A stretch of DNA of 64,000 nt from Lentisphaerota bacterium (GTDB lineage: Bacteria; Verrucomicrobiota; Lentisphaeria; Victivallales; Victivallaceae), in the NCBI GenBank assembly GCA_015061625.1, contig SUWG01000001.1, positions 194,209 through 258,208 of the forward strand, read 5' to 3'. A model generated the notes under the pieces. The model had not been told where the DNA came from. It saw only the letters and a list, made by a program, of their open reading frames with translations, and searched no databases. Positions within the stretch are counted from its first letter, which is position 1. Every line of letters starts with the position of its first letter. Below are positions 1 through 64,000 of this stretch, in pieces. Both the position numbers and the translations under genes were made by a program.

Positions 1-681
1 AAAGTGCCGTTTGACAAACTTATTTTCGCCAATGGCGGCAATGCGGTGCGTCCGGGTATTCCGGGGGCGGAAAACGGCTTCACTCTGCGCAACTTATCCG
101 ATATGGAAATGATCGTTGCCCGGCTGGATGCCGGAGTAAAAAATGCGGTCATCATCGGCGGCGGAGTGCTGGGGCTGGAAATTGCCGACAGTCTGCTTAC
201 CAGAGAGATAAATACTGTGGTGCTGGAAGCGGCAAATCAACTTTTCCCCGGCAGATTATCCGCAAGTGATGCCGCCGCTCTGCTCGCCAGAGTCAATGCC
301 TTGAAAAATTTGCAGGTGTTTTGCGGCAAATGTGCTGCGAAAATCACCGATAACGGCGTGACACTGACCGACGGCACGGAATTCCCGGCGGATATCGTCA
401 TTCTTGCCACCGGAAGCCGGCCGGATACGGCTCTGGCGCAAAGTGCCGCAGTAGAGTGCAACCGGGGCGTGATCGTCAATGAATTCATGCAGAGCAGTAA
501 TGCGGATATTTTTGCCTGCGGTGATACAGCGGAAGCCAATGGAAAATGTTTCAATTTGTATATGGATGCCATGGCCAGCGGCAAGACGGCGGGAGCCAAT
601 GCCGCCGGGGTGCAGACCGTATTTGCCGCCAAACCGTCACCGGTGCGGTTGATGGCGTTGGGTGAAAAACTGGTGATGTGA
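1..681 (+). CDS. FAD/NAD(P)-dependent oxidoreductase, C-terminal part (cut by window edge)
   Basis: The frame is open at the left edge, so the N-terminal FAD site is missing; the GTG at base 4 should not be taken as the start. Visible in order are a glycine-rich NAD-binding motif (GGGVLGLEIADSL), a second-strand motif ATGSRPD, and the FAD-contacting motif IFACGDTAE near the end. This order is typical of the pyridine nucleotide-disulfide oxidoreductase family, most like small NADH:rubredoxin or nitrite-reductase-type reductases. There is no long dimerisation domain after the GD motif. It could supply electrons to rubredoxin-type proteins such as the rubrerythrin near 27 kb, but that is only inference. 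It ends with TGA directly abutting the convergent lipoprotein gene. Confidence 0.8.
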   Translation, partial: KVPFDKLIFANGGNAVRPGIPGAENGFTLRNLSDMEMIVARLDAGVKNAVIIGGGVLGLEIADSLLTREINTVVLEAANQLFPGRLSASDAAALLARVNALKNLQVFCGKCAAKITDNGVTLTDGTEFPADIVILATGSRPDTALAQSAAVECNRGVIVNEFMQSSNADIFACGDTAEANGKCFNLYMDAMASGKTAGANAAGVQTVFAAKPSPVRLMALGEKLVM

Positions 682-1203
682 TCACCGGGCGTTGGATAAC
701 AATTTGTTTTTCAAAGTCTGATCGGCGATATCCCGAACCAGTATTTCTGTGATCTGCCGCATACTTTTGCCGGATAAACCGGGAATCGTGACCGTGGTAA
801 CGTGTCCGTCAGCCATCATCACCGGCAGCCGGTCGCCGGTGCAGAATTCCGGTTTGACGAATACCACCGGCACATCGGCCGCATTGCCCGGCATTCTGCC
901 GATATTGCCGATGTAGACAAAGGATGAAAAATCCATTCCGGCACAGTATGGTGCGATATCAGCGAGCGTAGCAGGCATATTGTCATTATGGTCAAGAATA
1001 TACATTGCTATACCGGTGCCGATCTGTTTGAGTTCCATCTCATAATTGACCTGACTGGCCTGATTGCGGGCCTGAACCGCCGGAACTGCCGGAGAATTTT
1101 CTGCCGGGGCGGCTCCGGCTTTCTCCTCATCTTTGCCGCATCCGGTCAATAAAGCAGCACTGAAAATCATCGCACACCAAAGGGAACCGTTTTTTTTCAT
1201 CAT
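682..1203 (-). CDS. Lipoprotein with H-X9-DG-like (pseudopilin-type) C-terminal domain
   Basis: A 173-residue protein with a signal peptide ending in the lipobox LLTGC, so it is probably lipidated at that Cys. A Pro/Ala-rich linker follows, then a segment reading GTGIAMYILDHNDNMPATL and a late ADGHVTTV. This pattern resembles the secreted pseudopilin-like proteins carrying an H-X9-DG motif that are abundant in Planctomycetes and Lentisphaerae; the resemblance is by eye. The start is supported by AAGGAGG a few bases upstream. It is a single gene with its own promoter at 1238-1266. The function is unknown; an envelope or secreted role is likely. Confidence 0.7.
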   Translation of the reverse strand: MMKKNGSLWCAMIFSAALLTGCGKDEEKAGAAPAENSPAVPAVQARNQASQVNYEMELKQIGTGIAMYILDHNDNMPATLADIAPYCAGMDFSSFVYIGNIGRMPGNAADVPVVFVKPEFCTGDRLPVMMADGHVTTVTIPGLSGKSMRQITEILVRDIADQTLKNKLLSNAR

Positions 1204-1237
1204 GACACCTCCTTATCGGTTATCAGCCTTCTGCCGG

Positions 1238-1266
1238 AATATACTCCGGCGGCAGATAAAATGCAA
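1238..1266 (-). promoter_or_regulatory. Promoter of the lipoprotein gene
   Basis: On the minus strand, TTGCAT (1261-1266), a 17 bp spacer and TATATT (1238-1243), 35 bases before the start codon. It matches the TTGnnn-17-TATATT pattern seen repeatedly in this window. Confidence 0.65.
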
Positions 1267-1307
1267 TATCTTCCCCAAAAAATTTCCGGAAAAATTTTCC
1301 CCGGCAG

Positions 1308-1336
1308 TTGATTTTATCACCGGAATGATGTATTTT
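1308..1336 (+). promoter_or_regulatory. Promoter of the kinase-fold gene
   Basis: TTGATT (1308-1313), a 17 bp spacer and TATTTT (1331-1336), 26 bases before the start codon at 1363. It is divergent from the lipoprotein promoter. Confidence 0.55.
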
Positions 1337-1362
1337 GTCTGCTGACCCAAGGAGTTATTTTT

Positions 1363-2343
1363 ATGGAATATATCGGACATTTACCATCATGCGATCCGCT
1401 TTACGACTTTCTCAAATATGATATCATGCCGCAAGTCGGCTGTTCCGGCGCAGAGGGCTTCCGGGTCTTTGCCAGCAAATCCTCTCACGCCGTTTACATC
1501 TATGAAGACCGCGCCAGCAATGTCAAAGTGGTCGGCAAATTTTTCGCCGCCGGTGAACCGGATCGGGAACGTGCCAAACGTAAAATGTACCGGGAATTTC
1601 ACAATATCAATGAATTCCGCACTCTGACCGGAGAATCCCACTACGTTGCCAGAGCCTTGGGCTGCAATGAAAATCTCGACTGTCTGCTGGTGGTCGAATA
1701 TTGTTACGGCGAAGCCCTCGATTCGATCATCCGCCGGGCGATCACGGAAAAAAATGATGCTCTGCTCTTTGACAAACTTAAAGCTCTGGCCAACTTCCTT
1801 GCCACGGTACACAACCGTTCCGCCCGGCCGGTGATGGTGGATTTTCACCGGATATGCAACTATGCGGAAAATATCATCCGCCAGTTATCCGGCATCCTTC
1901 ACCCCGGAGAAGCGGAATATTTTTACCATCGGATCACCCGTTACCGCCACGATCCGTTGATGTATCAGGATCAGGAAGTGACCACCCACGGTGATGCGAC
2001 ACCGGCCAACTTCTTTTTCGGTGACGGAATGTATGTGATAACCTTTGATCTGGAGCGTATGCAGCGCAGTGACCGGCTCTTTGATACCGGCCGCATCGCC
2101 GGAGAATTGCAGCACTTCTTTTTACAGCATACCGGCAACAAATATGCCGCCGAACCATTCATCGGCCACTTCCTCTGGGAATACTGCACCCACTTCCCGG
2201 ATCGTGACCGGGCCTTTGCCAGCATCACCGCCAGAGTGCCGTTTTATATGGCTATGACCCTGCTGCGGATCGCCAGAAACAACTATTTCGACCGCTCTTA
2301 CCGCAGAAAATTGATCGACGAGGCCAAATTGACTTTGGCATGA
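1363..2343 (+). CDS. Aminoglycoside phosphotransferase-like (APH/choline kinase fold) protein
   Basis: 326 residues. The C-terminal half has HGDATPANFFF, matching the Brenner-type catalytic motif HGDxxxxN, followed by ITFDLERM, where the Asp fits the metal-binding position of APH-fold kinases. An N-lobe segment VKVVGKFF may hold the ATP-contacting Lys. These motifs place it in the APH/choline kinase superfamily; the substrate cannot be told from sequence, and many members phosphorylate small metabolites rather than antibiotics. AGGAG before the ATG supports the start. The HAD phosphatase-like gene follows closely, so the two probably form an operon. Confidence 0.75.
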   Translation: MEYIGHLPSCDPLYDFLKYDIMPQVGCSGAEGFRVFASKSSHAVYIYEDRASNVKVVGKFFAAGEPDRERAKRKMYREFHNINEFRTLTGESHYVARALGCNENLDCLLVVEYCYGEALDSIIRRAITEKNDALLFDKLKALANFLATVHNRSARPVMVDFHRICNYAENIIRQLSGILHPGEAEYFYHRITRYRHDPLMYQDQEVTTHGDATPANFFFGDGMYVITFDLERMQRSDRLFDTGRIAGELQHFFLQHTGNKYAAEPFIGHFLWEYCTHFPDRDRAFASITARVPFYMAMTLLRIARNNYFDRSYRRKLIDEAKLTLA

Positions 2344-2360
2344 TACAGGAGATTTTCACG

Positions 2361-3074
2361 ATGATTAAAGCCATTATTTTCGACATCAACGGCACTGTGA
2401 CCGATATTTATACCAGCGAAAGTGACGACCACATCTGGCGCACGACCGCCAATTTTCTGGATTATCACGGCATAAAAATCGCCCCGGAAAAGTTGAAGCA
2501 GGAATATTTTTTCCGCCTCAAAAGGCAGAAAGAGGAACGCAATGAACCATTCCCGGAATTTGATGTGGTCGCCCTTTTCGCCTCGATCATTGCCGATCAC
2601 TCCGGCGGGGAAGATCCGGAATTATCCCGCAATACGGCGTTGCTTTTCCGGGCGGCGGGCAGATACAAACTGCAACTTTACGACGGGGTGAAAGAGGTGC
2701 TGGATATGTTGCAGAAAAAATACCTGCTCGCGGCAGTTTCCGACGGGCAGAAGATCTGGGCACTGCCGGAAATCGAATCCGTCGGCCTGGGCGGATTTTT
2801 CCGGGAAGTAATCATTTCCAGCGATCACGGTTTCCGCAAACCTGACCGGCGGATGTTCGATATGGCGTTGAAAAAGCTGCAGATCAGACCGGATGAAGCG
2901 ATCTATGTGGGCAACGATATGTTCCACGATATTTACGGAGCGAAGCAGGCCGGTATGAAAAGTGTATTTTTCCGTTCCAATCAGGGGAATCAGGAATTCT
3001 GCGGTGCCGAAGCGGATTACATCATTTACAACTTCCGCGAATTGCCCGATGCGGTAAAGTTTCTGGAAAAATAA
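2361..3074 (+). CDS. HAD-superfamily hydrolase with DxN motif I
   Basis: 238 residues from the ATG at 2361, chosen over the in-frame ATG at 2340 because AGGAG lies at 2347-2351. Motif I reads FDINGTVTD: the nucleophile Asp is kept, but the second Asp normally used as general acid/base in phosphatases is Asn. Further along are VSDG (motif II Ser region), SSDHGFRKPDRRMF (motif III Lys) and VGNDMFHDIYGAKQAG (motif IV). The family covers phosphatases, dehalogenases and related enzymes; the Asn leaves true phosphatase activity uncertain. It is probably co-transcribed with the kinase-fold gene just upstream. Confidence 0.8.
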   Translation: MIKAIIFDINGTVTDIYTSESDDHIWRTTANFLDYHGIKIAPEKLKQEYFFRLKRQKEERNEPFPEFDVVALFASIIADHSGGEDPELSRNTALLFRAAGRYKLQLYDGVKEVLDMLQKKYLLAAVSDGQKIWALPEIESVGLGGFFREVIISSDHGFRKPDRRMFDMALKKLQIRPDEAIYVGNDMFHDIYGAKQAGMKSVFFRSNQGNQEFCGAEADYIIYNFRELPDAVKFLEK

Positions 3075-3137
3075 CTCCGGCAGCCGGATAAATGTGGTAA
3101 TTTCCGGCACATTATCCGCAAATAAAAGCGGCAATCA

Positions 3138-3166
3138 TTGCAAAAAACTCCTTTACGGGTTATATT
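3138..3166 (+). promoter_or_regulatory. Promoter of the rhamnosidase-like gene
   Basis: TTGCAA (3138-3143), a 17 bp spacer and TATATT (3161-3166), 42 bases before the start at 3209. CCTTTACG (3150-3157) and CGTAAAGG near 3192-3199 are reverse complements flanking the -10 and start region; a regulatory role for them is only possible. Confidence 0.65.
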
Positions 3167-3208
3167 TTACCGTTGGATGCACAAAAATCAACGTAAAGGA
3201 TACATCTT

Positions 3209-5584
3209 ATGATAAAACAAGCCCGCTGGATCGCCCCCGCCGGGGTGGAGGATATGAAACCATGTCATTTTCTTGCCATCAAAGAATTTGATATCAACGA
3301 AGTTCCGGAAGAATTGCTCCTGCAACTCACCTGCGACGGCAACTATCTGCTGGAAGTCAACCGTCAGACCGTCGGCCGCGGCCCCGCCCGCGGCACCCGG
3401 AGCGTGGCATTCTACGATGAATACGATATTTCCGGCTTCCTGCACCGCGGCAGAAATCAGGTCGCCATTCTGGTCAACTGCATGAATATCAACGCTCAAG
3501 CCACCTGGCCGATCACTCCGGCACTCCGCGCGGCGATCGGCAGCACTTATTTGAGCGATGAATCGTGGGCAACCTATGTCTGCGATCACGAATTCCCGGT
3601 CGGCGGCCCGATGTATACCGGTCAATCCGGTTTCGCCCAGTACCGCGATATGAATTTTGACTTTCATCTTGCCCTGCCGGAAAGAGCCGTGACTATCGCC
3701 ATTGCCGAAACTTCGCCATTGGTCGCCAAAGAGTTGCGCAAAAGAGACATCCCCATGCCGCTGGAAACAACGGTGCTTCCGGCGGATATCGCCGCCGCCG
3801 CCGAAGTTCCCCCCTGTGACCTCAACTGCATGGAATTCGCCCGGATCAACACTTCTGAAGCCCACCTGCCGCTGCCGGAAAACAGCGAAAGCATCCTCTC
3901 TCGCCTCACTCTGCCCGGCCGGGAAGCGATCACTTTGCCCGATGTGAAAAATATCGCTCTGGTCATCGACTTTGCCAAAGAGGTCAGCGGCCGGGTGGAG
4001 ATCGTCATCGATGCCCCCGCCGGCAGTGTCGCTGATATCGTCTATGAGGAAGAACTCTATCAGGGCGACCGTCTGCGGGCCGATCACACGCATACCAACC
4101 CGACTTATCAATTCTGCGACCGCTGTATTCTGCGTGAAGGCAGACAGACCATCGGCAATCTCATCATGGAACGCGGCTTCCGCATGGTGCAGCTCACACT
4201 GCGCAATTTGAGCCGTCCGGCAAAAATTTACAGCATCCGGGCGGTCGATGTGCGCTATCCCTTTGCCCCCAGAGCGCAATTTTTCAGCAGTGACTATCAA
4301 CTCAACCGCCTCTGGGAGTGCGCCATAGAGACTATTTCCGCCTGCACGACGGATATTTTCACCGACTGCCCGTGGCGCGAAAGACTCTTTTACTGCAACG
4401 ATATGGTGATCGAAAACCGGGTGGCTCTCAAACTTTTCGGCGATCCGGCGATCCACAAACGGGCGTTGCGCATGGTCTTTTCCCAGAAGCGCAAAGATGG
4501 ACTTTTCACCAGTACCAGTCCGTCGATGATCGATGAGATTCCGGAAGGCAAAACCAACTTCCACGTGATCCTGTCGGGCAACCTCACGCTGGCGATCTCG
4601 GTGCTTGATTACTATTTGCATACCGGCGACAAAGAGATGGTCAGAGAGTGTTTCGGACAACTCAAAAAGATGCTCGATACTTTCAAATCATGGAAAGATG
4701 AGCGCGGTATCATCACCCCGCCGGTAAAATATTGGAACTTCGTGGATTGGTCGTTTGAACTCAACGGCATGGAACTCAACGGGAAACCGACTTCCCTGCT
4801 CAACTTCCTCTACATCATCGCCGCCGGAGCATTCAACCGGCTTGCCGGTGCCATCGGGGAGGAAGTACTGGAAAGCAATGACGAACTGGAACGCATCTGC
4901 CGCAACAGCGTGGAAACATTCTACTCGGAAAAAGACGGTTTTTTCCTTAATTCCACGGCAGATATCACCGCTCCGGATGCCTATTTGAGTGCCCTGGGCG
5001 TACCCCCGGAAAAGGGCTTCGTGATCGACCGCAGCAGCCGTCTGGCTCATGCGCTGGCGTTGCTCGCCGGTGCCGATCCGGCTCTGTGCGGCAGATTCGC
5101 CGATGAATCTCTGCTCACTCCGGAACTTTACTACGGCATTTTCCTGCTCGACGGTTACGAAAAAGCGCAGGAACCGCTGGCGGCTCTGCGCTACATCCGC
5201 ACTCACTGGGGCAAAATGCTCGATAGCGGCACGCCGACTCTGTGGGAAAACGGCGTTCACAAGATCGGCAAAGCCGGTTTCGGCGGTTCTGCCAGTCTGT
5301 GTCACGGTTTCAGTTCCTCACCGGCGGCATTTCTGCAAACGGTCATCCTCGGTGTTGCGCCGCTGGCTCCGGGTTTTACCCGCTTCAAATTTGCGCCGCA
5401 ATGTGCGGATTTGAGTTTCGCCAAAGGCGTGATCCCGACCCCGGCCGGTTCGATCCGGGTACAGTGGGAGAAAAAAGATGGATTGTTGCTCGCTTCGATC
5501 CATGTGCCGTCAGGATGCACCGCCGAAACTGAACAGGGCATTTTGACCGCCGGAGAACACACCTTGACCCTTAAAGCACAGTAA
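3209..5584 (+). CDS. Alpha-L-rhamnosidase-like glycoside hydrolase (GH78 type)
   Basis: 791 residues with no obvious signal peptide, so probably cytoplasmic. The N-terminal third is beta-rich (NYLLEVNRQTVGRGPARGT), as in the accessory beta-sandwiches of GH78 enzymes. Near residues 378-397 stands TDIFTDCPWRERLFYCND, which fits the DCPxRxER catalytic-region signature of GH78 (alpha/alpha)6 barrels. TPTLWE near residue 680 and a C-terminal beta-domain (FTRFKFAPQ) also fit the family. It would release terminal L-rhamnose from plant or microbial glycans, but other substrates are possible. AAAGGA precedes the start. It is single-gene, with its own promoter. Confidence 0.75.
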   Translation: MIKQARWIAPAGVEDMKPCHFLAIKEFDINEVPEELLLQLTCDGNYLLEVNRQTVGRGPARGTRSVAFYDEYDISGFLHRGRNQVAILVNCMNINAQATWPITPALRAAIGSTYLSDESWATYVCDHEFPVGGPMYTGQSGFAQYRDMNFDFHLALPERAVTIAIAETSPLVAKELRKRDIPMPLETTVLPADIAAAAEVPPCDLNCMEFARINTSEAHLPLPENSESILSRLTLPGREAITLPDVKNIALVIDFAKEVSGRVEIVIDAPAGSVADIVYEEELYQGDRLRADHTHTNPTYQFCDRCILREGRQTIGNLIMERGFRMVQLTLRNLSRPAKIYSIRAVDVRYPFAPRAQFFSSDYQLNRLWECAIETISACTTDIFTDCPWRERLFYCNDMVIENRVALKLFGDPAIHKRALRMVFSQKRKDGLFTSTSPSMIDEIPEGKTNFHVILSGNLTLAISVLDYYLHTGDKEMVRECFGQLKKMLDTFKSWKDERGIITPPVKYWNFVDWSFELNGMELNGKPTSLLNFLYIIAAGAFNRLAGAIGEEVLESNDELERICRNSVETFYSEKDGFFLNSTADITAPDAYLSALGVPPEKGFVIDRSSRLAHALALLAGADPALCGRFADESLLTPELYYGIFLLDGYEKAQEPLAALRYIRTHWGKMLDSGTPTLWENGVHKIGKAGFGGSASLCHGFSSSPAAFLQTVILGVAPLAPGFTRFKFAPQCADLSFAKGVIPTPAGSIRVQWEKKDGLLLASIHVPSGCTAETEQGILTAGEHTLTLKAQ

Positions 5585-5598
5585 AATTCAGGGAAAAC

Positions 5599-5635
5599 TT
5601 GCAATTATTCTGCAACATGGGTATATTATACCCAT
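5599..5635 (+). promoter_or_regulatory. Promoter with overlapping palindromic operator
   Basis: TTGCAA (5599-5604), a 17 bp spacer and TATATT (5622-5627) precede the exonuclease gene. A perfect 19 bp palindrome, ATGGGTATATTATACCCAT (5617-5635), covers the -10 box, as expected for a repressor site. The regulator is not identifiable from the window. Confidence 0.6.
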
Positions 5636-5669
5636 ACGGGAAAAAATTCAGTTAAGGAGCATTTTTGCG

Positions 5670-6458
5670 ATGTTGGAAAATTTACAACTTACCCGCCCGC
5701 TGGCGTTCTTTGATATCGAAAGCACCGGAGTCGTGCCACAGCGCGACCGTATCGTGGAGATCGCCGTGATGAAAGTCATGCCCGACGGCACTTCCAGAAC
5801 CACCGTGCGGCGGCTCAATCCGGGAATGCCGATACCGCCGGGAGCAACGGCGATCCACGGCATCAGCGATGCAGATGTCGCTGATTGTCCGCAATTTGCC
5901 GATATTGCCGACAAATTGCTGGCTTATCTGGATGGCTGTGATCTTGCCGGTTACAACATTCAGGGTTTCGATGTGCCGCTGTTGGAAAATGAATTCAAAA
6001 GAGTCGGTCTGGAATTCAACACTGCCGACCGCAATATCATCGATGCCTACAATATTTTCTGCAAACTTTATCCGCGCACTCTGACTGCCGCATACAAATT
6101 TTTCTGCGGCAAAGATCTGGAAGGGGCCCACGGAGCCGCCGCCGATACGGAAGCGACCTTTGAAGTGCTGCTCGGCCAGTTGGCCAAACACCCGGAACTG
6201 CCCCGTTCCGCCGCGGAATTGGCGCAGTGGTCGGATATGACCGATCCCGATGCCGTTGACCGCAACCGCCGCTTCAAATGGAATGGCGATGAGGTGGTCG
6301 TCAACTTCGGCAAATATGCCGGACGCACCTTGAAAGATATTTCCGAAAATGAACCGGGATTTCTGCGCTGGATCATCAAAAGCGACTTCCCCGATGAGGT
6401 GCGTTCCATCGCCGAAAAGGCTCTGGTCGGAATTTTCCCGGAGCGTAAAAAATCATGA
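5670..6458 (+). CDS. DnaQ-like DEDD 3'-5' exonuclease with ExoX-type C-terminal domain
   Basis: 262 residues. ExoI motif FFDIESTG (D and E ligands), ExoII region LAGYNIQGFDVPLL (Asp ligand) and ExoIII HGAAADTEAT (H and D) give the DEDDh set of the RNase T/DnaQ fold. After residue about 205, the segment VVNFGKYAGRTLKDI followed by GFLRWIIKSDFP matches the small domain seen at the C-terminus of exodeoxyribonuclease X-like proteins. It likely trims 3' ends in DNA repair or recombination; it is unlikely to be the Pol III proofreading subunit because of the extra domain. The next gene overlaps its stop (ATGA). Confidence 0.85.
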   Translation: MLENLQLTRPLAFFDIESTGVVPQRDRIVEIAVMKVMPDGTSRTTVRRLNPGMPIPPGATAIHGISDADVADCPQFADIADKLLAYLDGCDLAGYNIQGFDVPLLENEFKRVGLEFNTADRNIIDAYNIFCKLYPRTLTAAYKFFCGKDLEGAHGAAADTEATFEVLLGQLAKHPELPRSAAELAQWSDMTDPDAVDRNRRFKWNGDEVVVNFGKYAGRTLKDISENEPGFLRWIIKSDFPDEVRSIAEKALVGIFPERKKS

Positions 6459-7294
6459 GCCTTTCCCCGGAAACTTTGCAACTGGCCTCCATGCTCGACG
6501 ATCAGGATAATGATGTCGGGCTCAATGTGCTTGCTCAGTTGCTCAACCGGGAAGATGAAGTTGAGGAGTTGTCAAGGATATTGCAGGAATATCCCGACCC
6601 GCTGGTGCGCAAAAGGATACATACATTGCAGAATGCTTTTGTCATGCGCCGACGGCGGCGGCAGATCAGTGCCATGCTCAAAGAGGCCGTGCCGCCGGAT
6701 ATCATCGGCACGCTGATCTCATTGCATTTGCTGTGGTTCGACAAGGATAATCCGGCGGATATCCGGCGGGATGTGGAAAAGTTTATGGAATCGGCCGCCG
6801 CATTTCCCATGACTTCGCTGGATGATCTGGAAATATTCATGCGGCAAAACCGTTTCCTGCCGGAAAATGAGACCACCATCCGCCCGGAAAGTTACTGTCT
6901 GGGAACGGTGATATTTCACCGTCTGGGGGCGACTTCGACCCTGATGGCACTCGGTCTGGCGTTGTTGAATGATGAAAAAAAGTATCAGGCGGTCAGAGTG
7001 CTGGGGCAATTTGCCATCCGGGATGAGCGCGGCAGAGTATTGCTGGGTCACGGTTCGTGGCGGCAGGAAAGTCTGCCGGAAAATTTTCCGGTGGAGTATT
7101 GGCCGGTTGGGAAGTTGTTGCGCTATATTGCGGTGACACTGCTTTCCTGTGCGGTAAACAGTGACAGTTACCGTTATGTGATGAGCATAACCAGAGTGCT
7201 GACCGGCAACGAAGAAAAAAATGTGTTTGACAATTTTCCGTATCCGTATTGTGCCGGTGAGGAAATGTTGGGAGATGGGAAACAACTGTTTTGA
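6455..7294 (+). CDS. Conserved hypothetical protein, possibly SirB1/transglutaminase-like
   Basis: 279 residues, translationally coupled to the exonuclease by a 4-base overlap. The N-terminal half is helical and charged (RKRIHTLQNAFVMRRRRR). A central stretch (LDDLEIFMRQNRFL, then CLGTVIFHRLGATSTLMALG) loosely recalls the SirB1-type transglutaminase-like fold, where a region of a similar kind describes family specificity, but I cannot see a clear Cys-His-Asp triad. No signal peptide is visible. I do not assign a function; its place at the head of a nadC-ruvA-priA run says only that it is constitutively co-expressed. Confidence 0.6.
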   Translation: MSLSPETLQLASMLDDQDNDVGLNVLAQLLNREDEVEELSRILQEYPDPLVRKRIHTLQNAFVMRRRRRQISAMLKEAVPPDIIGTLISLHLLWFDKDNPADIRRDVEKFMESAAAFPMTSLDDLEIFMRQNRFLPENETTIRPESYCLGTVIFHRLGATSTLMALGLALLNDEKKYQAVRVLGQFAIRDERGRVLLGHGSWRQESLPENFPVEYWPVGKLLRYIAVTLLSCAVNSDSYRYVMSITRVLTGNEEKNVFDNFPYPYCAGEEMLGDGKQLF

Positions 7295-7312
7295 CATTCA
7301 GGAGGAAATATT

Positions 7313-8179
7313 ATGAGTAACATTGACTGGAAAAGAGTGGATATTCTGATCGATCTGGCCTTGGAAGAAGACCTCGGCGACCGCGGAGACACCACCACGC
7401 TGGCGTGCGTACCGGAATCGGCGCAGTCGCGTGCCATTCTGCTTTGCAAGGAAGATGAGATGATCCTGGCCGGTATCGACGTGGCCAAGCGGGTCTTTCA
7501 GAAAATCGATCCGGCACTGGAATTCACCGCATTGAAACACGACGGCGATCTCTGTGTCAGAGGTGAAAAACTGGCGGTCATCACCGGTTCCGCCAGAGCC
7601 ATCCTCACCGGGGAACGCACCGCATTGAACTTCATCCAGCGGCTCTGCGGCGTGGCGACGATGTCGCACTTCTACGCCAGAGAATTGCAGGATTCCTCCT
7701 GCGTGGTGCTGGATACCCGCAAGACCACCCCCGGCTACCGCAATCTGGAAAAATATGCCGTCGCGGTCGGCGGAGCGGGCAATCACCGCATCGGATTGTA
7801 TGACCGCATCATGATCAAAGACAACCACCGGGAATTGGCCGCTTTGGAGGGCGACGGTGCCATCACCAGAGCCGTCAACCGGGCCAGAAGTGCTTATCCG
7901 GATCTGGAAATCGAAGTTGAGGCCGACACGCTTGACGAAGTTGCCGAAGCGGCAAATTGCGGCGTGGAACACATCATGCTGGATAATATGTCCAATGATG
8001 AGATGAAAAAAGCTGTGGCGATCGTTGCCGGGCGGGCGAAACTGGAAGCCTCCGGCGGCATCACCATCAAACGGCTGGCTTCCATCGGTCAGATCGGGGT
8101 GGATTTTGTTTCTTCCGGAGCGTTGACCCATTCGGTGCGTTCCATGGATATCTCACTGGATATTGAGGTGGTGAAATGA
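7313..8179 (+). CDS. nadC: Nicotinate-nucleotide pyrophosphorylase (carboxylating), quinolinate phosphoribosyltransferase
   Basis: 288 residues, the usual family length. It converts quinolinate and PRPP to nicotinate mononucleotide in de novo NAD synthesis. Visible family motifs include ALEEDLGDRGDTTT near the N-terminus, the DTRKTTPGYRNLEKYAV segment with phosphate- and quinolinate-binding Arg/Lys, GGAGNHRIGLYD, IKDNH, EVEADTLDE and the C-terminal LEASGGI. AGGAGG stands before the ATG. The stop overlaps the start of ruvA (ATGA). No nadA or nadB is in the window. Confidence 0.95.
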   Translation: MSNIDWKRVDILIDLALEEDLGDRGDTTTLACVPESAQSRAILLCKEDEMILAGIDVAKRVFQKIDPALEFTALKHDGDLCVRGEKLAVITGSARAILTGERTALNFIQRLCGVATMSHFYARELQDSSCVVLDTRKTTPGYRNLEKYAVAVGGAGNHRIGLYDRIMIKDNHRELAALEGDGAITRAVNRARSAYPDLEIEVEADTLDEVAEAANCGVEHIMLDNMSNDEMKKAVAIVAGRAKLEASGGITIKRLASIGQIGVDFVSSGALTHSVRSMDISLDIEVVK

Positions 8180-8766
8180 TCGGATTGCTTTCGGGCAAAT
8201 TGATCGACAAGGATTTTTCCAGTTGTCTGCTCGATGTCAACGGGGTCGGTTTTGAGGTGCTTATTCCGCTTTCCACCTTTGATGTTCTGCCGTTGAATGA
8301 AGAAAAGGTCACGCTCCACATCCACACGGCGGTGCGGGAAGATGCGATCACGCTTTTCGGTTTTGCTTCCAGAGATGAGAAAAAACTTTTCCAGCAGTTG
8401 ATCAATGTTTCCGGTGTCGGCGGCAAACTGGCACTCAATGTGTTAAGTGCGATGCCGGCAGCAAATTTCTGTGCTGCGATCGCTTCCGGGGATGTGAAAA
8501 GTTTATCCCGGATCAACGGAGTCGGCAAGCGCACTGCTGAAAGGCTCATCGTGGAACTTAAAGGCAAACTGGAAAATCTCGATCCTGCCGCCGCACCGCC
8601 GACCGGCAACAGTGATGCCGCTGATGCCGCTGCGGCTCTGGAACAATTAGGCTACCGCAAAGATGCGGTCAACAAGACCATCAATGCGCTGGTCGCTGAA
8701 TTGCCGCCAAACGAGTGTACGGTGGAAAATCTGATCCGGGCCGCTTTGATGCGGTTGAATTTCTGA
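8176..8766 (+). CDS. ruvA: Holliday junction DNA helicase subunit RuvA
   Basis: 196 residues. It binds four-way junctions as a tetramer and loads RuvB for branch migration. The N-terminal OB domain begins MIGLLSGKLI, a helix-hairpin-helix is seen at VSGVGGKLALNVLS and a second at INGVGKRTAERLIVELKGK, followed by an acidic/Ala-rich linker and the C-terminal RuvB-binding helices (ALEQLGYRKDAV). RuvB and RuvC are not next to it here. It is translationally coupled to nadC. Confidence 0.95.
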   Translation: MIGLLSGKLIDKDFSSCLLDVNGVGFEVLIPLSTFDVLPLNEEKVTLHIHTAVREDAITLFGFASRDEKKLFQQLINVSGVGGKLALNVLSAMPAANFCAAIASGDVKSLSRINGVGKRTAERLIVELKGKLENLDPAAAPPTGNSDAADAAAALEQLGYRKDAVNKTINALVAELPPNECTVENLIRAALMRLNF

Positions 8767-8783
8767 CTTTCACGGGGATATAT

Positions 8784-9032
8784 ATGCTCAACAATGATGA
8801 CAAGATCCGTCAGGCGATGCTGCTGGGCGTGGGTTTGGATAATAAAGACGGTCACAAACGCATCACCAAAGGTGACAACTTCTATCTGGCCGGCGGTTCG
8901 GAGGAAACTCATGAACGCATGACCGAAACCGTGATCAAATTCAACGAAAAACTCGCCCGTAAAGGCAAGCATTTGCAGGAACTTTCCCGTGAGGAGTTCC
9001 ACGATATGATGCGTGAAGCTGAAGGGAAGTGA
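8784..9032 (+). CDS. Small hypothetical protein between ruvA and priA
   Basis: 82 residues from the ATG at 8784, preceded by CACGGGGAT; an upstream in-frame ATG at 8715 lies inside ruvA and is not favoured. The protein is charged, with the segment KRITKGDNFYLAGGSEETHERM and a Lys/Glu-rich C-terminal helix (LSREEFHDMMREAEGK). No cysteines, membrane segment or signal peptide are seen. It lies 17 bases after ruvA and just before priA, so it is part of the operon. I do not recognise the family. Confidence 0.7.
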   Translation: MLNNDDKIRQAMLLGVGLDNKDGHKRITKGDNFYLAGGSEETHERMTETVIKFNEKLARKGKHLQELSREEFHDMMREAEGK

Positions 9033-9039
9033 CCGTTTC

Positions 9040-11268
9040 ATGATCGCCAAGGTCATCACCGACATCTCCCTCGACCGGGAATTCGATTACCTCGTGCCGG
9101 AAGCATTGACCAAAGTCGTGCGCACCGGCAGTGCGGTCACGGTGCCATTCGGCAGAAGTGTGCGTACCGGTTACGTTCTGGGTCTGGCGGAAACTTCCGC
9201 TTACGACCCCGCCAGACTGCGCTATCTGACCGGTATCGCCGCCGACCGCCCGGCAATTCCGGAAAATCTGATCAAACTGGGCAAATGGATCGCTGAATAC
9301 TACTGCGCTTCCGGTGAACACGCCATCCGCACTTTGCTCCCCGCCGCCATCCGCAGCGGCAGGGTCAGGGAGAAAAAAATCCGCCTCTACTCCATTGCCG
9401 ATCTGACGGCGGCAGAAAAATATATCATCGATCACGCTAAAGAGACCCGACTTGCCAAACGGGTCAAAGTATTGCAAATGCTCATCCGCAAAGGCGAGGG
9501 CCCCAAAGCGGAATTCGCCACCGAGGTCGATTTTTCCGCTTCCGCATTCGACGCTCTTTGCAAAGATGGCCTGATCAAAGTGCGGGAAGAAGCCGCCGCC
9601 AACGATTTCGATAACGGTATGGAAACTTTGCCCGATACCCCGCTGGAACCGACCGCCGATCAGCGCAAAGCACTCCAACAGATCAGCGATATGCTGGAAA
9701 AGAAAACTCCTTCTCATGTGCAACTGCTTTTCGGCACGACCAACAGCGGCAAAACGGAAGTCTATCTGCAGGCGATCAGTAAAGTATTGAATATGGGAAA
9801 ATCCGCCATCGTATTGGTGCCGGAAATTTCCCTCACCCCCCAGACCGTGCGCCGTTTCCGGGCAAGATTCGGCAAAAAATTAAGCGTTCTGCACAGCCGT
9901 TTGAGCGACCGGGAACGGTTCGATGAGTGGAACCGGATCAATTCCGGTAAAGTACAGATCGCCGTCGGCGCACGCTCGGCTCTCTTTGCCCCCTTTGACA
10001 ATCTGGGATTGATCGTCGTCGATGAGGAGCATGACAGCAGTTACAAACAATCCGAATCCCCCCGCTACCACGCCAGAGATGTGGCAGTTGTGCGGGCTAA
10101 ACTGGAAAACGCCTGTGTCATCCTCGGTTCCGCCACCCCGTCGGCCGAATCACTCTACAATGCCCAAAATGGCAAATTCCTGATGTGCCGCATGGCGGCG
10201 CAGGTGGATAACAAACCCGCACCGGTCATCCATATCGTTGACCGCCGGCGTGATCCCGCCCCCACTGAAGGCATGAGCAACCTGCTCTCCCCCATACTCA
10301 TCCACGCCGTCGAAGAACGCCTCGAACGGGCCGAACAGGCCATTTTGTTCCTCAACCGCCGGGGCTATGCCCGCACTTTGTGCTGTCCGCAATGCGGCTA
10401 TGAAGCCCGCTGCCCGGAGTGTTCAATAAATTACAACTACACTTACAGCCGCAGCCGGGAAGTTTTGAGCTGCCACCTCTGCGGCGGCGTCGTACCCGCC
10501 CCATCCGCTTGTCCGGATTGCGGATTTCAGGAAATCCGCTACTTCGGCAGCGGTACCGAAAAACTGGAAAGCTGCGCCAGAGCCGTATTCCCCGGTGCCA
10601 GGATCGGCAGAATGGATTCCGATCTGATGCGCTCCGCCGATGATTATGAAGTGGTGCTGGATAAATTCCGCCGGGGCAGACTCGATATCCTCGTGGGGAC
10701 CCAGATGATCGCCAAAGGACTACACTTCCCCGGCGTGACCCTCGTCGGCGTGGTCAATGCCGATCTGGGACTTTCCATGCCCGATTTCCGCGCCCAGGAA
10801 AGAACTTTTCAAATGCTCACCCAGGTCGCCGGCAGAGCCGGCAGAGGCGAAAGACGCGGCGAAGTCATCTTCCAAACCACCCGCGACAGCGATGTGCTGC
10901 GCTTCGCCGCCGATCTGGATTTTGAGGGATTTTCCAAATTCGACCTCGAATTCCGCGAAATGCTCGGCTATCCGCCATTCACCCGCCTCATCGCCATATT
11001 TTTCAAGGGTGAAAAAGAATCTGCCGTCGCCGATTATGCCGCATTTTTCGCCGAAAAACTGGCCGCTTATCAACACGATAAAGTCAGAATCACCCCCCCG
11101 GCTCCCGCCCCGGTGGAAAAAATCCGTAACCAATTCCGCTATATGATGACCGTCAGAGGCAACGGCCTGAAAACCATCCGCGAAGCAATACGCATTCTGG
11201 CTCTGCATCATACCCCGCCCAACGGCGTCTCCGTCGCCGTCGATGTCGATGCCCAGCATCTTATGTAA
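9040..11268 (+). CDS. priA: Primosomal protein N' (replication restart helicase PriA)
   Basis: 742 residues from the ATG at 9040; GAAGGGA at 9021-9027 supports this start over the in-frame ATG at 9013. PriA recognises stalled forks and reloads the replisome. Seen in order: the N-terminal DNA-binding domain beginning MIAKVITDISLDREFDY; Walker A FGTTNSGKTEVYLQ; DEEH box VVDEEHDSSYKQ; GSATPSAES; the cysteine-rich zinc-binding insertion (CCPQCGYEARCPECS, then CHLCGG and CPDCG); and helicase motifs GTQMIAKGLHFPGVTLV and QVAGRAGRG. A noncoding hairpin element starts 49 bases after the stop. Confidence 0.95.
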   Translation: MIAKVITDISLDREFDYLVPEALTKVVRTGSAVTVPFGRSVRTGYVLGLAETSAYDPARLRYLTGIAADRPAIPENLIKLGKWIAEYYCASGEHAIRTLLPAAIRSGRVREKKIRLYSIADLTAAEKYIIDHAKETRLAKRVKVLQMLIRKGEGPKAEFATEVDFSASAFDALCKDGLIKVREEAAANDFDNGMETLPDTPLEPTADQRKALQQISDMLEKKTPSHVQLLFGTTNSGKTEVYLQAISKVLNMGKSAIVLVPEISLTPQTVRRFRARFGKKLSVLHSRLSDRERFDEWNRINSGKVQIAVGARSALFAPFDNLGLIVVDEEHDSSYKQSESPRYHARDVAVVRAKLENACVILGSATPSAESLYNAQNGKFLMCRMAAQVDNKPAPVIHIVDRRRDPAPTEGMSNLLSPILIHAVEERLERAEQAILFLNRRGYARTLCCPQCGYEARCPECSINYNYTYSRSREVLSCHLCGGVVPAPSACPDCGFQEIRYFGSGTEKLESCARAVFPGARIGRMDSDLMRSADDYEVVLDKFRRGRLDILVGTQMIAKGLHFPGVTLVGVVNADLGLSMPDFRAQERTFQMLTQVAGRAGRGERRGEVIFQTTRDSDVLRFAADLDFEGFSKFDLEFREMLGYPPFTRLIAIFFKGEKESAVADYAAFFAEKLAAYQHDKVRITPPAPAPVEKIRNQFRYMMTVRGNGLKTIREAIRILALHHTPPNGVSVAVDVDAQHLM

Positions 11269-11317
11269 AATGATGTGGTGAATCGGGGGAAGGGGAATAC
11301 AAAAGGTGCGATCCGAC

Positions 11318-11440
11318 CGGTGGATGCAGTGCGAGGCAAGGTCGCAGCCAAATCAAGGCGAAAGCGAGGGAGTGTATAACCATACTCGACCGAGCTTGAG
11401 TCCGCCGATTTGGCAAGAGATTGTCCGCAATGCGCCACCG
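11318..11440 (+). repeat. Dispersed hairpin element, copy A
   Basis: A 123 bp imperfect inverted repeat bounded by CGGTGG and CCACCG. Inner arms are GCCAAATC (11347-11354) and GATTTGGC (11407-11414), with a terminal hairpin around GTATAACCATAC. Conserved non-paired strings GGCAAGGTCG and CAAGAGATTG are shared with eight other copies in the window. No ORF is conserved in it. Confidence 0.85.
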
Positions 11441-11489
11441 CAGGTTTGATTTTTCACCCAAAATCAGAATAATAATCAACACATCCTTA

Positions 11490-11607
11490 CTCGCGAAGCG
11501 AGCGCTTCACTTTCGCCGCAAGGCGAAAAGCTTCACATTGCGGAGCAATGCTTCACGCCGGGAAGAATTCCCGGCACTTCACGTTGATTTGCGGCACGCA
11601 AATCAAC
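11490..11607 (+). repeat. Array of five short hairpins joined by CTTCAC spacers
   Basis: Hairpins in order: CTCGC/GCGAG, TTTCGCC/GGCGAAA, ATTGC/GCAAT, GCCGGGAA/TTCCCGGC and GTTGATTTGC/GCAAATCAAC. Each is separated from the next by a linker ending in CTTCAC. Stems differ entirely while the linker is constant. An inverted copy is at 51311-51429 and a partial copy at 11801-11880. Confidence 0.85.
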
Positions 11608-11678
11608 ACCCCGCGCTCCCGTTGGTCGCAAACCGGATCATTTTTTGATAATGATCAGAATTTTGTGAGTAAAAAGTT

Positions 11679-11714
11679 GGAATTGCTTTTATCGTTTGCG
11701 ATAAAAGCAATTCC
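11679..11714. repeat. Perfect 16 bp-stem hairpin
   Basis: GGAATTGCTTTTATCG and its exact reverse complement around a TTTG loop. It lies between the two CTTCAC arrays. It could terminate transcription, but no T-tract follows. Confidence 0.6.
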
Positions 11715-11738
11715 TGCAAAAGTTTTTGGAAGATGGGG

Positions 11739-11780
11739 TGCGGGGAAGAAAACTTTTTTCAAAAAGGTTTCTTCCCCGCA
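11739..11780. terminator. Terminator-like hairpin (GCGGGGAAGAAA type)
   Basis: TGCGGGGAAGAAA pairs with TTTCTTCCCCGCA around an inner AAC-T6-CA5-GG loop that can also pair. A similar design stands after the aldolase gene at 48587-48631, so this may be a recurrent, possibly bidirectional, terminator between converging genes. Confidence 0.5.
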
Positions 11781-11800
11781 AAACAATTTTGCTTCGCTTT

Positions 11801-11880
11801 GCTTCACTTTCGCCGCAAGGCGGAAAACTTCACATTGCGGAGCAATGCTTCATGCCGGGAAGAATTCCCGGCACTTCACA
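11801..11880 (+). repeat. Partial CTTCAC hairpin array
   Basis: Three of the hairpins of the 11490-11607 array (TTTCGCC, ATTGC and GCCGGGAA stems) with the same CTTCAC/CTTCAT linkers, in the same orientation, ending just before the stop codon of the BspA-like gene. Confidence 0.8.
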
Positions 11881-11891
11881 TTAATAATTGC

Positions 11892-14162
11892 TTACCGCCT
11901 TGTCACCTTACACCAGCCGGGGAAAGCTCCTTCTGCGACCTGACAATCCCGTGGAATTGAAATCGCTTTCAAACTGACACAGTAGATAAATGCATCTTTT
12001 TCAATGACGGTAACGCTGTCAGGCACAGTTATTGCGGACAAACGGCGGCAATGCGAAAACGCATCGGCAGTGATAACCGTTACCCCATCCGGAATAACGC
12101 AACGGCTAACGGCATGGTTTATTACTCCGGTAACTTTTTTACCATCCTCACTTAACACGCATACTCCGATGCCTTCGGCCAATCCTGCAAGCCGGGCATT
12201 TTCTGCTTCCCGGTCAGCACAGAGGCTTGCTGCCTGCTGATACAATCTTTGCATTTGCTGCTGCTGATTGCTGACAAATTCCAGATATTCTCTCTGCATT
12301 TCCAGATAACGGCGTTGGGCTTCGGCATAAGCCGCCGCATTGTCACTCTCTCCGGGTTCCCGGTGGATGACCCGGCAGCCGTCATAAAAAACATCTTCAC
12401 CCAACCGGCAATTTTTAACTATTGAAACCGACTCCAGCGAAAATGACCGGAACCAGCCTTTATTAAACGCCTCATCCCCGATATACGTCACACTGTCGGG
12501 AATGAAAACGCTGACCAGTGATGAGCAGTTGTAAAACGCCCCATCCCCGATAGAAACCACTCCATCGGGAATTATCACTTCCGTAAGATCACTGCACCCC
12601 TCAAAAGCCCGGTCGCCGATGGCAGTCACCCCATCCGGAATGACACATCCGGTAATACTTTTATCCGTAACACCGATCACCGTTTTACCATCGTCACTTA
12701 AAATGCACACCTCAAAGCCCAGAGCGATCCTTCCCTTTTCCAATTTTTCTCTCTGTTCCTGATCGAGTGCTTCCGCTTCCCGGCCCGATCTTAAGATTTC
12801 CCGGATCAATCTTGTGATTTCCAACTGACGGGCTCTGGCATTTTCTGCTTCCACCGAACTTTGCCAACGTATTTCAATGCGGGTGGAAAGATCAAAAGAG
12901 ATCCGGTCAAAACGGCAATTCCCCGGCAGGGAAACCCGGCTTATCTGACCGAAAAACAATGCATCATTGCCAAATGAGCGATTGCCGATTTCAGTCACAC
13001 TGTCAGGCACAAAAACACTGGTCACCCGGCTGTCGATAAATACATAATCTGCGATTCTCACCACCCCATCCGGCACAATGTAATGACCGGAACCGCTGAC
13101 CGGAAAATACAATAATACTTTTTTCCGGTTGTCGATCAATGCTCCGCATTCATCAAGGGTGAAGACCGGATTACCGGATGCAACTGCCACTGCTTTGACC
13201 TTATAGAATGCGGCTTCCCCGATTTCAGTTATTTGAACCGGGATCGTGATATTCAAATTTGCACACAGCGCAAATGTCCTGGTCCCGATGGCAGTCACAC
13301 TGACCGGGATCGTAACTGCAGTCAGACTTTTGCAGTTGTAAAACAGATCGTTGGCAAGGGCCGTAATTCCGGCTGGTATGGTGATCGAAGTCAAACTTTC
13401 ACAGTTGTAAAATGCACATACTCCGATACTTCTCAAACTTGAAGGCAAAGTTGCCGAAGTAAGTTTTTTACAACCGTCAAAAACACTGTTGCCGATCGTT
13501 ACCACTCCTTCAGGAATGACGATGGAAGTCAGATTTTCACACCCCTGAAATGCTCCGTACTCGATCGAAGTAACACTGCCGGGGATCGTGACCGAAGTCA
13601 GATTTTTACAACCGGCAAATGCCTTGCGCCCGATCGAAGTGATGCCGGATGGCAAAGTTACCGAAGTCAGACTTTTGCAGTTGTAAAACAGATCGTTGGC
13701 AAGGGCCGTAATTCCGGATGGTATGGTGATCGAAGTCAAACTTTCACAGTTGTAAAATGCACATACTCCGATACTTCTCAAACTTGACGGTAAAGTTGCC
13801 GAAGTAAGTTTTTTACAACCGTCAAAAACACTGTTGCCGATCGTTACCACTCCTTCAGGAATGACGATGGAAGTCAGATTTTCACACCCCTGAAATGCTC
13901 CGTACTCGATCGAAGTAACACTGCCGGGGATCGTGACCGAAGTCAGATTTTTACAACCGGCAAATGCCCTGCGCCCGATGCGCGTCACCCCATCCGGAAT
14001 GACTGCTGAAACGGCACTTTCCTGACAGTAGGTCACAGTCGTACCTTCCTGATTGAATCTCATGCCCTGTTCTCTGGCGGCCTGTAACTCCGCCTCACGG
14101 TTTCCGGCAAAAAGCATATTACTCAAAGTGAATACCGCCAACAGAAAAATGATTTTTTTCAT
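11892..14162 (-). CDS. BspA-like leucine-rich repeat (LRR_5) surface protein
   Basis: 756 residues with a signal peptide (MKKIIFLLAVFTLSNMLFAG), so exported. It is built mainly from about 23-residue repeats of the type TSVTIPGSVTSIGxxAFxGC, the Treponema pallidum/BspA leucine-rich repeat, in an N-terminal block (about residues 55-430) and two later blocks separated by Glu/Arg-rich coiled-coil-like linkers. A third theme, LSDDGKTVIGVTDKSI, precedes the later blocks. Such proteins mediate adhesion or protein binding in host-associated bacteria; the partner here is unknown. No anchor or C-terminal sorting domain is visible. The gene contains a recent internal duplication of five repeats. Confidence 0.85.
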   Translation of the reverse strand: MKKIIFLLAVFTLSNMLFAGNREAELQAAREQGMRFNQEGTTVTYCQESAVSAVIPDGVTRIGRRAFAGCKNLTSVTIPGSVTSIEYGAFQGCENLTSIVIPEGVVTIGNSVFDGCKKLTSATLPSSLRSIGVCAFYNCESLTSITIPSGITALANDLFYNCKSLTSVTLPSGITSIGRKAFAGCKNLTSVTIPGSVTSIEYGAFQGCENLTSIVIPEGVVTIGNSVFDGCKKLTSATLPSSLRSIGVCAFYNCESLTSITIPAGITALANDLFYNCKSLTAVTIPVSVTAIGTRTFALCANLNITIPVQITEIGEAAFYKVKAVAVASGNPVFTLDECGALIDNRKKVLLYFPVSGSGHYIVPDGVVRIADYVFIDSRVTSVFVPDSVTEIGNRSFGNDALFFGQISRVSLPGNCRFDRISFDLSTRIEIRWQSSVEAENARARQLEITRLIREILRSGREAEALDQEQREKLEKGRIALGFEVCILSDDGKTVIGVTDKSITGCVIPDGVTAIGDRAFEGCSDLTEVIIPDGVVSIGDGAFYNCSSLVSVFIPDSVTYIGDEAFNKGWFRSFSLESVSIVKNCRLGEDVFYDGCRVIHREPGESDNAAAYAEAQRRYLEMQREYLEFVSNQQQQMQRLYQQAASLCADREAENARLAGLAEGIGVCVLSEDGKKVTGVINHAVSRCVIPDGVTVITADAFSHCRRLSAITVPDSVTVIEKDAFIYCVSLKAISIPRDCQVAEGAFPGWCKVTRR
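13321..13979 (-). repeat. Internal tandem duplication, 345 bp period
   Basis: Bases 13321-13634 recur almost unchanged at 13666-13979, offset exactly 345 bp, that is five LRR units of 23 codons. Identity falls sharply outside these limits. Confidence 0.85.
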
Positions 14163-14209
14163 CTTCTTTCTCCATATTGAAATTAAAGTGAGTAATTGAA
14201 TCTTCTATA

Positions 14210-14238
14210 AATATATCCTCTGTCAATGTAAAATACAA
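14210..14238 (-). promoter_or_regulatory. Promoter of the BspA-like gene
   Basis: Minus strand TTGTAT (14233-14238), 17 bp, TATATT (14210-14215). Confidence 0.6.
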
Positions 14239-14326
14239 TAAACGCAAGATCAAATTTCACAATTTTATGAATAAAGCCATTTTGAAACCATTTTATGCAA
14301 AAAAACGTAAAAACCGCTTTTTACAG

Positions 14327-14356
14327 TTGTACTTAACGGAGAATCCATGCTATATT
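14327..14356 (+). promoter_or_regulatory. Promoter of icd
   Basis: TTGTAC (14327-14332), an 18 bp spacer and TATATT (14351-14356), 51 bases before the icd start. Confidence 0.5.
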
Positions 14357-14407
14357 ATATATAACATTATACTTTTTTCCAACAATTCCCAAAAGAAGGA
14401 GTTTTTC

Positions 14408-15658
14408 ATGAGCGAATCACACATCGTCCGACCGGCCAACGGCGAATATGTCATCAATAATGCCAACGGTTTGCAGGTTCCGGATAATCCCATTATCAGT
14501 TTCATCGAGGGCGACGGTATCGGTCCGGATATCATGAAAGCCTCTATGTATATGTGGGACAGTGCCGTAAAAAAAGCCTACAACGGTAAAAAAGCGATCG
14601 CCTGGCAGGAGGTCTACGCCGGTGAAAAAGCCAATACCGTCTACAATGAAACCATCTGGCTGCCGCAGGAAACCATCGATGAGATCCGCCGCTCGCTTAT
14701 CGCCATCAAAGGCCCTCTGACCACCCCGGTCGGCGGCGGATTCCGTTCCCTCAATGTCGCTCTGCGTCAGGAACTTGACCTCTATGCCTGCGTGCGCCCG
14801 GTGCGCTATTTTGAAGGTGTCCCCTCACCGGTCAAGGCCCCCGAAAAGACCGATATGATCGTATTCCGGGAAAATACCGAAGATATCTACGCCGGTATCG
14901 AGTGGATGGCCGGCACCGATGAGGCCGCCAAAGTCATCGCCTTTCTCCGTAACGAAATGGGCGTCAAAAAGATCCGCTTCCCCGAAACTTCCAGCATCGG
15001 TATCAAACCGGTTTCCAGCGAAGGCAGTGAAAGATTGATCCGTGCCGCGCTGGATTACGCCGTGGCCAACAAACGCAAAAGCGTCACCCTCGTCCACAAA
15101 GGCAATATCATGAAATTCACCGAGGGCGGCTTCAAAAACTGGGGTTACGAATTGGTCAAACGCGAATATGCCGATGTGGCGGTGGCCTATGCCGACTGCA
15201 ACGGCGTCGCCCCGGAAGGCAAAATTCTGGTCAAAGATTGCATCTGTGACGCCTTTTTGCAGCAGATCCTCACCCGTCCGGATGAGTACGATGTGATCGC
15301 CACGCTCAATTTGAATGGCGACTACGTTTCCGATGCTCTTGCCGCCTGTGTCGGCGGTATCGGTATCGCTCCGGGAGCCAATATCAACTACACCACCGGC
15401 CATGCGGTCTTTGAAGCGACCCACGGCACGGCTCCCAAATATGCCGGTATGGATAAGGTCAACCCCTGCAGTCTGGCCCTTTCCGGTGAAATGATGCTGC
15501 GCCACCTCGGCTGGAACGAAGCCGCTGATCTGCTCATTCAGGGCATCAGCCGCGCGATCGCCGACCGCATGATGACCTATGACCTCGCCCGTCTGACCGC
15601 CGGTGCCACGGAATTGAGCTGTTCCGGATTCGCCAATGCGGTCGTTGAGAGGATGTAA
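14408..15658 (+). CDS. icd: Isocitrate dehydrogenase (NADP-dependent)
   Basis: 416 residues from the ATG at 14408, supported by AGAAGGAG; a longer upstream frame runs through the promoter and is not used. It oxidises isocitrate to 2-oxoglutarate. It is clearly of the E. coli Icd type: [19 protein letters not shown] includes the active-site Ser equivalent to the E. coli regulatory phosphorylation site, [14 protein letters not shown] follows, then [17 protein letters not shown] with the Lys-Tyr pair, and TYDLARL with Tyr and Arg that favour NADP. No kinase/phosphatase gene (aceK) is seen. Confidence 0.95.
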
Positions 15659-15666
15659 TTTGCATC

Positions 15667-16926
15667 ATGCCGATCACTTCCGCATTCCGCCTGCTTTTTT
15701 ATCATTCCGGCCAAGACGGTTCGCCGTTGCCGCCGGATGATACTCTCTTGCGCCATGTGGAAAATCTGCTTGACGGTCAAAATCTGCCGTTAAAACTCAA
15801 CCTGCTGGCTAAAGTGACCAGTGCGGAAAAGTTCCCGGAAAAATTCTTACCGGCACTTTTCAACGCATTGATCACTTTCCGGGTCATGCCCGCAGATCTG
15901 CTGGCGGAAAACTTTTCCGCCGACACCGCATTTCTGTTGCAGAATTCCGTTGCATTGTGCCGTTATCTGCGCAATTTATCCGGCTCTGTCAAGGATGATC
16001 CGGCTCTGCTGCCCAGTGCAAAGGATATCTTTTCCCGGTTGCCGCAAACTTCTGATATCAGGGAATTTGCCCGTATCCTCTCTGCCGCCGATCCCTTTGG
16101 CGGCAGCAGAGTTTTCAACTTCCGCAACCGTAATTTTCTCCCGGTTCAACCCTCATCGGTCAAAAGTGTGGATAAGTTTTTCGGCTTTCCCGGTGTCCGG
16201 CTGGCGTTGCAGGAGCATTTCCGGGATTTTGCCGCCGGAAAGACCAGTTTGCCGCTGTTGATCAACAGTCTGCCCGGTTACGGCAAAACCAGTATGGTGA
16301 TCTCCTTTGCGCTTTCAGTTCCCGGTACCGTGGTGATACTGCCCGATCCGGATGCCCTGGAATTTGCCTGGGAAGAGTTGATCGCCGCCTTGAGCGCACG
16401 CAAAGATCACCGCTTCGTCCTCTTTTTCGATGACATCGATCCCCGGAGCATCAACTGGTACAACTTCCGCACCAATGTCGGCGGAGCCTTTACCCCGCCG
16501 GAAAATATCATGCCGGTACTGACGGCAAATTATGAGTTCCCCCCCAGCATCCTCTCCCGCGGCCGCCGGATATCCTATCCGGTTTTCGACGAGGAAAGAT
16601 GTCTGGAAATGATCGAGGATTTCCTCGCCACATTCGGCATGAAAAAGCCGCCGCGCAACATCGTTTCGCTCATGGGCGCAGAATACACCGAGGAATTCGG
16701 GCAGAAAAAATTTACGGAATTATCCCCCCGTACTTTGATGCGCCATCTGGCCAACTATGAGAAAGATCCGCGCAAACGCAAACAGATCGTGGAACTTTCC
16801 GGCGGCGGCATGATCACCAAACCGGATGCCGAATTGTTTTATGAATTCAATATCGAATTGATGCGTTCACTCTACGGCGAAGAATATATCCAGCGTCTGC
16901 TCAAGGAAAGGTTGCGTTCATTATGA
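15667..16926 (+). CDS. DUF815-type AAA ATPase
   Basis: 419 residues. Walker A is LPGYGKTS and Walker B is RFVLFFDDIDP; before them comes a helical N-terminal region of about 190 residues. The order and the later ANYEFPP and ELSPRTLMRH segments fit the DUF815 ATP-binding family, whose biochemical role is not well defined. It starts 8 bases after icd, and mreC overlaps its end (ATGA), so it is probably expressed with the cell-shape genes; a link to cell-wall assembly is only suggested by position. Confidence 0.75.
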   Translation: MPITSAFRLLFYHSGQDGSPLPPDDTLLRHVENLLDGQNLPLKLNLLAKVTSAEKFPEKFLPALFNALITFRVMPADLLAENFSADTAFLLQNSVALCRYLRNLSGSVKDDPALLPSAKDIFSRLPQTSDIREFARILSAADPFGGSRVFNFRNRNFLPVQPSSVKSVDKFFGFPGVRLALQEHFRDFAAGKTSLPLLINSLPGYGKTSMVISFALSVPGTVVILPDPDALEFAWEELIAALSARKDHRFVLFFDDIDPRSINWYNFRTNVGGAFTPPENIMPVLTANYEFPPSILSRGRRISYPVFDEERCLEMIEDFLATFGMKKPPRNIVSLMGAEYTEEFGQKKFTELSPRTLMRHLANYEKDPRKRKQIVELSGGGMITKPDAELFYEFNIELMRSLYGEEYIQRLLKERLRSL

Positions 16927-17795
16927 AAAAATTTCCCTCCAGAAGCAGCCGCAGTCCTCAACTGGTGTTGACCGTAACGCTGGTGATTTTGGGGATCGTC
17001 ATCATTCTGACTGCCGGATTCAATGTGGTGCGCTATGCGCTGGGCAGATTTGCCGACGGATTTTTCTATCCGTATATGAAATTGACCACCCCGTCGGAAA
17101 AACTTACCGATCCGTCACTGCTGATGGCCGATAAACATGATCTCGCCGCCAGAGTCGAGCGGCTTACCGCCGCCAACCGGGAACTGGCTCTGCAGGGACA
17201 ATCCGCCGCCGTGCTGATGGAGGAAAACCGCCGTCTGCGTACCATGCTCGGCTTGCGTGACCGGATCTCCCCCCGCTACACCGTGGCCGGAATAATTTTG
17301 CGTGATCCCCGCCACTTTTCCGCCGGATTCACCATCGACAAAGGCAGCCGTGACGGCATCGTGCCGGGAGCGGCAGTGGTCGATGTGAATATCAATGGAC
17401 AACTGCTTTTAGTCGGTGTCATCACCGAAGTCGGAGCCAGAACCAGCAAAGTTACCACCTTGCTCAATGCTTCTCTGCGGGTCTCCGGTGAAGTGAGCTG
17501 CAACCGCATGGTGGGCTTCATCAATGCCGGGGAAGTCGTGCCGGAAACCGGCAACATCCCTTTCGGTATGCTGCCGCCGCGTGAAGATTACATCCACGGC
17601 AGTATGGTCACAACGACCGGTTTTGAGCGCGGCATACCGCCGGGCATCAAGATCGGCGAATTGAATACCGGCAATGCCGGCACTTCACACGCCCAGGAAG
17701 ATTTCAGTTGTGAATTGATCCCGGCGGTACGTTTTGAATCACTCCGTTTCGTGGCAGTGGCTCTGATCCCTGTCGCTCCGGAGGAGTTGAGATGA
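16923..17795 (+). CDS. mreC: Rod shape-determining protein MreC
   Basis: 290 residues. An N-terminal membrane helix (LVLTVTLVILGIVIILTAGF) is followed by a coiled coil (LAARVERLTAANRELAL) and two beta domains with the typical segments RDPRHFSAGFTIDKGSRDGI and LNASLRVSGEV. It is a periplasmic scaffold that links MreB filaments to the elongation penicillin-binding protein. mreB is not next to it; DUF815 sits where mreB often is. It overlaps mreD by 4 bases. Confidence 0.9.
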   Translation: MKKFPSRSSRSPQLVLTVTLVILGIVIILTAGFNVVRYALGRFADGFFYPYMKLTTPSEKLTDPSLLMADKHDLAARVERLTAANRELALQGQSAAVLMEENRRLRTMLGLRDRISPRYTVAGIILRDPRHFSAGFTIDKGSRDGIVPGAAVVDVNINGQLLLVGVITEVGARTSKVTTLLNASLRVSGEVSCNRMVGFINAGEVVPETGNIPFGMLPPREDYIHGSMVTTTGFERGIPPGIKIGELNTGNAGTSHAQEDFSCELIPAVRFESLRFVAVALIPVAPEELR

Positions 17796-18316
17796 AAGTT
17801 TTTCTGAATATATTTGTCACCGCTTTGCTGATGAATCTGGAACTTTTTTGCGGCAATGCCGGACTTTCACTGGGGCTGCCGCTTTTCGGTGCCACCTACT
17901 TTTTCGTCACCTTTTCCCCCATTCACGGAGCAGTTTCGGCGACTCTTTCCGCCCTGTTGCTCGATGTGATGTATATGGGCAACTGTCTGACGTGGCCCTT
18001 TTTTGCCATGCTTGCCGTCTTTCTCACCGGCAATTTTGCCAAATATCTGCAACGGCAAATGCCGTTATCACCGCTGGGCAGCGGGGCATTATGTGCGTTA
18101 CTGGTCTTTACCTACAATTTTTTCCATGCGCTGTTTTCCGGTGTTCCTGCGCCCGGCCCGGACTTTTTCAGTATGCTGGTCTTTCAACTTGCCGGCGGCG
18201 CACTATTCATGACGGTCATGGTCTGGCTCTTTGATGCCATAAATTTCCGCTGCAATCTGCCGAAATTCTGCACCGCTGAAAATAAGAAAAACCGGCTGAA
18301 TGGAGGCCGCTTATGA
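17792..18316 (+). CDS. mreD: Rod shape-determining protein MreD-like
   Basis: 174 residues with about five hydrophobic helices (for example FVTALLMNLELFC and FFAMLAVFLTGNFA) and a short basic tail. Sequence conservation in MreD is weak, so the assignment rests on size, membrane topology and position between mreC and the PBP2 gene, with 4-base overlaps on both sides. Confidence 0.8.
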   Translation: MKVFLNIFVTALLMNLELFCGNAGLSLGLPLFGATYFFVTFSPIHGAVSATLSALLLDVMYMGNCLTWPFFAMLAVFLTGNFAKYLQRQMPLSPLGSGALCALLVFTYNFFHALFSGVPAPGPDFFSMLVFQLAGGALFMTVMVWLFDAINFRCNLPKFCTAENKKNRLNGGRL

Positions 18317-20172
18317 GAAAATTCGGCTACCGTGACGGGGTGGATGGCGGCATTCTGGATGATGACCGTTTGCGGATACTTATCCTGGGATTATGCTTTT
18401 TTATCGCCTTTATGGTGCTGATCGGCCGCCTCTATTTCCTGCAGCTGCATCAGGGCGAAGAACACCGGATGCTGATCACCAGACAATCTGAAAGGCGCGT
18501 GCGCATCCCCGGCTTGCGGGGGAGTATCTATTCCGCTGACGGTGAATTGCTCGCCGGTAACCGGCAGGCTTACGATCTGCTCTTTTTCCCTTCGGAAATG
18601 CATCAGGGCAGCCGCCGCGCCACTTCGGAATATATGTATAATTGTGCGGTAACTCTGGCCCGGATACTCAACCGCAGTGAATATCCTTCGGTGGAAGATT
18701 TCGCCCGCCATCTGGTCATTTCCCCCGGTGTGCCGATGACAGTTTTCACGAATCTTTCCACCGTGGAAATCGCGCTGGTCTTTGAAGCTTCACGCCAGAC
18801 CGAGGGTATCGACATCCAGTTTTCCCCGATCCGCTTTTATCCCTGCGGCAGTCACGCTTCCCACATCATCGGCTACGCCCGCAAAGCCGATGCCGCCAAT
18901 GCCGGTGACCGGGAGGAATTCTTTTACTACAACCCTGATATGGAAGGGCGCAGCGGCATTGAAAATGCCTTTGATACCCTCGGTGCCGACGGCACTGTAC
19001 TGGGTTTGCGGGCATTCCCCGGCCGTTCCGTGATCCAGGTCAACAACATCGGTTATGCCCAGCGCGAATTGCTCGGCCGCACCGCCCCGATCCACGGCAA
19101 CGATGTCATTCTCACCATCGACAGCCGCGCCCAACGCCTCGCCGAAGAATTGCTCGGCACATCCACCGGGGCATTTGTGGTGATCGATGCGGATAACGGC
19201 AATATCATCTGTGCGGCAAGTTCACCGCGGATCGACCTCGCCCAATTCTCACCGCGACTGGATCCGGCATACTACCGGGAATTGCTCGATAACCCGGAAA
19301 AACCATTGATCAACCGGGCATTTCAGGCGATCTACCCGCCGGGATCGACGATCAAACCTCTGATGTGTCTGGCGTTTCTGCAAGCCGGGATCGATCCTTA
19401 CGAAATGATCTACTGCCCCGGTGAAAGTGTCATCGGCAATGCCACGATCGGCTGTTCGGCGCACCGCCGTTACGGGGATGATATGGATATGATCAAAGCT
19501 CTGGAAAAATCCTGCAACAACTACATGATCACCCATGCCACTCAAATCGGTCTGACCGCATTATCCGATATGATCCGCCGAGCGGGATTCGGCCGCAAAA
19601 CCGGTCTGCCGATCCCGGAAAACAGCGGCACTGCCCCCTCGGATGAGTTGAAAATGCGCCTCTATAAAACTCATTGGAACGTTTACGATACCGCCTTATT
19701 GAGCATCGGTCAGGGCATCATCGCCGTCACTCCGCTGCAGTTGGCGGTCTATTGTGCCGCCATTGCCAACGGCGGCACCGTCTGGAAACCGCAACTGGTC
19801 AGCCGGATCATCGACCACCGGGGCATCACTCATTTTGAAGTGCGTCCGGAAACTGCCGGAAATCTGGAAGTTTCCCCTGAAAATCTGGATATCGTGCGCC
19901 GGGGAATGTTTCAAGTGGTCAATTCTTCCGGCGGTTCCGGCAGAAACGGCAGAGTTGCCGGTTTGCAAGTTTACGGCAAAACCGGTACTGCGGAGGTCGG
20001 TTCCGGGGATAATATACGCAACATCACCCACTTCATCGCCTTTACCACTTACCATGACCGCACCTATGCGCTGGCGATAACTATCGAGGATGGCCGCTCC
20101 GGCGGACGTACCTGCGCCCCGCTGGCGGCAGAATTTTTCAGGCGTTATCTGCTTCCGGCGGAAGAACGTTGA
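18313..20172 (+). CDS. mrdA: Penicillin-binding protein 2 (elongation transpeptidase)
   Basis: 619 residues. An N-terminal membrane anchor (ILILGLCFFIAFMVLIGRLYF) precedes the dimerisation domain with RVRIPGLRGSIYSADG, and a transpeptidase domain carries the active-site SxxK in PGSTIKPLM, the SxN-like SCNNYM and the KTG box YGKTGTAEVG. It cross-links peptidoglycan during side-wall elongation together with RodA and MreC. No rodA lies next to it. Its 3' end overlaps the convergent MATE gene by 35 bases. Confidence 0.95.
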   Translation: MRKFGYRDGVDGGILDDDRLRILILGLCFFIAFMVLIGRLYFLQLHQGEEHRMLITRQSERRVRIPGLRGSIYSADGELLAGNRQAYDLLFFPSEMHQGSRRATSEYMYNCAVTLARILNRSEYPSVEDFARHLVISPGVPMTVFTNLSTVEIALVFEASRQTEGIDIQFSPIRFYPCGSHASHIIGYARKADAANAGDREEFFYYNPDMEGRSGIENAFDTLGADGTVLGLRAFPGRSVIQVNNIGYAQRELLGRTAPIHGNDVILTIDSRAQRLAEELLGTSTGAFVVIDADNGNIICAASSPRIDLAQFSPRLDPAYYRELLDNPEKPLINRAFQAIYPPGSTIKPLMCLAFLQAGIDPYEMIYCPGESVIGNATIGCSAHRRYGDDMDMIKALEKSCNNYMITHATQIGLTALSDMIRRAGFGRKTGLPIPENSGTAPSDELKMRLYKTHWNVYDTALLSIGQGIIAVTPLQLAVYCAAIANGGTVWKPQLVSRIIDHRGITHFEVRPETAGNLEVSPENLDIVRRGMFQVVNSSGGSGRNGRVAGLQVYGKTGTAEVGSGDNIRNITHFIAFTTYHDRTYALAITIEDGRSGGRTCAPLAAEFFRRYLLPAEER

Positions 20173-21532
20173 ATTTTTCCTTGCGCAACACACGGCAGTA
20201 GAGCCAGAGGATACCGGCAGTATTGATGACCCAGGTCACCGGATAACTGATGAGAATGGTTTCCAGAGTCGGATACCAGAGGAAAACCGTGTAAAGCCAC
20301 ACCACCCGCAACACACAAACGCAGAAAAGCGTGAATATCGTCGGTGATACCGAGTGCCCCATGCCCCGCAAGGCACCGGTCAGAGTTTCCATGACCGCAC
20401 AGACAAAGAGCAGTGGCAATGTGCAGTAAAATCTTCTCATGCCGATATCGATAACTTCCGGATCGGTATTGAATATGGCCAGCATACTTCTGCCGCAGGT
20501 CAGCAATATGATACTGACTGTCACCGCCCACAAAGTAACCAGAGTATTGCAGATGGTCACACTGCGTTTGACCCGGTCAAAATTTTTCGCACCGTAATTC
20601 TGACCGACAAAACTTACCACCGCCTGACCGATGGCGGCATGGGAAACGAAACTGAGCATTTCCAGCGTGCCGCCGGCAGTCACTCCGGCGATCGCCACAC
20701 TGCCGAATTTATTGATCGATGATTGGATAAGAATATTGGAAAGAGAAAAACATGATGCCTGAAAGCCCGCCGGCAGACCGATCCAGAGCAATTCCCGCAT
20801 ATTTTTCCATTTGAAACGCAAATTCTGCCATTTGAAACGGCATGGGCCGCGCATTTTGTAAAGCACCCGCAGAACCAGAATACCGGCGATACCCTGCGAT
20901 ATGATCGTAGCAGTCGCCACCCCGGCGACATCCCAGTGGCAGACGATCACAAAGAACAAATTGAATAACACGTTGATGATCCCGGCGACCAGCAGAAAGT
21001 AAAACGGCCGGGTGGTATCTCCCATCGCCCGCAGCACAGCACTGCCGAAGTTGTAGAGCATGACCATCGGCATTCCGCCGAAAAATATCCACATATAAAG
21101 TGCCGCCATATCCAGGATATCTTCCGGAGTGCCCATTAATTGCAACAGCGGTTTGGCAAAAGCGATGCCGACTCCGGCGAGGAATGCGCCGCCGCCCAGA
21201 CTGGTCATGATCGCCGTATGCACGGTGCGGGAAGTATCTTTGCGGCTCTGTTCGCCCAGATAACGGGCGACCAATACGTTGGTACCGACCGATAAACCGA
21301 TGAAAATATTGATGAGCAGCATGGTCAGTGAAGCCGTCGCCCCCACTGCCGCCAATGCTTTATGGGATGAAAAGCGGCCGACCACGATCAAATCCGCCGA
21401 ATGGAAAAGCATCTGCAGTACACCGGAAATGATCAACGGTATAACGAAACGGATGATCTGCCACAACAGCGGCCCGTGACACATATCGACCTGATAAGAA
21501 TCCCGGCCGGAAAAGCCGCTCACTTTTGCCAT
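20138..21532 (-). CDS. MATE family multidrug efflux transporter
   Basis: 464 residues with twelve predicted membrane helices in two similar halves; family stretches include FVIPLIISGVLQMLFHSADLI and FSLSNILIQSSINKFG with QNYGAKNFDRVKRS. It is a cation-coupled exporter of drugs or metabolites in the inner membrane. The ATG at 21532 is chosen because AAGGGTG precedes it; the TTG at 21550 has no good site. It overlaps mrdA at the 3' end. It lies 86 bases downstream of the RND permease gene in the same direction but may have its own transcript. Confidence 0.9.
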   Translation of the reverse strand: MAKVSGFSGRDSYQVDMCHGPLLWQIIRFVIPLIISGVLQMLFHSADLIVVGRFSSHKALAAVGATASLTMLLINIFIGLSVGTNVLVARYLGEQSRKDTSRTVHTAIMTSLGGGAFLAGVGIAFAKPLLQLMGTPEDILDMAALYMWIFFGGMPMVMLYNFGSAVLRAMGDTTRPFYFLLVAGIINVLFNLFFVIVCHWDVAGVATATIISQGIAGILVLRVLYKMRGPCRFKWQNLRFKWKNMRELLWIGLPAGFQASCFSLSNILIQSSINKFGSVAIAGVTAGGTLEMLSFVSHAAIGQAVVSFVGQNYGAKNFDRVKRSVTICNTLVTLWAVTVSIILLTCGRSMLAIFNTDPEVIDIGMRRFYCTLPLLFVCAVMETLTGALRGMGHSVSPTIFTLFCVCVLRVVWLYTVFLWYPTLETILISYPVTWVINTAGILWLYCRVLRKEKFNVLPPEADNA

Positions 21533-21618
21533 ATTATCCACACCCTTCAAAAAAATTCTGTTGTGCCGCCCTTACCGGGGTGACACAACAGATAAAATAC
21601 ATCTGCGTAAAAACAAAA

Positions 21619-24600
21619 TCAAGCCTGTTTTCTGAATATTGCAGTTAACTTCTGCAAAATATTCTTTTTCCCTTTTTCCGGAACAAAGAGAAAGTATAAA
21701 GCGGGAATAACGTACAACGTAAGCAGTGATGATATGGTCAATCCGCCAACCACGCCGACCCCGCAACTGGAACGCAGTTCCGACCCCAAACCGGTGCCGA
21801 ATGCCATCGGCAGCATACCCGCCACCGCCGCAATACTGGTCATCACGATCGGCCGGAATTTTTCCTGCACTGCGATCAGCATCGCCTCATGCGGATCGAT
21901 ACCGTTTTTCTGTTGCACACCGCATTCATCAAGGATCAGAATGGCGTTATTCACCACGATACCGATCATCATCACGCCGCCCAGCAGCCCCATCATCGAC
22001 ATCGACATTCCGAAACAGTAAAGCGTCAGATACATTCCGAGAAAACCCAGCGGCACAGTGAACATGATCAGCAACGGTTTTATCCATGATTCCATGATCC
22101 CGGCGATCAGCAGATAGGTGAGCAACGCCGCCAGAGCGATGACCCGGATGAATTCTTTGGCCGTTTCATTCATCATTTCCACACTGCCGCTCATGCGGAC
22201 GGAGTATCCCGGCGGCAGCACACTTAATACTTCCTGTTCGATGCGCCGGGAAACATCACCCAGCGCATAGCCCGGAGCCGTATTGGCATAGAGCCACATC
22301 GTGCGCACCTTGTCGTAACGGTTGATAACCACCGGGCGCGCCTCTTCCACGATATCCGCCAGCACTTCCGTACCCAGCGGATTATTGTCCTTGACTGCCG
22401 CCGCCGTCTGGCGCAACTGGACATCTCCGGTTTCCCGGCGGTTGCGCAAACGGATATCAAAGGTGCGTGACCCCATGCGGTAGTCGCCCACTTCAATACC
22501 GTCAAGCGAACCGAGCAGATAACGGTACAACTCTTCAGAAGTCATCCCCAGATTCTGCAAGATCGTGCGGTCGGGAATGATGCTGATATTGGTTTTGCGT
22601 TCCCGGCGTGAGGAGTCGAGGTCGCGCACCATACCGGTACCCGGCAGGATCTCCATCACCCGCTGTTCCGCCTGTTCCAGCACTTCCAGATCCGGCCCGT
22701 TGATCACACACCTTATTTCTGCGCCACTGCCGCCGAAAGTTGCCGGTATGGATAAGGTTATCAGGCAGTTGTCAAGGTAACTTAATTCCTCCCGGAGCAA
22801 GGCCTGCAATTCATAAATGGTTTGAGTGCGTTCATTTTTGCCGGTGGTTTTGATGTTGATCTGCCCCAGATAGACTGCCGTGCCGACCTGACCGCGGCTG
22901 GAATTGGAAGTACCGACAGAAACTGACATACCGGTAATGAATCCGCCGTTTTCTTTGCCGTACTTTGCTTCCAGTCTGGCGGCGGCTTCCCGGATGAGTC
23001 TTTCGGTGGTTTCCAGATTGTAGGATGTCGGGAATTCAAATTTGATCCGGATCTCGCCCTGATCGCAGTAGGGCAGAAATGACAAACCGACCTGCGGGAT
23101 AACCAATTTCCACACTGCCAGCGAAATTATTACGATCACCAGCAGGAAATTCAGCGGATGACGGGCCACGAATTTGATGCTTCTGCCGAATATCCGGCAG
23201 AGCCAATCATATCCGATATCCCACGGGATGAATAATTTTTCCAGTAAACTCTTCTTCTTTTTTTCACCGTCATATTTTCCCTTGAGCAATACGCACGCCA
23301 GGATCGGGGTCAGAGTAAAACTGATGAAAAGCGAAACCAGTGTCGCCGCCACCATCACTCCGGCAAACGGCACCATCATACTGCCGATACGCGAGGTCAT
23401 CATCATCACCGGCACGAATACCACCACGTTGGTCAATGCACTGGCGGAAACTGCGCCAATAACTTCACCGGTCCCCTTTTCGGCGGCAGTTTTGATATCC
23501 TCTTTGCGTTTGAGGTGGTTGAAAATGTTTTCGATCACCACGATCGAGTTGGTCACCAGCACCCCTACGGAACAGCCCAGCGAAAGCAGGGTCATGATGT
23601 TGAATGAATAATCCAGATAAGCCATTGCCGCAAAGGTCACGACCACCGAGATCGGCATGGAGATCATGACGATAAAGGTCGAGCGCGGATCATGCAGAAA
23701 GAGGAAGAGCAGCACCGCCGTAAGAATGATACCGGTAAGAATACTGCTCCACGCATCATCCACCGAGGCCTGAATGAATTCACCGGAATCTTTGAACCAT
23801 ACCAGTTCCATACCGGTCGGCAATTCGCCTTTGTTTTTCATCTCCTCAAATTTGCGGCGTACCCCGGCGATAACTTCCAAAGCGTTGGCATCGCCCTTTT
23901 TGACGATGTTGAATGTCGCAGCCGGCCGGCCGTTGACAAAAGCCTTGCTGCGCACTTCCCGGCTCTGCAGACGCACTTCTGCAATGTCGCGCAAATAGAC
24001 CCGTTTACCGTCAAAAGTGCCGATCTCCAGATTGCGGATCTCATCCAGCGAGCGGTAATCACCGGCAAAAGTGACGTTTTTTTCCACCTCATCGACCTGA
24101 ATACGGCCCAGCGGACGGCGGATATTATTCTGTTGAAGCCGGGCGACGATGTGGTTGATGTCGATATTCATGGCGGCAAGTTTCGTCCGGTCAAGCAGAA
24201 TGTGTATCTGCATTTCATTGGCACCGTAAACCCGCACTTCACCGACTCCCGGCACGGAAGCGATACGGTCGGCGATCACATCTTCGGCATAGTCGTAAAG
24301 GTCATCCTGCGTGCGGTCACCGACCAGAAATGCCTGAATAACGGTCGTGGCATTGGTGTCGATTTTGCGGATAACGGGTTCTTTGGCCCCATCCGGCAGA
24401 TCTTCCCGGATGCGGTTAAGTGCCTCGCGGATATCCGTGGCGGCAACGTCAACGTCGGTACCCATGACGAATTCCAACTGGATTTGCGCCTGATCTTCCA
24501 TAGCGACACTGGTGATGTGGCGGATGCCGTCAATACTGGAAACGGCATCTTCGATGCGGCGGATGATCTCCGCCTCGATCTCTTCCGGACTGGCTCCCTG

Positions 24601-24753
24601 ATATTCACAGCGCACCAGGATCGTCGGTATCTCCATACTGGGCAGCAGGTCGATACTGATACGTTCATAAAGAGAGGCTCCGATCATGACCAGCACGATG
24701 ATGAATGCGGTCATGGCGATCGGGCGTCGGACAGATAGTGAAGCGATATTCAT
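21619..24753 (-). CDS. RND multidrug efflux permease (HAE1/AcrB-like) with altered proton relay
   Basis: 1044 residues, full family length, two halves each with a membrane-helix bundle and a large periplasmic loop (LPSMEIPTILVRCEYQGAS; EVRVYGANEMQIHI). In the fourth helix, where AcrB has two Asp (LVDDAIVVVEN), this protein has LVTNSIVVIEN: Thr401 and Asn402. In helix ten the AcrB Lys940 position is Asn935 (VVNNAILIL). The proton route therefore differs from AcrB; other RND subfamilies are known to carry similar changes. It follows its adaptor gene with a 3-base gap. No TolC gene is adjacent. Confidence 0.9.
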   Translation of the reverse strand: MNIASLSVRRPIAMTAFIIVLVMIGASLYERISIDLLPSMEIPTILVRCEYQGASPEEIEAEIIRRIEDAVSSIDGIRHITSVAMEDQAQIQLEFVMGTDVDVAATDIREALNRIREDLPDGAKEPVIRKIDTNATTVIQAFLVGDRTQDDLYDYAEDVIADRIASVPGVGEVRVYGANEMQIHILLDRTKLAAMNIDINHIVARLQQNNIRRPLGRIQVDEVEKNVTFAGDYRSLDEIRNLEIGTFDGKRVYLRDIAEVRLQSREVRSKAFVNGRPAATFNIVKKGDANALEVIAGVRRKFEEMKNKGELPTGMELVWFKDSGEFIQASVDDAWSSILTGIILTAVLLFLFLHDPRSTFIVMISMPISVVVTFAAMAYLDYSFNIMTLLSLGCSVGVLVTNSIVVIENIFNHLKRKEDIKTAAEKGTGEVIGAVSASALTNVVVFVPVMMMTSRIGSMMVPFAGVMVAATLVSLFISFTLTPILACVLLKGKYDGEKKKKSLLEKLFIPWDIGYDWLCRIFGRSIKFVARHPLNFLLVIVIISLAVWKLVIPQVGLSFLPYCDQGEIRIKFEFPTSYNLETTERLIREAAARLEAKYGKENGGFITGMSVSVGTSNSSRGQVGTAVYLGQINIKTTGKNERTQTIYELQALLREELSYLDNCLITLSIPATFGGSGAEIRCVINGPDLEVLEQAEQRVMEILPGTGMVRDLDSSRRERKTNISIIPDRTILQNLGMTSEELYRYLLGSLDGIEVGDYRMGSRTFDIRLRNRRETGDVQLRQTAAAVKDNNPLGTEVLADIVEEARPVVINRYDKVRTMWLYANTAPGYALGDVSRRIEQEVLSVLPPGYSVRMSGSVEMMNETAKEFIRVIALAALLTYLLIAGIMESWIKPLLIMFTVPLGFLGMYLTLYCFGMSMSMMGLLGGVMMIGIVVNNAILILDECGVQQKNGIDPHEAMLIAVQEKFRPIVMTSIAAVAGMLPMAFGTGLGSELRSSCGVGVVGGLTISSLLTLYVIPALYFLFVPEKGKKNILQKLTAIFRKQA

Positions 24754-24756
24754 CTC

Positions 24757-25965
24757 TTATTCCTCCGCGGCCGCTCCGGCTTCGGTCAGAAGTGAACCGT
24801 TGTTGATAAAGGTTTGTCCGGTAATGACGAAACGGTGTTCCAGCAAATCCCCGGCATTGAGGATCTCGGCGTAGCCCCGGTCAACGATGCCGCGCCGGAT
24901 CTCCACGCTCTGCGCCCGGTTTTCGCCGTTGATGGTGTAGGCGATGAGAATGTCATTGGCGCGGAGCAGCACGGCGGATTCCGGCAGACCGTAACCTTCT
25001 CTTTCCACCAGAATAATATTCAATTCGCAAAGCATACCGCTGACCAGACCGGTGGATCGCGGCACGGAAATTTTCACTTTGAATGTGCGGCTTTCCGGGT
25101 CGATCGACGGGGCTTTGTAAGTGATCTGACTGCGGGCGACGGCCTGACCGTCACTGCCGGTGAAGTCCACGGCAGTTTCACCGGGAACGACCTGCTCATA
25201 ATAGACGGCACTCAAGAAGCAGATGACTTCCAGCTGATTGTGGTTTTCCAGCCGCAAGATCGGCTGACCGGAAGAAACATATTCGTTTTCTTCGACCATC
25301 GTATCGGTAATGACACAGTCAAAGGGGGCGGTGATGACGGAATCGGCCAGATTTTTCCGGGCGATTTCCAGATTGCTGCGCGCCTGCTGCAACTGGGATT
25401 CGGCATTGGCGACCTCGGCTTCGGCGGCGGTGACTGCGGCTTCGGCGGAAGCGACATCCATTTCGGCCTTTTTGAATTCCGTTTCCATGATTTCAAAGTC
25501 GGCAGTACTGATCGCCTTGTTTTCCAACAGGTTTTTGGCGCGGTTATAGTTGCGCAAGGCCTGTTCCAGAGCGATTTTGGCGATATCTCTGGAAATTCTG
25601 GCGATATTCAATGCGCTTTGCGAACTGGCGAGGGCGGCTTCACGCACTCTGATCTCATCTTCCTTGACCACCACCTGATTTCTCAACACCTGCCGGTCGA
25701 TCTCAAAGAGGACATCACCTTTTTTGACCACATCGCCCTCATCGACCCGGAGTAATTCCAAAGTGCCGCCGATCTTGGCGGAAATGGTGGCAAATTCAAC
25801 CGGTTGTACGGTTCCCTGAACCGGGATACGCATCTGAAAAGTGCGTTTTTCCAACTGCGCCAGAGTTACTCTGGTAGTTTTTTCGCCGGATCGTTCCTGT
25901 TTTTTCTCACAACCGGCGGCAAAGAACAGAATGCCAGCCAGCAGCCACGAATATTTCATAATCAT
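24757..25965 (-). CDS. RND efflux periplasmic adaptor lipoprotein (membrane fusion protein)
   Basis: 402 residues. The signal peptide ends in the lipobox FFAAGC, so it is anchored in the inner membrane by lipid. A lipoyl-type half motif (VKKGDVLFEIDRQ), a long alpha hairpin rich in Ala/Glu/Lys (about residues 105-210) and the returning half (APFDCVITDTMVEENEYV) are followed by a beta-barrel domain. It bridges the permease to an outer-membrane channel. Two near starts (M1 and M3) are possible. It heads the two-gene efflux operon. Confidence 0.9.
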   Translation of the reverse strand: MIMKYSWLLAGILFFAAGCEKKQERSGEKTTRVTLAQLEKRTFQMRIPVQGTVQPVEFATISAKIGGTLELLRVDEGDVVKKGDVLFEIDRQVLRNQVVVKEDEIRVREAALASSQSALNIARISRDIAKIALEQALRNYNRAKNLLENKAISTADFEIMETEFKKAEMDVASAEAAVTAAEAEVANAESQLQQARSNLEIARKNLADSVITAPFDCVITDTMVEENEYVSSGQPILRLENHNQLEVICFLSAVYYEQVVPGETAVDFTGSDGQAVARSQITYKAPSIDPESRTFKVKISVPRSTGLVSGMLCELNIILVEREGYGLPESAVLLRANDILIAYTINGENRAQSVEIRRGIVDRGYAEILNAGDLLEHRFVITGQTFINNGSLLTEAGAAAEE

Positions 25966-26176
25966 TCCCCCATTCTGAAAACATAGTTGGTTTTACCCGC
26001 ATAACGGAGCAAAAAGTTCCATTATTTTATGCGTGCACGGGAAGAGATCGGATTTTTTTGCAAAAAAATTTTAAAATGGTGTCAGAAATATGTTTGCCCC
26101 GACACTATTATCAGCGGAAACATCAAAACGATGTGAAAAAGAAAAACAAAAACAAAAAAAGAAAAGGAAAAAGAAA
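25966..26176. other. Intergenic region between efflux operon and secreted-protein gene
   Basis: About 210 bp holding the divergent control regions. I see no promoter of the usual 17-bp-spaced type for either side. An A-rich purine tract (26134-26175) runs up to the start codon and contains the ribosome-binding site. Confidence 0.4.
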
Positions 26177-26524
26177 ATGAAAAAACTGCTCGCAACTCTC
26201 GCTCTCACCCTGATCGGATCAGCCGCTTTTGCCGGAGCCCAGGGAGGGCCCAAATCCGCTGATGAAAGAGTCAACGCCAACGGTGCCGACCGTTACGAAA
26301 TCGTCTTCAACGGCGGCGAACAGGCCCGCGTGGTGGTTGACGGTGACGGTGATACCGACCTCGACCTCTACATCTACGATGAAAACGGCAATCTGATCAC
26401 CAAAGATGATGACAATACTGATTACTGCATCTGCACCTGGACTCCGAGATGGACCGGTAAATTCATCATCCGTATCGTCAACCGCGGCAGTGTTTACAAC
26501 GCTTACACTCTGCGTACCAACTGA
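26177..26524 (+). CDS. Small secreted protein with PPC-like beta domain
   Basis: 115 residues from the ATG at 26177 (AAGGAAAAAGAAA upstream). A signal peptide (MKKLLATLALTLIGSAAFAG) is followed by one compact beta domain: ARVVVDGDGDTDLDLYIYD, then CICTWTPRWTGKFIIRIVN. The Asp-rich loop and order of strands resemble bacterial pre-peptidase C-terminal (PPC) domains, which here stand alone rather than at the end of a protease. It may bind calcium through the Asp-rich loop. A strong terminator follows. Function unknown. Confidence 0.7.
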   Translation: MKKLLATLALTLIGSAAFAGAQGGPKSADERVNANGADRYEIVFNGGEQARVVVDGDGDTDLDLYIYDENGNLITKDDDNTDYCICTWTPRWTGKFIIRIVNRGSVYNAYTLRTN

Positions 26525-26544
26525 AACTTTCCCCCCCAACACCT

Positions 26545-26581
26545 GCGCTTCACAGCTCCCCGCTGTGGAGCGCGTTTTTTT
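26545..26581 (+). terminator. Rho-independent terminator
   Basis: Stem GCGCTTCACAGC (26545-26556) with GCTGTGGAGCGC (26562-26573), loop TCCCC, then seven T (26575-26581). It ends the small secreted-protein transcript. Confidence 0.9.
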
Positions 26582-26665
26582 GTAACAAAGTCAAGCGGGG
26601 GTACGGGGTGCGGTTTTTCCGCCCGTCGGAATGACTTCCCCAATGCTATTTTGCAAAGCAAAATC

Positions 26666-26704
26666 GGGGTATGGGGCGACAGCCCCATCAAGGGCGACAG
26701 CCCG
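26666..26704 (+). repeat. GGGGTAyGGGG two-hairpin module, copy 1
   Basis: GGGGTATGGGGCGACAGCCCC is one symbol too long to quote whole, so in parts: GGGGTATGGGG, loop CGACA, CCCC; then TCAAGGGCG and CGCCCG-like return. It shares its layout with 26751-26799 and, reversed, 61046-61102. A small hairpin (ATTTTGC/GCAAAAT, 26648-26664) stands before it. Confidence 0.6.
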
Positions 26705-26750
26705 CAAGAGTCGAAACAAACAAAACCCCGGCAGACTGCAAAAATCTACC

Positions 26751-26799
26751 GGGGGTACGGGGGGCAACGCCCCCTGTCAAGGGCGGTGCAAACCGCCCG
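26751..26799 (+). repeat. GGGGTAyGGGG two-hairpin module, copy 2
   Basis: GGGGGTACGGGGGG, loop, CGCCCCC, then TGTCAAGGGCGG, loop, CCGCCCG: two adjacent hairpins joined by TGTCAA, as in the other two copies. The rest of 26582-26822 holds no gene that I can support. Confidence 0.65.
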
Positions 26800-26822
26800 C
26801 CGAGCCGATCCACACTGCGGCC

Positions 26823-26948
26823 TGATTCGTCGCAGTGTGCGGCAAGGTCGCCGTCAAGTCAAGGCGGAGGTTGGGGAGTGTACGACTGTACTCGACCCAA
26901 CCGACGACCGCCGACTTGACAAGAGATTGCCCGCAATGCGACGAATCA
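26823..26948 (+). repeat. Dispersed hairpin element, copy B (overlaps rubrerythrin stop)
   Basis: Outer arms TGATTCGTCGCA (26823-26834) and TGCGACGAATCA (26937-26948); inner arms GTCAAGTC and GACTTGAC; next arms GGTTGGG and CCCAACC; tip GTACGACTGTAC. The last three bases are the stop codon of the minus-strand rubrerythrin gene. Confidence 0.85.
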
Positions 26949-27479
26949 ATAGTTGGTGGCTTCGATTTCGAAGTAAGCTTGGGGGTGCTTGCAGGTCGGG
27001 CAGAGTTCCGGGGCTTTGTCGCCGATGTGAATATGCCCGCAGTTGCGGCATTCCCACCGCTGGGGACCGGTTTTGACGTAAACTTCGCCTTTTTCGAGGT
27101 TTTCGATCAATTTATTGTAGCGGTTTTCGTGACGTTTTTCGATTTCGGCGACGCGGGCGAGCTGACGTGAAAGTTCAGCAAAACCTTCAGCGGCGGCGAC
27201 TTCGGAAAATTCGCGGTACATTTCGGTCCATTCCTCGTGTTCACCGGCGGCGGCGGCTTTCAGGTTATCGAGAGTGGAACCGATACCGTCGAGGGCCTTG
27301 AACCAGAGTTTGGCGTGTTCTTTTTCGTTATTGGCGGTAGCTTCAAAGATGGCGGCGATCTGTTCGTAGCCTTCTTTGCGTGCTTTGGAGGCGAAATAGG
27401 TGTACTTGTTTCTGGCCTGTGATTCACCGGCGAATGCGTACCAGAGATTGGCTTCAGTTTTGCTTCCTTTGAGTTCCAT
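26946..27479 (-). CDS. rbr: Rubrerythrin
   Basis: 177 residues. The N-terminal ferritin-like four-helix domain has the paired iron-binding motifs (GESQARNKYTYFASKA; ANNEKEHAKLW; later AEIEKRHENRYNKL) and the C-terminal rubredoxin-like domain has two CxxC pairs (WECRNCGHIH, LCPTCKHPQAYFE). It reduces hydrogen peroxide in anaerobes using electrons from rubredoxin or an NADH-dependent reductase. It follows the Fur/PerR gene by 30 bases, so peroxide-responsive control is likely. Its stop codon lies inside a dispersed hairpin element. Confidence 0.95.
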   Translation of the reverse strand: MELKGSKTEANLWYAFAGESQARNKYTYFASKARKEGYEQIAAIFEATANNEKEHAKLWFKALDGIGSTLDNLKAAAAGEHEEWTEMYREFSEVAAAEGFAELSRQLARVAEIEKRHENRYNKLIENLEKGEVYVKTGPQRWECRNCGHIHIGDKAPELCPTCKHPQAYFEIEATNY

Positions 27480-27509
27480 AGTTTTTTCCCCTTTTTTGTT
27501 GATTGGATT

Positions 27510-27944
27510 TTATTTTTCTGCGGACGGATCGTCCGTTTTACACTTTTCACATAATCCGGTGAAGCGGATCTCCATGTGGCGCACCAGACCGGGAACGTTA
27601 CCGGCGAATGCGGCAAGGTTGTCATCGAGGGCGAAATCGGCGATCGAACCGCAATTTTCGCAGATGAAATGGCCGTGCGGCATGGTGTTGCTGTCGTATC
27701 TGGCACTGCTGACATGATCGAGCCGCCAGATAAGGTTGTGAGCGGCGAATTCATTGAGGATGCGGTAGACGCTTTCTCTGGTCACGGTGGGCAGTTTACT
27801 GCGCACGGCGGCCCAGACGGAATCGACGTCAGGGTGGCAATGATCATGCCGGACACATTCATAGACTGCCAGACGTTGCGGAGTGCATTTCCACTTGAAA
27901 CGGCGGCAGATATGAGCGAAATTTTCCGGTTGAAAAACTTCCAT
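27510..27944 (-). CDS. Fur-family regulator, probably PerR-like
   Basis: 144 residues. Winged-helix region (CTPQRLAVYECV; RESVYRILNEFAAHNLI), then the metal-binding/dimerisation part with HGHFICENCGSI and a second CxxC at LCEKCKTD, which together form the structural zinc site of Fur/PerR proteins. Its place in front of rubrerythrin suggests peroxide sensing (PerR) rather than iron uptake control. GAGGACGAC precedes the start. The AT-rich palindrome TTTAACTTCAATTAAA at 27971-27986, next to its own -10, could be an autoregulatory site. Confidence 0.85.
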   Translation of the reverse strand: MEVFQPENFAHICRRFKWKCTPQRLAVYECVRHDHCHPDVDSVWAAVRSKLPTVTRESVYRILNEFAAHNLIWRLDHVSSARYDSNTMPHGHFICENCGSIADFALDDNLAAFAGNVPGLVRHMEIRFTGLCEKCKTDDPSAEK

Positions 27945-27970
27945 TGTCGTCCTCCTGATCGCGGTTTTAT

Positions 27971-28013
27971 TTTAACTTCAATTAAATATAACATTTATTT
28001 ACAATTAATGCAA
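27971..28013 (-). promoter_or_regulatory. Promoter of the perR-like/rbr operon with AT-rich palindrome
   Basis: Minus strand TTGCAT (28008-28013), 17 bp, TATATT (27985-27990). The palindrome TTTAACTTCAATTAAA (27971-27986) touches the -10 box and may be the Fur/PerR operator. Confidence 0.6.
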
Positions 28014-28151
28014 ATGGATTTTTGGAATTTTTTTAAAAATTTTTTGTGGCAAATCCAACCGGCGGCGAGGCCGCTCTCCCGCGGCCGCCTTGTCACGGCG
28101 TAGTATAACGAAGCCGGAAGGGAGATTTTTTGGAGAAAAGCGGTTATGGTC

Positions 28152-28180
28152 TTGACAAACTCTTCCGGCTATGCTATATT
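28152..28180 (+). promoter_or_regulatory. Promoter of the Sel1-repeat gene
   Basis: TTGACA (28152-28157), 17 bp, TATATT (28175-28180), a near-consensus sigma-70 type promoter 46 bases before the start codon. Confidence 0.75.
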
Positions 28181-28226
28181 ATCATTAATTGTGGTGAAAA
28201 ATATCAACCTTAAATGGAGGTATATC

Positions 28227-28763
28227 ATGAAATTCGGTTCAAAATTGTTGTTGATTGCGGCACTTTTCGGTTGCACATTTTTCTGTATGGCTGACGATGA
28301 TCAGTTTGCCTATGACCGTGAAAACAATGAATTTTACGAAGATGCCGAAGCCGGTGATGCGCGGGCGCAGTACAATCTGGGGGTCTGCTATTTTACCGGT
28401 AAGGATGTGGAGCGTTACAATTTGCAGGAAGCAGTCAGATGGTTCCGCCGGGCTGCCGATCAGGGTTATGCCAATGCGGAGTGCTTCCTCGGTCTGTGCT
28501 ATACTTTCGGTCGCGGCGTGACCCAGAATTACGTCACTGCCCGCAGTTGGTTTGAAAAAGCGGCCGCCAAAGATATCGCTGAAGCACAGTATAATCTGGG
28601 CTGGTTCCACGAAACCGGTAAAGCCGGTTTTGCCGCCGACCCGGTCGAGGCTCTGAATTGGTACCGCAAAGCGGCCGCCAAAGAACACGCCAGAGCCAAA
28701 ACCGCTATCGAAAGATTGAGCAGACGCGACAACGAATCCAATACCCCGTCCTATTTGCAGTAA
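28227..28763 (+). CDS. Secreted Sel1-like repeat protein
   Basis: 178 residues from the ATG at 28227, with GGAGG at 28216-28220. A signal peptide (KFGSKLLLIAALFGCTFFCM) precedes three Sel1-like repeats of about 36 residues (ARAQYNLGVCYFTG; ANAECFLGLCYTFGRG; AEAQYNLGWFHETGKAG) and part of a fourth. These alpha-alpha repeats act as protein-binding scaffolds. The Cys within the signal region is not a clear lipobox. It is a single gene with a strong promoter and terminator; partner unknown. Confidence 0.85.
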   Translation: MKFGSKLLLIAALFGCTFFCMADDDQFAYDRENNEFYEDAEAGDARAQYNLGVCYFTGKDVERYNLQEAVRWFRRAADQGYANAECFLGLCYTFGRGVTQNYVTARSWFEKAAAKDIAEAQYNLGWFHETGKAGFAADPVEALNWYRKAAAKEHARAKTAIERLSRRDNESNTPSYLQ

Positions 28764-28777
28764 GCAAGCAAAATAAA

Positions 28778-28824
28778 AGAGGCCGTTGCCAACCTTGAAA
28801 TGAGGTGAGCAGCGGTCTTTTTTT
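28778..28824 (+). terminator. Rho-independent terminator after the Sel1 gene
   Basis: AGAGGCCGTTGC pairs imperfectly with GCAGCGGTCT across a 19-base loop, followed by a run of seven T. It ends the Sel1 transcript. Confidence 0.7.
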
Positions 28825-28943
28825 ATTGGTAATGTCCCGAATTGTGATTTTTCAACCAGATCTGCATGGGTCAGCTCCAACCGGCTTGTCCGGGCGCAGC
28901 TTTATGCGAAGACTGATGGATGGATTGCGGTCTGCAGGAGTGG

Positions 28944-31472
28944 TCAGAGGTTGTATAAATCCTTGTAAAGTGAGAGGATATGCAAGGCGGTGGCATTCGG
29001 GGAAGTTTCCGGCACGACCCGGATATCGGCGTAATGCTCAAAGACGTTTTTGCGGGCCAGATTCATCCGGATAAAGGCTTCCAGCGGCTCTTTTTCACCG
29101 GCGAGAAACGGCGGCAAACCATTGGATAAAATGCGTTCAAAAGCAATTTTATCGTCAGTATCGAGCCAGATTTTGCAACCGATACGTTTTTTGACCTCTT
29201 CCGGAACAAAGGGGTTGCTCAATGCACCGCCGCCCAGCGCGATCACCATTTTTTGCGGTGCATCGGCCAGAGCGGTCAATACCTGCGCTTCAAGTTTCCG
29301 GAAATGTTCCTCGCCGTCAGCGGTGAAAATTTCCCGGCAGGTGCGGTTTTTGCCGTCGAGTTTTTCCACTTCCCGGTCGGTATCGGTCAGGGGAATATCC
29401 AGAATGGCGGCCACTTCGGTACCAACAGTGGTTTTGCCGCAATGTTTGATGCCGCAAAGCACCATATTTTCCGGCAGACGGTGGGAGTTTTTATAGCAGA
29501 GCCACGAATCACGCAAGTTGCGGCCGTGACGGAAAAGAGCGGCAAAACGTTCACCGTCACCGGCGGCAAGACAGTCGCACATATCTTTCAAACAGGTTTG
29601 AAACTCCGCAAGCGCAGGCAGAATGGCACGGTAGTTGGCCAGACAGATCTCTTTCCACATTTCCGGAGAACTCGAAGCGATACGGGAAGTGTCACGGAAT
29701 CCGGTGGCACAGCCGGAGTAGTGCCGCCGCTGTTCAGCGGCATCCGGCCGGTCAAGGATGCTCCGGGTCAGAGCCGAAGCGATGATATGGAGCATATGGC
29801 TGGTGTGAGCGACCAGCGCATCGTGTTCAGCAGTGGAAATGCGGCGGATATGGGTATTCAGGTCGGCCCAGAATTTTTCCACCGTTGCAATTCCGTCAGC
29901 CGTGGAATATTTCCCCGGCACGACAAAAACATCCGCATTGTCATACAGACCTTTGAAGCCGGCAAGATAACCGCTTTTTTCAGTTCCCGCCATCGGGTGA
30001 CTGCCGACAAAATTGAAGCCCGGACAACTCTCCGCCGCCGCCATCACCTGATTTTTGACACTGGCGATATCCGTGGCCACCGCACCGGGTTTCAAAAGAG
30101 AATGATATTGCCGGATGAATTTTTCCGTGACCGGCACCGGCAGACACAAAAGCAGAATATCCGCTTGAGCAAAAGCACTTTGCACCGAATCACAAATCCC
30201 GTCAGCGGCACCTTTTTCCAGAATGTAACTGCACGCCTGCAAATTGCGGTTCCAGACGGCGACCCGGTATTTGCGGCGGTCGATGCTCTGCGCCAGAGAA
30301 GAACCGAGCAGACCCAGACCGGCAATGACGACTTGCGGCCTTTCATCAAGTGGAATATCTGCGGCATCGAAACGCATGGCAAAATATTCACCGATCAATT
30401 CCTGCGTCCACTGCGGGTCGAGCGATACGGTTTTGACTTCACCGGTTTTCAGCGGCAACACCGCCCGGAAACGGCCGTCACCGTTTTTCTTGTCGCCTTT
30501 CATCAATTCGATGATTTTTCCGGGATCCTGCCGGACGGCTGAAACCGGGAAATTTTCCGGGGCAATGGCGAAATTTTTGAGCAGGGCATACTGCCATTGC
30601 AAAACATCCTCACTGCATAAGCCGAGTTTGACGGCGGCAAATGCGGCGATATCCATGCCAACTGCCACGGCTTCACCGTGGGCGAGGCGGAAATTGGAAA
30701 GGTGTTCGATAGCGTGGCCGAAAGTGTGGCCGTAATTGAGAAATACCCGGCCGCTGTCACCGGATTCTTTTTCGTCATTGGAAACGACCATCGCCTTGAT
30801 CCGGCAGGAACGGCGCACCGCATAGCGGATCATTTCCGGATCATCGGCGATATTGCCGGAAAAAGCAGCCAGTTTACCGGCGAAATCCGCATCGAGGATC
30901 AGCGCGGTTTTGACGATCTCTGCCAGACCGCTGCGGATCTCTCTGGCAGGCAAAGTTTGCAAAACATCACAGTCGATGACCACCAGTTTCGGCTGATGAA
31001 ATGCCCCGACCAGATTTTTGCCGTAAGGCGTATCGACCGCCGTTTTGCCGCCGACGGAACTATCCACCATCGCCAGAAGCGAAGTGGGTATCTGAATGAA
31101 ATCAACTCCACGCATGAACATCGAAGCGGCAAAACCGGTCAGATCCCCGGTGACACCGCCGCCCAGAGCGGCAAAAAGTGCGTTGCGCCCCAGTTTCAAT
31201 GAACTGGCATAACCGCATAATGCCATGGCATTATCCATATTTTTGGAAGCCTCCCCGGCGGGAAAGACCCATTGGTAAACGGTTTTGCCGCTTTTTTCCA
31301 GTGCGGCGGTAAGAAGCGGCAGATATTGAGCGGTGTTGCTGTCGGCGGCGATCAGCACATTTTTCTGCGGCATAGCGGCAAATGCAGCGATGGTTTGCGG
31401 CGCATCGACGGCTTGAAAAATTATGTCGTAACTGCGTTCAGCAAGTTCGACACGCACATTATCATTATTCAT
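28944..31472 (-). CDS. aroB-tyrA-aroK: Trifunctional fusion: 3-dehydroquinate synthase - prephenate dehydrogenase - shikimate kinase
   Basis: 842 residues from the ATG at 31472 (GGTGAG upstream), one uninterrupted frame. Residues 1 to about 355 are AroB: GEASKN, GGGVTGDLTGFAAS, PTSLLAMVDSSVGGKTAVD, and the zinc-site LNYGHTFGHAIE. About 377-655 are a TyrA-like dehydrogenase: NAD motif VVIAGLGLLGSSLA, SVKNQV, GSHPMAGTEKSG. About 667-842 are AroK: P-loop GIKHCGKTTVG, shikimate-binding TDTDREVE, FRKLEAQVL and ALGGGAL. It would catalyse shikimate steps 2 and 5 plus the oxidation of prephenate towards tyrosine. All three parts keep their key motifs. Confidence 0.92.
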   Translation of the reverse strand: MNNDNVRVELAERSYDIIFQAVDAPQTIAAFAAMPQKNVLIAADSNTAQYLPLLTAALEKSGKTVYQWVFPAGEASKNMDNAMALCGYASSLKLGRNALFAALGGGVTGDLTGFAASMFMRGVDFIQIPTSLLAMVDSSVGGKTAVDTPYGKNLVGAFHQPKLVVIDCDVLQTLPAREIRSGLAEIVKTALILDADFAGKLAAFSGNIADDPEMIRYAVRRSCRIKAMVVSNDEKESGDSGRVFLNYGHTFGHAIEHLSNFRLAHGEAVAVGMDIAAFAAVKLGLCSEDVLQWQYALLKNFAIAPENFPVSAVRQDPGKIIELMKGDKKNGDGRFRAVLPLKTGEVKTVSLDPQWTQELIGEYFAMRFDAADIPLDERPQVVIAGLGLLGSSLAQSIDRRKYRVAVWNRNLQACSYILEKGAADGICDSVQSAFAQADILLLCLPVPVTEKFIRQYHSLLKPGAVATDIASVKNQVMAAAESCPGFNFVGSHPMAGTEKSGYLAGFKGLYDNADVFVVPGKYSTADGIATVEKFWADLNTHIRRISTAEHDALVAHTSHMLHIIASALTRSILDRPDAAEQRRHYSGCATGFRDTSRIASSSPEMWKEICLANYRAILPALAEFQTCLKDMCDCLAAGDGERFAALFRHGRNLRDSWLCYKNSHRLPENMVLCGIKHCGKTTVGTEVAAILDIPLTDTDREVEKLDGKNRTCREIFTADGEEHFRKLEAQVLTALADAPQKMVIALGGGALSNPFVPEEVKKRIGCKIWLDTDDKIAFERILSNGLPPFLAGEKEPLEAFIRMNLARKNVFEHYADIRVVPETSPNATALHILSLYKDLYNL

Positions 31473-31509
31473 GGTACTCACCGGATATGAAATTTGCAAA
31501 ATTCTCTAT

Positions 31510-31538
31510 AATATACCACAAAAAAACGCCAAATGCAA
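31510..31538 (-). promoter_or_regulatory. Promoter of the aroB-tyrA-aroK fusion gene
   Basis: Minus strand TTGCAT (31533-31538), 17 bp, TATATT (31510-31515), 38 bases before the start codon. Confidence 0.7.
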
Positions 31539-31651
31539 AAGATTTCAATAAAAAACATAGAAACACATACCAGTTGTTGTAGCGCATTAAACTGCGTTAA
31601 CTTTTCTGTCTTAAATAAGGAATGAAAGTATGGCAACATTAGATTTTTGAT

Positions 31652-31692
31652 ACTCATAGTCTGTAGACATAAAGTCATCTTTCTATTATATT
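31652..31692 (+). promoter_or_regulatory. C-box-like operators and promoter of the restriction-modification controller
   Basis: Two short palindromes, ACTCATAGTC (31652-31661) and GACATAAAGTC (31666-31676), separated by TGTA, match the tandem GACTnnnAGTC layout of controller-protein boxes in type II R-M systems. A promoter TAGACA (31664-31669), 17 bp, TATATT (31687-31692) overlaps the right box, the arrangement expected for activation by the left site and repression by the right one. Confidence 0.65.
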
Positions 31693-31721
31693 ATTCAAAT
31701 AATGTATTGGAGGTTTTTATT

Positions 31722-31940
31722 ATGAGTATTTGTAAGAAATTTGGAGTTAAAGTTAAAGAATTACGAGTTGCTCAAAAATTATCTCAAGAAATGCTGGCTC
31801 AAAAATCAGGATTGCATCGAACCTATATCGGCGGCATTGAACGTGGCGAACGCAATATCAGTTTAATTAATATTGAAAAAATAGCTGTAGCTCTTGATAT
31901 TTCAATAAATTGTTTAATGGAAGGATTGAATAATGACTGA
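31722..31940 (+). CDS. XRE-type transcription regulator, R-M controller (C) protein
   Basis: 72 residues from the ATG at 31722 with GGAGG nine bases before it; the longer upstream frame crosses the promoter. It is one helix-turn-helix domain (VKELRVAQKLSQEMLA; GLHRTYIGGIERGERNISL; IEKIAVALDISINCLM), the size and layout of C proteins that time endonuclease expression after entry into a new host. Its stop overlaps the start of the next gene by 8 bases. Base composition is clearly AT-rich compared with flanking genes, a sign of transfer. Confidence 0.85.
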   Translation: MSICKKFGVKVKELRVAQKLSQEMLAQKSGLHRTYIGGIERGERNISLINIEKIAVALDISINCLMEGLNND

Positions 31941-32862
31941 TTTAAATAAAAATATAACAATATTGTCTCCAAACGAAAAAAAACATACCAAAGCTTCAGA
32001 ACGTTATGTCCATGTTCGTTTTGATTATGAAAAAGAGAAAATGCATTGGGAAGGATGGATTCCAATTGAATATCGGAGAACAGGTGTTCATATAGAATTC
32101 TCCAATAAAAAATCACTATACGCTTATCTCAACCGGATATATATCGAAATGAATCCCCAAAAATATAGCGAATGGGAAAAATCACAAAATGAATTTTGGA
32201 ATCAGGAAAAAAACAAAGCCAATATAACCAAAACATTTTTTGATGGCTTAAAAGATTGTCAATGGAAATGCCGCACTTGTGAGTTACCTGAAAATCCCAA
32301 TTTCGCACGCAGAATTCAAGACTTAAAAGAATTTGGATATACTATTGCAACGGATACAAAACGCTTTTGTCCAAAATGTAATAAAAATAATACTCACTTA
32401 TTACTTTTGCCAATCAAACGGTATGGGATTGCCGGTAATGGTTATGAAACGTGGTCTAGCAAATTACGTAATAAAATATTACAAGTTCTTCAAAATATTG
32501 ATGTCTATGAAAATCGCCATTCTACCAATCTTCTTCCTGATCACAAGTTTCCTGAAATCCGATGGGATGAACAAACTAAAGTCGATAACTCTAATGATAT
32601 GACAGACAGCGAAATAAAGAGCAAGTTTCAATTACTTACAAATCAACGTAATTTACAAAAAAGAGAAGTCTGCCGTGAATGTTTTCAAAGCGGAAAACGG
32701 GGGAATCTATTCGGTATAAAATATTATTACGCCGGCGAAGAACAGTGGAATAAAAACATTCCAAGCAAAGGTAAATGTGCCGAACAAGGTTGTGTTGGAT
32801 GCCCTTGGTATGATATTGCCGCATGGCGAAATTCATTAAACGAAAAATTGAAAAATAAATAA
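31933..32862 (+). CDS. Probable type II restriction endonuclease, HNH-like with zinc-finger cysteines
   Basis: 309 residues. Recognised by context: directly after the C gene and convergent with a C5 methyltransferase, with only 4 bases between the stops. A segment LLPDHKFPEIRWDE followed by FQLLTNQRNLQKREVCREC is compatible with an HNH/beta-beta-alpha metal nuclease site (the DH, the Asn of QRN and the Lys). Cysteine pairs CRTC, CPKC, CREC and CAEQGCVGC suggest one or two structural zinc sites. No PD-ExK motif stands out. The recognition site cannot be read from the sequence. AT-rich like its neighbours. Confidence 0.7.
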   Translation: MTDLNKNITILSPNEKKHTKASERYVHVRFDYEKEKMHWEGWIPIEYRRTGVHIEFSNKKSLYAYLNRIYIEMNPQKYSEWEKSQNEFWNQEKNKANITKTFFDGLKDCQWKCRTCELPENPNFARRIQDLKEFGYTIATDTKRFCPKCNKNNTHLLLLPIKRYGIAGNGYETWSSKLRNKILQVLQNIDVYENRHSTNLLPDHKFPEIRWDEQTKVDNSNDMTDSEIKSKFQLLTNQRNLQKREVCRECFQSGKRGNLFGIKYYYAGEEQWNKNIPSKGKCAEQGCVGCPWYDIAAWRNSLNEKLKNK

Positions 32863-32866
32863 CAGT

Positions 32867-34240
32867 TCATAGAAAAACAAGTTGGATATCACCGGAATGA
32901 GTGGAGGTATCATTCGCATATCTTCCTCTCCTTTGAATACGGGATTTTTTTTCAATTTCTTCAAATGGCATTTCACAAGAACGTTTCAGTAATACTTTTT
33001 CCAGTTCTATATTAATCTTCAGGTTACGTTCTTGCTTTCTGCGAATAATTCCACTGCATCCCACAGGAGAAATATACAAACTTTCATCGCGATTTACCGA
33101 TATGACGTCAATCATCGAACCAAATTTAAAATTGGAAGAACACGGCGATGTATTTATAAGTTCGCCGTTTAACGTAACAAAATCACCACTCATATCAATA
33201 TAAATGCCTTGATGATTTATAACATTTAGCCGCATTGTTGAAATGCAATTAGTTATATTCGTAATCGAAGAAAAGTTATTTTTACCGCAAAAAAGTTGCT
33301 CACCTATCCACTTTATAACCGGAATGGCCCATGAGTTACCTAAAGCCTGATATTGATTTGTTTTCTTGGAACCCTCTATTGAAGTGTAATTATCAGGGAA
33401 TCCCATTAAACGTTCAGCTTCCAACACAGATAAGCGTCTAATACGCTCATCTTGTACGACATACAATGAACCGTTATATGCAGCAGCATTACCATTCCAT
33501 TTGGTTCCGTAAGAAGAATACAAACAATCGGTGTATTCTCTGAAAATCTGAAATTTATGTTCCGCTTTTTCAAAAATAAAACATGGTTTGGGATAAATTG
33601 GTATTTTGTTTAACCCAGTTTCAAAAAGAATATTTTCCGGATGAAAATCTTTTCCGCCTGCCAACAAATACAAACGTCTTCTCTGTTGAGGAACACCAAA
33701 ATATTTTGCATCAAGAATTCTCCATGCAATATTTCTCTTTGGACCTCTGATAATTCCTGCTGTTCCCCACTTGAAAGTTAATATTTCTTCAAAACCGGCA
33801 AGCAAAGATACAAAGTAGCCAAAAGCATTTGTCTTATCCGATAAAACTCCCTCAACATTTTCCCAAAATAAAATAGTTTCTTGTTTTTGTTCTGACTTTC
33901 TTGCAATATCGTTTGCCTCGACTATATCAATCAGTGCCAGTGCCAAATTGCCCCTGTCGTCATCTAATCCGCGTTTCCATCCGGCTAGAGAAAATGCTTG
34001 ACAAGGTGTTCCGGCACAAATCATGTCAGGAGCAATAATTTTACCGGAAGATATTTTTTCAGGCAACAACCTCATATCTCCCATATTTGGGATAGTTGGG
34101 TATCTTAAACTTAACAAAGAGCAGGGGAAAGTTGCTATTTCTGAAAACCATTGGAAGCTCACATCTAAATTAGCCCACGCAACAGAAGCTGCTTCTATTC
34201 CGGAGCATATACTACCAATAGTTTTTATTTTTGCATTCAT
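32867..34240 (-). CDS. DNA (cytosine-5) methyltransferase of the R-M system
   Basis: 457 residues. Motif I IGSICSGIEAASVAW (AdoMet), motif IV AGTPCQAFSLAG with the catalytic Cys, motif VI FWENVEGVL, motif VIII QQRRRLYLLA, a short target-recognition region (about residues 200-275), motif IX LEAERLMGFPDNY and motif X QALGNSWAIPV. About 120 extra residues follow motif X, including LYISPVGCSGIIRRKQER, which looks like a tail found on some phage-type enzymes. AGAGGTC precedes the start and a TATATT at 34268-34273 (minus strand) is a likely -10. It protects host DNA from the convergent nuclease. Confidence 0.92.
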   Translation of the reverse strand: MNAKIKTIGSICSGIEAASVAWANLDVSFQWFSEIATFPCSLLSLRYPTIPNMGDMRLLPEKISSGKIIAPDMICAGTPCQAFSLAGWKRGLDDDRGNLALALIDIVEANDIARKSEQKQETILFWENVEGVLSDKTNAFGYFVSLLAGFEEILTFKWGTAGIIRGPKRNIAWRILDAKYFGVPQQRRRLYLLAGGKDFHPENILFETGLNKIPIYPKPCFIFEKAEHKFQIFREYTDCLYSSYGTKWNGNAAAYNGSLYVVQDERIRRLSVLEAERLMGFPDNYTSIEGSKKTNQYQALGNSWAIPVIKWIGEQLFCGKNNFSSITNITNCISTMRLNVINHQGIYIDMSGDFVTLNGELINTSPCSSNFKFGSMIDVISVNRDESLYISPVGCSGIIRRKQERNLKINIELEKVLLKRSCEMPFEEIEKKSRIQRRGRYANDTSTHSGDIQLVFL

Positions 34241-34390
34241 TTCTTGACCTCTAAATATTATAATCGTAATATACCATCAAAACAAAAAAAAGCAAGTTAA
34301 CTTTTCAAGTATACCTACAGCTAACGTATGCTATACGAGTACAGCACGAGTTAAAATTACAGGGTTTCCGGCAAATTTACAATAATATGC

Positions 34391-34419
34391 TTGACAACAG
34401 CAGATTCGACATATATATT
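34391..34419 (+). promoter_or_regulatory. nusA operon promoter
   Basis: TTGACA (34391-34396), 17 bp, TATATT (34414-34419): near-perfect sigma-70 type consensus, 112 bases before the nusA start. Confidence 0.8.
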
Positions 34420-34436
34420 ATAGATTGTGAAGGTTT

Positions 34437-34493
34437 CAGACCGGACAAAAATTGTTTTTTTGATACCAAGCGGGACGGTCTGCCCGCTTTTTT
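34437..34493 (+). promoter_or_regulatory. nusA leader: terminator with competing stem (putative attenuator)
   Basis: Terminator stem AAGCGGG (34468-34474) with CCCGCTT (34483-34489) and a T-run to 34493 lies between promoter and nusA. CAGACCG (34437-34443), at the start of the transcript, is the exact complement of CGGTCTG (34476-34482) in the terminator loop and 3' side, so an alternative pairing exists. This would allow autoregulation of nusA, or it may end a roughly 65-nt RNA. Confidence 0.6.
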
Positions 34494-34531
34494 AGTCCCT
34501 TGAAATGACGAAATGAGAAAGGAACAAAAAC

Positions 34532-35770
34532 ATGAGTAACGAATTATTGACTGTCATCGAATACTTGAGCCAAAACCGCAGCATCAGCCGGGAAAGCATC
34601 ATCCGCGCTCTGGAAAATGCCATCATGTCGGCGGCGAAAAAAAGTATTCACCCGGCCAGCGAAGTCAAAATCAAAATCGATCCGCCGACCGGCAGGATTC
34701 AGGCCTGGGCCGTGCTGGAAGTGGTCGATCATGTGCCGCAGAATAACGATCAGATCGTGATCGACCGGGTGCGGGAACGCTTCCCGGATGCCAAAGTCGG
34801 CGACCGCATCGAGTGGGAAGTCACCCCCAGCAACTTCGGCCGTATCGCCGCCCAGGCCGCCAAACAGAATCTCACCCAGCAGCTCCGCCGCGCCGAAAAA
34901 GAGACCGTGCAGGAGGAATTCGCTGACCGTGTGGGACAGATCATTTACGGCACCGTGGAGAAATTCGACGGCAACAATATCATCGTCGATCTGCAGACCA
35001 CCAAAGCGATCCTGCCGGCGCGTGAACAGATCCGCGATGAGAAATTCCATGCCGGCGACCGCATCAATGCCCTGTTGATCAAAATCGATATCAACTCATC
35101 CGGCCCCTCGCTGATCGTTTCCCGCACCGCGCCGGAATTCGTCACCCGCCTCTTTGAAAGAGAGGTCAGCGAGATCCATGACGGCGTGGTTTCCGTCAAA
35201 GGTATCGCCCGTGAAGCCGGTAAACGCAGCAAGATCGCCGTGGCTTCCAGCGATCCCAGAGTCGATCCGGTCGGAGCCTGTGTCGGCGTGCGCGGCACCA
35301 GAGTCAAACGCATCACCGATGAACTCGGCGACGAAAGGATCGATATCGTGCCTTACAGCGAAGATCTGGCCACTTACGTTTCCAATGCCCTGCTGCCGGC
35401 CAAAGTGCAGAGCGTGAAAGTCGATGAAGCCAACCACGCTCTGATGGTCATCGTCGATGAAGATCAATCCAAAGTCGCTTTCGGCCGCAAGGCGCAGAAT
35501 GTGCGCCTCGCCGGTAAACTGGTCGGCTGGACGGTCAAACTTTGCGATGAAACCAGCAAGGAGCGGGCGCCTTCCATCGAGGAACAGATGAAGATCGCCG
35601 CCGGTAAATTGAGCGAAGCACTCGGCATTTCCGCCGGTGATGCCGCCAAACTCGTCGCCAGCGGATTCGTTACGGTCGATGGCCTGAAAGCCGCCGATGC
35701 CGATACGCTCGCCGCCGTTGAGGGCATCGATCACGATGCTCTGCAAACCGCCCTGGAAAATATCGGCTGA
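34532..35770 (+). CDS. nusA: Transcription termination/antitermination protein NusA
   Basis: 412 residues. The N-terminal RNA-polymerase-binding domain (residues 1-125), S1 domain (VGQIIYGTVEKFDGNNIIVDL), and two KH domains (ACVGVRGTRVKRITDELGDE; DEDQSKVAFGRKAQNVRLA) are clear; a short helix-hairpin-helix-like C-terminus (LVASGFVTVDGLKAADAD) follows. It modulates pausing, termination and ribosomal antitermination. AGAAAGGA precedes the ATG. It heads nusA-infB-rbfA-nrnA-nfo. The usual upstream rimP gene is absent; the R-M island is there instead. Confidence 0.95.
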   Translation: MSNELLTVIEYLSQNRSISRESIIRALENAIMSAAKKSIHPASEVKIKIDPPTGRIQAWAVLEVVDHVPQNNDQIVIDRVRERFPDAKVGDRIEWEVTPSNFGRIAAQAAKQNLTQQLRRAEKETVQEEFADRVGQIIYGTVEKFDGNNIIVDLQTTKAILPAREQIRDEKFHAGDRINALLIKIDINSSGPSLIVSRTAPEFVTRLFEREVSEIHDGVVSVKGIAREAGKRSKIAVASSDPRVDPVGACVGVRGTRVKRITDELGDERIDIVPYSEDLATYVSNALLPAKVQSVKVDEANHALMVIVDEDQSKVAFGRKAQNVRLAGKLVGWTVKLCDETSKERAPSIEEQMKIAAGKLSEALGISAGDAAKLVASGFVTVDGLKAADADTLAAVEGIDHDALQTALENIG

Positions 35771-35791
35771 TGAATAAGGAGGGGTTGAATT

Positions 35792-37846
35792 ATGGATATT
35801 TCAGTAAAAAGTCTGGCTAAAAAATATGGCGTTTCCGCCAGAGATATCATCCGCGAACTCAACGATCAGGGGTTCGATGATATCGCTGACGTGAATGATA
35901 TCATTCCGGAAGATTCGATCGAATTGGTCGAATCCTACTTCAATGACCTTTACGATACCGAGGAGATCGCCGCTCCCAAAAGCAAACGCGGCGGCAACAG
36001 CAAAAATCAGCGCAGTAAAGGGCAGGAAAAAAATATGCCCAAAAATAACGATTCCCGCCGCCAGAGCAGTTCGTCGGAAACCCCCGACAGCATCACTCTG
36101 CCCTCGCCGGTGATCGTTAAAGATCTGGCCGAAGCCCTCGGCAAACGCCCCAATGAGATCATTACCGAATTGATCAAACTCGGCGAATTGGCCGGTATCA
36201 ATCAGGCTGTCAGCGATGCCAATGCCAAAAAAATCTGCTCGGCAATGGGCGTGGAACTGACTTTCGGTGCCGCCCCCAAAGCGGCGGCCAAAGCCGCTCC
36301 GGTGAAAAAAGTCCAGCCGGTCGATCCGGCAATGCTCAAGGAACGCCCCCCGGTGGTGACCTTTATGGGTCACGTCGATCACGGCAAAACCTCGTTGCAG
36401 GATAAGGTGCGCCACACCAACGTCACCGCCGGTGAAGCCGGTGCCATTACCCAGCATATCGGCGCATCATCAGTAAAATTCAACGGCAAGGATATCACCT
36501 TTATCGACACTCCGGGACACGCTGCCTTTTCCAAAATGCGCGCCCGCGGTGCCGACTGCACGGATATCGTGGTGCTGGTGGTTTCCGCCGCAGAAGGTTT
36601 CAAACCGCAAACCGTCGAAGCGATGAATCATGCTCTGGGCGCCAAAGTCCCCATCATCGTGGCGATCAATAAGATCGATCTGCCGGAAGCCGATCCGGAT
36701 AAGATCCTGCTCCATATGCAGCAGAACGGCCTGACCAGTGAGGACTGGGGCGGCGATGTCGGCACGGTGCGGGTTTCCGCCAAGACCGGTGAAGGTATCC
36801 CCGATCTTCTGGAGCGTATTCTGCTGGAAGCGCAGATGCTCGAACTCAAAGCCAACCCCAAAGGCACTGCCGACGGCGTGGTGCTGGAAGCGCAGTTGGA
36901 ACAGGGCTTCGGCCCCACCGCCCATGTGCTTATTCAGGATGGCACACTCAAAGTCGGTGATATCGCTCTCTGCGGCGAACACTACGGCCGCATCCGCACT
37001 TTGATCAACGACAAGGGCGAAAGAGTCAAATCGGTGCCGCCGGGTTTCCCGGTGAAGATCGTCGGACTTTCCGGTATTCCGGAAGCCGGTGACCACCTGG
37101 AGATCTGTTCATCCGACAAAGAGGCCCGTCAGATCGCCGCCGAAAGACTGGCGGTCAAACGGCAGGAAACTCTGGCCAGCAGTGCGATAAGTTCCGCCGA
37201 AGACCTTTTCAGCAAACTTAATAAGGACGAAGTCAATTCGCTCAATATCATCATCAAATCCGACGTGCGCGGTTCCGGTGAGGCCATTGCACAGTCGCTG
37301 GAGCAGCTTCCCAACGAAAAGATCAAGGCTTCCGTGGTTGCCAACGGGGTCGGCCCCATCAGCGAAAGCGATATCGACCTTGCCGCCGCCACCAATTCGC
37401 TGGTGGTCGGTTTCCACGTCAGGGTCAATCCCGGTGTGAATGATCTGGCGAAAAAGCGGGGCGTGGAGATCCGCCTTTACAGCATCATCTATGAATTGCT
37501 GGAAGATATCACCGACGCTCTGGCCGGTAAACTTGAGCCGGAACGCAAAGAGAAGATCACCGGAGAGGCCAGAATCCTCCAGATCTTTGAATTGAGCAAA
37601 GGGCCGAAAATCTGCGGTTGCCGGGTCAATTCCGGCAGTGTCAGGGTCGGTTCCAAAGCGCGGGTCTGGCGCAACCGGGAACTCATCTACAACGGCGAAG
37701 TCGTCAGTCTGCGCCACTTCAAAGATGATGTCCGGGAGGTCAAAGCCGGTCTGGAATGCGGTATCCGCCTGGATAACTTTGCCGACTTTATCGAAAATGA
37801 TGAGATCGAATTGTACGAAATCGAATACAGGAAAGCAACTTTGTAA
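35792..37846 (+). CDS. infB: Translation initiation factor IF-2
   Basis: 684 residues, short for the family because the variable N-terminal linker is brief. An IF2-N motif region ([20 protein letters not shown]), a basic linker, a second IF2-N copy, then the GTPase domain with G1 [12 protein letters not shown]3 [12 protein letters not shown] and G4 NKIDLPEAD, and the C-terminal beta-barrels. It recruits initiator tRNA to the 30S subunit. AAGGAGG lies before the start; rbfA begins on the base after its stop codon. Confidence 0.97.
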
Positions 37847-38197
37847 ATGGCAGAAAAAGTAGACCGGTTGACCAGAGTCAACGAATTGATCAAACGGGAA
37901 TTGGCCAACTATCTGGAAAAATTCCCCGTCGAAGCGGCCGAAAATATGCTGGTATCCATTACGGAAGTGAATACCAGCGTGGATCTGCGCAACGCCACGG
38001 TGTCGATCAGCATTTTCGGCGGCAAAAACAGCAACCGGGCGGAAGTTTTCAAAGAGTTGAATTCCAAACGGAGCGATATGCAGAGAGTTCTGGCGCGCAC
38101 GCTGGCATTCAAACACACCCCGGTATTGGCCTTTAAACCTGACCGCCGTCTGGAAATGGGCGACCGGGTGCTGGCTTTGCTGAATGATCCGGAGTAA
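37847..38197 (+). CDS. rbfA: 30S ribosome-binding factor A
   Basis: 116 residues, normal length for the KH-like RbfA fold. Family features include the N-terminal helix TRVNELIKRELANYLEKF, the central strand VSITEVNTSVDLRNATVSI and LNSKRSDMQRVLARTLAFKHTPVLAF. It acts in 16S rRNA 5'-end maturation and cold adaptation. It starts directly after the infB stop codon, the classical nusA-infB-rbfA order. Confidence 0.93.
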   Translation: MAEKVDRLTRVNELIKRELANYLEKFPVEAAENMLVSITEVNTSVDLRNATVSISIFGGKNSNRAEVFKELNSKRSDMQRVLARTLAFKHTPVLAFKPDRRLEMGDRVLALLNDPE

Positions 38198-38203
38198 GAA
38201 ATA

Positions 38204-39208
38204 ATGAGCAACACCCACGCCTGTTCTGCGATCGCCGCCAGACTGATGATGGCCGGAAAAGTTCTGCTGCTGACCCATCAGCGGCCGGATGGCGATGCGC
38301 TGGGCAGTACTTTCGGTATGCGGGAATTTCTCCGGGGCAACGGCATTGCCGCTGATGTATTGATCCCCGGCGCACTGCCCCGCCGTTACGAGGAACTTTG
38401 CAAAGATCATTTGAACCGGGTCTTTCCGGCGGAATTAGCTTCGTATGACCTTTTCTGTGCGCTGGATTGCGCCAATGCCGCCCGTCTGGGCAGCGGTGAA
38501 GAATTTTCCGCCGATGATCTGCGGGGGAAAAATTTTATCTGTATCGACCATCACGGCGGCAATACACTTGCAGCCGATGAATCGTGGATCGATGCCGGTT
38601 GCGGCAGTACCTGTCAGATGGTGATGGAGTTGATCAGTTTTCTCAATCAGCCCATCAATCCGGCGGGAGCGACCTATCTGCTTACCGGCATGATGACAGA
38701 TACGGGCTGTTTCTGTTTTTCCAACACGTCGGGCAGCGTATTGCGGGCGGCGGCGTTGGCGGCGGATTACGGGGCGGATATCGAGAAGATCGCCAATCAG
38801 GTATTTTTCAACAAGCCCTTGAAGCAGTTGAGATTTGAAGCCGATCTGGTGGAAAATGCCTTGAAAATCGAATGCAGCGGACAATTTGCCTATGCCTGTA
38901 TCACCGATGAATTGCTGGCGAAATATGATTTTGATCTGCGTGAGGATGAGGGTTTGATCGACATTCTGCGGTCGATCGAAGGAGTGACTGTGGCGATGCT
39001 GGCGCACCGCCGTCCGGATGGCTGGCGGATTTCGTTGCGCAGTAAGGATTCCGGATTTCCGGTGCGTCCGGTGGCGATGAAATTCGGCGGCGGCGGTCAC
39101 GATCTGGCGGCGGGATGCACCATCGACCTGCCGGATTTTGCCGACGTGGAAGCGGCGATCCTGCCGGAAATACAAAAACTTCTTACCATCGGAGCCCTGG
39201 AAAAATAA
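38204..39208 (+). CDS. nrnA: Bifunctional oligoribonuclease / pAp phosphatase (DHH-DHHA1)
   Basis: 334 residues. DHH-family metal motifs: HQRPDGDALGS near residue 27, ALDCANAARLG, IDHHGGN near residue 110, and the DHHA1 substrate motif GGGGHDLAAG near residue 288. NrnA-type enzymes degrade short RNA oligonucleotides and dephosphorylate pAp. It follows rbfA by 6 bases, a common gene order (infB-rbfA-nrnA), and its stop is directly followed by the nfo start codon. Confidence 0.92.
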   Translation: MSNTHACSAIAARLMMAGKVLLLTHQRPDGDALGSTFGMREFLRGNGIAADVLIPGALPRRYEELCKDHLNRVFPAELASYDLFCALDCANAARLGSGEEFSADDLRGKNFICIDHHGGNTLAADESWIDAGCGSTCQMVMELISFLNQPINPAGATYLLTGMMTDTGCFCFSNTSGSVLRAAALAADYGADIEKIANQVFFNKPLKQLRFEADLVENALKIECSGQFAYACITDELLAKYDFDLREDEGLIDILRSIEGVTVAMLAHRRPDGWRISLRSKDSGFPVRPVAMKFGGGGHDLAAGCTIDLPDFADVEAAILPEIQKLLTIGALEK

Positions 39209-40048
39209 ATGAAATTTATCGGTCCGCACGTTTCCATTTCCGGCGGCGTGGAAAACGCCCCAGTCAATGCCGCCAAATTGAATGCTTCCGGCTTTGCCAT
39301 GTTCACCAAGAATCAACGGCAGTGGAGCGCACCGCCGATCTCCGCTGAATCCGCAGAAAAATTCAAAGCCAACTGCCGTCAGCATGGTTACACCCCCGAT
39401 ATGATCCTGCCCCATGACAGTTATCTGATCAATTTGGGGCAGCCCGATCCGGTCAAACGTGCCAATGCCGTCAAAGCCTTTATTGACGAATTGGAGCGTT
39501 GCCGCACTCTGGGCTTGACCATGCTCAATTTCCACCCCGGCAGTCATTTGAAACTGGTTTCTGAAAGTGAAGGGTGTGAACTTATCGCCCGGAGCGTCCG
39601 CACCGCCCTTAATGAAGTGCCCGATGTGTGCGCTGTTTTTGAAAATACCGCCGGTCAGGGCAGTAATCTCGGCTATAAGTTTGAACAACTTGCCGCCATG
39701 ATCGAAATGGTCGGCATCCCTGAACGCACCGGGGTATGCATCGACACCTGTCACGCTTTCGCCGCCGGATATGATTTATCCACTGCAGAAAGTTTCGACA
39801 AGTGTTTTGAGGAATTTGACCGCCTGATCGGCATGAAGTTCCTGCGCGGGATGCATCTGAATGATTCCAAAGGAGTGCTTGCCGGTCATCTCGACCGCCA
39901 CGCCCCGCTCGGTCAGGGAACTCTGGGCATGGCGGTCTTTGAAAAAATCGCTCAAGACAAACGGTTTGAGAATATTCCACTCATTCTCGAAACTCCGGAT
40001 GAGTCACTCTGGGCAGCTGAAATCAGCACGTTGCGGAATTTGAACTGA
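39209..40048 (+). CDS. nfo: Deoxyribonuclease IV (endonuclease IV, AP endonuclease)
   Basis: 279 residues, standard length. A TIM-barrel enzyme with three metal ions that cuts DNA 5' of abasic sites. Metal ligands are in HVSISGGVENAP, NFHPGSHL, ENTAGQGSNLGYKFE, CIDTCHAFAAGYDL, HLNDSKGVLAGHLDRHAPL and LILETPDE. It starts on the base after the nrnA stop. It ends 21 bases from the convergent clpB gene with no clear terminator. Confidence 0.95.
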   Translation: MKFIGPHVSISGGVENAPVNAAKLNASGFAMFTKNQRQWSAPPISAESAEKFKANCRQHGYTPDMILPHDSYLINLGQPDPVKRANAVKAFIDELERCRTLGLTMLNFHPGSHLKLVSESEGCELIARSVRTALNEVPDVCAVFENTAGQGSNLGYKFEQLAAMIEMVGIPERTGVCIDTCHAFAAGYDLSTAESFDKCFEEFDRLIGMKFLRGMHLNDSKGVLAGHLDRHAPLGQGTLGMAVFEKIAQDKRFENIPLILETPDESLWAAEISTLRNLN

Positions 40049-40069
40049 ATAGTTCCCTCTTCCGGCAGG

Positions 40070-42661
40070 TCACTGCTGAAGTGTTGTCCTGAATTCCAGT
40101 GCCTCACCGCCTGCGACCGCTTCGACTTTCATACCGGAAGCGATCTCTCCGGCAATGATTTTGCGGGATAAGGGCGTTTCCAGCAGCCGGATGACCGCCC
40201 GTTTGAGCGGCCGTGCGCCGAAATCCGGATCATATCCCGCCGAGGCGATAAAGTCGCACGCTTCATCACTCACGCTCAAATCGATGCCGTTTTCCTGCAA
40301 TCTGGCACTTAATTTACCGATCTGGATTTTGGCGATCCGGCGCAATTCCTCACGGGTGAGCGAATGGAATATGAGTGTTTCATCGATCCGGTTGAGGAAT
40401 TCCGGCCGGAAGTAACGGCGCAATTCCAGATTGAGCAGATCTTTGAGTTTCTCCTCATCTTTGCCGCCGCTTTCCAGGATCATGCTGCTGCCCAGATTGC
40501 TGGTCATGATGATAATGGTGTTTTTGAAGTTCACCGTTCTGCCCTGTGAATCCGTCACCCGGCCGTCTTCCAATATCTGCAACAGGATATTGAAAACATC
40601 CGCATGGGCCTTTTCGATCTCATCAAACAGCACCACCGCATAAGGACGGCGGCGGACGGCTTCAGTAAGTTGACCGCCTTCCTCGTATCCCACATATCCC
40701 GGAGGCGCACCGATGAGCCGGGAAACGCTGAATTTTTCCATATATTCAGACATATCGATCCGGATCATGGCTCTTTCATCATCGAATAACTGTTTGGCCA
40801 GAGTTCTGGCCAACTCCGTTTTACCCACCCCGGTAGGGCCGAGGAAAATGAAACTGGCTATCGGCCGATCCGGATCGTGCAGTCCGGCTCTCGCCCGCAA
40901 GACCGCATCGCTGACCGCATTTACGGCCTCATTCTGACCGATCACGCTGCGATGCAGGGATTCTGCCAGAGTGAGCAGTTTTTCCTTTTCACTCTGAACC
41001 AGTTTCGTTACCGGGATATGCGTCCAACGGCTGATGATACGGGCGATATCCTCCTCATCGACTTCCTCTTTGAGCATTCTTTCGCCATGACTTTTCTGCA
41101 TTGCCGCTTCGGCGGCGGCGAGGTCGCTTTCCAGCCGGGGGATGACTCCGTGGCGCAATTCGGCGGCTTTTTCCAGATCGTAGGAGCGTTCGGCTTTTTC
41201 CAGTTGACCTTTGGCCAGATCGAGTGCTTCCCGGCAGTCACGCAACTTGCCGATAGCCTGTTTTTCACTATCGTAACGGGCCTGAAGGGCCTTGCCCGCT
41301 TCCCGCAATTCGGCGGCTTCCTTTTCCAACGCCTCTTTGCGGCGGATACCGGCGGCATCTTTTTCGTTGCGCAAACTGGTCAATTCGATCTCCAGCTGCA
41401 TAAGTTTGCGGCGGTTTTCATCCAACTCCAGCGGACTGCTTTCGATCCCGGTGCGCAAGGCGGCGGCGGCTTCATCGACCAGATCGATCGCCTTATCCGG
41501 CAGAAACCGCTCGGAAATGTACTTATCCGACAACACTGCCGCCGCCACCAATGCACTGTCTTTGATGCGGATGCCGTGGTGCAATTCGTAACGTTCTTTC
41601 AGACCGCGCAAGATGGAAATGGTATCTTCCACGCTGGGCGGTTCGACCAGCACCGACTGGAATCTGCGCTCCAAAGCGGCATCTTTTTCAATATATTTGC
41701 GGTATTCATCCAGCGTGGTCGCCCCGATGCAGTGCAATTCGCCGCGGGCGAGCATGGGTTTGAGCAGATTTCCGGCATCCATGGAACCATCCCCGCCGCC
41801 GGCTCCGACCACGGTATGCAGTTCATCGATGAAAAGAATTATTCTGCCCTCACCGGCGGTGACTTCTTTGAGAACGGCTTTGAGTCTTTCCTCAAATTCG
41901 CCCCGGAATTTCGCCCCGGCGATCAATGCCCCCATATCCAGTGCGGCAATGGTGCGGTCTTTCAGACTTTCCGGCACGTCGCCGGAAACCACCCGGCGCG
42001 CCAGCCCTTCGACGATGGCAGTTTTGCCCACCCCCGGTTCACCGATCAGCACCGGATTGTTTTTGGTACGCCGGGAAAGGATCTGGATGACCCGGCGGAT
42101 CTCCTCATCCCGGCCGATGACCGGATCAAGTTTATCCATCCGCGCCATCTGGGTAAGGTCACGGGAATATTTTTTCAAGGCTTCAAAGGTCGCTTCGGGT
42201 TCCGGGGAAGTGACCCGCTGATTGCCGCGCAAAGTCTGCAAAGTCTGCAGAATTTTTTCCGCATCCAAACCGGCATTGGCCAACAGTTTGGCCGCCTGAC
42301 CGCCATCAGTGGCCAACGCCAGAAAGAGGTGTTCCACGCTGACATATTCATCACCCATCTCTCCGGCCTTTTTCATGGCGGTATTGAGCAGAGAAGTGAA
42401 TGCTTTTGATAATTTCACTTCCTGATCGCTCTGCCCCTCAACGCGCGGCAAAGAGGCCAAAGCGGTGGAGATCCGGCCATTGAAAAGTTCCGGATCGATG
42501 TGGTGCTGGGAAAAAATGGAATTGACCAGATTTTCCTTATCCTCAAGCAAAGCGGCCAAAAGATGCAAAGGGGATAACTCCAGGTGATTGGCACTTTCAG
42601 CGAGCGATTTGGCGTTGAAAAGTGCTTCGCGGCTTTTAGTAGTGAATTTTTCGATGTTCAT
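40070..42661 (-). CDS. clpB: ATP-dependent disaggregase ClpB
   Basis: 863 residues. Two N-terminal Clp repeats ([28 protein letters not shown]), first AAA domain with Walker [14 protein letters not shown] and Walker [11 protein letters not shown], a long middle coiled coil (about residues 400-535) that distinguishes ClpB from ClpA/C, then second AAA domain with [13 protein letters not shown] and [11 protein letters not shown]. It rescues aggregated proteins with DnaK. No CIRCE element was recognised upstream. Single gene, transcribed from the 42.66-42.95 kb region. Confidence 0.97.
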
Positions 42662-42857
42662 ATTTTTTTTCTCCTTTCATAATATCAGTATATCAGTAAG
42701 AAATCTAACCAGCACCGGTTGCAAACAGGCCTTTCTCTCCGTCATTGTCCGCCGGAAGGTCTGTACTGTATTCATAACCGGACGGGCGTTGCTTTCCATA
42801 TTTCCATTTATAATACAAGCAATTTCTGTGCCGACTGTAATTTTCAGCACAGAAAAC

Positions 42858-42917
42858 TTGAAAAAGATGGTGTGTCAGTGTATATTTATGACCCGGCAGC
42901 GTGTCATAAATACACAC
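42858..42917 (+). promoter_or_regulatory. Promoter with long palindrome over the -10 region
   Basis: TTGAAA (42858-42863), 17 bp, TATATT (42881-42886). GTGTATATTTATGAC (42878-42892) and GTCATAAATACACAC (42903-42917) form an inverted repeat (14 of 15 pairs) around a 10-base centre. Because the likely transcription start falls in the centre, the palindrome should act as a DNA operator rather than an RNA hairpin. Confidence 0.65.
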
Positions 42918-42948
42918 CTCGGCCGTTGAGGAGAAAGAAGTAAATATT

Positions 42949-43761
42949 ATGGAATTCATCACGATCACCAGCGCACAGAATCCGGCGGTGAAACATCTGG
43001 TAAAATTGCGTGACCGCCGTACCCGTGACAAAGAAAATCTGACCATTCTGGAAGGTTACCGCGAATTGACCCGTTCTCTGGAATACGGCATGGAGTTGAT
43101 CGAGTGTTTCTTCTCCCCGGAACACTTCCTCGGCAGCAACGAATATCCGCTGTTGGAAAAAATCGCCGCTTCCGGAATAAAAGTGACCCGGCTCGCTCCG
43201 CATCTGCTGGAAAAAGTCACCTACCGCGACCGGCCGGAAGGTCTGCTGGCCGTGGCAAAAATGCGTTCTCACGGGCTGGAAAAACTGCCGGAATTCGATG
43301 CGCCGCTCTATCTGGTCGCAGAAACCATCGAAAAACCGGGCAATCTGGGTTCCATGCTCCGCAGTGCCGATGCCGCCGGGGCCGATGCGCTGATCGTCTG
43401 TGAACGTAAAACCGACCTCTACAATCCCAACGTCATCCGTGCCAGCACCGGAGCGATATTCTCCGTGCCGGTGGCGGTTTGCGATAATGAATCCGCCATG
43501 CGTTACCTCAAGGAACGCAATATCAGGATCCTCGCCGCCACGCCGCATACCGACTTCAAATATACCGATGTCGATCTCACACAGGGTGTTGCCATCGTCG
43601 TCGGTGCCGAACAGACCGGATTGACCGATTTCTGGATGGATCAGGCCGATTTGAAAGTGAATATCCCCATGCTGGGCAAAATCGATTCACTCAATGTCGC
43701 TTCCGCGGCTACGATCTTACTTTATGAAGCGGCAAGACAGAGAAATTTCAAAAAACGCTGA
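42949..43761 (+). CDS. SpoU/TrmH-family RNA 2'-O-methyltransferase
   Basis: 270 residues. The N-terminal substrate-binding domain (RRTRDKENLTILEGYRELT) and the SPOUT knot motifs: motif 1 EKPGNLGSMLRSADAAG, motif 2 IVVGAEQTGLTD, motif 3 IPMLGKIDSLNVASAATILLYE is split here as IPMLGKIDSLNVASAA. It methylates a ribose in rRNA or tRNA with AdoMet; the target nucleotide is not predictable. GAGGAGAAAG precedes the start. It is followed 17 bases later by aroF1, so the promoter at 42858 may drive the aromatic genes too. Confidence 0.9.
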   Translation: MEFITITSAQNPAVKHLVKLRDRRTRDKENLTILEGYRELTRSLEYGMELIECFFSPEHFLGSNEYPLLEKIAASGIKVTRLAPHLLEKVTYRDRPEGLLAVAKMRSHGLEKLPEFDAPLYLVAETIEKPGNLGSMLRSADAAGADALIVCERKTDLYNPNVIRASTGAIFSVPVAVCDNESAMRYLKERNIRILAATPHTDFKYTDVDLTQGVAIVVGAEQTGLTDFWMDQADLKVNIPMLGKIDSLNVASAATILLYEAARQRNFKKR

Positions 43762-43778
43762 ATTTTCAGAGGTAAATC

Positions 43779-44786
43779 ATGATAGTCATATTAAAGGAAA
43801 ATACTTCTGCTCAAGCCATGGAGCAGGTGGTCGGCAATTTCAAATCATTCGGTTTTGATGTCCATATTTCCCATGGAAGTACGCACACCATTCTGGGCTT
43901 GATCGGCGATACGGGCAAACTGGATATCGACCAGATCAAAATGTTTGAGTGTGTCGATGATGTCAAGCGCATTCAGGAACCATTCAAAAACGCCAACCGT
44001 AAATTTCATCCGCTGGATACGGTGGTCAAGGTAAAAGATGCCGTTATCGGCGGCGGGGGCATGACAGTGATCGCCGGACCGTGTTCCGTGGAAAGTGAAG
44101 AGCAGATCATCACCGTCGCCCGCAGTGTCAAGGCTTCCGGAGCAAAACTGCTCCGCGGCGGCGCATTCAAACCGCGCACTTCACCTTACGCATTTCAGGG
44201 GTTGCGCGAGGAGGGCATCCGTCTGCTGCTGGAAGCCAAAAAAGATACCGGATTACCCATCGTCACTGAAATCATGGATCTTTCCCAGCTGGATCTTTTT
44301 ACTGATGTGGATGTTATCCAGGTCGGGGCCAGAAATATGCAGAATTTTGAATTGCTCAAACAACTCGGCCACACCGATAAACCCATTCTGCTCAAACGCG
44401 GCTTGGCCAATACCTATCAGGAGTTGCTCATGAGTGCCGAATACATCATGGCTTTCGGCAATGAAAATGTCATTCTCTGTGAAAGAGGCATCCGCACTTT
44501 TGAAAATTACACCCGAAATACGCTGGATATTTCCGCCGTGCCGGTATTGAAAAAACTTTCCCACCTGCCGGTGATCGTCGATCCCAGTCACGCGGTCGGT
44601 TTTGCGGAATTCGTCATGCCGCTGTCACTTGCCGCCATCGCCGCCGGGGCCGACGGATTGATCATCGAAGTTCACAACAATCCATCATGCGCCCGGTGCG
44701 ACGGTATGCAAAGCCTTACGCCGGAAGCCTTTGACAAAACTGTAAAAAAATTGAACCGCCTTAAGGCCGCCTTGACCGAGGATTGA
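43779..44786 (+). CDS. aroF: 3-deoxy-D-arabino-heptulosonate 7-phosphate synthase, paralogue 1
   Basis: 335 residues. An N-terminal ferredoxin-like regulatory domain (residues 1-65), as in Thermotoga-type DAHP synthases where it binds aromatic amino acids, precedes the catalytic barrel with AGPCSVESEEQI, LLRGGAFKPRTSPYAFQG, KRGLANTYQELLMS and IVDPSHAVG. It joins PEP and erythrose 4-phosphate, the first shikimate step. The catalytic half is almost identical in DNA to the second copy at 48979, while the N-terminal domain is different. It is in an operon with chorismate mutase and aroA. Confidence 0.95.
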   Translation: MIVILKENTSAQAMEQVVGNFKSFGFDVHISHGSTHTILGLIGDTGKLDIDQIKMFECVDDVKRIQEPFKNANRKFHPLDTVVKVKDAVIGGGGMTVIAGPCSVESEEQIITVARSVKASGAKLLRGGAFKPRTSPYAFQGLREEGIRLLLEAKKDTGLPIVTEIMDLSQLDLFTDVDVIQVGARNMQNFELLKQLGHTDKPILLKRGLANTYQELLMSAEYIMAFGNENVILCERGIRTFENYTRNTLDISAVPVLKKLSHLPVIVDPSHAVGFAEFVMPLSLAAIAAGADGLIIEVHNNPSCARCDGMQSLTPEAFDKTVKKLNRLKAALTED

Positions 44787-44789
44787 AAT

Positions 44790-45074
44790 ATGGACGAAAC
44801 CAAATTGGCCGATGCCAGAAAAGAGATCGATGCTATCAATGCCCGGTTGACCGGTTTACTGGTCGAAAGAATGAAACAGGTCGATATCGTCGCCCAATGG
44901 AAACGGGAAAATAATATGCCGGTTTCCGTGCCGGAAAGAGAAGAGGCGATCATTGAAAAAGTCTGTTCGCAATGCGGCAGTGAATTTGCTCCGGAAGTCG
45001 AAAAGATATTCCGCGCAATATTCCGCGCCAGTTGCGAAAGAGAAGAACGGCTCATCCGGCAGGAGGAAAAATAA
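44790..45074 (+). CDS. aroQ: Chorismate mutase (AroQ class), stand-alone
   Basis: 94 residues, all helical. ARKEIDAINARLTGLLVERM carries the first-helix Arg and MKQVDIVAQWKRENNMPV the active-site Lys of AroQ enzymes; PEREEAIIEKV follows. It rearranges chorismate to prephenate. It begins 3 bases after aroF1; some DAHP synthases bind such a mutase for feedback control, so a complex is plausible but not shown. A Cys pair (CSQCGSEF) is unusual for the family. Confidence 0.85.
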   Translation: MDETKLADARKEIDAINARLTGLLVERMKQVDIVAQWKRENNMPVSVPEREEAIIEKVCSQCGSEFAPEVEKIFRAIFRASCEREERLIRQEEK

Positions 45075-45075
45075 G

Positions 45076-46341
45076 ATGAATTGGCTCGTTTCACCGGTAG
45101 ATGACCTGACCGGCAAAATCGCCGTTCCCGGTTCCAAAAGCCACACCATAAGGGCGGTGATCGCCGCTTTGCTCGGCAAGGGCACTTCATACATCCATGC
45201 GCCGCTTTACAGTGCCGATACCCGCAGTGCCCTCAATGCCGCCGGTAAATTGGGCGCAAAAATTTCTGAAACTCCGGAATTGTGGCAAATCACCGGATGC
45301 GGCAAATCTTTCACCACCCCCGACGGCCCGATCGATCTGGGCAATTCCGGAACCACCATGCGGATAATCACCGCCGCCGCCGCACTGGGAACCAAACCGG
45401 TCACTTTTGACGGCGATGAATCTCTGCGCACCCGGATCATGGCGGGTGAATTGGCCTCGTTGGCAACTCTGGGAGCCAAGTGTCAAAGCAGTAACGGCTT
45501 TGCGCCGCTTTCGGTATGCGGCCCATTGACCGGCGGTAAAGCCAAAGTCGATGGCACGACCAGCCAATATCTTACCGCATTGCTGATGGCCCTGCCGCTG
45601 GCACAGGGTGATTCGGAACTTGTTCTGGATTTCCTCAACGAAGCCGACTATGTGCGCATAACTCTGGATTGGCTTCAGCGGTGCGGTATCACTGTCAAAG
45701 TTTCCGGTGATCTGCTGCATTGTGAAATTCCCGGCAATCAGGAATATGCCGCCTTTGACCGGGTGATCCCGGCGGATTTTTCCACGGCGGCATTCCCGCT
45801 GGGGGCAGGATTGGTCGCCGGTAAGGAAGTGCGGATCGCCAATCTGGATTTTGATGATCTGCAGGGCGACAAACGGGTTTTCGATTATGCCCGGCAGATG
45901 AATGGTGATATTTCCATGGATAACGGCGATGTGGTCGTGCGCCGCTCGGCATTGACCGGAGGTGACTTCGACCTCAATGCCACTCCGGATGCCCTGCCGC
46001 TGATGGCGGTATTGGGATGTTATGCCCAAGGAGTTACCAAGTTGCTCAATGTGCCGCAAGCCAGACTTAAAGAGTGTGACCGGATCGCCGCCATGACCGC
46101 CGAACTGCGTAAAATGGGTGCCAAGATCACCGAATTGCCCGACGGCATGGTGATTTACGGCGGCAAAAAACTGCACGGCTGTCAGGTAAACAGTTACCAT
46201 GACCACCGGATCGCCATGGCTCTGACTGTCGCCGCCATGACTGCCGACGGCACAACTGAAATCATCGACGGCGATTGCTGTCAGGTAACTTATCCGGATT
46301 TCGCCGCCGACTTCCGGCGGCTCGGTGCGAAAATCGACTGA
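45076..46341 (+). CDS. aroA: 3-phosphoshikimate 1-carboxyvinyltransferase (EPSP synthase)
   Basis: 421 residues from the ATG at 45076 with AGGAGG upstream, directly after the aroQ stop. Family motifs: AVPGSKSHTIRAV at the N-terminus, DLGNSGTTMRI, TTSQYLTALLMALPLA, and near the end SYHDHRIAMALTVAA. It transfers enolpyruvate from PEP to shikimate 3-phosphate (step 6). Whether the enzyme is glyphosate-sensitive (class I or II) is not judged here. Confidence 0.95.
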   Translation: MNWLVSPVDDLTGKIAVPGSKSHTIRAVIAALLGKGTSYIHAPLYSADTRSALNAAGKLGAKISETPELWQITGCGKSFTTPDGPIDLGNSGTTMRIITAAAALGTKPVTFDGDESLRTRIMAGELASLATLGAKCQSSNGFAPLSVCGPLTGGKAKVDGTTSQYLTALLMALPLAQGDSELVLDFLNEADYVRITLDWLQRCGITVKVSGDLLHCEIPGNQEYAAFDRVIPADFSTAAFPLGAGLVAGKEVRIANLDFDDLQGDKRVFDYARQMNGDISMDNGDVVVRRSALTGGDFDLNATPDALPLMAVLGCYAQGVTKLLNVPQARLKECDRIAAMTAELRKMGAKITELPDGMVIYGGKKLHGCQVNSYHDHRIAMALTVAAMTADGTTEIIDGDCCQVTYPDFAADFRRLGAKID

Positions 46342-46377
46342 TTTTTCCGGTGTACAACCTCCGGTCAAAGCTTTCGT

Positions 46378-46410
46378 TTGAACGGAATTTGACACTATGT
46401 TATACAACAG
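46378..46410 (+). promoter_or_regulatory. Promoter and candidate operator of the sugar dehydrogenase/aldolase pair
   Basis: TTGAAC (46378-46383), 17 bp, TATACA (46401-46406). The imperfect palindrome TGTTATACAACA (46399-46410) covers the -10 and may be the site of a catabolic repressor. Confidence 0.5.
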
Positions 46411-46442
46411 TATGCAATATATGCAACCAAATGGAGAAATTT

Positions 46443-47699
46443 ATGCAGACAACAGCAGTACGCCTGTATGGCAAACGTGATTTGCGTTTGGAAACCTTTG
46501 AATTGCCGCAGTTGACCGATGGGGATATTCTGGCCCGGATCATCTCGGATACGGTCTGTATGTCCACCTACAAAACCGTCGAACAGGGTGCGGCACATAA
46601 GCGGGTGCCGGATGATGTGGCGGCCAATCCGGTGATCATCGGCCACGAACTTTGCGGCGAGATCATCGAAGTCGGTGCCAAATGGGCGGATAAGTATCAG
46701 CCGGGAGATAAATTCGCCGTTCAGCCGGTGGTCGATCTGGCCAACAGTTACGATACCATCGGCTACTCTTTTGCCTCGGTCGGCGGCGATGCGGAAGTGG
46801 TGCTTATTCCGGAACGTATCGTGGAAAAAGGGTGTCTGCTGCCTTACAGCGGCGAAGGTTACTTCGGCGGCAGTCTGGCGGAACCGATGAGTTGCATCAT
46901 CGGCGGTTTCCGTGCCTCCTATCACAGCGGCAAAGAGGAATACACTCACCAAATGGGGATCCGCTCCGGCGGCAAAATGGCGGTCATCGGCGGCACCGGG
47001 CCGATGGGGCTGGGCTGTGTGGATTATGCGTTGAATGGGCCGGTGCGCCCCTCGGTGCTGGTGGTCACAGATATCAATCCGGAAAGACTGGCACGGGCGG
47101 AAAAAATTTTCCCGGCAGCCAAAGCCGCTGAAAACGGCATTGAATTGCATTTTCTCAACACTGCCGATGGCGATGCACTGGCGATGATGCGGGAAATAAC
47201 GCCCGCCGGTTACGATGATATATTCTGTATGGCTCCGGTGTGCAGTGCGGTGGAACTTTCCGGAAAACTGCTGGCCAAAGACGGCTGTCTGAACTTTTTT
47301 GCCGGGCCGATGGATTCCGGTTTTTCGGCGCAGTTGAATTTTTACGATGTCCATTATGCCTCGACCCATGTGGTCGGCACTTCCGGCGGCACGGTGACTG
47401 ATCTGCGCATGGCTCTGGAATTTATGGCGGCAAAGCGCATCCATCCGGAAGTCATGCTTACGCACATCGGCGGTCTGGATGCCGTGGCGGATACCACCAT
47501 GCGTCTGCCGCAGATACCCGGCGGCAAAAAGATCATCTATCCGGGTATCCGGATGCCGCTGACGGCGATTTCCGACTTTGCTGAACTCGGCAAAAGTGAT
47601 CCATTCTTTGCCGCTCTGGCAGAGTGCTGTGACAAATTCGGCGGTTTGTGGAATGTGGAAGCGGAAAAGATGCTTCTGGAACACTTTAAAGTATTGTAA
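46443..47699 (+). CDS. Zinc-type medium-chain dehydrogenase, possibly sugar-phosphate (sorbose-1-phosphate-like) reductase
   Basis: 418 residues from the ATG at 46443 (GGAGAA upstream). An N-terminal GroES-like domain has GHELCGEIIEVGAKW and the Cys at SDTVCMSTYK; the Rossmann domain has VIGGTGPMGLGCVDYAL. The length, the C-terminal extension and the downstream aldolase resemble SorE-type L-sorbose-1-phosphate reductases and related polyol dehydrogenases, by memory of the family rather than search. It is coupled with a class II aldolase 19 bases downstream, which suggests a short pathway for a ketose or polyol phosphate. Confidence 0.75.
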   Translation: MQTTAVRLYGKRDLRLETFELPQLTDGDILARIISDTVCMSTYKTVEQGAAHKRVPDDVAANPVIIGHELCGEIIEVGAKWADKYQPGDKFAVQPVVDLANSYDTIGYSFASVGGDAEVVLIPERIVEKGCLLPYSGEGYFGGSLAEPMSCIIGGFRASYHSGKEEYTHQMGIRSGGKMAVIGGTGPMGLGCVDYALNGPVRPSVLVVTDINPERLARAEKIFPAAKAAENGIELHFLNTADGDALAMMREITPAGYDDIFCMAPVCSAVELSGKLLAKDGCLNFFAGPMDSGFSAQLNFYDVHYASTHVVGTSGGTVTDLRMALEFMAAKRIHPEVMLTHIGGLDAVADTTMRLPQIPGGKKIIYPGIRMPLTAISDFAELGKSDPFFAALAECCDKFGGLWNVEAEKMLLEHFKVL

Positions 47700-47718
47700 A
47701 AACTTGTGGAGAAAGATC

Positions 47719-48579
47719 ATGTTGGTAAATCTGCGTGAAATGCTCGCCGATGCATCAGCGAAAAAGTATGCTGTCGGTATGTTTGATGTCTCTGATCTGG
47801 AAATGATCCGTGCCGTCGTTCAGGAGGCCGAATCGCTCCGCTCCCCGGTCATTCTCGGTGCTTTGGCTCCGGATTTACAGGGCGACCGGCTGGAATACTG
47901 GTTCGCTCTGGCCTCACTGGCGGCGAAAAAGGCCAAAGTGCCGGTGTGCATCCATCTGGATCATGCCAATACGCTTGACGAGGTCATGCGGGCGGCGGAT
48001 ATCGGTTTTTCCTCGGTGATGCTGGATGCATCGGCATCGCCGTTTGAGGAAAACATCCGCCGTTCAAAAGAGGTGGTTCAGGCGTTGAGCGGACGGGATA
48101 TCACGGTCGAAGCGGAACTCGGTCATGTCGGTAACGGCTGGGTCGGTTCCGGAGAAGGCAGTGAATCCGGCCCGGATATGCTCACGGAACCGGAAAAAGT
48201 CGCTGAATTTGTGGAAAGAACTCAAGTTGATGCGCTGGCAGTTTCCATCGGTACGGCGCATGGAGTTTATATCAAGGCTCCGGAACTGGATATTGCCCGG
48301 TTGCAGAAGATCACGGAAGCGTCGGATATCCCGTTGGTTCTGCATGGCGGTTCCGGTACGCCGGAAGATCAACTGCGGGCGGCGATCGCTAACGGCATTT
48401 GCAAGATCAACATATATTCTGAAATGCTCACCGCCTGGAATACTGCAATGCTCAACGAGTTGCAGAAGTTGCCGCACATGGCGGCGTGGCCGGGAGTACT
48501 GCGGAAAAATCCGGATGCGGCAATGCGGGCGGTGATCCGGGAAAAAATCGGACTTTTCGGTTCCAACGGCAAATTTTGA
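47719..48579 (+). CDS. Class II fructose/tagatose-bisphosphate aldolase family protein
   Basis: 286 residues from the ATG at 47719 (GGAGAAAG upstream). Zinc ligands are seen in IHLDHANT, AELGHVGN and SIGTAHGVY, and the phosphate-binding LHGGSGTP is present. It cleaves a ketose 1,6-bisphosphate to dihydroxyacetone phosphate and glyceraldehyde 3-phosphate. Since it follows a sugar dehydrogenase, a catabolic GatY/KbaY-like role is more likely than glycolytic Fba. A terminator-like hairpin follows the stop. Confidence 0.85.
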   Translation: MLVNLREMLADASAKKYAVGMFDVSDLEMIRAVVQEAESLRSPVILGALAPDLQGDRLEYWFALASLAAKKAKVPVCIHLDHANTLDEVMRAADIGFSSVMLDASASPFEENIRRSKEVVQALSGRDITVEAELGHVGNGWVGSGEGSESGPDMLTEPEKVAEFVERTQVDALAVSIGTAHGVYIKAPELDIARLQKITEASDIPLVLHGGSGTPEDQLRAAIANGICKINIYSEMLTAWNTAMLNELQKLPHMAAWPGVLRKNPDAAMRAVIREKIGLFGSNGKF

Positions 48580-48586
48580 TTTGTTT

Positions 48587-48631
48587 TGCGAAAGAAGAGA
48601 CCTTCCTGAAAAAAGGTTGTCTTCTTTCGCA
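48587..48631 (+). terminator. Terminator-like hairpin after the aldolase gene
   Basis: TGCGAAAGAAGAGACCTT pairs with AAGGTTGTCTTCTTTCGCA around a short loop. The design repeats that at 11739-11780. A T-rich stretch (CATTTTTCC) follows shortly. Confidence 0.65.
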
Positions 48632-48701
48632 TCCCATTTTTCCCAAAACTTTTGACGGAAACCGGCGGCAGATTTTTTTGTAAATATTTAAAAAACCAGC
48701 C

Positions 48702-48729
48702 TTGAAAAAATCAGAATCACAACTATTTT
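48702..48729 (+). promoter_or_regulatory. Promoter of the pheL-aroF2-pheA operon
   Basis: TTGAAA (48702-48707), 16 bp, TATTTT (48724-48729), 36 bases before the leader-peptide start codon. Confidence 0.55.
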
Positions 48730-48764
48730 AAACAGAGAAACACCGGTTTTTGTGTGGTAAATTA

Positions 48765-48863
48765 ATGAAAACTTTTGATTACAGCATCCGATTTTACTTT
48801 AGCAACGGCTTCGCTTTCGACTTTAGAAAGCGGGGCGGGATGTCTGTTGCCGTGATCGCTTGA
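48765..48863 (+). CDS. Phe/Tyr-rich attenuator leader peptide (pheL-like)
   Basis: A 32-codon frame, ATG at 48765 and TGA at 48861-48863. Phe codons stand at positions 4, 10, 12, 16, 18 and 20 and Tyr codons at 6 and 11: eight aromatic codons in the first 20. The Phe codons 16-20 (TTC GCT TTC GAC TTT) overlap the first stem of the attenuator. The ribosome-binding site is weak (GTGTGGTAA). The peptide need have no function of its own; its translation would report the supply of Phe-tRNA. Confidence 0.85.
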   Translation: MKTFDYSIRFYFSNGFAFDFRKRGGMSVAVIA

Positions 48864-48931
48864 GTTTTCCGACAAATTAATCAAAGATATTCCGATACCC
48901 CGCTGTGAATTAGTCATGGCGGGGTTTTTTT
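48812..48931 (+). terminator. Transcription attenuator of aroF2-pheA
   Basis: Region 1 CGCTTTC (48812-48818) pairs with GAAAGCG (48826-48832). Region 2 GCGGGG (48830-48835), overlapping that arm, can instead pair with CCCCGC (48898-48903). The terminator is CCCCGC (48898-48903) with GCGGGG (48919-48924) and a seven-T run (48925-48931). Ribosome stalling on the Phe codons in region 1 would free region 2 to form the antiterminator. This is the classical amino-acid attenuation layout. Confidence 0.85.
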
Positions 48932-48978
48932 ATTGGTAAAAATTACGGTTTGATCATATAAACAAAAGGAAAGAAAAA

Positions 48979-49995
48979 ATGGTCATTATTCTCAAGGAAA
49001 ATCCGGAAACCAGTCAACTGGAAAATCTTATTTCATGGATCAAAGCCCAGGGCGTCACCCCCCATATCACCCAGGGTATGCACCAGACGATCATGGGTCT
49101 GGTCGGCGATACCGCCCGGATCGATATCGAATTGCTGCAGCAGATGGAGATCGTCGAAGCGGTCAGACGGGTGCAGGAACCATTCAAAAACGCCAATCGT
49201 AAATTTCATCCGCTGGATACGGTGGTCAAGGTAAAAGATGCCGTTATCGGCGGCGGGGGCATGGCGGTGATCGCCGGACCGTGTTCCGTGGAAAGTGAAG
49301 AGCAGATCATCACCGTCGCCCGCAGTGTCAAAACTTCCGGAGCAAAACTGCTCCGCGGCGGCGCATTCAAACCGCGCACTTCACCTTACGCATTTCAGGG
49401 GTTGCGCGAGGAGGGCATACGCTTGCTGCTGGAAGCCAAAAAAGATACCGGATTACCCATCGTCACTGAAATCATGGATCTTTCCCAGCTGGATCTTTTT
49501 GCTGATGTGGATGTTATCCAGGTCGGGGCCAGAAATATGCAGAATTTTGAATTGCTCAAGCAACTCGGCCACACCAATAAACCCATTCTGCTCAAACGCG
49601 GCTTGGCCAATACCTATCAGGAGTTGCTCATGAGTGCCGAATACATCATGGCTTTCGGCAATGAAAATGTCATTCTCTGTGAGCGCGGCATCCGCACTTT
49701 TGAAACTTACACCCGCAACACGCTGGATATTTCCGCCGTGCCTGCGCTGAAAATCCTTTCCCACCTGCCGGTCATCATCGATCCCAGTCATGCCGCCGGT
49801 ATGGCAAAATTCGTTGCGCCGCTGTCACTTGCCGCTGTCGCCGCCGGGGCCGACGGATTGATCATCGAAGTTCACAACAATCCGGCGTGTGCCAAATGTG
49901 ACGGTATGCAGAGCCTGACCATGCCGGATTTCGATAAGTTGATGAAAAAAATCAATATTATGAAAGAGGCCCAAACCGCCTGTAATGCTTTTTAA
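48979..49995 (+). CDS. aroF: 3-deoxy-D-arabino-heptulosonate 7-phosphate synthase, paralogue 2
   Basis: 338 residues; AAAGGAAAG precedes the ATG. Same domain plan as the copy at 43779: ferredoxin-like regulatory domain, then catalytic barrel (AGPCSVESEEQI, KRGLANTYQELLMS, IIDPSHAAG). The N-terminal 65 residues and the last third differ from copy 1, but roughly 500 bp in the middle are about 98% identical. Control by the Phe attenuator suggests this is the phenylalanine-responsive isoenzyme. pheA follows 23 bases later. Confidence 0.95.
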   Translation: MVIILKENPETSQLENLISWIKAQGVTPHITQGMHQTIMGLVGDTARIDIELLQQMEIVEAVRRVQEPFKNANRKFHPLDTVVKVKDAVIGGGGMAVIAGPCSVESEEQIITVARSVKTSGAKLLRGGAFKPRTSPYAFQGLREEGIRLLLEAKKDTGLPIVTEIMDLSQLDLFADVDVIQVGARNMQNFELLKQLGHTNKPILLKRGLANTYQELLMSAEYIMAFGNENVILCERGIRTFETYTRNTLDISAVPALKILSHLPVIIDPSHAAGMAKFVAPLSLAAVAAGADGLIIEVHNNPACAKCDGMQSLTMPDFDKLMKKINIMKEAQTACNAF

Positions 49996-50018
49996 TAATT
50001 TGGTAAGGTAAAGTGATT

Positions 50019-51158
50019 ATGGATATTCAATCCGCGCGTAAAAAAATCGATCGTATCGACGATGAGATACTGAAACTTTTTTCCGAACGTATGCGTATCG
50101 GCGGCGAACTGGGCAAAATCAAACAGGCCGGTCATCTGCCCATCGAAAACAGCGAAAGAGAACGGGAAATTCTGCTCAAAATCACCAAAGAATCCGGAGA
50201 AAGTCTGCAAAGTTGCGCCAGAATACTCTTTTCCACCCTCTTTGAATTGAGCAAATCATATCAACGCCGCCAGAGCAGTGAATTCAGTGATTTTTCCCGG
50301 ATGATCCTCGATTCGCTGAATAATACCCCGAAACTTTTCCCCGCCATGGCCAAAGTCGGCTGTTGCGGCGTGCCGGGTGCTTACGCCCAACTCGCCGCCG
50401 ACCGCCTCTTTCAACTGGCGGATATCACCTACTTCAACGACTTCAATGCCGTCTTTCAGGCGGTGGAAAAAGGTCTCTGCCAGTACGGGGTCCTGCCGAT
50501 CGAAAATTCCACTTCCGGAACTATCGATCAGGTTTACGACCTGATGCTCGATCACAAATTTCACATCGTGCGCAGTTGCCGTCTGCAGGTGCGCCACAGT
50601 CTCTTACTGCCGCCGGGCGCGGAAATTTCCGATATCAAAGAGGTCATTTCCCATGAACAGGGCTTGAAACAGTGCGCCGGTTTCCTGAAATCCCTCGGCA
50701 ATATCAAACGCACCACTGCCGGAAGCACCGCTCTGGCCGCCAAAATCGTCAGCGAATCCGGCCGCAAGGATATCGCCGCCATCGCCAGCAGTGAATGTGC
50801 CGGGATCTATTCTTTGCATATCGGTGCTGAAAATATTCAGGATCGGGATTCAAATTATACCAGATTCATCTGCATTTCACGCCAGCCGGAAATCTATCCC
50901 GGTGCATCGAAAATCAGCATCATGGGCGTACTGCCGCATAAACCCGGCGCATTATACAGTCTGCTCGCCCGCTTCGCCGTACTCGGAGTAAATCTGACCA
51001 AACTCGAAAGCCGCCCCAAACGCAACGAGAACTTTGAATATATGTTCTACTTCGACTTTGAGGCCTCTCTGGCCGATGCACAGGTCAGACAACTGCTCGC
51101 CGAATTGCTCGCCGATAACGGCCGCTTCACGTTTTTAGGTAATTATCTGGAAATTTGA
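50019..51158 (+). CDS. pheA: Bifunctional chorismate mutase / prephenate dehydratase
   Basis: 379 residues from the ATG at 50019 (GGTAAGG upstream; the GTG at 50013 is less likely). Residues 1-85 are an AroQ mutase (ARKKIDRIDDEILKLFSERM). The dehydratase domain carries GVPGAYAQLAADRLF, GVLPIENSTSGTIDQVYDL, HEQGLKQCAGFL and the DRDSNYTRF motif with the catalytic Thr. A C-terminal ACT domain (HKPGALYSLLARFAVLGVN; LTKLESRP) gives feedback inhibition by Phe. It makes phenylpyruvate. A dispersed hairpin element begins 26 bases after the stop. Confidence 0.96.
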   Translation: MDIQSARKKIDRIDDEILKLFSERMRIGGELGKIKQAGHLPIENSEREREILLKITKESGESLQSCARILFSTLFELSKSYQRRQSSEFSDFSRMILDSLNNTPKLFPAMAKVGCCGVPGAYAQLAADRLFQLADITYFNDFNAVFQAVEKGLCQYGVLPIENSTSGTIDQVYDLMLDHKFHIVRSCRLQVRHSLLLPPGAEISDIKEVISHEQGLKQCAGFLKSLGNIKRTTAGSTALAAKIVSESGRKDIAAIASSECAGIYSLHIGAENIQDRDSNYTRFICISRQPEIYPGASKISIMGVLPHKPGALYSLLARFAVLGVNLTKLESRPKRNENFEYMFYFDFEASLADAQVRQLLAELLADNGRFTFLGNYLEI

Positions 51159-51184
51159 TATCCTGATTTTTGGGAAAATCCGTA

Positions 51185-51303
51185 CGGCGGATGGATCGTG
51201 AGTTGAGGGCGAAGTCAAACCAAGGCGAAAGTGAGGGCGTGTACTATGTACTCAACCGAACTTGAGTCCGACAGTTTGACGAGAGATCAATCACGAGCCG
51301 CCG
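51185..51303 (+). repeat. Dispersed hairpin element, copy C
   Basis: Bounded by CGGCGG and CCGCCG; inner arms GTCAAACC and AGTTTGAC; tip GTACTATGTAC. The base-proximal arms (GGATCGTGAG with CAATCACGAGCC) differ from other copies but still pair. Confidence 0.8.
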
Positions 51304-51310
51304 CCGGGGT

Positions 51311-51429
51311 GTTGATTTGCGTGCCGCAAATCAACGTGAAGTGCCGGGAATTCTTCCCGGCGTGAAGCATTGCTCCGCAATGTGAAGCTTTTCGCCTTAT
51401 GGCGAAAGTGAAGCACTCGCTTTGCGAGT
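51311..51429 (-). repeat. CTTCAC hairpin array, inverted copy
   Basis: The same five hairpins as at 11490-11607, in reverse order and orientation, with GTGAAG linkers on the plus strand. The TTTCGCC hairpin has a TTAT loop here and GCAA there, so the loop varies while the stem holds. Like the first array it lies next to a dispersed hairpin element. Confidence 0.85.
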
Positions 51430-51482
51430 AAGGATGTGTTGATTTATAAAAAATAATTGCTATCCTGATTTTTGGGAGAATC

Positions 51483-51566
51483 CGCCCGCAATGCGCCACC
51501 GCACCCGGTGGCAGATTTTTATTTGATTTTTATTTCACCGGCGCAATGCGCCACCGCACCCGCTCC
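51483..51566 (+). repeat. Two solitary right ends of the dispersed hairpin element
   Basis: CCCGCAATGCGCCACCGC (from about 51481) and GCGCAATGCGCCACCGC (from 51541) match the last part of the element without the rest; between them is GGTGGCAGATTTTTATTTGA, repeated again near 51759. They look like remnants of deleted copies. Confidence 0.6.
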
Positions 51567-51688
51567 CGGTGGATGCAGTGCGAGACAAGGTCGCCGTCAA
51601 ATCAAGGTAACGGTGAAGGAGTGTACTATGTACTCGACTGAACCGTTATCCGCCGATTTGACAAGAGATTGACCGCAATGCACCACCG
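51567..51688 (+). repeat. Dispersed hairpin element, copy D
   Basis: 122 bp, CGGTGG to CCACCG. Arms GTCAAATC/GATTTGAC and TAACGGT/ACCGTTA, tip GTACTATGTAC. It is near-identical to copy E. Confidence 0.85.
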
Positions 51689-51820
51689 GACGCTTATTTT
51701 CGCCGCCAATGGCGGCGACAAGCGTTCCGCCGCTTGACCACGTCCGGGTAAGCACCCGGTGGCAGATTTTTATTTGATTTTTTATTTGATTTTTCCAATC
51801 AGGCACCGCCGCCCACCCAG
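51689..51820. other. Spacer between hairpin copies D and E
   Basis: No gene. It holds a hairpin CGCCGCC/GGCGGCG flanked by ACGCTT and AAGCGT, and two runs of TTTTATTTGATTTT. Confidence 0.5.
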
Positions 51821-51942
51821 CGGTGGATGCAGTGCGAGACAAGGTCGCCGTCAAATCAAGGTAACGGTGAAGGAGTGTACTATGTACTCGACTGAACCGT
51901 TATCCGCCGATTTGGCAAGAGATTGCCCGCAATGCGCCACCG
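51821..51942 (+). repeat. Dispersed hairpin element, copy E
   Basis: 122 bp, CGGTGG to CCACCG, arms GTCAAATC with GATTTGGC (one G-T pair) and TAACGGT/ACCGTTA. Confidence 0.85.
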
Positions 51943-51952
51943 CCCCCGCACC

Positions 51953-52074
51953 CGGTGGATGCAGTGTGAGGCAAGGTCGCCGCCAAATCAAGGCGAAAGC
52001 GAGGGAGTGTACTATGTACTCGACCGAGCTTGAGTCCGCCGATTTGGCAAGAGATTGCCCGCAATGCACCACCG
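51953..52074 (+). repeat. Dispersed hairpin element, copy F
   Basis: 122 bp, CGGTGG to CCACCG, arms GCCAAATC/GATTTGGC and the GCGAAAGCGAGG-type upper stem of copy A. It ends 5 bases before the stop codon of the minus-strand lipoprotein gene. Confidence 0.85.
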
Positions 52075-52079
52075 CTCTC

Positions 52080-52499
52080 TCAATTTTGTGTCCGGTAAGT
52101 TACGCTTTCCTGCCAAACCTCCCGGCCCTGACAAAAAAGTTTCAAAGTCAGTTTCTCCCCGGTAACTTCCGGACGCAACTCCCACTGCGAACCGGCCGTG
52201 ACCCGCTGATTGCCGGTGATCTTGCCGCTTTCACGCAATACAAACTGCGCCAGCGCATCCGCCGCCTCATCAGCAGTGCCAACCAGTATGATCTTCTCCC
52301 CCGGACAACGCTCCAGCATCGCCAGTGTCAGCGCGGAAACCATATAATCCACCGCTTCACGCACGGTGTAAACTTTATCTCCACTATTCTGCGGATTATC
52401 CAGAATATTTCCCTGCGGCGGTTCACCTTCCGGGAGCAGCCAGCAGCAGCCGCTCAAAATCACCGCCAATAACAGTGACGATAAAAATTTCATTCTCAT
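52080..52499 (-). CDS. Small lipoprotein at the end of the exbBD operon
   Basis: 139 residues. A signal peptide with lipobox AVILSGC, then a Pro/Gly-rich linker and a compact domain beginning VREAVDYMVSALTLAMLERC and ending in beta strands (GEKLTLKLFCQGREVW). I do not recognise the family. It overlaps the zinc-ribbon gene by 4 bases and is the last gene of a minus-strand run from exbB. An outer-membrane or inner-membrane partner role in the TonB-like system is possible from context only. Confidence 0.65.
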   Translation of the reverse strand: MRMKFLSSLLLAVILSGCCWLLPEGEPPQGNILDNPQNSGDKVYTVREAVDYMVSALTLAMLERCPGEKIILVGTADEAADALAQFVLRESGKITGNQRVTAGSQWELRPEVTGEKLTLKLFCQGREVWQESVTYRTQN

Positions 52500-52765
52500 T
52501 TGTTCCGCCCTTTCTTGACGATCGGCACCGCTCCGTCACGCCGGCGGATACACACCGTATTGCACCGCGGACAACGGCACAGCGAAACCGGCTGTTTCGG
52601 CACAAAAGAGTTGTGACAGGTGTTGCAGTGAAACAACTGACGGTTGCTCAACTGCCACTCGTTGCGCCGCAAACGGCTGATCTCCCGGCACCACAGCCAA
52701 CCGATATAGGCCAGCAGAAATATCAGCAGTAATTCAAAAAATCCGGCAAAACCTATCCCGATCAC
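52496..52765 (-). CDS. Membrane-anchored zinc-ribbon protein
   Basis: 89 residues: one N-terminal membrane helix (GFFELLLIFLLAYIGWLWC), then a zinc-ribbon-like part with FHCNTCHNSF and CRCPRCNTVC, and a basic tail. The two Cys pairs could hold one zinc ion. It is translationally coupled on both sides (4-base overlaps). Function unknown. Confidence 0.65.
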   Translation of the reverse strand: MIGIGFAGFFELLLIFLLAYIGWLWCREISRLRRNEWQLSNRQLFHCNTCHNSFVPKQPVSLCRCPRCNTVCIRRRDGAVPIVKKGRNK

Positions 52766-53493
52766 TTTTCACCTCTCTGCCAATTCACCGTGTAAATGCC
52801 CGGCTTGATCCCGGCGGCTTTCAGCAGTTTTGCCGCCTGTTCATCCAATACACCGTCACCGCTGGATTGAATGACCTGCGACTGTATCAGCAAACCGCTG
52901 CCGGTAAAACGGATCACACTGGGCCGCTGCGCCTTATCCACCGGTAAATTTACCAAACCGGCAACTTCCAGCGTTTCGCCGTTTTCCGCCACCACCACCG
53001 ACGGTCTGACCGCCGGAACTCCCTGCGGATGCGGCAAAACCGGCGCATACTGCCCCGAAGCCGGAATATCCCCGGCACTCACATTTTCGCCCGATACCTC
53101 ATATTCATACACCGGGATTTGCGTTTCCCGGCCGATATTATGCTCCAAATCAATGCCGTCACCGGAACTTTCCAGACAATCCCCCGCATGGGTGCGGCGG
53201 CAATTACCGCAAAACGGCAATCCCCCCGTGTTGATCCGGTAGGTATGCGAGGAATCATAACGGCCGAGCAAAGCCAGCGTTTCACTATCCCGGCTCAAAA
53301 TCAGGGAAACTTCTGTGCTTTGCCGCTTTTCTGCCGGTGAATGAAATTCATATTTGAAACCGGTCAGAACCAAAGCAAAAATCACCGCTGTAACCACAGC
53401 TGCCAACAGCACACTGCAGGAGTTGCGGCCCTTTTCAAATGACCATTTGCGGCGTTTTTTACTATTATTCAACAAAATGGGTCTCCGGATCAT
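52762..53493 (-). CDS. TonB-like energy-transducing protein
   Basis: About 244 residues. The start is uncertain: ATG 53493 overlaps exbD, and a TTG near 53472, preceded by GGAG, is also possible. A basic N-terminus, one membrane helix (SVLLAAVVTAVIFALVLTGF), a periplasmic region with three Cys (GLPFCGNCRRTHAGDC), a Pro-containing linker and a C-terminal domain IRFTGSGLLIQSQVIQSSGD followed by LDEQAAKLL, which resembles the TonB C-terminal fold. With ExbB and ExbD upstream, it probably passes proton-motive energy to an outer-membrane receptor. No TonB-dependent receptor is in the window. Confidence 0.65.
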   Translation of the reverse strand: MIRRPILLNNSKKRRKWSFEKGRNSCSVLLAAVVTAVIFALVLTGFKYEFHSPAEKRQSTEVSLILSRDSETLALLGRYDSSHTYRINTGGLPFCGNCRRTHAGDCLESSGDGIDLEHNIGRETQIPVYEYEVSGENVSAGDIPASGQYAPVLPHPQGVPAVRPSVVVAENGETLEVAGLVNLPVDKAQRPSVIRFTGSGLLIQSQVIQSSGDGVLDEQAAKLLKAAGIKPGIYTVNWQRGEK

Positions 53494-53938
53494 TAGCCAA
53501 TGGCTGAACGGCAATGAAACTTTCCATCTGCGCCGATTCGGCAATATTCATGATTTCATACAATACGCCCGACGGCACATCCTTATCCGCCCGGATGACC
53601 AACACCTTTTCCCGGTTGCGGTCAGTGAGCAATTCCCGGCGCAACTGACCGGCATCGATATGGCGGTCACGGTAATATATCCGGCACGGCTGCCCCGGTA
53701 CTTCCGGCGCAGTCACCGTCACGATAGAACGCCCCAGCCCCACCGCCTGCGGCACCTGATCGGCCTGCGGCAAATTCACTTTGATACCGGAAATACGCAC
53801 CACGGATGATGCCAGCAACAGAAAAAATACCAGCAGAAAAAACAGATCCGCCAGAGCGATATACTGACCGATGCGCCATAACGGACGCAACCTGGTTCTG
53901 TAATAACGCCCCTCACCGGATTGTCCGGAATAATTCAT
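53465..53938 (-). CDS. exbD: Biopolymer transport protein ExbD/TolR-like
   Basis: 157 residues. The single membrane helix (YIALADLFFLLVFFLLLASS) holds the conserved membrane-embedded Asp needed for proton flow; a periplasmic domain with LPQADQ and VLVIRADKDVPSGVLYEIMN follows. It overlaps exbB by 4 bases. Confidence 0.85.
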   Translation of the reverse strand: MNYSGQSGEGRYYRTRLRPLWRIGQYIALADLFFLLVFFLLLASSVVRISGIKVNLPQADQVPQAVGLGRSIVTVTAPEVPGQPCRIYYRDRHIDAGQLRRELLTDRNREKVLVIRADKDVPSGVLYEIMNIAESAQMESFIAVQPLANDPETHFVE

Positions 53939-54597
53939 TTTTTCTCCTCCGTCTCTGCTTCATCACTGCCGACGGCTTCCTCACCATTATTCTGCCGTTC
54001 AAAAAATCCGGTCAGTTCCAGTGCGGCCTTTTCCATATCCAGCGTCAGCACGCCCACGCGCACCGTCAGATAAGAATATGCCAGATGGCAGGGAATGGAA
54101 GCAGTCAAACCCGCCGCCGTGGTCAGCAACGCCTGTGCCAGCGGGCCGCCGATGTCTCCGGCCGAAAAATATTCACTGGCCTGGATCGCTTCAAATGCTT
54201 CAAGCATCCCCAGCACCGTACCCAGCAGACCCAGCAGCAGAAATACATAACTCAACGTGCCGATCAGAGCGATGTGTCTTTCCAGTTTCGGCAACTCATC
54301 CATGGCGGCATCGTCGATCGCCACGCGGATATTGCTGTCACCGCGCTGATGCGCCAATATCCCGGCCGTCAGCAATCTTGCCACCGGCCCCGGCGTATTG
54401 TCGCACAAAGTCAACGCCTCGACGATACCATCGCGTTTAAGCACGTTGAAAAGTCCACGCATCAACTCCCTTACACTGATTTCGTCCCGGTGAAACTGAA
54501 ACACCTTGACCAGAAAAATAAACAACGCCAATACCGCACAGACCAGAATGACCCACATTACAGGTCCGCCATCATTCATCAACTTGAAAAAAAACAT
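53935..54597 (-). CDS. exbB: MotA/TolQ/ExbB proton channel family protein
   Basis: 220 residues with three membrane helices (PVMWVILVCAVLALFIFLV; LIGTLSYVFLLLGLLGTVLG; LLTTAAGLTASIPCHLAYSY) and a cytoplasmic loop between the first two, as in ExbB/TolQ. GTVLGMLEAFEAI and the Thr/Ala-rich third helix are family hallmarks. It forms the proton channel with ExbD. It starts 17 bases after the TPR gene. A Glu/Asp-rich tail is unusual. Confidence 0.88.
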   Translation of the reverse strand: MFFFKLMNDGGPVMWVILVCAVLALFIFLVKVFQFHRDEISVRELMRGLFNVLKRDGIVEALTLCDNTPGPVARLLTAGILAHQRGDSNIRVAIDDAAMDELPKLERHIALIGTLSYVFLLLGLLGTVLGMLEAFEAIQASEYFSAGDIGGPLAQALLTTAAGLTASIPCHLAYSYLTVRVGVLTLDMEKAALELTGFFERQNNGEEAVGSDEAETEEKK

Positions 54598-54614
54598 CTC
54601 GCTCTCTCCTGTCC

Positions 54615-57212
54615 CTATTTCTGAGTAAACTGCCTGCGGTAATTTTCCCGCATCACCGTCAGCGGTTCATTATTCTGCAACACCGATGCCAGTTGATCGA
54701 TCAGGCGCATTCCACGCTGAAATGCTCCTTCCATGCCGGTATCCACCATCAGCCGCAACGCCGCATCACAACTTCTCAAACACCATATTTCATCCGGATA
54801 TATATTCTGTGATCTCATATCCACCGCAGTATAAACCGCTCTTTCATAACAACTGCGGGCCTCTGCCGGTTTCCCGGCGTGTTCCAGGGCAACGCCATAT
54901 TTGTAAAACGCTTCCAGCCGGATCTGCATGAATTTACTCGAATTGGCCAACCGGGCAAAACGGGCGATACACTCCGTCAGCACCGCCGGATCGATCGGGG
55001 CCTTGCCCGCCAATTCACAATCCCCGGCACGCACCGCGGCGATATCCGACTGCAACGTACCCGGTTCGATCGCCGCCGCTTGCAGAAATGCCGCTTTGGC
55101 TTCCGTCAATTTGCCCTGACGGAAAAGTATTTCACCACTGCGGATGAAACTTTCCATCGCCAGAAACTTATCCTGCACCTCATGCAGTGAACTCAATATC
55201 CGCAACGCTTCATCCGCTTTGCCCGCCCGGTCAATGAATACCGCCCGGAACAACGCCGCTTCACGGGCATAAGCCGTGCCGGTAAAGTTGCGCTCCACTT
55301 TAAGCAGATCGGCGATCAATGCCTCATTACTGCCGCTGTTTTCCCGGCTCCTGCCCGCTTCCCGCAGAACCAGCACCGCAAATGCCGGGTGGACAGGATA
55401 TTTTTCCCGCAATATCCCGGCGGCTTCAGCCGCTTTGTCTTTCATGTCGGCCAACTCAAAAAGTTCCACCGCCACGAATAACGCTTCCGGAGATTTCTCA
55501 TATTCCGGATATCTCACTGCAAATGCCATGAATTCCGCCGCCGTATCCGCCGCCGGAAAACCATTGTCTTTATACGCCATCAACACCGCATTAAATGCCG
55601 CCGGCACTGCATATTCCGCCACCGGCAACGCCGCCGCTTCCTGAAAATACTGACGGGCCTGACGGTAAAGCATCGCATTGGCCATCAGTTGTCCCAGTTC
55701 CAATTTGGCTCTGGCGGCATATTCCGCCGTTTGGGAGTTGTTGAGCATCAGGGCAAATTCCCGGATCAATACCGGCTGATCGCGGCGGATGGCAAATTCC
55801 AGGATCAGATATGCCGTCTTTTCCGCTTCCCCGGTGCGCTTGGCCGCCACTGCGGCACTGTGAGCATTGCGCAACTCATTGAGGGCATCTTCCAAACGGT
55901 TGTTCGTTTCCAAAAATGCCGCATAACGGCACTGCCACCAATTACCCCTATCCGATTCATTGATCAACAGCCGGGTGAATTTTTCCAGCGAGGCGAAATC
56001 TTTGAGTTTTTCGGCGCAAACCACCGCATTGGCGGCCGCTTCCAGCCGCATGGCGGCAACTTCACCCTTGCTCCCGGCAGTATTATCCATCAGAAACACA
56101 TAAAGCTGCAACGCCTGCAAATAATATTCACCGCGATACAATGACCACGCCGTGTTGAAAACCACCGGCAACCGGTCATCCGCCTGCGGATAACTCCGGC
56201 AATAACTCTGTGCCGCAGCCACCGCCTGATCCGGAGCAAAAGACAGCAATCTGACCAGCAACTGCCGGTGCAGCTCCTGTTTCAACTCCGCTTCCCCGGC
56301 AAAATCCATCGCCTTGCCCAACAGATCCGCCGCAAAACGGTGGTCACTCTTTTCCCCGGCGACTTTGGCGGCCACGGAAAACAATTCCAGCAGTCTGGCG
56401 TGCGGAGTTTGCGGCAATTTTTCCACAAATGCAGTAAAATTGCGCTTGAATCCGGCGATTTCACCCGATTTGGCATCGGCTAAATAGGTGAGCAGTTCCA
56501 CATCCGTATCCCGCCAGTCGGCAGGCAGATTTTTCAGAATTTCCTGCGCTTCGCCGATCCGGTCAAGTTGAATGAGGGCGTAAACCGCCTCTCTGACCGC
56601 ATAACGCCGCCACGGTGAATCCGGCCGGATGGTCAACCGCCCTGCGATCCGGCAGACTTCCACCGCCTGCCCCGCCAGCATCGCATCACGCAACGCCCCG
56701 GTTTCCACTCCGTGCCACTGTTCGCCGATACGTCCGGCGATCCGGATAAACAGATCATACGCCTCCGCCGGACGCCCCGTATCCATATAGAGCATACCCA
56801 GACTGAAAAGCCGCGCATCTTCCATCACCGGATCGGTCGTGCGCATATCTTTCAACATATTTTCCGCCGCTTCGGTCTTGCCCTCTGCCGCCAGCAGATC
56901 GCCTTCCAAAGTGCCGGTGGAGCGCAACGGGCAACGGCGGCGGAACTCCGCCAGCAACGCCTTGGCTTTCGCCAATTCACCACTGCGCAAATATGCCGCA
57001 CCGAGATTCAATGCACAATCCGCCCAAACCTCAAGCCGGTCGTTGCGCAACGCTTCGGCCATGACACTCTCATAACAGGAGATCGCATTGGTGTAATCCC
57101 CCGCATAAAAAGCGGCATCACCCAGACGGCGGCCGGCAGATTCACCGGCAACCGTCCAACAGCCGGAAACCAGAACCGTTCCCAGGATGATCCGGTGCAG
57201 TGTATTTTTCAC
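54615..57212 (-). CDS. Large periplasmic TPR-repeat protein
   Basis: 865 residues. A signal peptide (RIILGTVLVSGCWTVAG) is followed by many degenerate tetratricopeptide-type helix pairs along the full length, for example DAAFYAGDYTNAISCYESVM, NTAWSLYRGEYYLQALQLYV and ALEHAGKPAEARSCYERAVY. It should be exported and act as a protein-binding scaffold. Large TPR proteins adjacent to ExbB/ExbD occur in several phyla, which suggests a link to TonB-type transport. It begins 10 bases after recA, so recA readthrough may help express it. Confidence 0.75.
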   Translation of the reverse strand: MKNTLHRIILGTVLVSGCWTVAGESAGRRLGDAAFYAGDYTNAISCYESVMAEALRNDRLEVWADCALNLGAAYLRSGELAKAKALLAEFRRRCPLRSTGTLEGDLLAAEGKTEAAENMLKDMRTTDPVMEDARLFSLGMLYMDTGRPAEAYDLFIRIAGRIGEQWHGVETGALRDAMLAGQAVEVCRIAGRLTIRPDSPWRRYAVREAVYALIQLDRIGEAQEILKNLPADWRDTDVELLTYLADAKSGEIAGFKRNFTAFVEKLPQTPHARLLELFSVAAKVAGEKSDHRFAADLLGKAMDFAGEAELKQELHRQLLVRLLSFAPDQAVAAAQSYCRSYPQADDRLPVVFNTAWSLYRGEYYLQALQLYVFLMDNTAGSKGEVAAMRLEAAANAVVCAEKLKDFASLEKFTRLLINESDRGNWWQCRYAAFLETNNRLEDALNELRNAHSAAVAAKRTGEAEKTAYLILEFAIRRDQPVLIREFALMLNNSQTAEYAARAKLELGQLMANAMLYRQARQYFQEAAALPVAEYAVPAAFNAVLMAYKDNGFPAADTAAEFMAFAVRYPEYEKSPEALFVAVELFELADMKDKAAEAAGILREKYPVHPAFAVLVLREAGRSRENSGSNEALIADLLKVERNFTGTAYAREAALFRAVFIDRAGKADEALRILSSLHEVQDKFLAMESFIRSGEILFRQGKLTEAKAAFLQAAAIEPGTLQSDIAAVRAGDCELAGKAPIDPAVLTECIARFARLANSSKFMQIRLEAFYKYGVALEHAGKPAEARSCYERAVYTAVDMRSQNIYPDEIWCLRSCDAALRLMVDTGMEGAFQRGMRLIDQLASVLQNNEPLTVMRENYRRQFTQK

Positions 57213-57222
57213 TTAAATATCC

Positions 57223-58287
57223 TCATTGAGCCGGAGTTTCAACTGCGGCACTATCTTTTTTCGGAGCGGCAGCCGCTTTGTCGGCGGCAATTTTTTCCTT
57301 GATGCGGTCAGAGATCTTCTGCTGCAATTCCGGGTTATCCGCCAACACCTGTTTGGTCTGATCCCGGCCCTGACCGAGCTGCTCGCCATCAAAACTGAAC
57401 CAGGAACCGCGCTTCTCGATGATGCCCATATCCGTGGCCACATCCAGCACTGAACCGGTCTTGCTGATACCCTCATTATACATGATATCGAATTCCGCCA
57501 CTTTGAATGGCGGTGCCATCTTGTTCTTGATGACCTTGACTCTCGCCCGGTTGCCGGTGACCGTATCGCCGACTTTGATCGCCGTGGATTTGCGGATATC
57601 CATACGCACTGACGCATAGAACTTCAATGCATTACCGCCGGGAGTCGTTTCCGGATTGCCGTACATCACCCCGATCTTTTCCCGGATCTGGTTGGTGAAA
57701 ATCACACAGGTCTTGCTCCGGCTGGCCGCACCGGTGATCTTGCGCAACGCCTGGGACATCAAACGCGCCTGCAAACCGACGTGGGAATCACCCATCTGGC
57801 CCTCGATCTCCGCTCTGGGAACCAGAGCCGCCACCGAATCCACCACCAGCACATCCAAAGCATTACTGCGGATCAGGGCATCGACGATATTGAGCGCATC
57901 TTCGCCGCAGTCGGGCTGGGAAACGACCAGTTTATCCACATTCACCCCGATCTTCTGCGCATAAGCCGGATCAAGGGCGTGTTCAACGTCGATGATCGCC
58001 GCATGGCCGCCGGCGGCCTGGGCATTGGCGATGACGTGCAGACACAAGGTGGTCTTACCGCTGGATTCCGGACCGAAAATTTCCACGATCCTGCCCTTGG
58101 GCAAACCGTAGATGCCCAGTGCCAGATCCAGTGCCATACTGCCGGTGCTGATCACCGGCACGTCGGTAACGGCGGCATCCTCGCCGAGGCGCATGATCGA
58201 ACCTTTACCGAACTCCTTTTCGATCTGGCTGATAACCAGTGAAAGACTCTTTTCCTTATCCACTGCGGGAATATCTTTTTCTGCCAT
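57223..58287 (-). CDS. recA: Recombinase RecA
   Basis: 354 residues, standard length. Walker [15 protein letters not shown], Walker [12 protein letters not shown], loop L1 [17 protein letters not shown], loop L2 [20 protein letters not shown] and the C-terminal Lys/Ala-rich tail. It forms filaments on single-stranded DNA for homologous recombination and triggers the SOS response. I see no clear LexA box in the 23 bases between gyrB and recA, so it may be transcribed from the gyrB promoter. Confidence 0.97.
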
Positions 58288-58310
58288 AATATTTTATCCT
58301 TAAATTTTCA

Positions 58311-60791
<2,481 letters not shown>

Positions 60792-60813
60792 TTAAAAATT
60801 TTTACTCGCCCTT

Positions 60814-60842
60814 ACAATACACCTTTCCGGGGTAAAATTCAA
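60814..60842 (-). promoter_or_regulatory. Promoter of gyrB
   Basis: Minus strand TTGAAT (60837-60842), 17 bp, TATTGT (60814-60819), about 53 bases before the start codon. Confidence 0.5.
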
Positions 60843-60884
60843 GCCCTTTTTCTCTTTAGAGAAAAGAATACTGCAAAAAAAACT

Positions 60885-61037
60885 CCGGCGGCGATTCGTG
60901 GCCGATCTCTTGTCAAACCGTCGGACTCAAATTCGGTCGAGTACACAGTACACCTTGTCCGCCGGAGCCTTGGCGAAGGCGGATCCCTCATATCGCTCCT
61001 TGCAAAACCCGACATTGCCTCGCAATCCATCCGCCGG
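60885..61037 (-). repeat. Dispersed hairpin element, copy G (diverged, longer)
   Basis: Bounded by CCGGCGG and CCGCCGG. It carries the conserved CTCTTGTCAAACC, GGTCGAGTACACAGTACACC and CCTCGCAATCCATCC strings in inverted orientation, but the upper arm is about 30 bases longer than in other copies. Confidence 0.7.
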
Positions 61038-61045
61038 GTGTGGTG

Positions 61046-61102
61046 GAGCGGGCCGGTGAGCGGCCTGACGGCCTTGACAGGGGCTGCGCCCCCGTACCCC
61101 CC
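61046..61102 (-). repeat. GGGGTAyGGGG two-hairpin module, inverted copy
   Basis: On the minus strand GGGGGGTACGGGGGC, CAGCCCC, then TGTCAAGGCC and GGCC-type return, as in the copies at 26666 and 26751. Tandem 9-base TACGGACAA units follow at 61105-61130. Confidence 0.6.
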
Positions 61103-61160
61103 TGTACGGACAATACGGACAATACGGATACTAACAGCAAGCCGCATAAGGTCGTCTTTG

Positions 61161-61612
61161 TCACGGGAAACCGCGCAGACCGCAGTCGAATGCACTTTTG
61201 CGGAGCAAAAGCCGCCGCAACAATAGTTGCAAGGATGAGCAAGCGGTCGAGCAATAGCCGGCATGTGCAGTGGAAAGGCCGCCCAGGCAAGCCGTAAGGC
61301 GAAGCCGCTTGACGACCGGCAAAGCCGGTCTGGCGGCCGCCCCACGGAATCGACGGCGTTACTTCATAAAGGAATTCACGCCCGGAGCATCTCTTTGTCA
61401 CGGGAAATCTCCGGCAAAAGGTGGGGAGTTTGAGGGGAGGAAAAGGCGTTAGCGTTTGCCTCCCCTCAAGCGAACAAGAGCATATAACCGCTCCACCGGC
61501 TTATAAGCGGCAACAATACCGGTGCAGGCTCGCGGCTCGCTTGCGCTCGATATGCGCCCGGTACGGATAGGTACGGAGTTGTACGGATAAGTACGGAGCA
61601 ACGCCAGCCGGG
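61161..61612 (+). repeat. Left copy of a ~450 bp inverted repeat flanking the epimerase/thioredoxin genes
   Basis: From TCACGGGAAACCGCGCAG to the decamer tract and CGCCAGCCGGG. The reverse complement recurs at 63455-64000 with high similarity; shared stretches include GGCATGTGCAGTGGAAAGGC (one difference), CGGCCGCCCCACGGA and GAGCATCTCTTTGTCACGGG. Decamers GTACGGATAr are repeated at 61561-61600. No credible gene lies within. Confidence 0.85.
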
Positions 61613-61630
61613 AAATGCCCCTGCCAGCTA

Positions 61631-61667
61631 TCCGTTAATTACCGTTAATTACCGTTTGTTACCGTTG
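61631..61667. repeat. Tandem decamer repeat
   Basis: Units ACCGTTAATT, ACCGTTAATT, ACCGTTTGTT and ACCGTTGAGC, period 10. Confidence 0.7.
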
Positions 61668-61688
61668 AGCCGAAACACCACGCGGCTG

Positions 61689-61812
61689 ACGGCGGATGCA
61701 GTGCGTGGCAAGGTCGAAGTCAAACAGAGGCAACGGCGAGGGAGCATACTATGTATGTGACCGAGCCGGTGTCCGATAGTTTGACAAGAGATTGCCCGCA
61801 ATGCGCCACCGT
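61689..61812 (+). repeat. Dispersed hairpin element, copy H
   Basis: Outer ACGGCGG/CCACCGT, inner arms GTCAAAC and GTTTGAC, upper arm ACGGC/CCGGT-type, tip CATACTATGTATG instead of GTACTATGTAC: the tip stem has changed on both sides. It ends 2 bases before the stop codon of the epimerase gene. Confidence 0.85.
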
Positions 61813-61814
61813 AA

Positions 61815-62993
61815 TTACTTCATATCCTTGAGCAGCTGTGCAGCAAAGAGTACGCCGCGCGGCACATGGAAGAAAGTTTTCCACTTGCCGCCTTTAAGAG
61901 TGTGGGTGACTTCGCCGCGGCGGTTGCAGTAGGCGAACCATTCACCGTATTCCGGATCGGGGAAGTGGTTCCAGGTATATTCATCGACCTTTTGGAACCA
62001 GTCGGCGAATTTGGCATCTCCGGTGGCTTTGTAAGCGTGCAGACAGGCCAGAGTGGCTTCGTTATGCACCCACCAGAGTTTCATATCGTGCTGAAGTTCC
62101 AAATGGGGTTTGCCCAGCGCATCCATGAAGTAGAAAATGCCGCCGTATTCCTTATCCCAGCCGAAGTCAAGCGTATTGGAAATGATCTTGGTGATCGCAG
62201 CGATTTTTTCTTCCGAACCGGGGACATCTTTGAGATAATTGAGCAGAAACCACATTGCTTCAAGCACATGGCCGGGATTCATCTGGCGGCCGATACTGCT
62301 TTCCAGATCCGGCTTATCGCCATCGACGGGCATATTTTCAAAGACCAGACCGAAATCTTTGCTGTAGAATTTGTTAAGCACCATATCCACAGCGATATCC
62401 ATGGCAGAATCAAATTCGTTGCTGCCCAGACTTTCTTTCATGATAAGCCCCAGATTGGCCATCATCATATACTGGCCCAGTGAGAGGTAGGCGGTCTTAC
62501 CGGCAAGCGACTTATTCCACTGCAAAGCGGCATTGGTACTTTTGGCGCGTTCCAGATAGTTATTCATCGCTTCGACGGCGGCATCGGCATAGATTTTTTC
62601 GCCGGTGACCTGATAGAGTTTGGCCCCGCCCATAGCGGCAAAGCAGTCGGAAAAGAGGCTGTAAGGAGCCATCGCCGGCACGCCCTGACGGTTGAGAGCG
62701 AAGTAATATCTGCCTTTTTCATCCCGGCCGTTTTTGTAGAGGAAGTCGAAACCCTGTTTGGCGATGTCGATATAGGAATCTTTTTTGTAACCGGCCAGAT
62801 AGATTTCAGCGAACATATAGACGATGCGCCACTGCATCCACATATATTTGGTCGTATCGTAGACCGAACCGTCACGGTCAAGACTGGTGAAGTAACCGCC
62901 GAATTCTTTATCGACACAGTTTTTCTCCCAGAAAGGGATCACGGAGTTGACCAGTTCGTTTTCATACTTTTCACAATATGCCTGCCAATTCAT
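61815..62993 (-). CDS. AGE-family epimerase (N-acylglucosamine 2-epimerase / cellobiose 2-epimerase-like)
   Basis: 392 residues, an (alpha/alpha)6 barrel. Typical signatures are CVDKEFGGYFTSLDRDGS, KYMWMQWRIVYMFAEIY, GRQMNPGHVLEAMWFLL with a catalytic His, and LWWVHNEATLACLHAY with a second His. Family members epimerise GlcNAc/ManNAc, cellobiose or mannose at C2; the substrate here is open, and the absence of nearby sialic-acid genes argues mildly against GlcNAc. No signal peptide. It lies divergent from a thioredoxin gene, and a hairpin element abuts its stop. Confidence 0.88.
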   Translation of the reverse strand: MNWQAYCEKYENELVNSVIPFWEKNCVDKEFGGYFTSLDRDGSVYDTTKYMWMQWRIVYMFAEIYLAGYKKDSYIDIAKQGFDFLYKNGRDEKGRYYFALNRQGVPAMAPYSLFSDCFAAMGGAKLYQVTGEKIYADAAVEAMNNYLERAKSTNAALQWNKSLAGKTAYLSLGQYMMMANLGLIMKESLGSNEFDSAMDIAVDMVLNKFYSKDFGLVFENMPVDGDKPDLESSIGRQMNPGHVLEAMWFLLNYLKDVPGSEEKIAAITKIISNTLDFGWDKEYGGIFYFMDALGKPHLELQHDMKLWWVHNEATLACLHAYKATGDAKFADWFQKVDEYTWNHFPDPEYGEWFAYCNRRGEVTHTLKGGKWKTFFHVPRGVLFAAQLLKDMK

Positions 62994-63041
62994 AAGTCAA
63001 AATACCTTTCATGTTATGACTCTGGTGAACGTATCCGGCAT

Positions 63042-63100
63042 ACTATATCACCATTTGCCGGGCAATGCAACTTGATTTTTGTAATAAAGAAGATTATATT
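63042..63100. promoter_or_regulatory. Back-to-back promoters of the epimerase and thioredoxin genes
   Basis: Minus strand: TTGCAT (63065-63070), 17 bp, TATAGT (63042-63047). Plus strand: TTGATT (63072-63077), 17 bp, TATATT (63095-63100). The two -35 boxes are one base apart, so polymerases should exclude each other. Confidence 0.7.
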
Positions 63101-63124
63101 GATAAACGGAAAGGAGAATTCTCT

Positions 63125-63439
63125 ATGGATATCATCGAACTCAACCCTGAAAGTTTCAAAGCGATACTGCTCAAACCCGCCGCGTTGATCGATTTTTACG
63201 CTCCGTGGTGCGGCCCATGCCGCAATATGGCACGGGAACTGGAAAAGTTTGCGGCAGATCATCCGGAAATCGCCATCGGCAAAGTGAATATCGAAAGTGA
63301 GGAAAATAAAGAACTTGCCGCCACTTTTGATGTTTCCACGATACCGTCGATCTTCTTTTTCCGCAACGGTCAACTGGTCAAACACGTCACCGGATTTTTC
63401 AGCCGCACTGCCTTGGCCGATGAATTGCTCCGGCAGTGA
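63125..63439 (+). CDS. trxA: Thioredoxin
   Basis: 104 residues from the ATG at 63125 (AAAGGAGAA upstream). The active site is FYAPWCGPCRNMARELEKFA, and the cis-Pro loop STIPSIFFFRNGQ is in place. It is a cytoplasmic disulfide reductase. No thioredoxin reductase gene is next to it. The right inverted repeat begins 15 bases after the stop. Confidence 0.95.
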   Translation: MDIIELNPESFKAILLKPAALIDFYAPWCGPCRNMARELEKFAADHPEIAIGKVNIESEENKELAATFDVSTIPSIFFFRNGQLVKHVTGFFSRTALADELLRQ

Positions 63440-63454
63440 TTTGGTAGTGTCTTT

Positions 63455-64000
63455 CCCCGGCTGGCGTTGCTCCGTACTCATCCGTACTCATCCGTACTTA
63501 TCCGTACCGGGCATACATCGAGCGTAAGCGAGGTGCATATTGTTGCCGTTAATTAGCCGGTGGAGCGTTTATATGCTCTTGTGCGTAGTGGGGAGGGACA
63601 CGCTTCGCCTTTCCCTCCCCACTCCCCACCTTTTGCCGGAGATTTCCCGTGACAAAGAGATGCTCCGGGCGTGATTTCCCCTCGGAAGTAACGCCGTCGA
63701 CTCCGTGGGGCGGCCGCCAGACCGGCAAAGCCGGTCGTCAAACGGCTTCGCCTTACGGCTCGCCTGGGCGGCCTTTCCACTGCGCATGCCGGCTATTGCT
63801 CGCCCGCTGGCTCATCCTCGCAACTATTGTTGCGTCGGCTTTTACTTTACCTTGTTGGCAATCTCTTGCCAAGTCATCGGTCGTCAACTCGGTCGAGTAC
63901 GGTCGTACACTCCCTCGTTGCCGCCTTGACTTGGCTTCGACCTTGCCTCACAATGCAAAGTAAAAGTGCATTCGACTGCGGTCTGCGCGGTTTCCCGTGA
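63455..64000 (-). repeat. Right copy of the inverted repeat, interrupted by a hairpin element (runs off the window)
   Basis: Reverse complement of 61161-61612, starting with CCCCGGCTGGCGTTGC and decamers TCCGTACTCA (63471-63510), and continuing to the window end at GGTTTCCCGTGA. Differences from the left copy are mainly substitutions, short length changes in the GC-rich middle, and the hairpin element at 63849-63956. Confidence 0.85.
63839..63966 (-). repeat. Dispersed hairpin element, copy I, inside a palindrome
   Basis: CTTTTACTTT (63839-63848) and AAAGTAAAAG (63957-63966) are perfect arms around the element core (63849-63956), which has arms GCCAAGTC/GACTTGGC and tip GTACGGTCGTAC. In the left inverted repeat the same place is a small hairpin, CTTTTGC-GGA-GCAAAAG (61195-61211), with no element. 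Confidence 0.85.

What the first reader, a model, noticed from the sequence alone, without database searches (positions are those of the whole stretch)
11318..63966. A dispersed ~120 bp hairpin family with compensatory stem changes (nine copies)
Copies: 11318-11440, 26823-26948, 51185-51303, 51567-51688, 51821-51942, 51953-52074, 60885-61037 (reverse), 61689-61812, 63839-63966 (reverse). Directly seen: the inner stem is GTCAAATC/GATTTGAC, GCCAAATC/GATTTGGC, GTCAAGTC/GACTTGAC, GCCAAGTC/GACTTGGC or GTCAAAC/GTTTGAC in different copies; the next stem is TAACGGT/ACCGTTA or GGTTGGG/CCCAACC; the tip is GTACTATGTAC, GTACGACTGTAC or CATACTATGTATG. Both sides change together. Between stems, unpaired strings GGCAAGGTCG and CAAGAGATTGCCCGCA stay nearly constant. 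Conserved internal loops plus covarying helices are the usual mark of a selected RNA (or single-stranded DNA) structure rather than decay of a simple repeat. I do not recognise the family.
Basis: partly seen in the sequence, partly recalled or inferred. Interest (0 to 1): 0.82.

Follow-up and report, generated by a model that had tools for sequence, protein, structure and literature searches.

The report
Mobile hairpin riding other repeats
Nine stretches in this piece of a gut bacterium's genome belong to a family with over a hundred copies that can each fold into one long hairpin and keep their pairing while their letters change; it is likely a mobile element that rides inside other repeats and would spread by its shape.

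Summary
Nine copies are present, eight full-length and one (60883-61038) rearranged. The family has 120 matches in the window's own genome and occurs in 31 of 137 genomes of the order, Lentisphaeria MAGs from animal guts where the record title names a source. On a structure-blind alignment of 102 copies, 37 of 43 pairs change on both sides; covariation is 0.403 against 0.180 shuffled and at most 0.083 slid. Tandem G.A mismatches and an excess of G.T over A.C show that one strand is kept foldable. The hairpin is cargo in several dispersed repeats. In one relative it is the core of a short transposon (MITE) with IS256-like ends and an 8-bp target duplication (18 of 18 scored). The same MITE exists without it, and another repeat has empty sites and sites filled by 129-130 bp without target duplication. 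Free copies often end at the 3' end of an antisense gene. I read it as a non-autonomous mobile hairpin, probably moved as a folded single strand by an unknown enzyme. A structured-RNA role is the main rival. No Rfam family reaches its threshold in the window.

The parts
11316..11443 (+). hairpin copy 1; MITE-type right flank (decayed TIR remnant GTTTGATTTTTCACCCAAAATCAGAATAATAA follows)
   Evidence: R1 139.6 bits; flank
26823..26949 (+). hairpin copy 2; own outer stem TGATTCGTCGC/GCGACGAATCA; 3' end overlaps the stop codon (TCA = TGA reversed) of the antisense gene
   Evidence: R1 123.1 bits; stop position
26946..27479 (-). rubrerythrin-like gene whose stop codon lies in the base of copy 2 (context)
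   Evidence: Pfam PF02915 2.3e-26; of 9 relatives shown only G017 has a (weak, 23.8 bits) hairpin match directly after this gene
51183..51309 (+). hairpin copy 3 (GGATGGATCGTG...CACGAGCCGCC outer stem)
   Evidence: R1 123 bits
51565..51691 (+). hairpin copy 4 (TAACGGT/ACCGTTA stem)
   Evidence: R1 142.6 bits
51819..51945 (+). hairpin copy 5
   Evidence: R1 139.7 bits
51951..52077 (+). hairpin copy 6; 3' end 3 bases from the stop codon of an antisense ORF (52080-52499 -)
   Evidence: R1 145.2 bits
60883..61038 (-). hairpin copy 7, rearranged: 5' half replaced, extra palindrome near the tip
   Evidence: R1 34.5 bits; sequence
61184..61225 (+). hairpin-free copy of the class D repeat (AGTCGAATGCAC-TTTTGCGGAGCAAAA-GCCGCCGCAACAATA); counterpart of the filled copy at 63839
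61688..61814 (+). hairpin copy 8; abuts the stop codon of an antisense gene
   Evidence: R1 133.7 bits
61815..62993 (-). N-acylglucosamine 2-epimerase gene ending at copy 8 (context)
   Evidence: PF07221 3.3e-59
63839..63965 (-). hairpin copy 9, sitting in the class D repeat (outer stem TTTTACTTTGC/GGTAAAGTAAAA)
   Evidence: R1 121.2 bits; flank

Best explanation
The nine sequences are copies of one dispersed repeat of about 125 bp that can fold end to end into a single long hairpin, and it likely spreads as a non-autonomous mobile element that would be recognised by its folded single strand and inserted by an enzyme acting in trans. Shown: the repeat's fold is kept by compensatory changes; its stem ends sharply at a fixed size whatever the letters of the outer stem; it occurs within several different dispersed repeats, one of them a MITE with IS256-like ends and 8-bp target duplications; and one repeat is seen both empty and filled by 129-130 bp with no duplication of target. 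Inferred: that this insertion goes through single-stranded DNA, that the + strand (with its tandem G.A mismatches and G.T wobbles) is the recognised form, and that selection on the fold works through the element's own copying rather than through a service to the host. Not identified: the enzyme. Not explained: why free copies so often end at the 3' end of an antisense gene.
For: Covariation: 102 copies, 92.2% of cells paired (79.3% shuffled), 37 of 43 pairs covary, score 0.403 against 0.180 shuffled and 0.043-0.083 slid. Only one strand is kept foldable: over 102 rows two mismatch sites are GA/GA in 77 and 86 and never TC/TC; in the 33 inner pairs G.T outnumbers A.C 119 to 34 cells (56 to 14 among 40 rows under 85% alike). 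Structure-defined ends: in 154 copies without MITE flank the outermost pair forms in 95%, the next positions outside in 49, 44 and 42%. Insert in another repeat: GGCTTGATCGA|CGCTTTT is empty at 2 own sites and 2 sites of G008 (nearly so, 1 extra base, in SIG89) and filled by 129-130 bp at 4 own sites, no target duplication. A MITE with both ends and a 7/8 duplication lacks the hairpin (L252, read by eye), while 18 of 18 scored SIG89 MITEs with it have 7-8 of 8 duplicated bases. Strand polarity in the own genome: hairpin + strand on the C-rich strand in 76 of 98 copies on contigs with a clear skew (summed), with no matching gene-orientation bias (28 with both neighbours, 37 against both). Recent bursts: many near-identical copies in SIG89.
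Against: No recombinase is tied to it. Y1 transposases are missing from the own genome and from 5 of the 7 other genomes with 40 or more copies (G008 and G015 have one), and IS256 transposases from the own genome and SIG89; these are incomplete MAGs. The fold is also kept in MITE-borne copies, which carry terminal repeats and, since a hairpin-free MITE exists, should not need it. Strand polarity is clear only in the own genome; SIG89 strands are mixed on many contigs. On the polar contigs the lagging-strand template carries the - strand, the opposite of what an IS200/IS605-like route using the + strand predicts (recalled). The four filled sites of repeat F carry similar hairpins and may descend from one insertion. 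By pair, the G.T excess is weaker: 13 pairs against 8. Conserved T.G pairs (GTTTTGC/GCAAGGC in 48 of 225 copies) and tandem G.A are as typical of RNA.
Confidence: 0.48

Rival explanations
1. It is a structured RNA module: copies are transcribed inside mRNAs or on their own, the + strand RNA is bound or cut by a host protein, and the repeat families spread it.
For: Sheared-type tandem G.A, conserved tandem T.G pairs and G.T excess all fit RNA. In SIG89 MITE copies between same-direction genes lie 23 with the genes and 11 against. Comparable Bacillus repeats are often part of mRNAs (PMC3446304, passages read).
Against: In the own genome no orientation bias to genes: 28 with both and 37 against both. 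Free copies that abut a stop codon are antisense to that gene (15 of 110 within -3..+4), so its mRNA carries the - strand. No promoter, transcript or partner was tested.
Confidence: 0.3
2. It is simply the passive core of a MITE plus intergenic repeats; pairing is kept by quasipalindrome template switching and gene conversion between copies, not by selection on a fold.
For: Copies share cores with swapped outer stems and show internal deletions between direct repeats such as GGCAAG. MITEs whose transcripts form stable stem-loops are ordinary (PMC10969869, passages read).
Against: Template switching would erase mismatches, yet GA/GA at two sites, GG/GA and GNN/AA loops persist in most of 102 copies with a fixed strand. 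G.T cells outnumber A.C cells. The same fold with other letters occurs in other genera.
Confidence: 0.12
3. It is a host 3'-end element (terminator or RNA protector) placed after the ends of genes.
For: 27 copies lie between convergent genes against 4 between divergent ones. 29 of 194 copies outside SIG89 end within 6 bases of an antisense stop codon (13 of 98 own, 16 of 96 other). Both copies of G116 start 4 bases after the end of an antisense tRNA gene. After rubrerythrin, G000 has a full copy and G017 a weak one.
Against: 0 of 54 SIG89 copies end at an antisense stop codon. In that gene's transcript the less stable - strand would fold. 8 of 9 relatives have no match directly after rubrerythrin. 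At another gene 2 of 5 species have it.
Confidence: 0.1

Closest known systems
MITEs of insertion sequences (e.g. QMITE2, bcr1)
   Same: Short, non-coding, intergenic, terminal inverted repeats and short target duplications in the SIG89 copies; foldable core.
   Different: The hairpin itself has no fixed terminal sequence, also lives outside the MITE, in one case without target duplication, and the MITE exists without it.
REP/BIME repeats and RAYT transposases
   Same: Many dispersed palindromes, some in head-to-tail clusters.
   Different: No GTAG head in 225 copies; about 125 bases against 20-40 (PMC3733652, abstract in the listing); no Y1 transposase found in the own genome.
ERIC / Correia-NEMIS intergenic palindromes
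   Same: ERIC is listed at 127 bp and folds as a single long stem-loop (PMC2267715, passages read); intergenic.
   Different: No sequence match in 20,395 E. coli records. Here outer stems differ between copies yet stay paired, and tandem G.A sites are kept; I did not test ERIC or Correia for either.
Repetitive hairpin-forming elements of sponge mitochondrial DNA (PMC2800124, abstract and passages)
   Same: Hairpin elements that invade intergenic DNA of related genomes repeatedly.
   Different: Mitochondrial, of unrelated sequence as far as named; here a bacterial family with conserved mismatch motifs.
IS200/IS605-type single-strand transposition (recalled)
   Same: Hairpin ends, no target duplication, replication-strand bias.
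   Different: No Y1 transposase found in the own genome; the polarity is on the other strand.

Membership tests
Any Rfam 15 family (incl. Acido-Lenti-1, Gut-1) | score at or above the gathering cut-off | tested here: not met
   0 hits in the window. Relaxed scan of 51000-52400 only: Gut-1 26.2 bits of 50 beside the hairpins, PK-repBA 15.6 of 45 beside them, Magnesium-II 15.1 of 40 overlapping one copy, E 5.5.
IS256-like MITE | terminal inverted repeats and target duplication around the unit | tested here: met
   SIG89: 18 of 20 fetched copies scored, all 7-8 of 8 bases duplicated; the ends of the other two were not found by the pattern. 154 of 248 copies in all lack such flanks by a loose pattern, so this holds for part of the family.
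IS256-like MITE | parent IS256-family transposase with matching ends | tested here: inconclusive
   Full-length transposase only in G016, ends GATAACGTCC.. similar not identical; 5 of 30 genus genomes have any match.
REP/RAYT | GTAG or CGTC head at the foot of the palindrome | tested here: not met
   GTAG 0 of 225 on either side; CGTC 6 and 12.
REP/RAYT or IS200/IS605 | Y1 transposase in the genome | tested here: not met
   None found in G000, G002, G003, G012, G017, G020; 8 of 24 genus genomes have a match, 7 over the cut-off, G008 and G015 among them.
IS200/IS605 | insertion without target duplication | tested here: met
   Repeat F empty and filled sites; possibly one event.
Integron attC | paired RYYYAAC and GTTRRRY cores at the ends | tested here: not met
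   Both in 2 of 225; core motifs recalled.
ERIC | sequence similarity to enterobacterial ERIC | tested here: not met
   No blastn match of one copy in E. coli genomes.
Structured RNA | covarying base pairs | tested here: met
   shared with ssDNA structures, so not decisive.
Structured RNA | a transcript | not testable with these tools
   No RNA data available.

The most novel reading that the evidence does not exclude
A transposable hairpin defined by shape rather than by end sequence: a 125-base rod with a conserved tip and mismatch ladder whose outer stem may be any complementary pair, which invades other repeats (even other transposons) without target duplication and docks at the 3' ends of genes, protein-coding and tRNA alike.
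Probability: 0.25. Interest if true: 0.85.

Novelty: new variant of a known kind. Interest (0 to 1): 0.6.

Why it matters
Bacterial palindromic repeats are common; I know of few (from memory) that show both a strongly covarying, strand-specific fold and empty/filled sites as cargo of other repeats. If the shape is what is copied, this family gives hundreds of natural variants to map which pairs and mismatches an unknown enzyme needs. It would make testable whether such repeats are selected as DNA or as RNA.

Tried and rejected
Rfam at gathering level and relaxed on one region: nothing for the hairpin. Viral contigs with the pattern CAAGGTCGNNGNCAARTCAAGG: 0. E. coli, phage and plasmid records with one copy: none. 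IS256 and Y1 transposases as resident movers: not found in the own genome. Same-site comparison with relatives for two window copies: flanks too diverged to read an insertion boundary; on checking these loci with the model I found a weak match directly after the rubrerythrin gene of G017, which I had missed by eye. One site in another genus (L351): hairpin in G113 and G114 with different outer stems, no match in G112, G111, G110; the flanks do not show the target. A Helitron-like route was not pursued (search listing only). In the genome-collection pattern scan the hits in Rhizobium, Burkholderiales, a Deltaproteobacterium and Muribaculaceae gave no model match and were taken as chance.

Rows dropped: for the covariation count I gave 102 of 139 length-filtered distinct copies, leaving out 37, mostly the divergent GTTTTGC type and damaged ones; this makes the alignment cleaner and the percentages higher. 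One search used copies of 118-133 bases only. Contigs C43, C11, C6 and C42 (12 copies) were left out of the skew sum because their skew was near zero or undefined. The polarity sum covers 110 of the own genome's copies, those on stretches I fetched. Gene calls came from a simple codon-usage script of mine, not a standard gene finder.
Full report
What is there. The nine stretches are present at the given places. A covariance model from eight of them (R1) finds 120 matches at E<=1e-3 in the window's own genome (2.7 Mb, 44 contigs; 150 of 415 first-look candidates were scored). It also finds matches in 13 of 40 near genomes, the own one included, all of the same genus. A second model (R2, from 102 copies) finds matches in 31 of 137 genomes of the order, with stricter filters: 20 of the genus (14 of the genus are listed without), 9 in other genera of the family, 2 in another family. 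Records named by the pattern scan are Lentisphaerae/Lentisphaeria MAGs (SIG80, 81, 89, 90, 93; RGIG5542 sheep colon; RGIG4094 roe deer caecum), apart from four chance hits.

The fold. Reading the + strand, the copy folds into one rod. The outer stem is followed by GGCAA/TTGCC, a GG/GA mismatch pair, TC/GA, a 3x2 loop GNN/AA and the helix G.CAA.TC/GA.TTG.C. Then comes the mirror loop AA/GNN, GG/CC, two short helices separated by tandem G.A mismatches, and the tip GGAG-T-GTAC..GTAC-T-C-GACC. On a structure-blind MAFFT alignment of 102 copies the pairs form in 92.2% of cells, 37 of 43 pairs change on both sides, and the covariation score is 0.403 against 0.180 in shuffles and at most 0.083 with slid partners. 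The shuffles ignore relatedness; the slid controls keep it, but favour a structure taken from one of the rows, as this one was. The mismatch sites are GA/GA in 77 and 86 of 102 copies at two sites and in 24 at a third, where 22 are fully paired instead; TC/TC does not occur at them. In the 33 inner pairs G.T cells number 119 and A.C cells 34; by pair the count is 13 against 8, so the excess sits in some pairs more than others. Both facts say that the + strand is the one kept foldable. They do not say whether it is RNA or single-stranded DNA. Copies of other genera keep the plan with other letters: a common variant has GTTTTGC/GCAAGGC with two T.G pairs, and outer stems are often private to one copy yet complementary. 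In 154 copies without MITE flank the outermost pair forms in 95% and the next three positions outward in 49, 44 and 42%, so the rod has a fixed length whatever its letters (the model's own length may sharpen this).

How it sits in the genome. In SIG89 18 of 18 scored copies (20 fetched) are the core of a MITE of about 280 bp with ends GATAATGTCCCGAATTTTGTGAAA / GTTATTGTCTCATTTTTTGTGAAA and an 8-bp duplication. The resemblance of these ends to IS256 is partly recalled; an IS256-family element of G016 has ends GATAACGTCC... Traces of the same MITE flank copies in other species and the window copy at 11316. Near-identical SIG89 copies mean recent bursts. Many own copies lie in other repeats, which I labelled B to F.

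Empty and filled sites. Three carriers are seen without the hairpin. Repeat F, GGCTTGATCGA|CGCTTTT, is empty at two own sites and two sites of G008 (one extra base in SIG89), and filled by 129 or 130 bp at four own sites, with no duplication. The four inserts are alike, so this may be one insertion that then spread with the repeat. A MITE in the own genome has both ends and 7 of 8 duplicated bases (read by eye) but no hairpin (L252), and a damaged SIG89 one also lacks it. Class D repeats carry either a short palindrome (window 61184 and three other own places) or the hairpin (window 63839) between the same flanks. The short class C palindrome could also be a deletion remnant, since the filled form has direct repeats at the right places.

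Place and polarity. With a simple gene caller 110 own copies were placed (2 overlap a called gene): 27 in convergent gaps, 4 in divergent ones, 28 with both neighbours, 37 against both, the rest at stretch or contig ends. Gene direction therefore does not set the hairpin's direction, but the contig does: C22 has 1 plus and 14 minus, C36 16 plus and 3 minus. Against gene-corrected GC skew the + strand lies on the C-rich strand in 76 of 98 copies (summed; 12 copies left out); clusters make these not independent. If the G-rich strand is the leading strand, as is usual (recalled), this is the lagging-strand sense. SIG89 copies do not show it clearly. A second regularity is the 3' end of genes. 15 of 110 own copies end within -3..+4 bases of the stop codon of an antisense gene. 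Counted again with reading frames of 100 codons or more, 13 of 98 own and 16 of 96 other copies lie within 6 bases, against 2 and 2 at the other end; in SIG89 0 of 54, against 1. Both copies of G116 begin 4 bases after an antisense tRNA gene, tRNA-Glu and tRNA-Arg, so translation is not what marks the place. After the rubrerythrin gene the own genome has copy 2 and G017 a weak match (23.8 bits), while eight other relatives have none there. At another gene two species of another genus carry the hairpin at the stop codon with different outer stems and three lack it. A second palindrome family, GTTACTTTTCTTTTYACGRRAAAAGAAAAGTAAC, also starts directly after stop codons, so the docking may be a habit of this genome's repeats rather than of the hairpin.

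Reading. The module is found in different carriers, its ends are set by pairing, and one case shows insertion without duplication. I therefore take it as a mobile hairpin, most likely handled as a folded single strand. The strongest objections are that no enzyme was found, that the polarity is on the strand opposite to that expected from a Y1-type route, and that MITE-borne copies keep the fold without needing it to move. The RNA reading answers the last point better and is the main rival. Quasipalindrome correction does not explain kept mismatches or the strand-specific wobble.

Literature. I searched the open PMC library and saw listings only, except passages of PMC3446304, PMC2267715, PMC10969869, PMC2864571 and PMC2817692, and the abstract, outline and passages of PMC2800124. 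None of these listings or passages describes this family; subscription papers are not held. PMC2864571 treats a comparable RNA-or-ssDNA question for the STAXI motif (passage read).

Noticed in passing
L209:2334 (-), L214:5607 (+), L216:4917 (-), L221:2511 (+), L228:1944 (-), L253:1477 (-); minus rows counted on the reverse complement: A second palindrome, GTTACTTTTCTTTTYACGRRAAAAGAAAAGTAAC, begins directly after the stop codon of several genes. Stems of 6 or more starting right after the stop codon were found for 15 of 571 genes, against 0-10 at other offsets and about 1 after shuffling.
   Followed up: partly
L338:1422-1497 with hairpin 1501-1626; L343:1421-1497 with hairpin 1501-1626: Both hairpin copies of G116 lie, antisense, 4 bases after the end of a tRNA gene (tRNA-Glu, tRNA-Arg).
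   Followed up: yes
window 51334-51413 (+): A run of small hairpins separated by GTGAAGC gives a weak Gut-1 (RF01706) match, 26.2 bits of 50; a similar run follows the copy in L024.
   Followed up: no
L233, about 1347-2793: G016 holds an IS256-family element with ends GATAACGTCCGAGAAATTGCGCAC and an open transposase frame of 416 aa, a possible distant relative of the MITE's missing parent.
   Followed up: partly
L205:14714-14967, L222:1-310, L223:2570-2825, L218:2512-2777: Head-to-tail tandem arrays of two or three hairpins with a period of 127-137 bases.
   Followed up: no
L140:4483 (-), counted on the reverse complement: A SIG89 MITE whose hairpin tip carries another inserted repeat of roughly 150 bases.
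   Followed up: no
window 51780-52080 and left flanks of class C copies: Intergenic regions of this genome are chains of several different palindromic repeats (e.g. GGGGTACGGGGGCGAAGCCCC, CCGTTAATTACC arrays).
   Followed up: no
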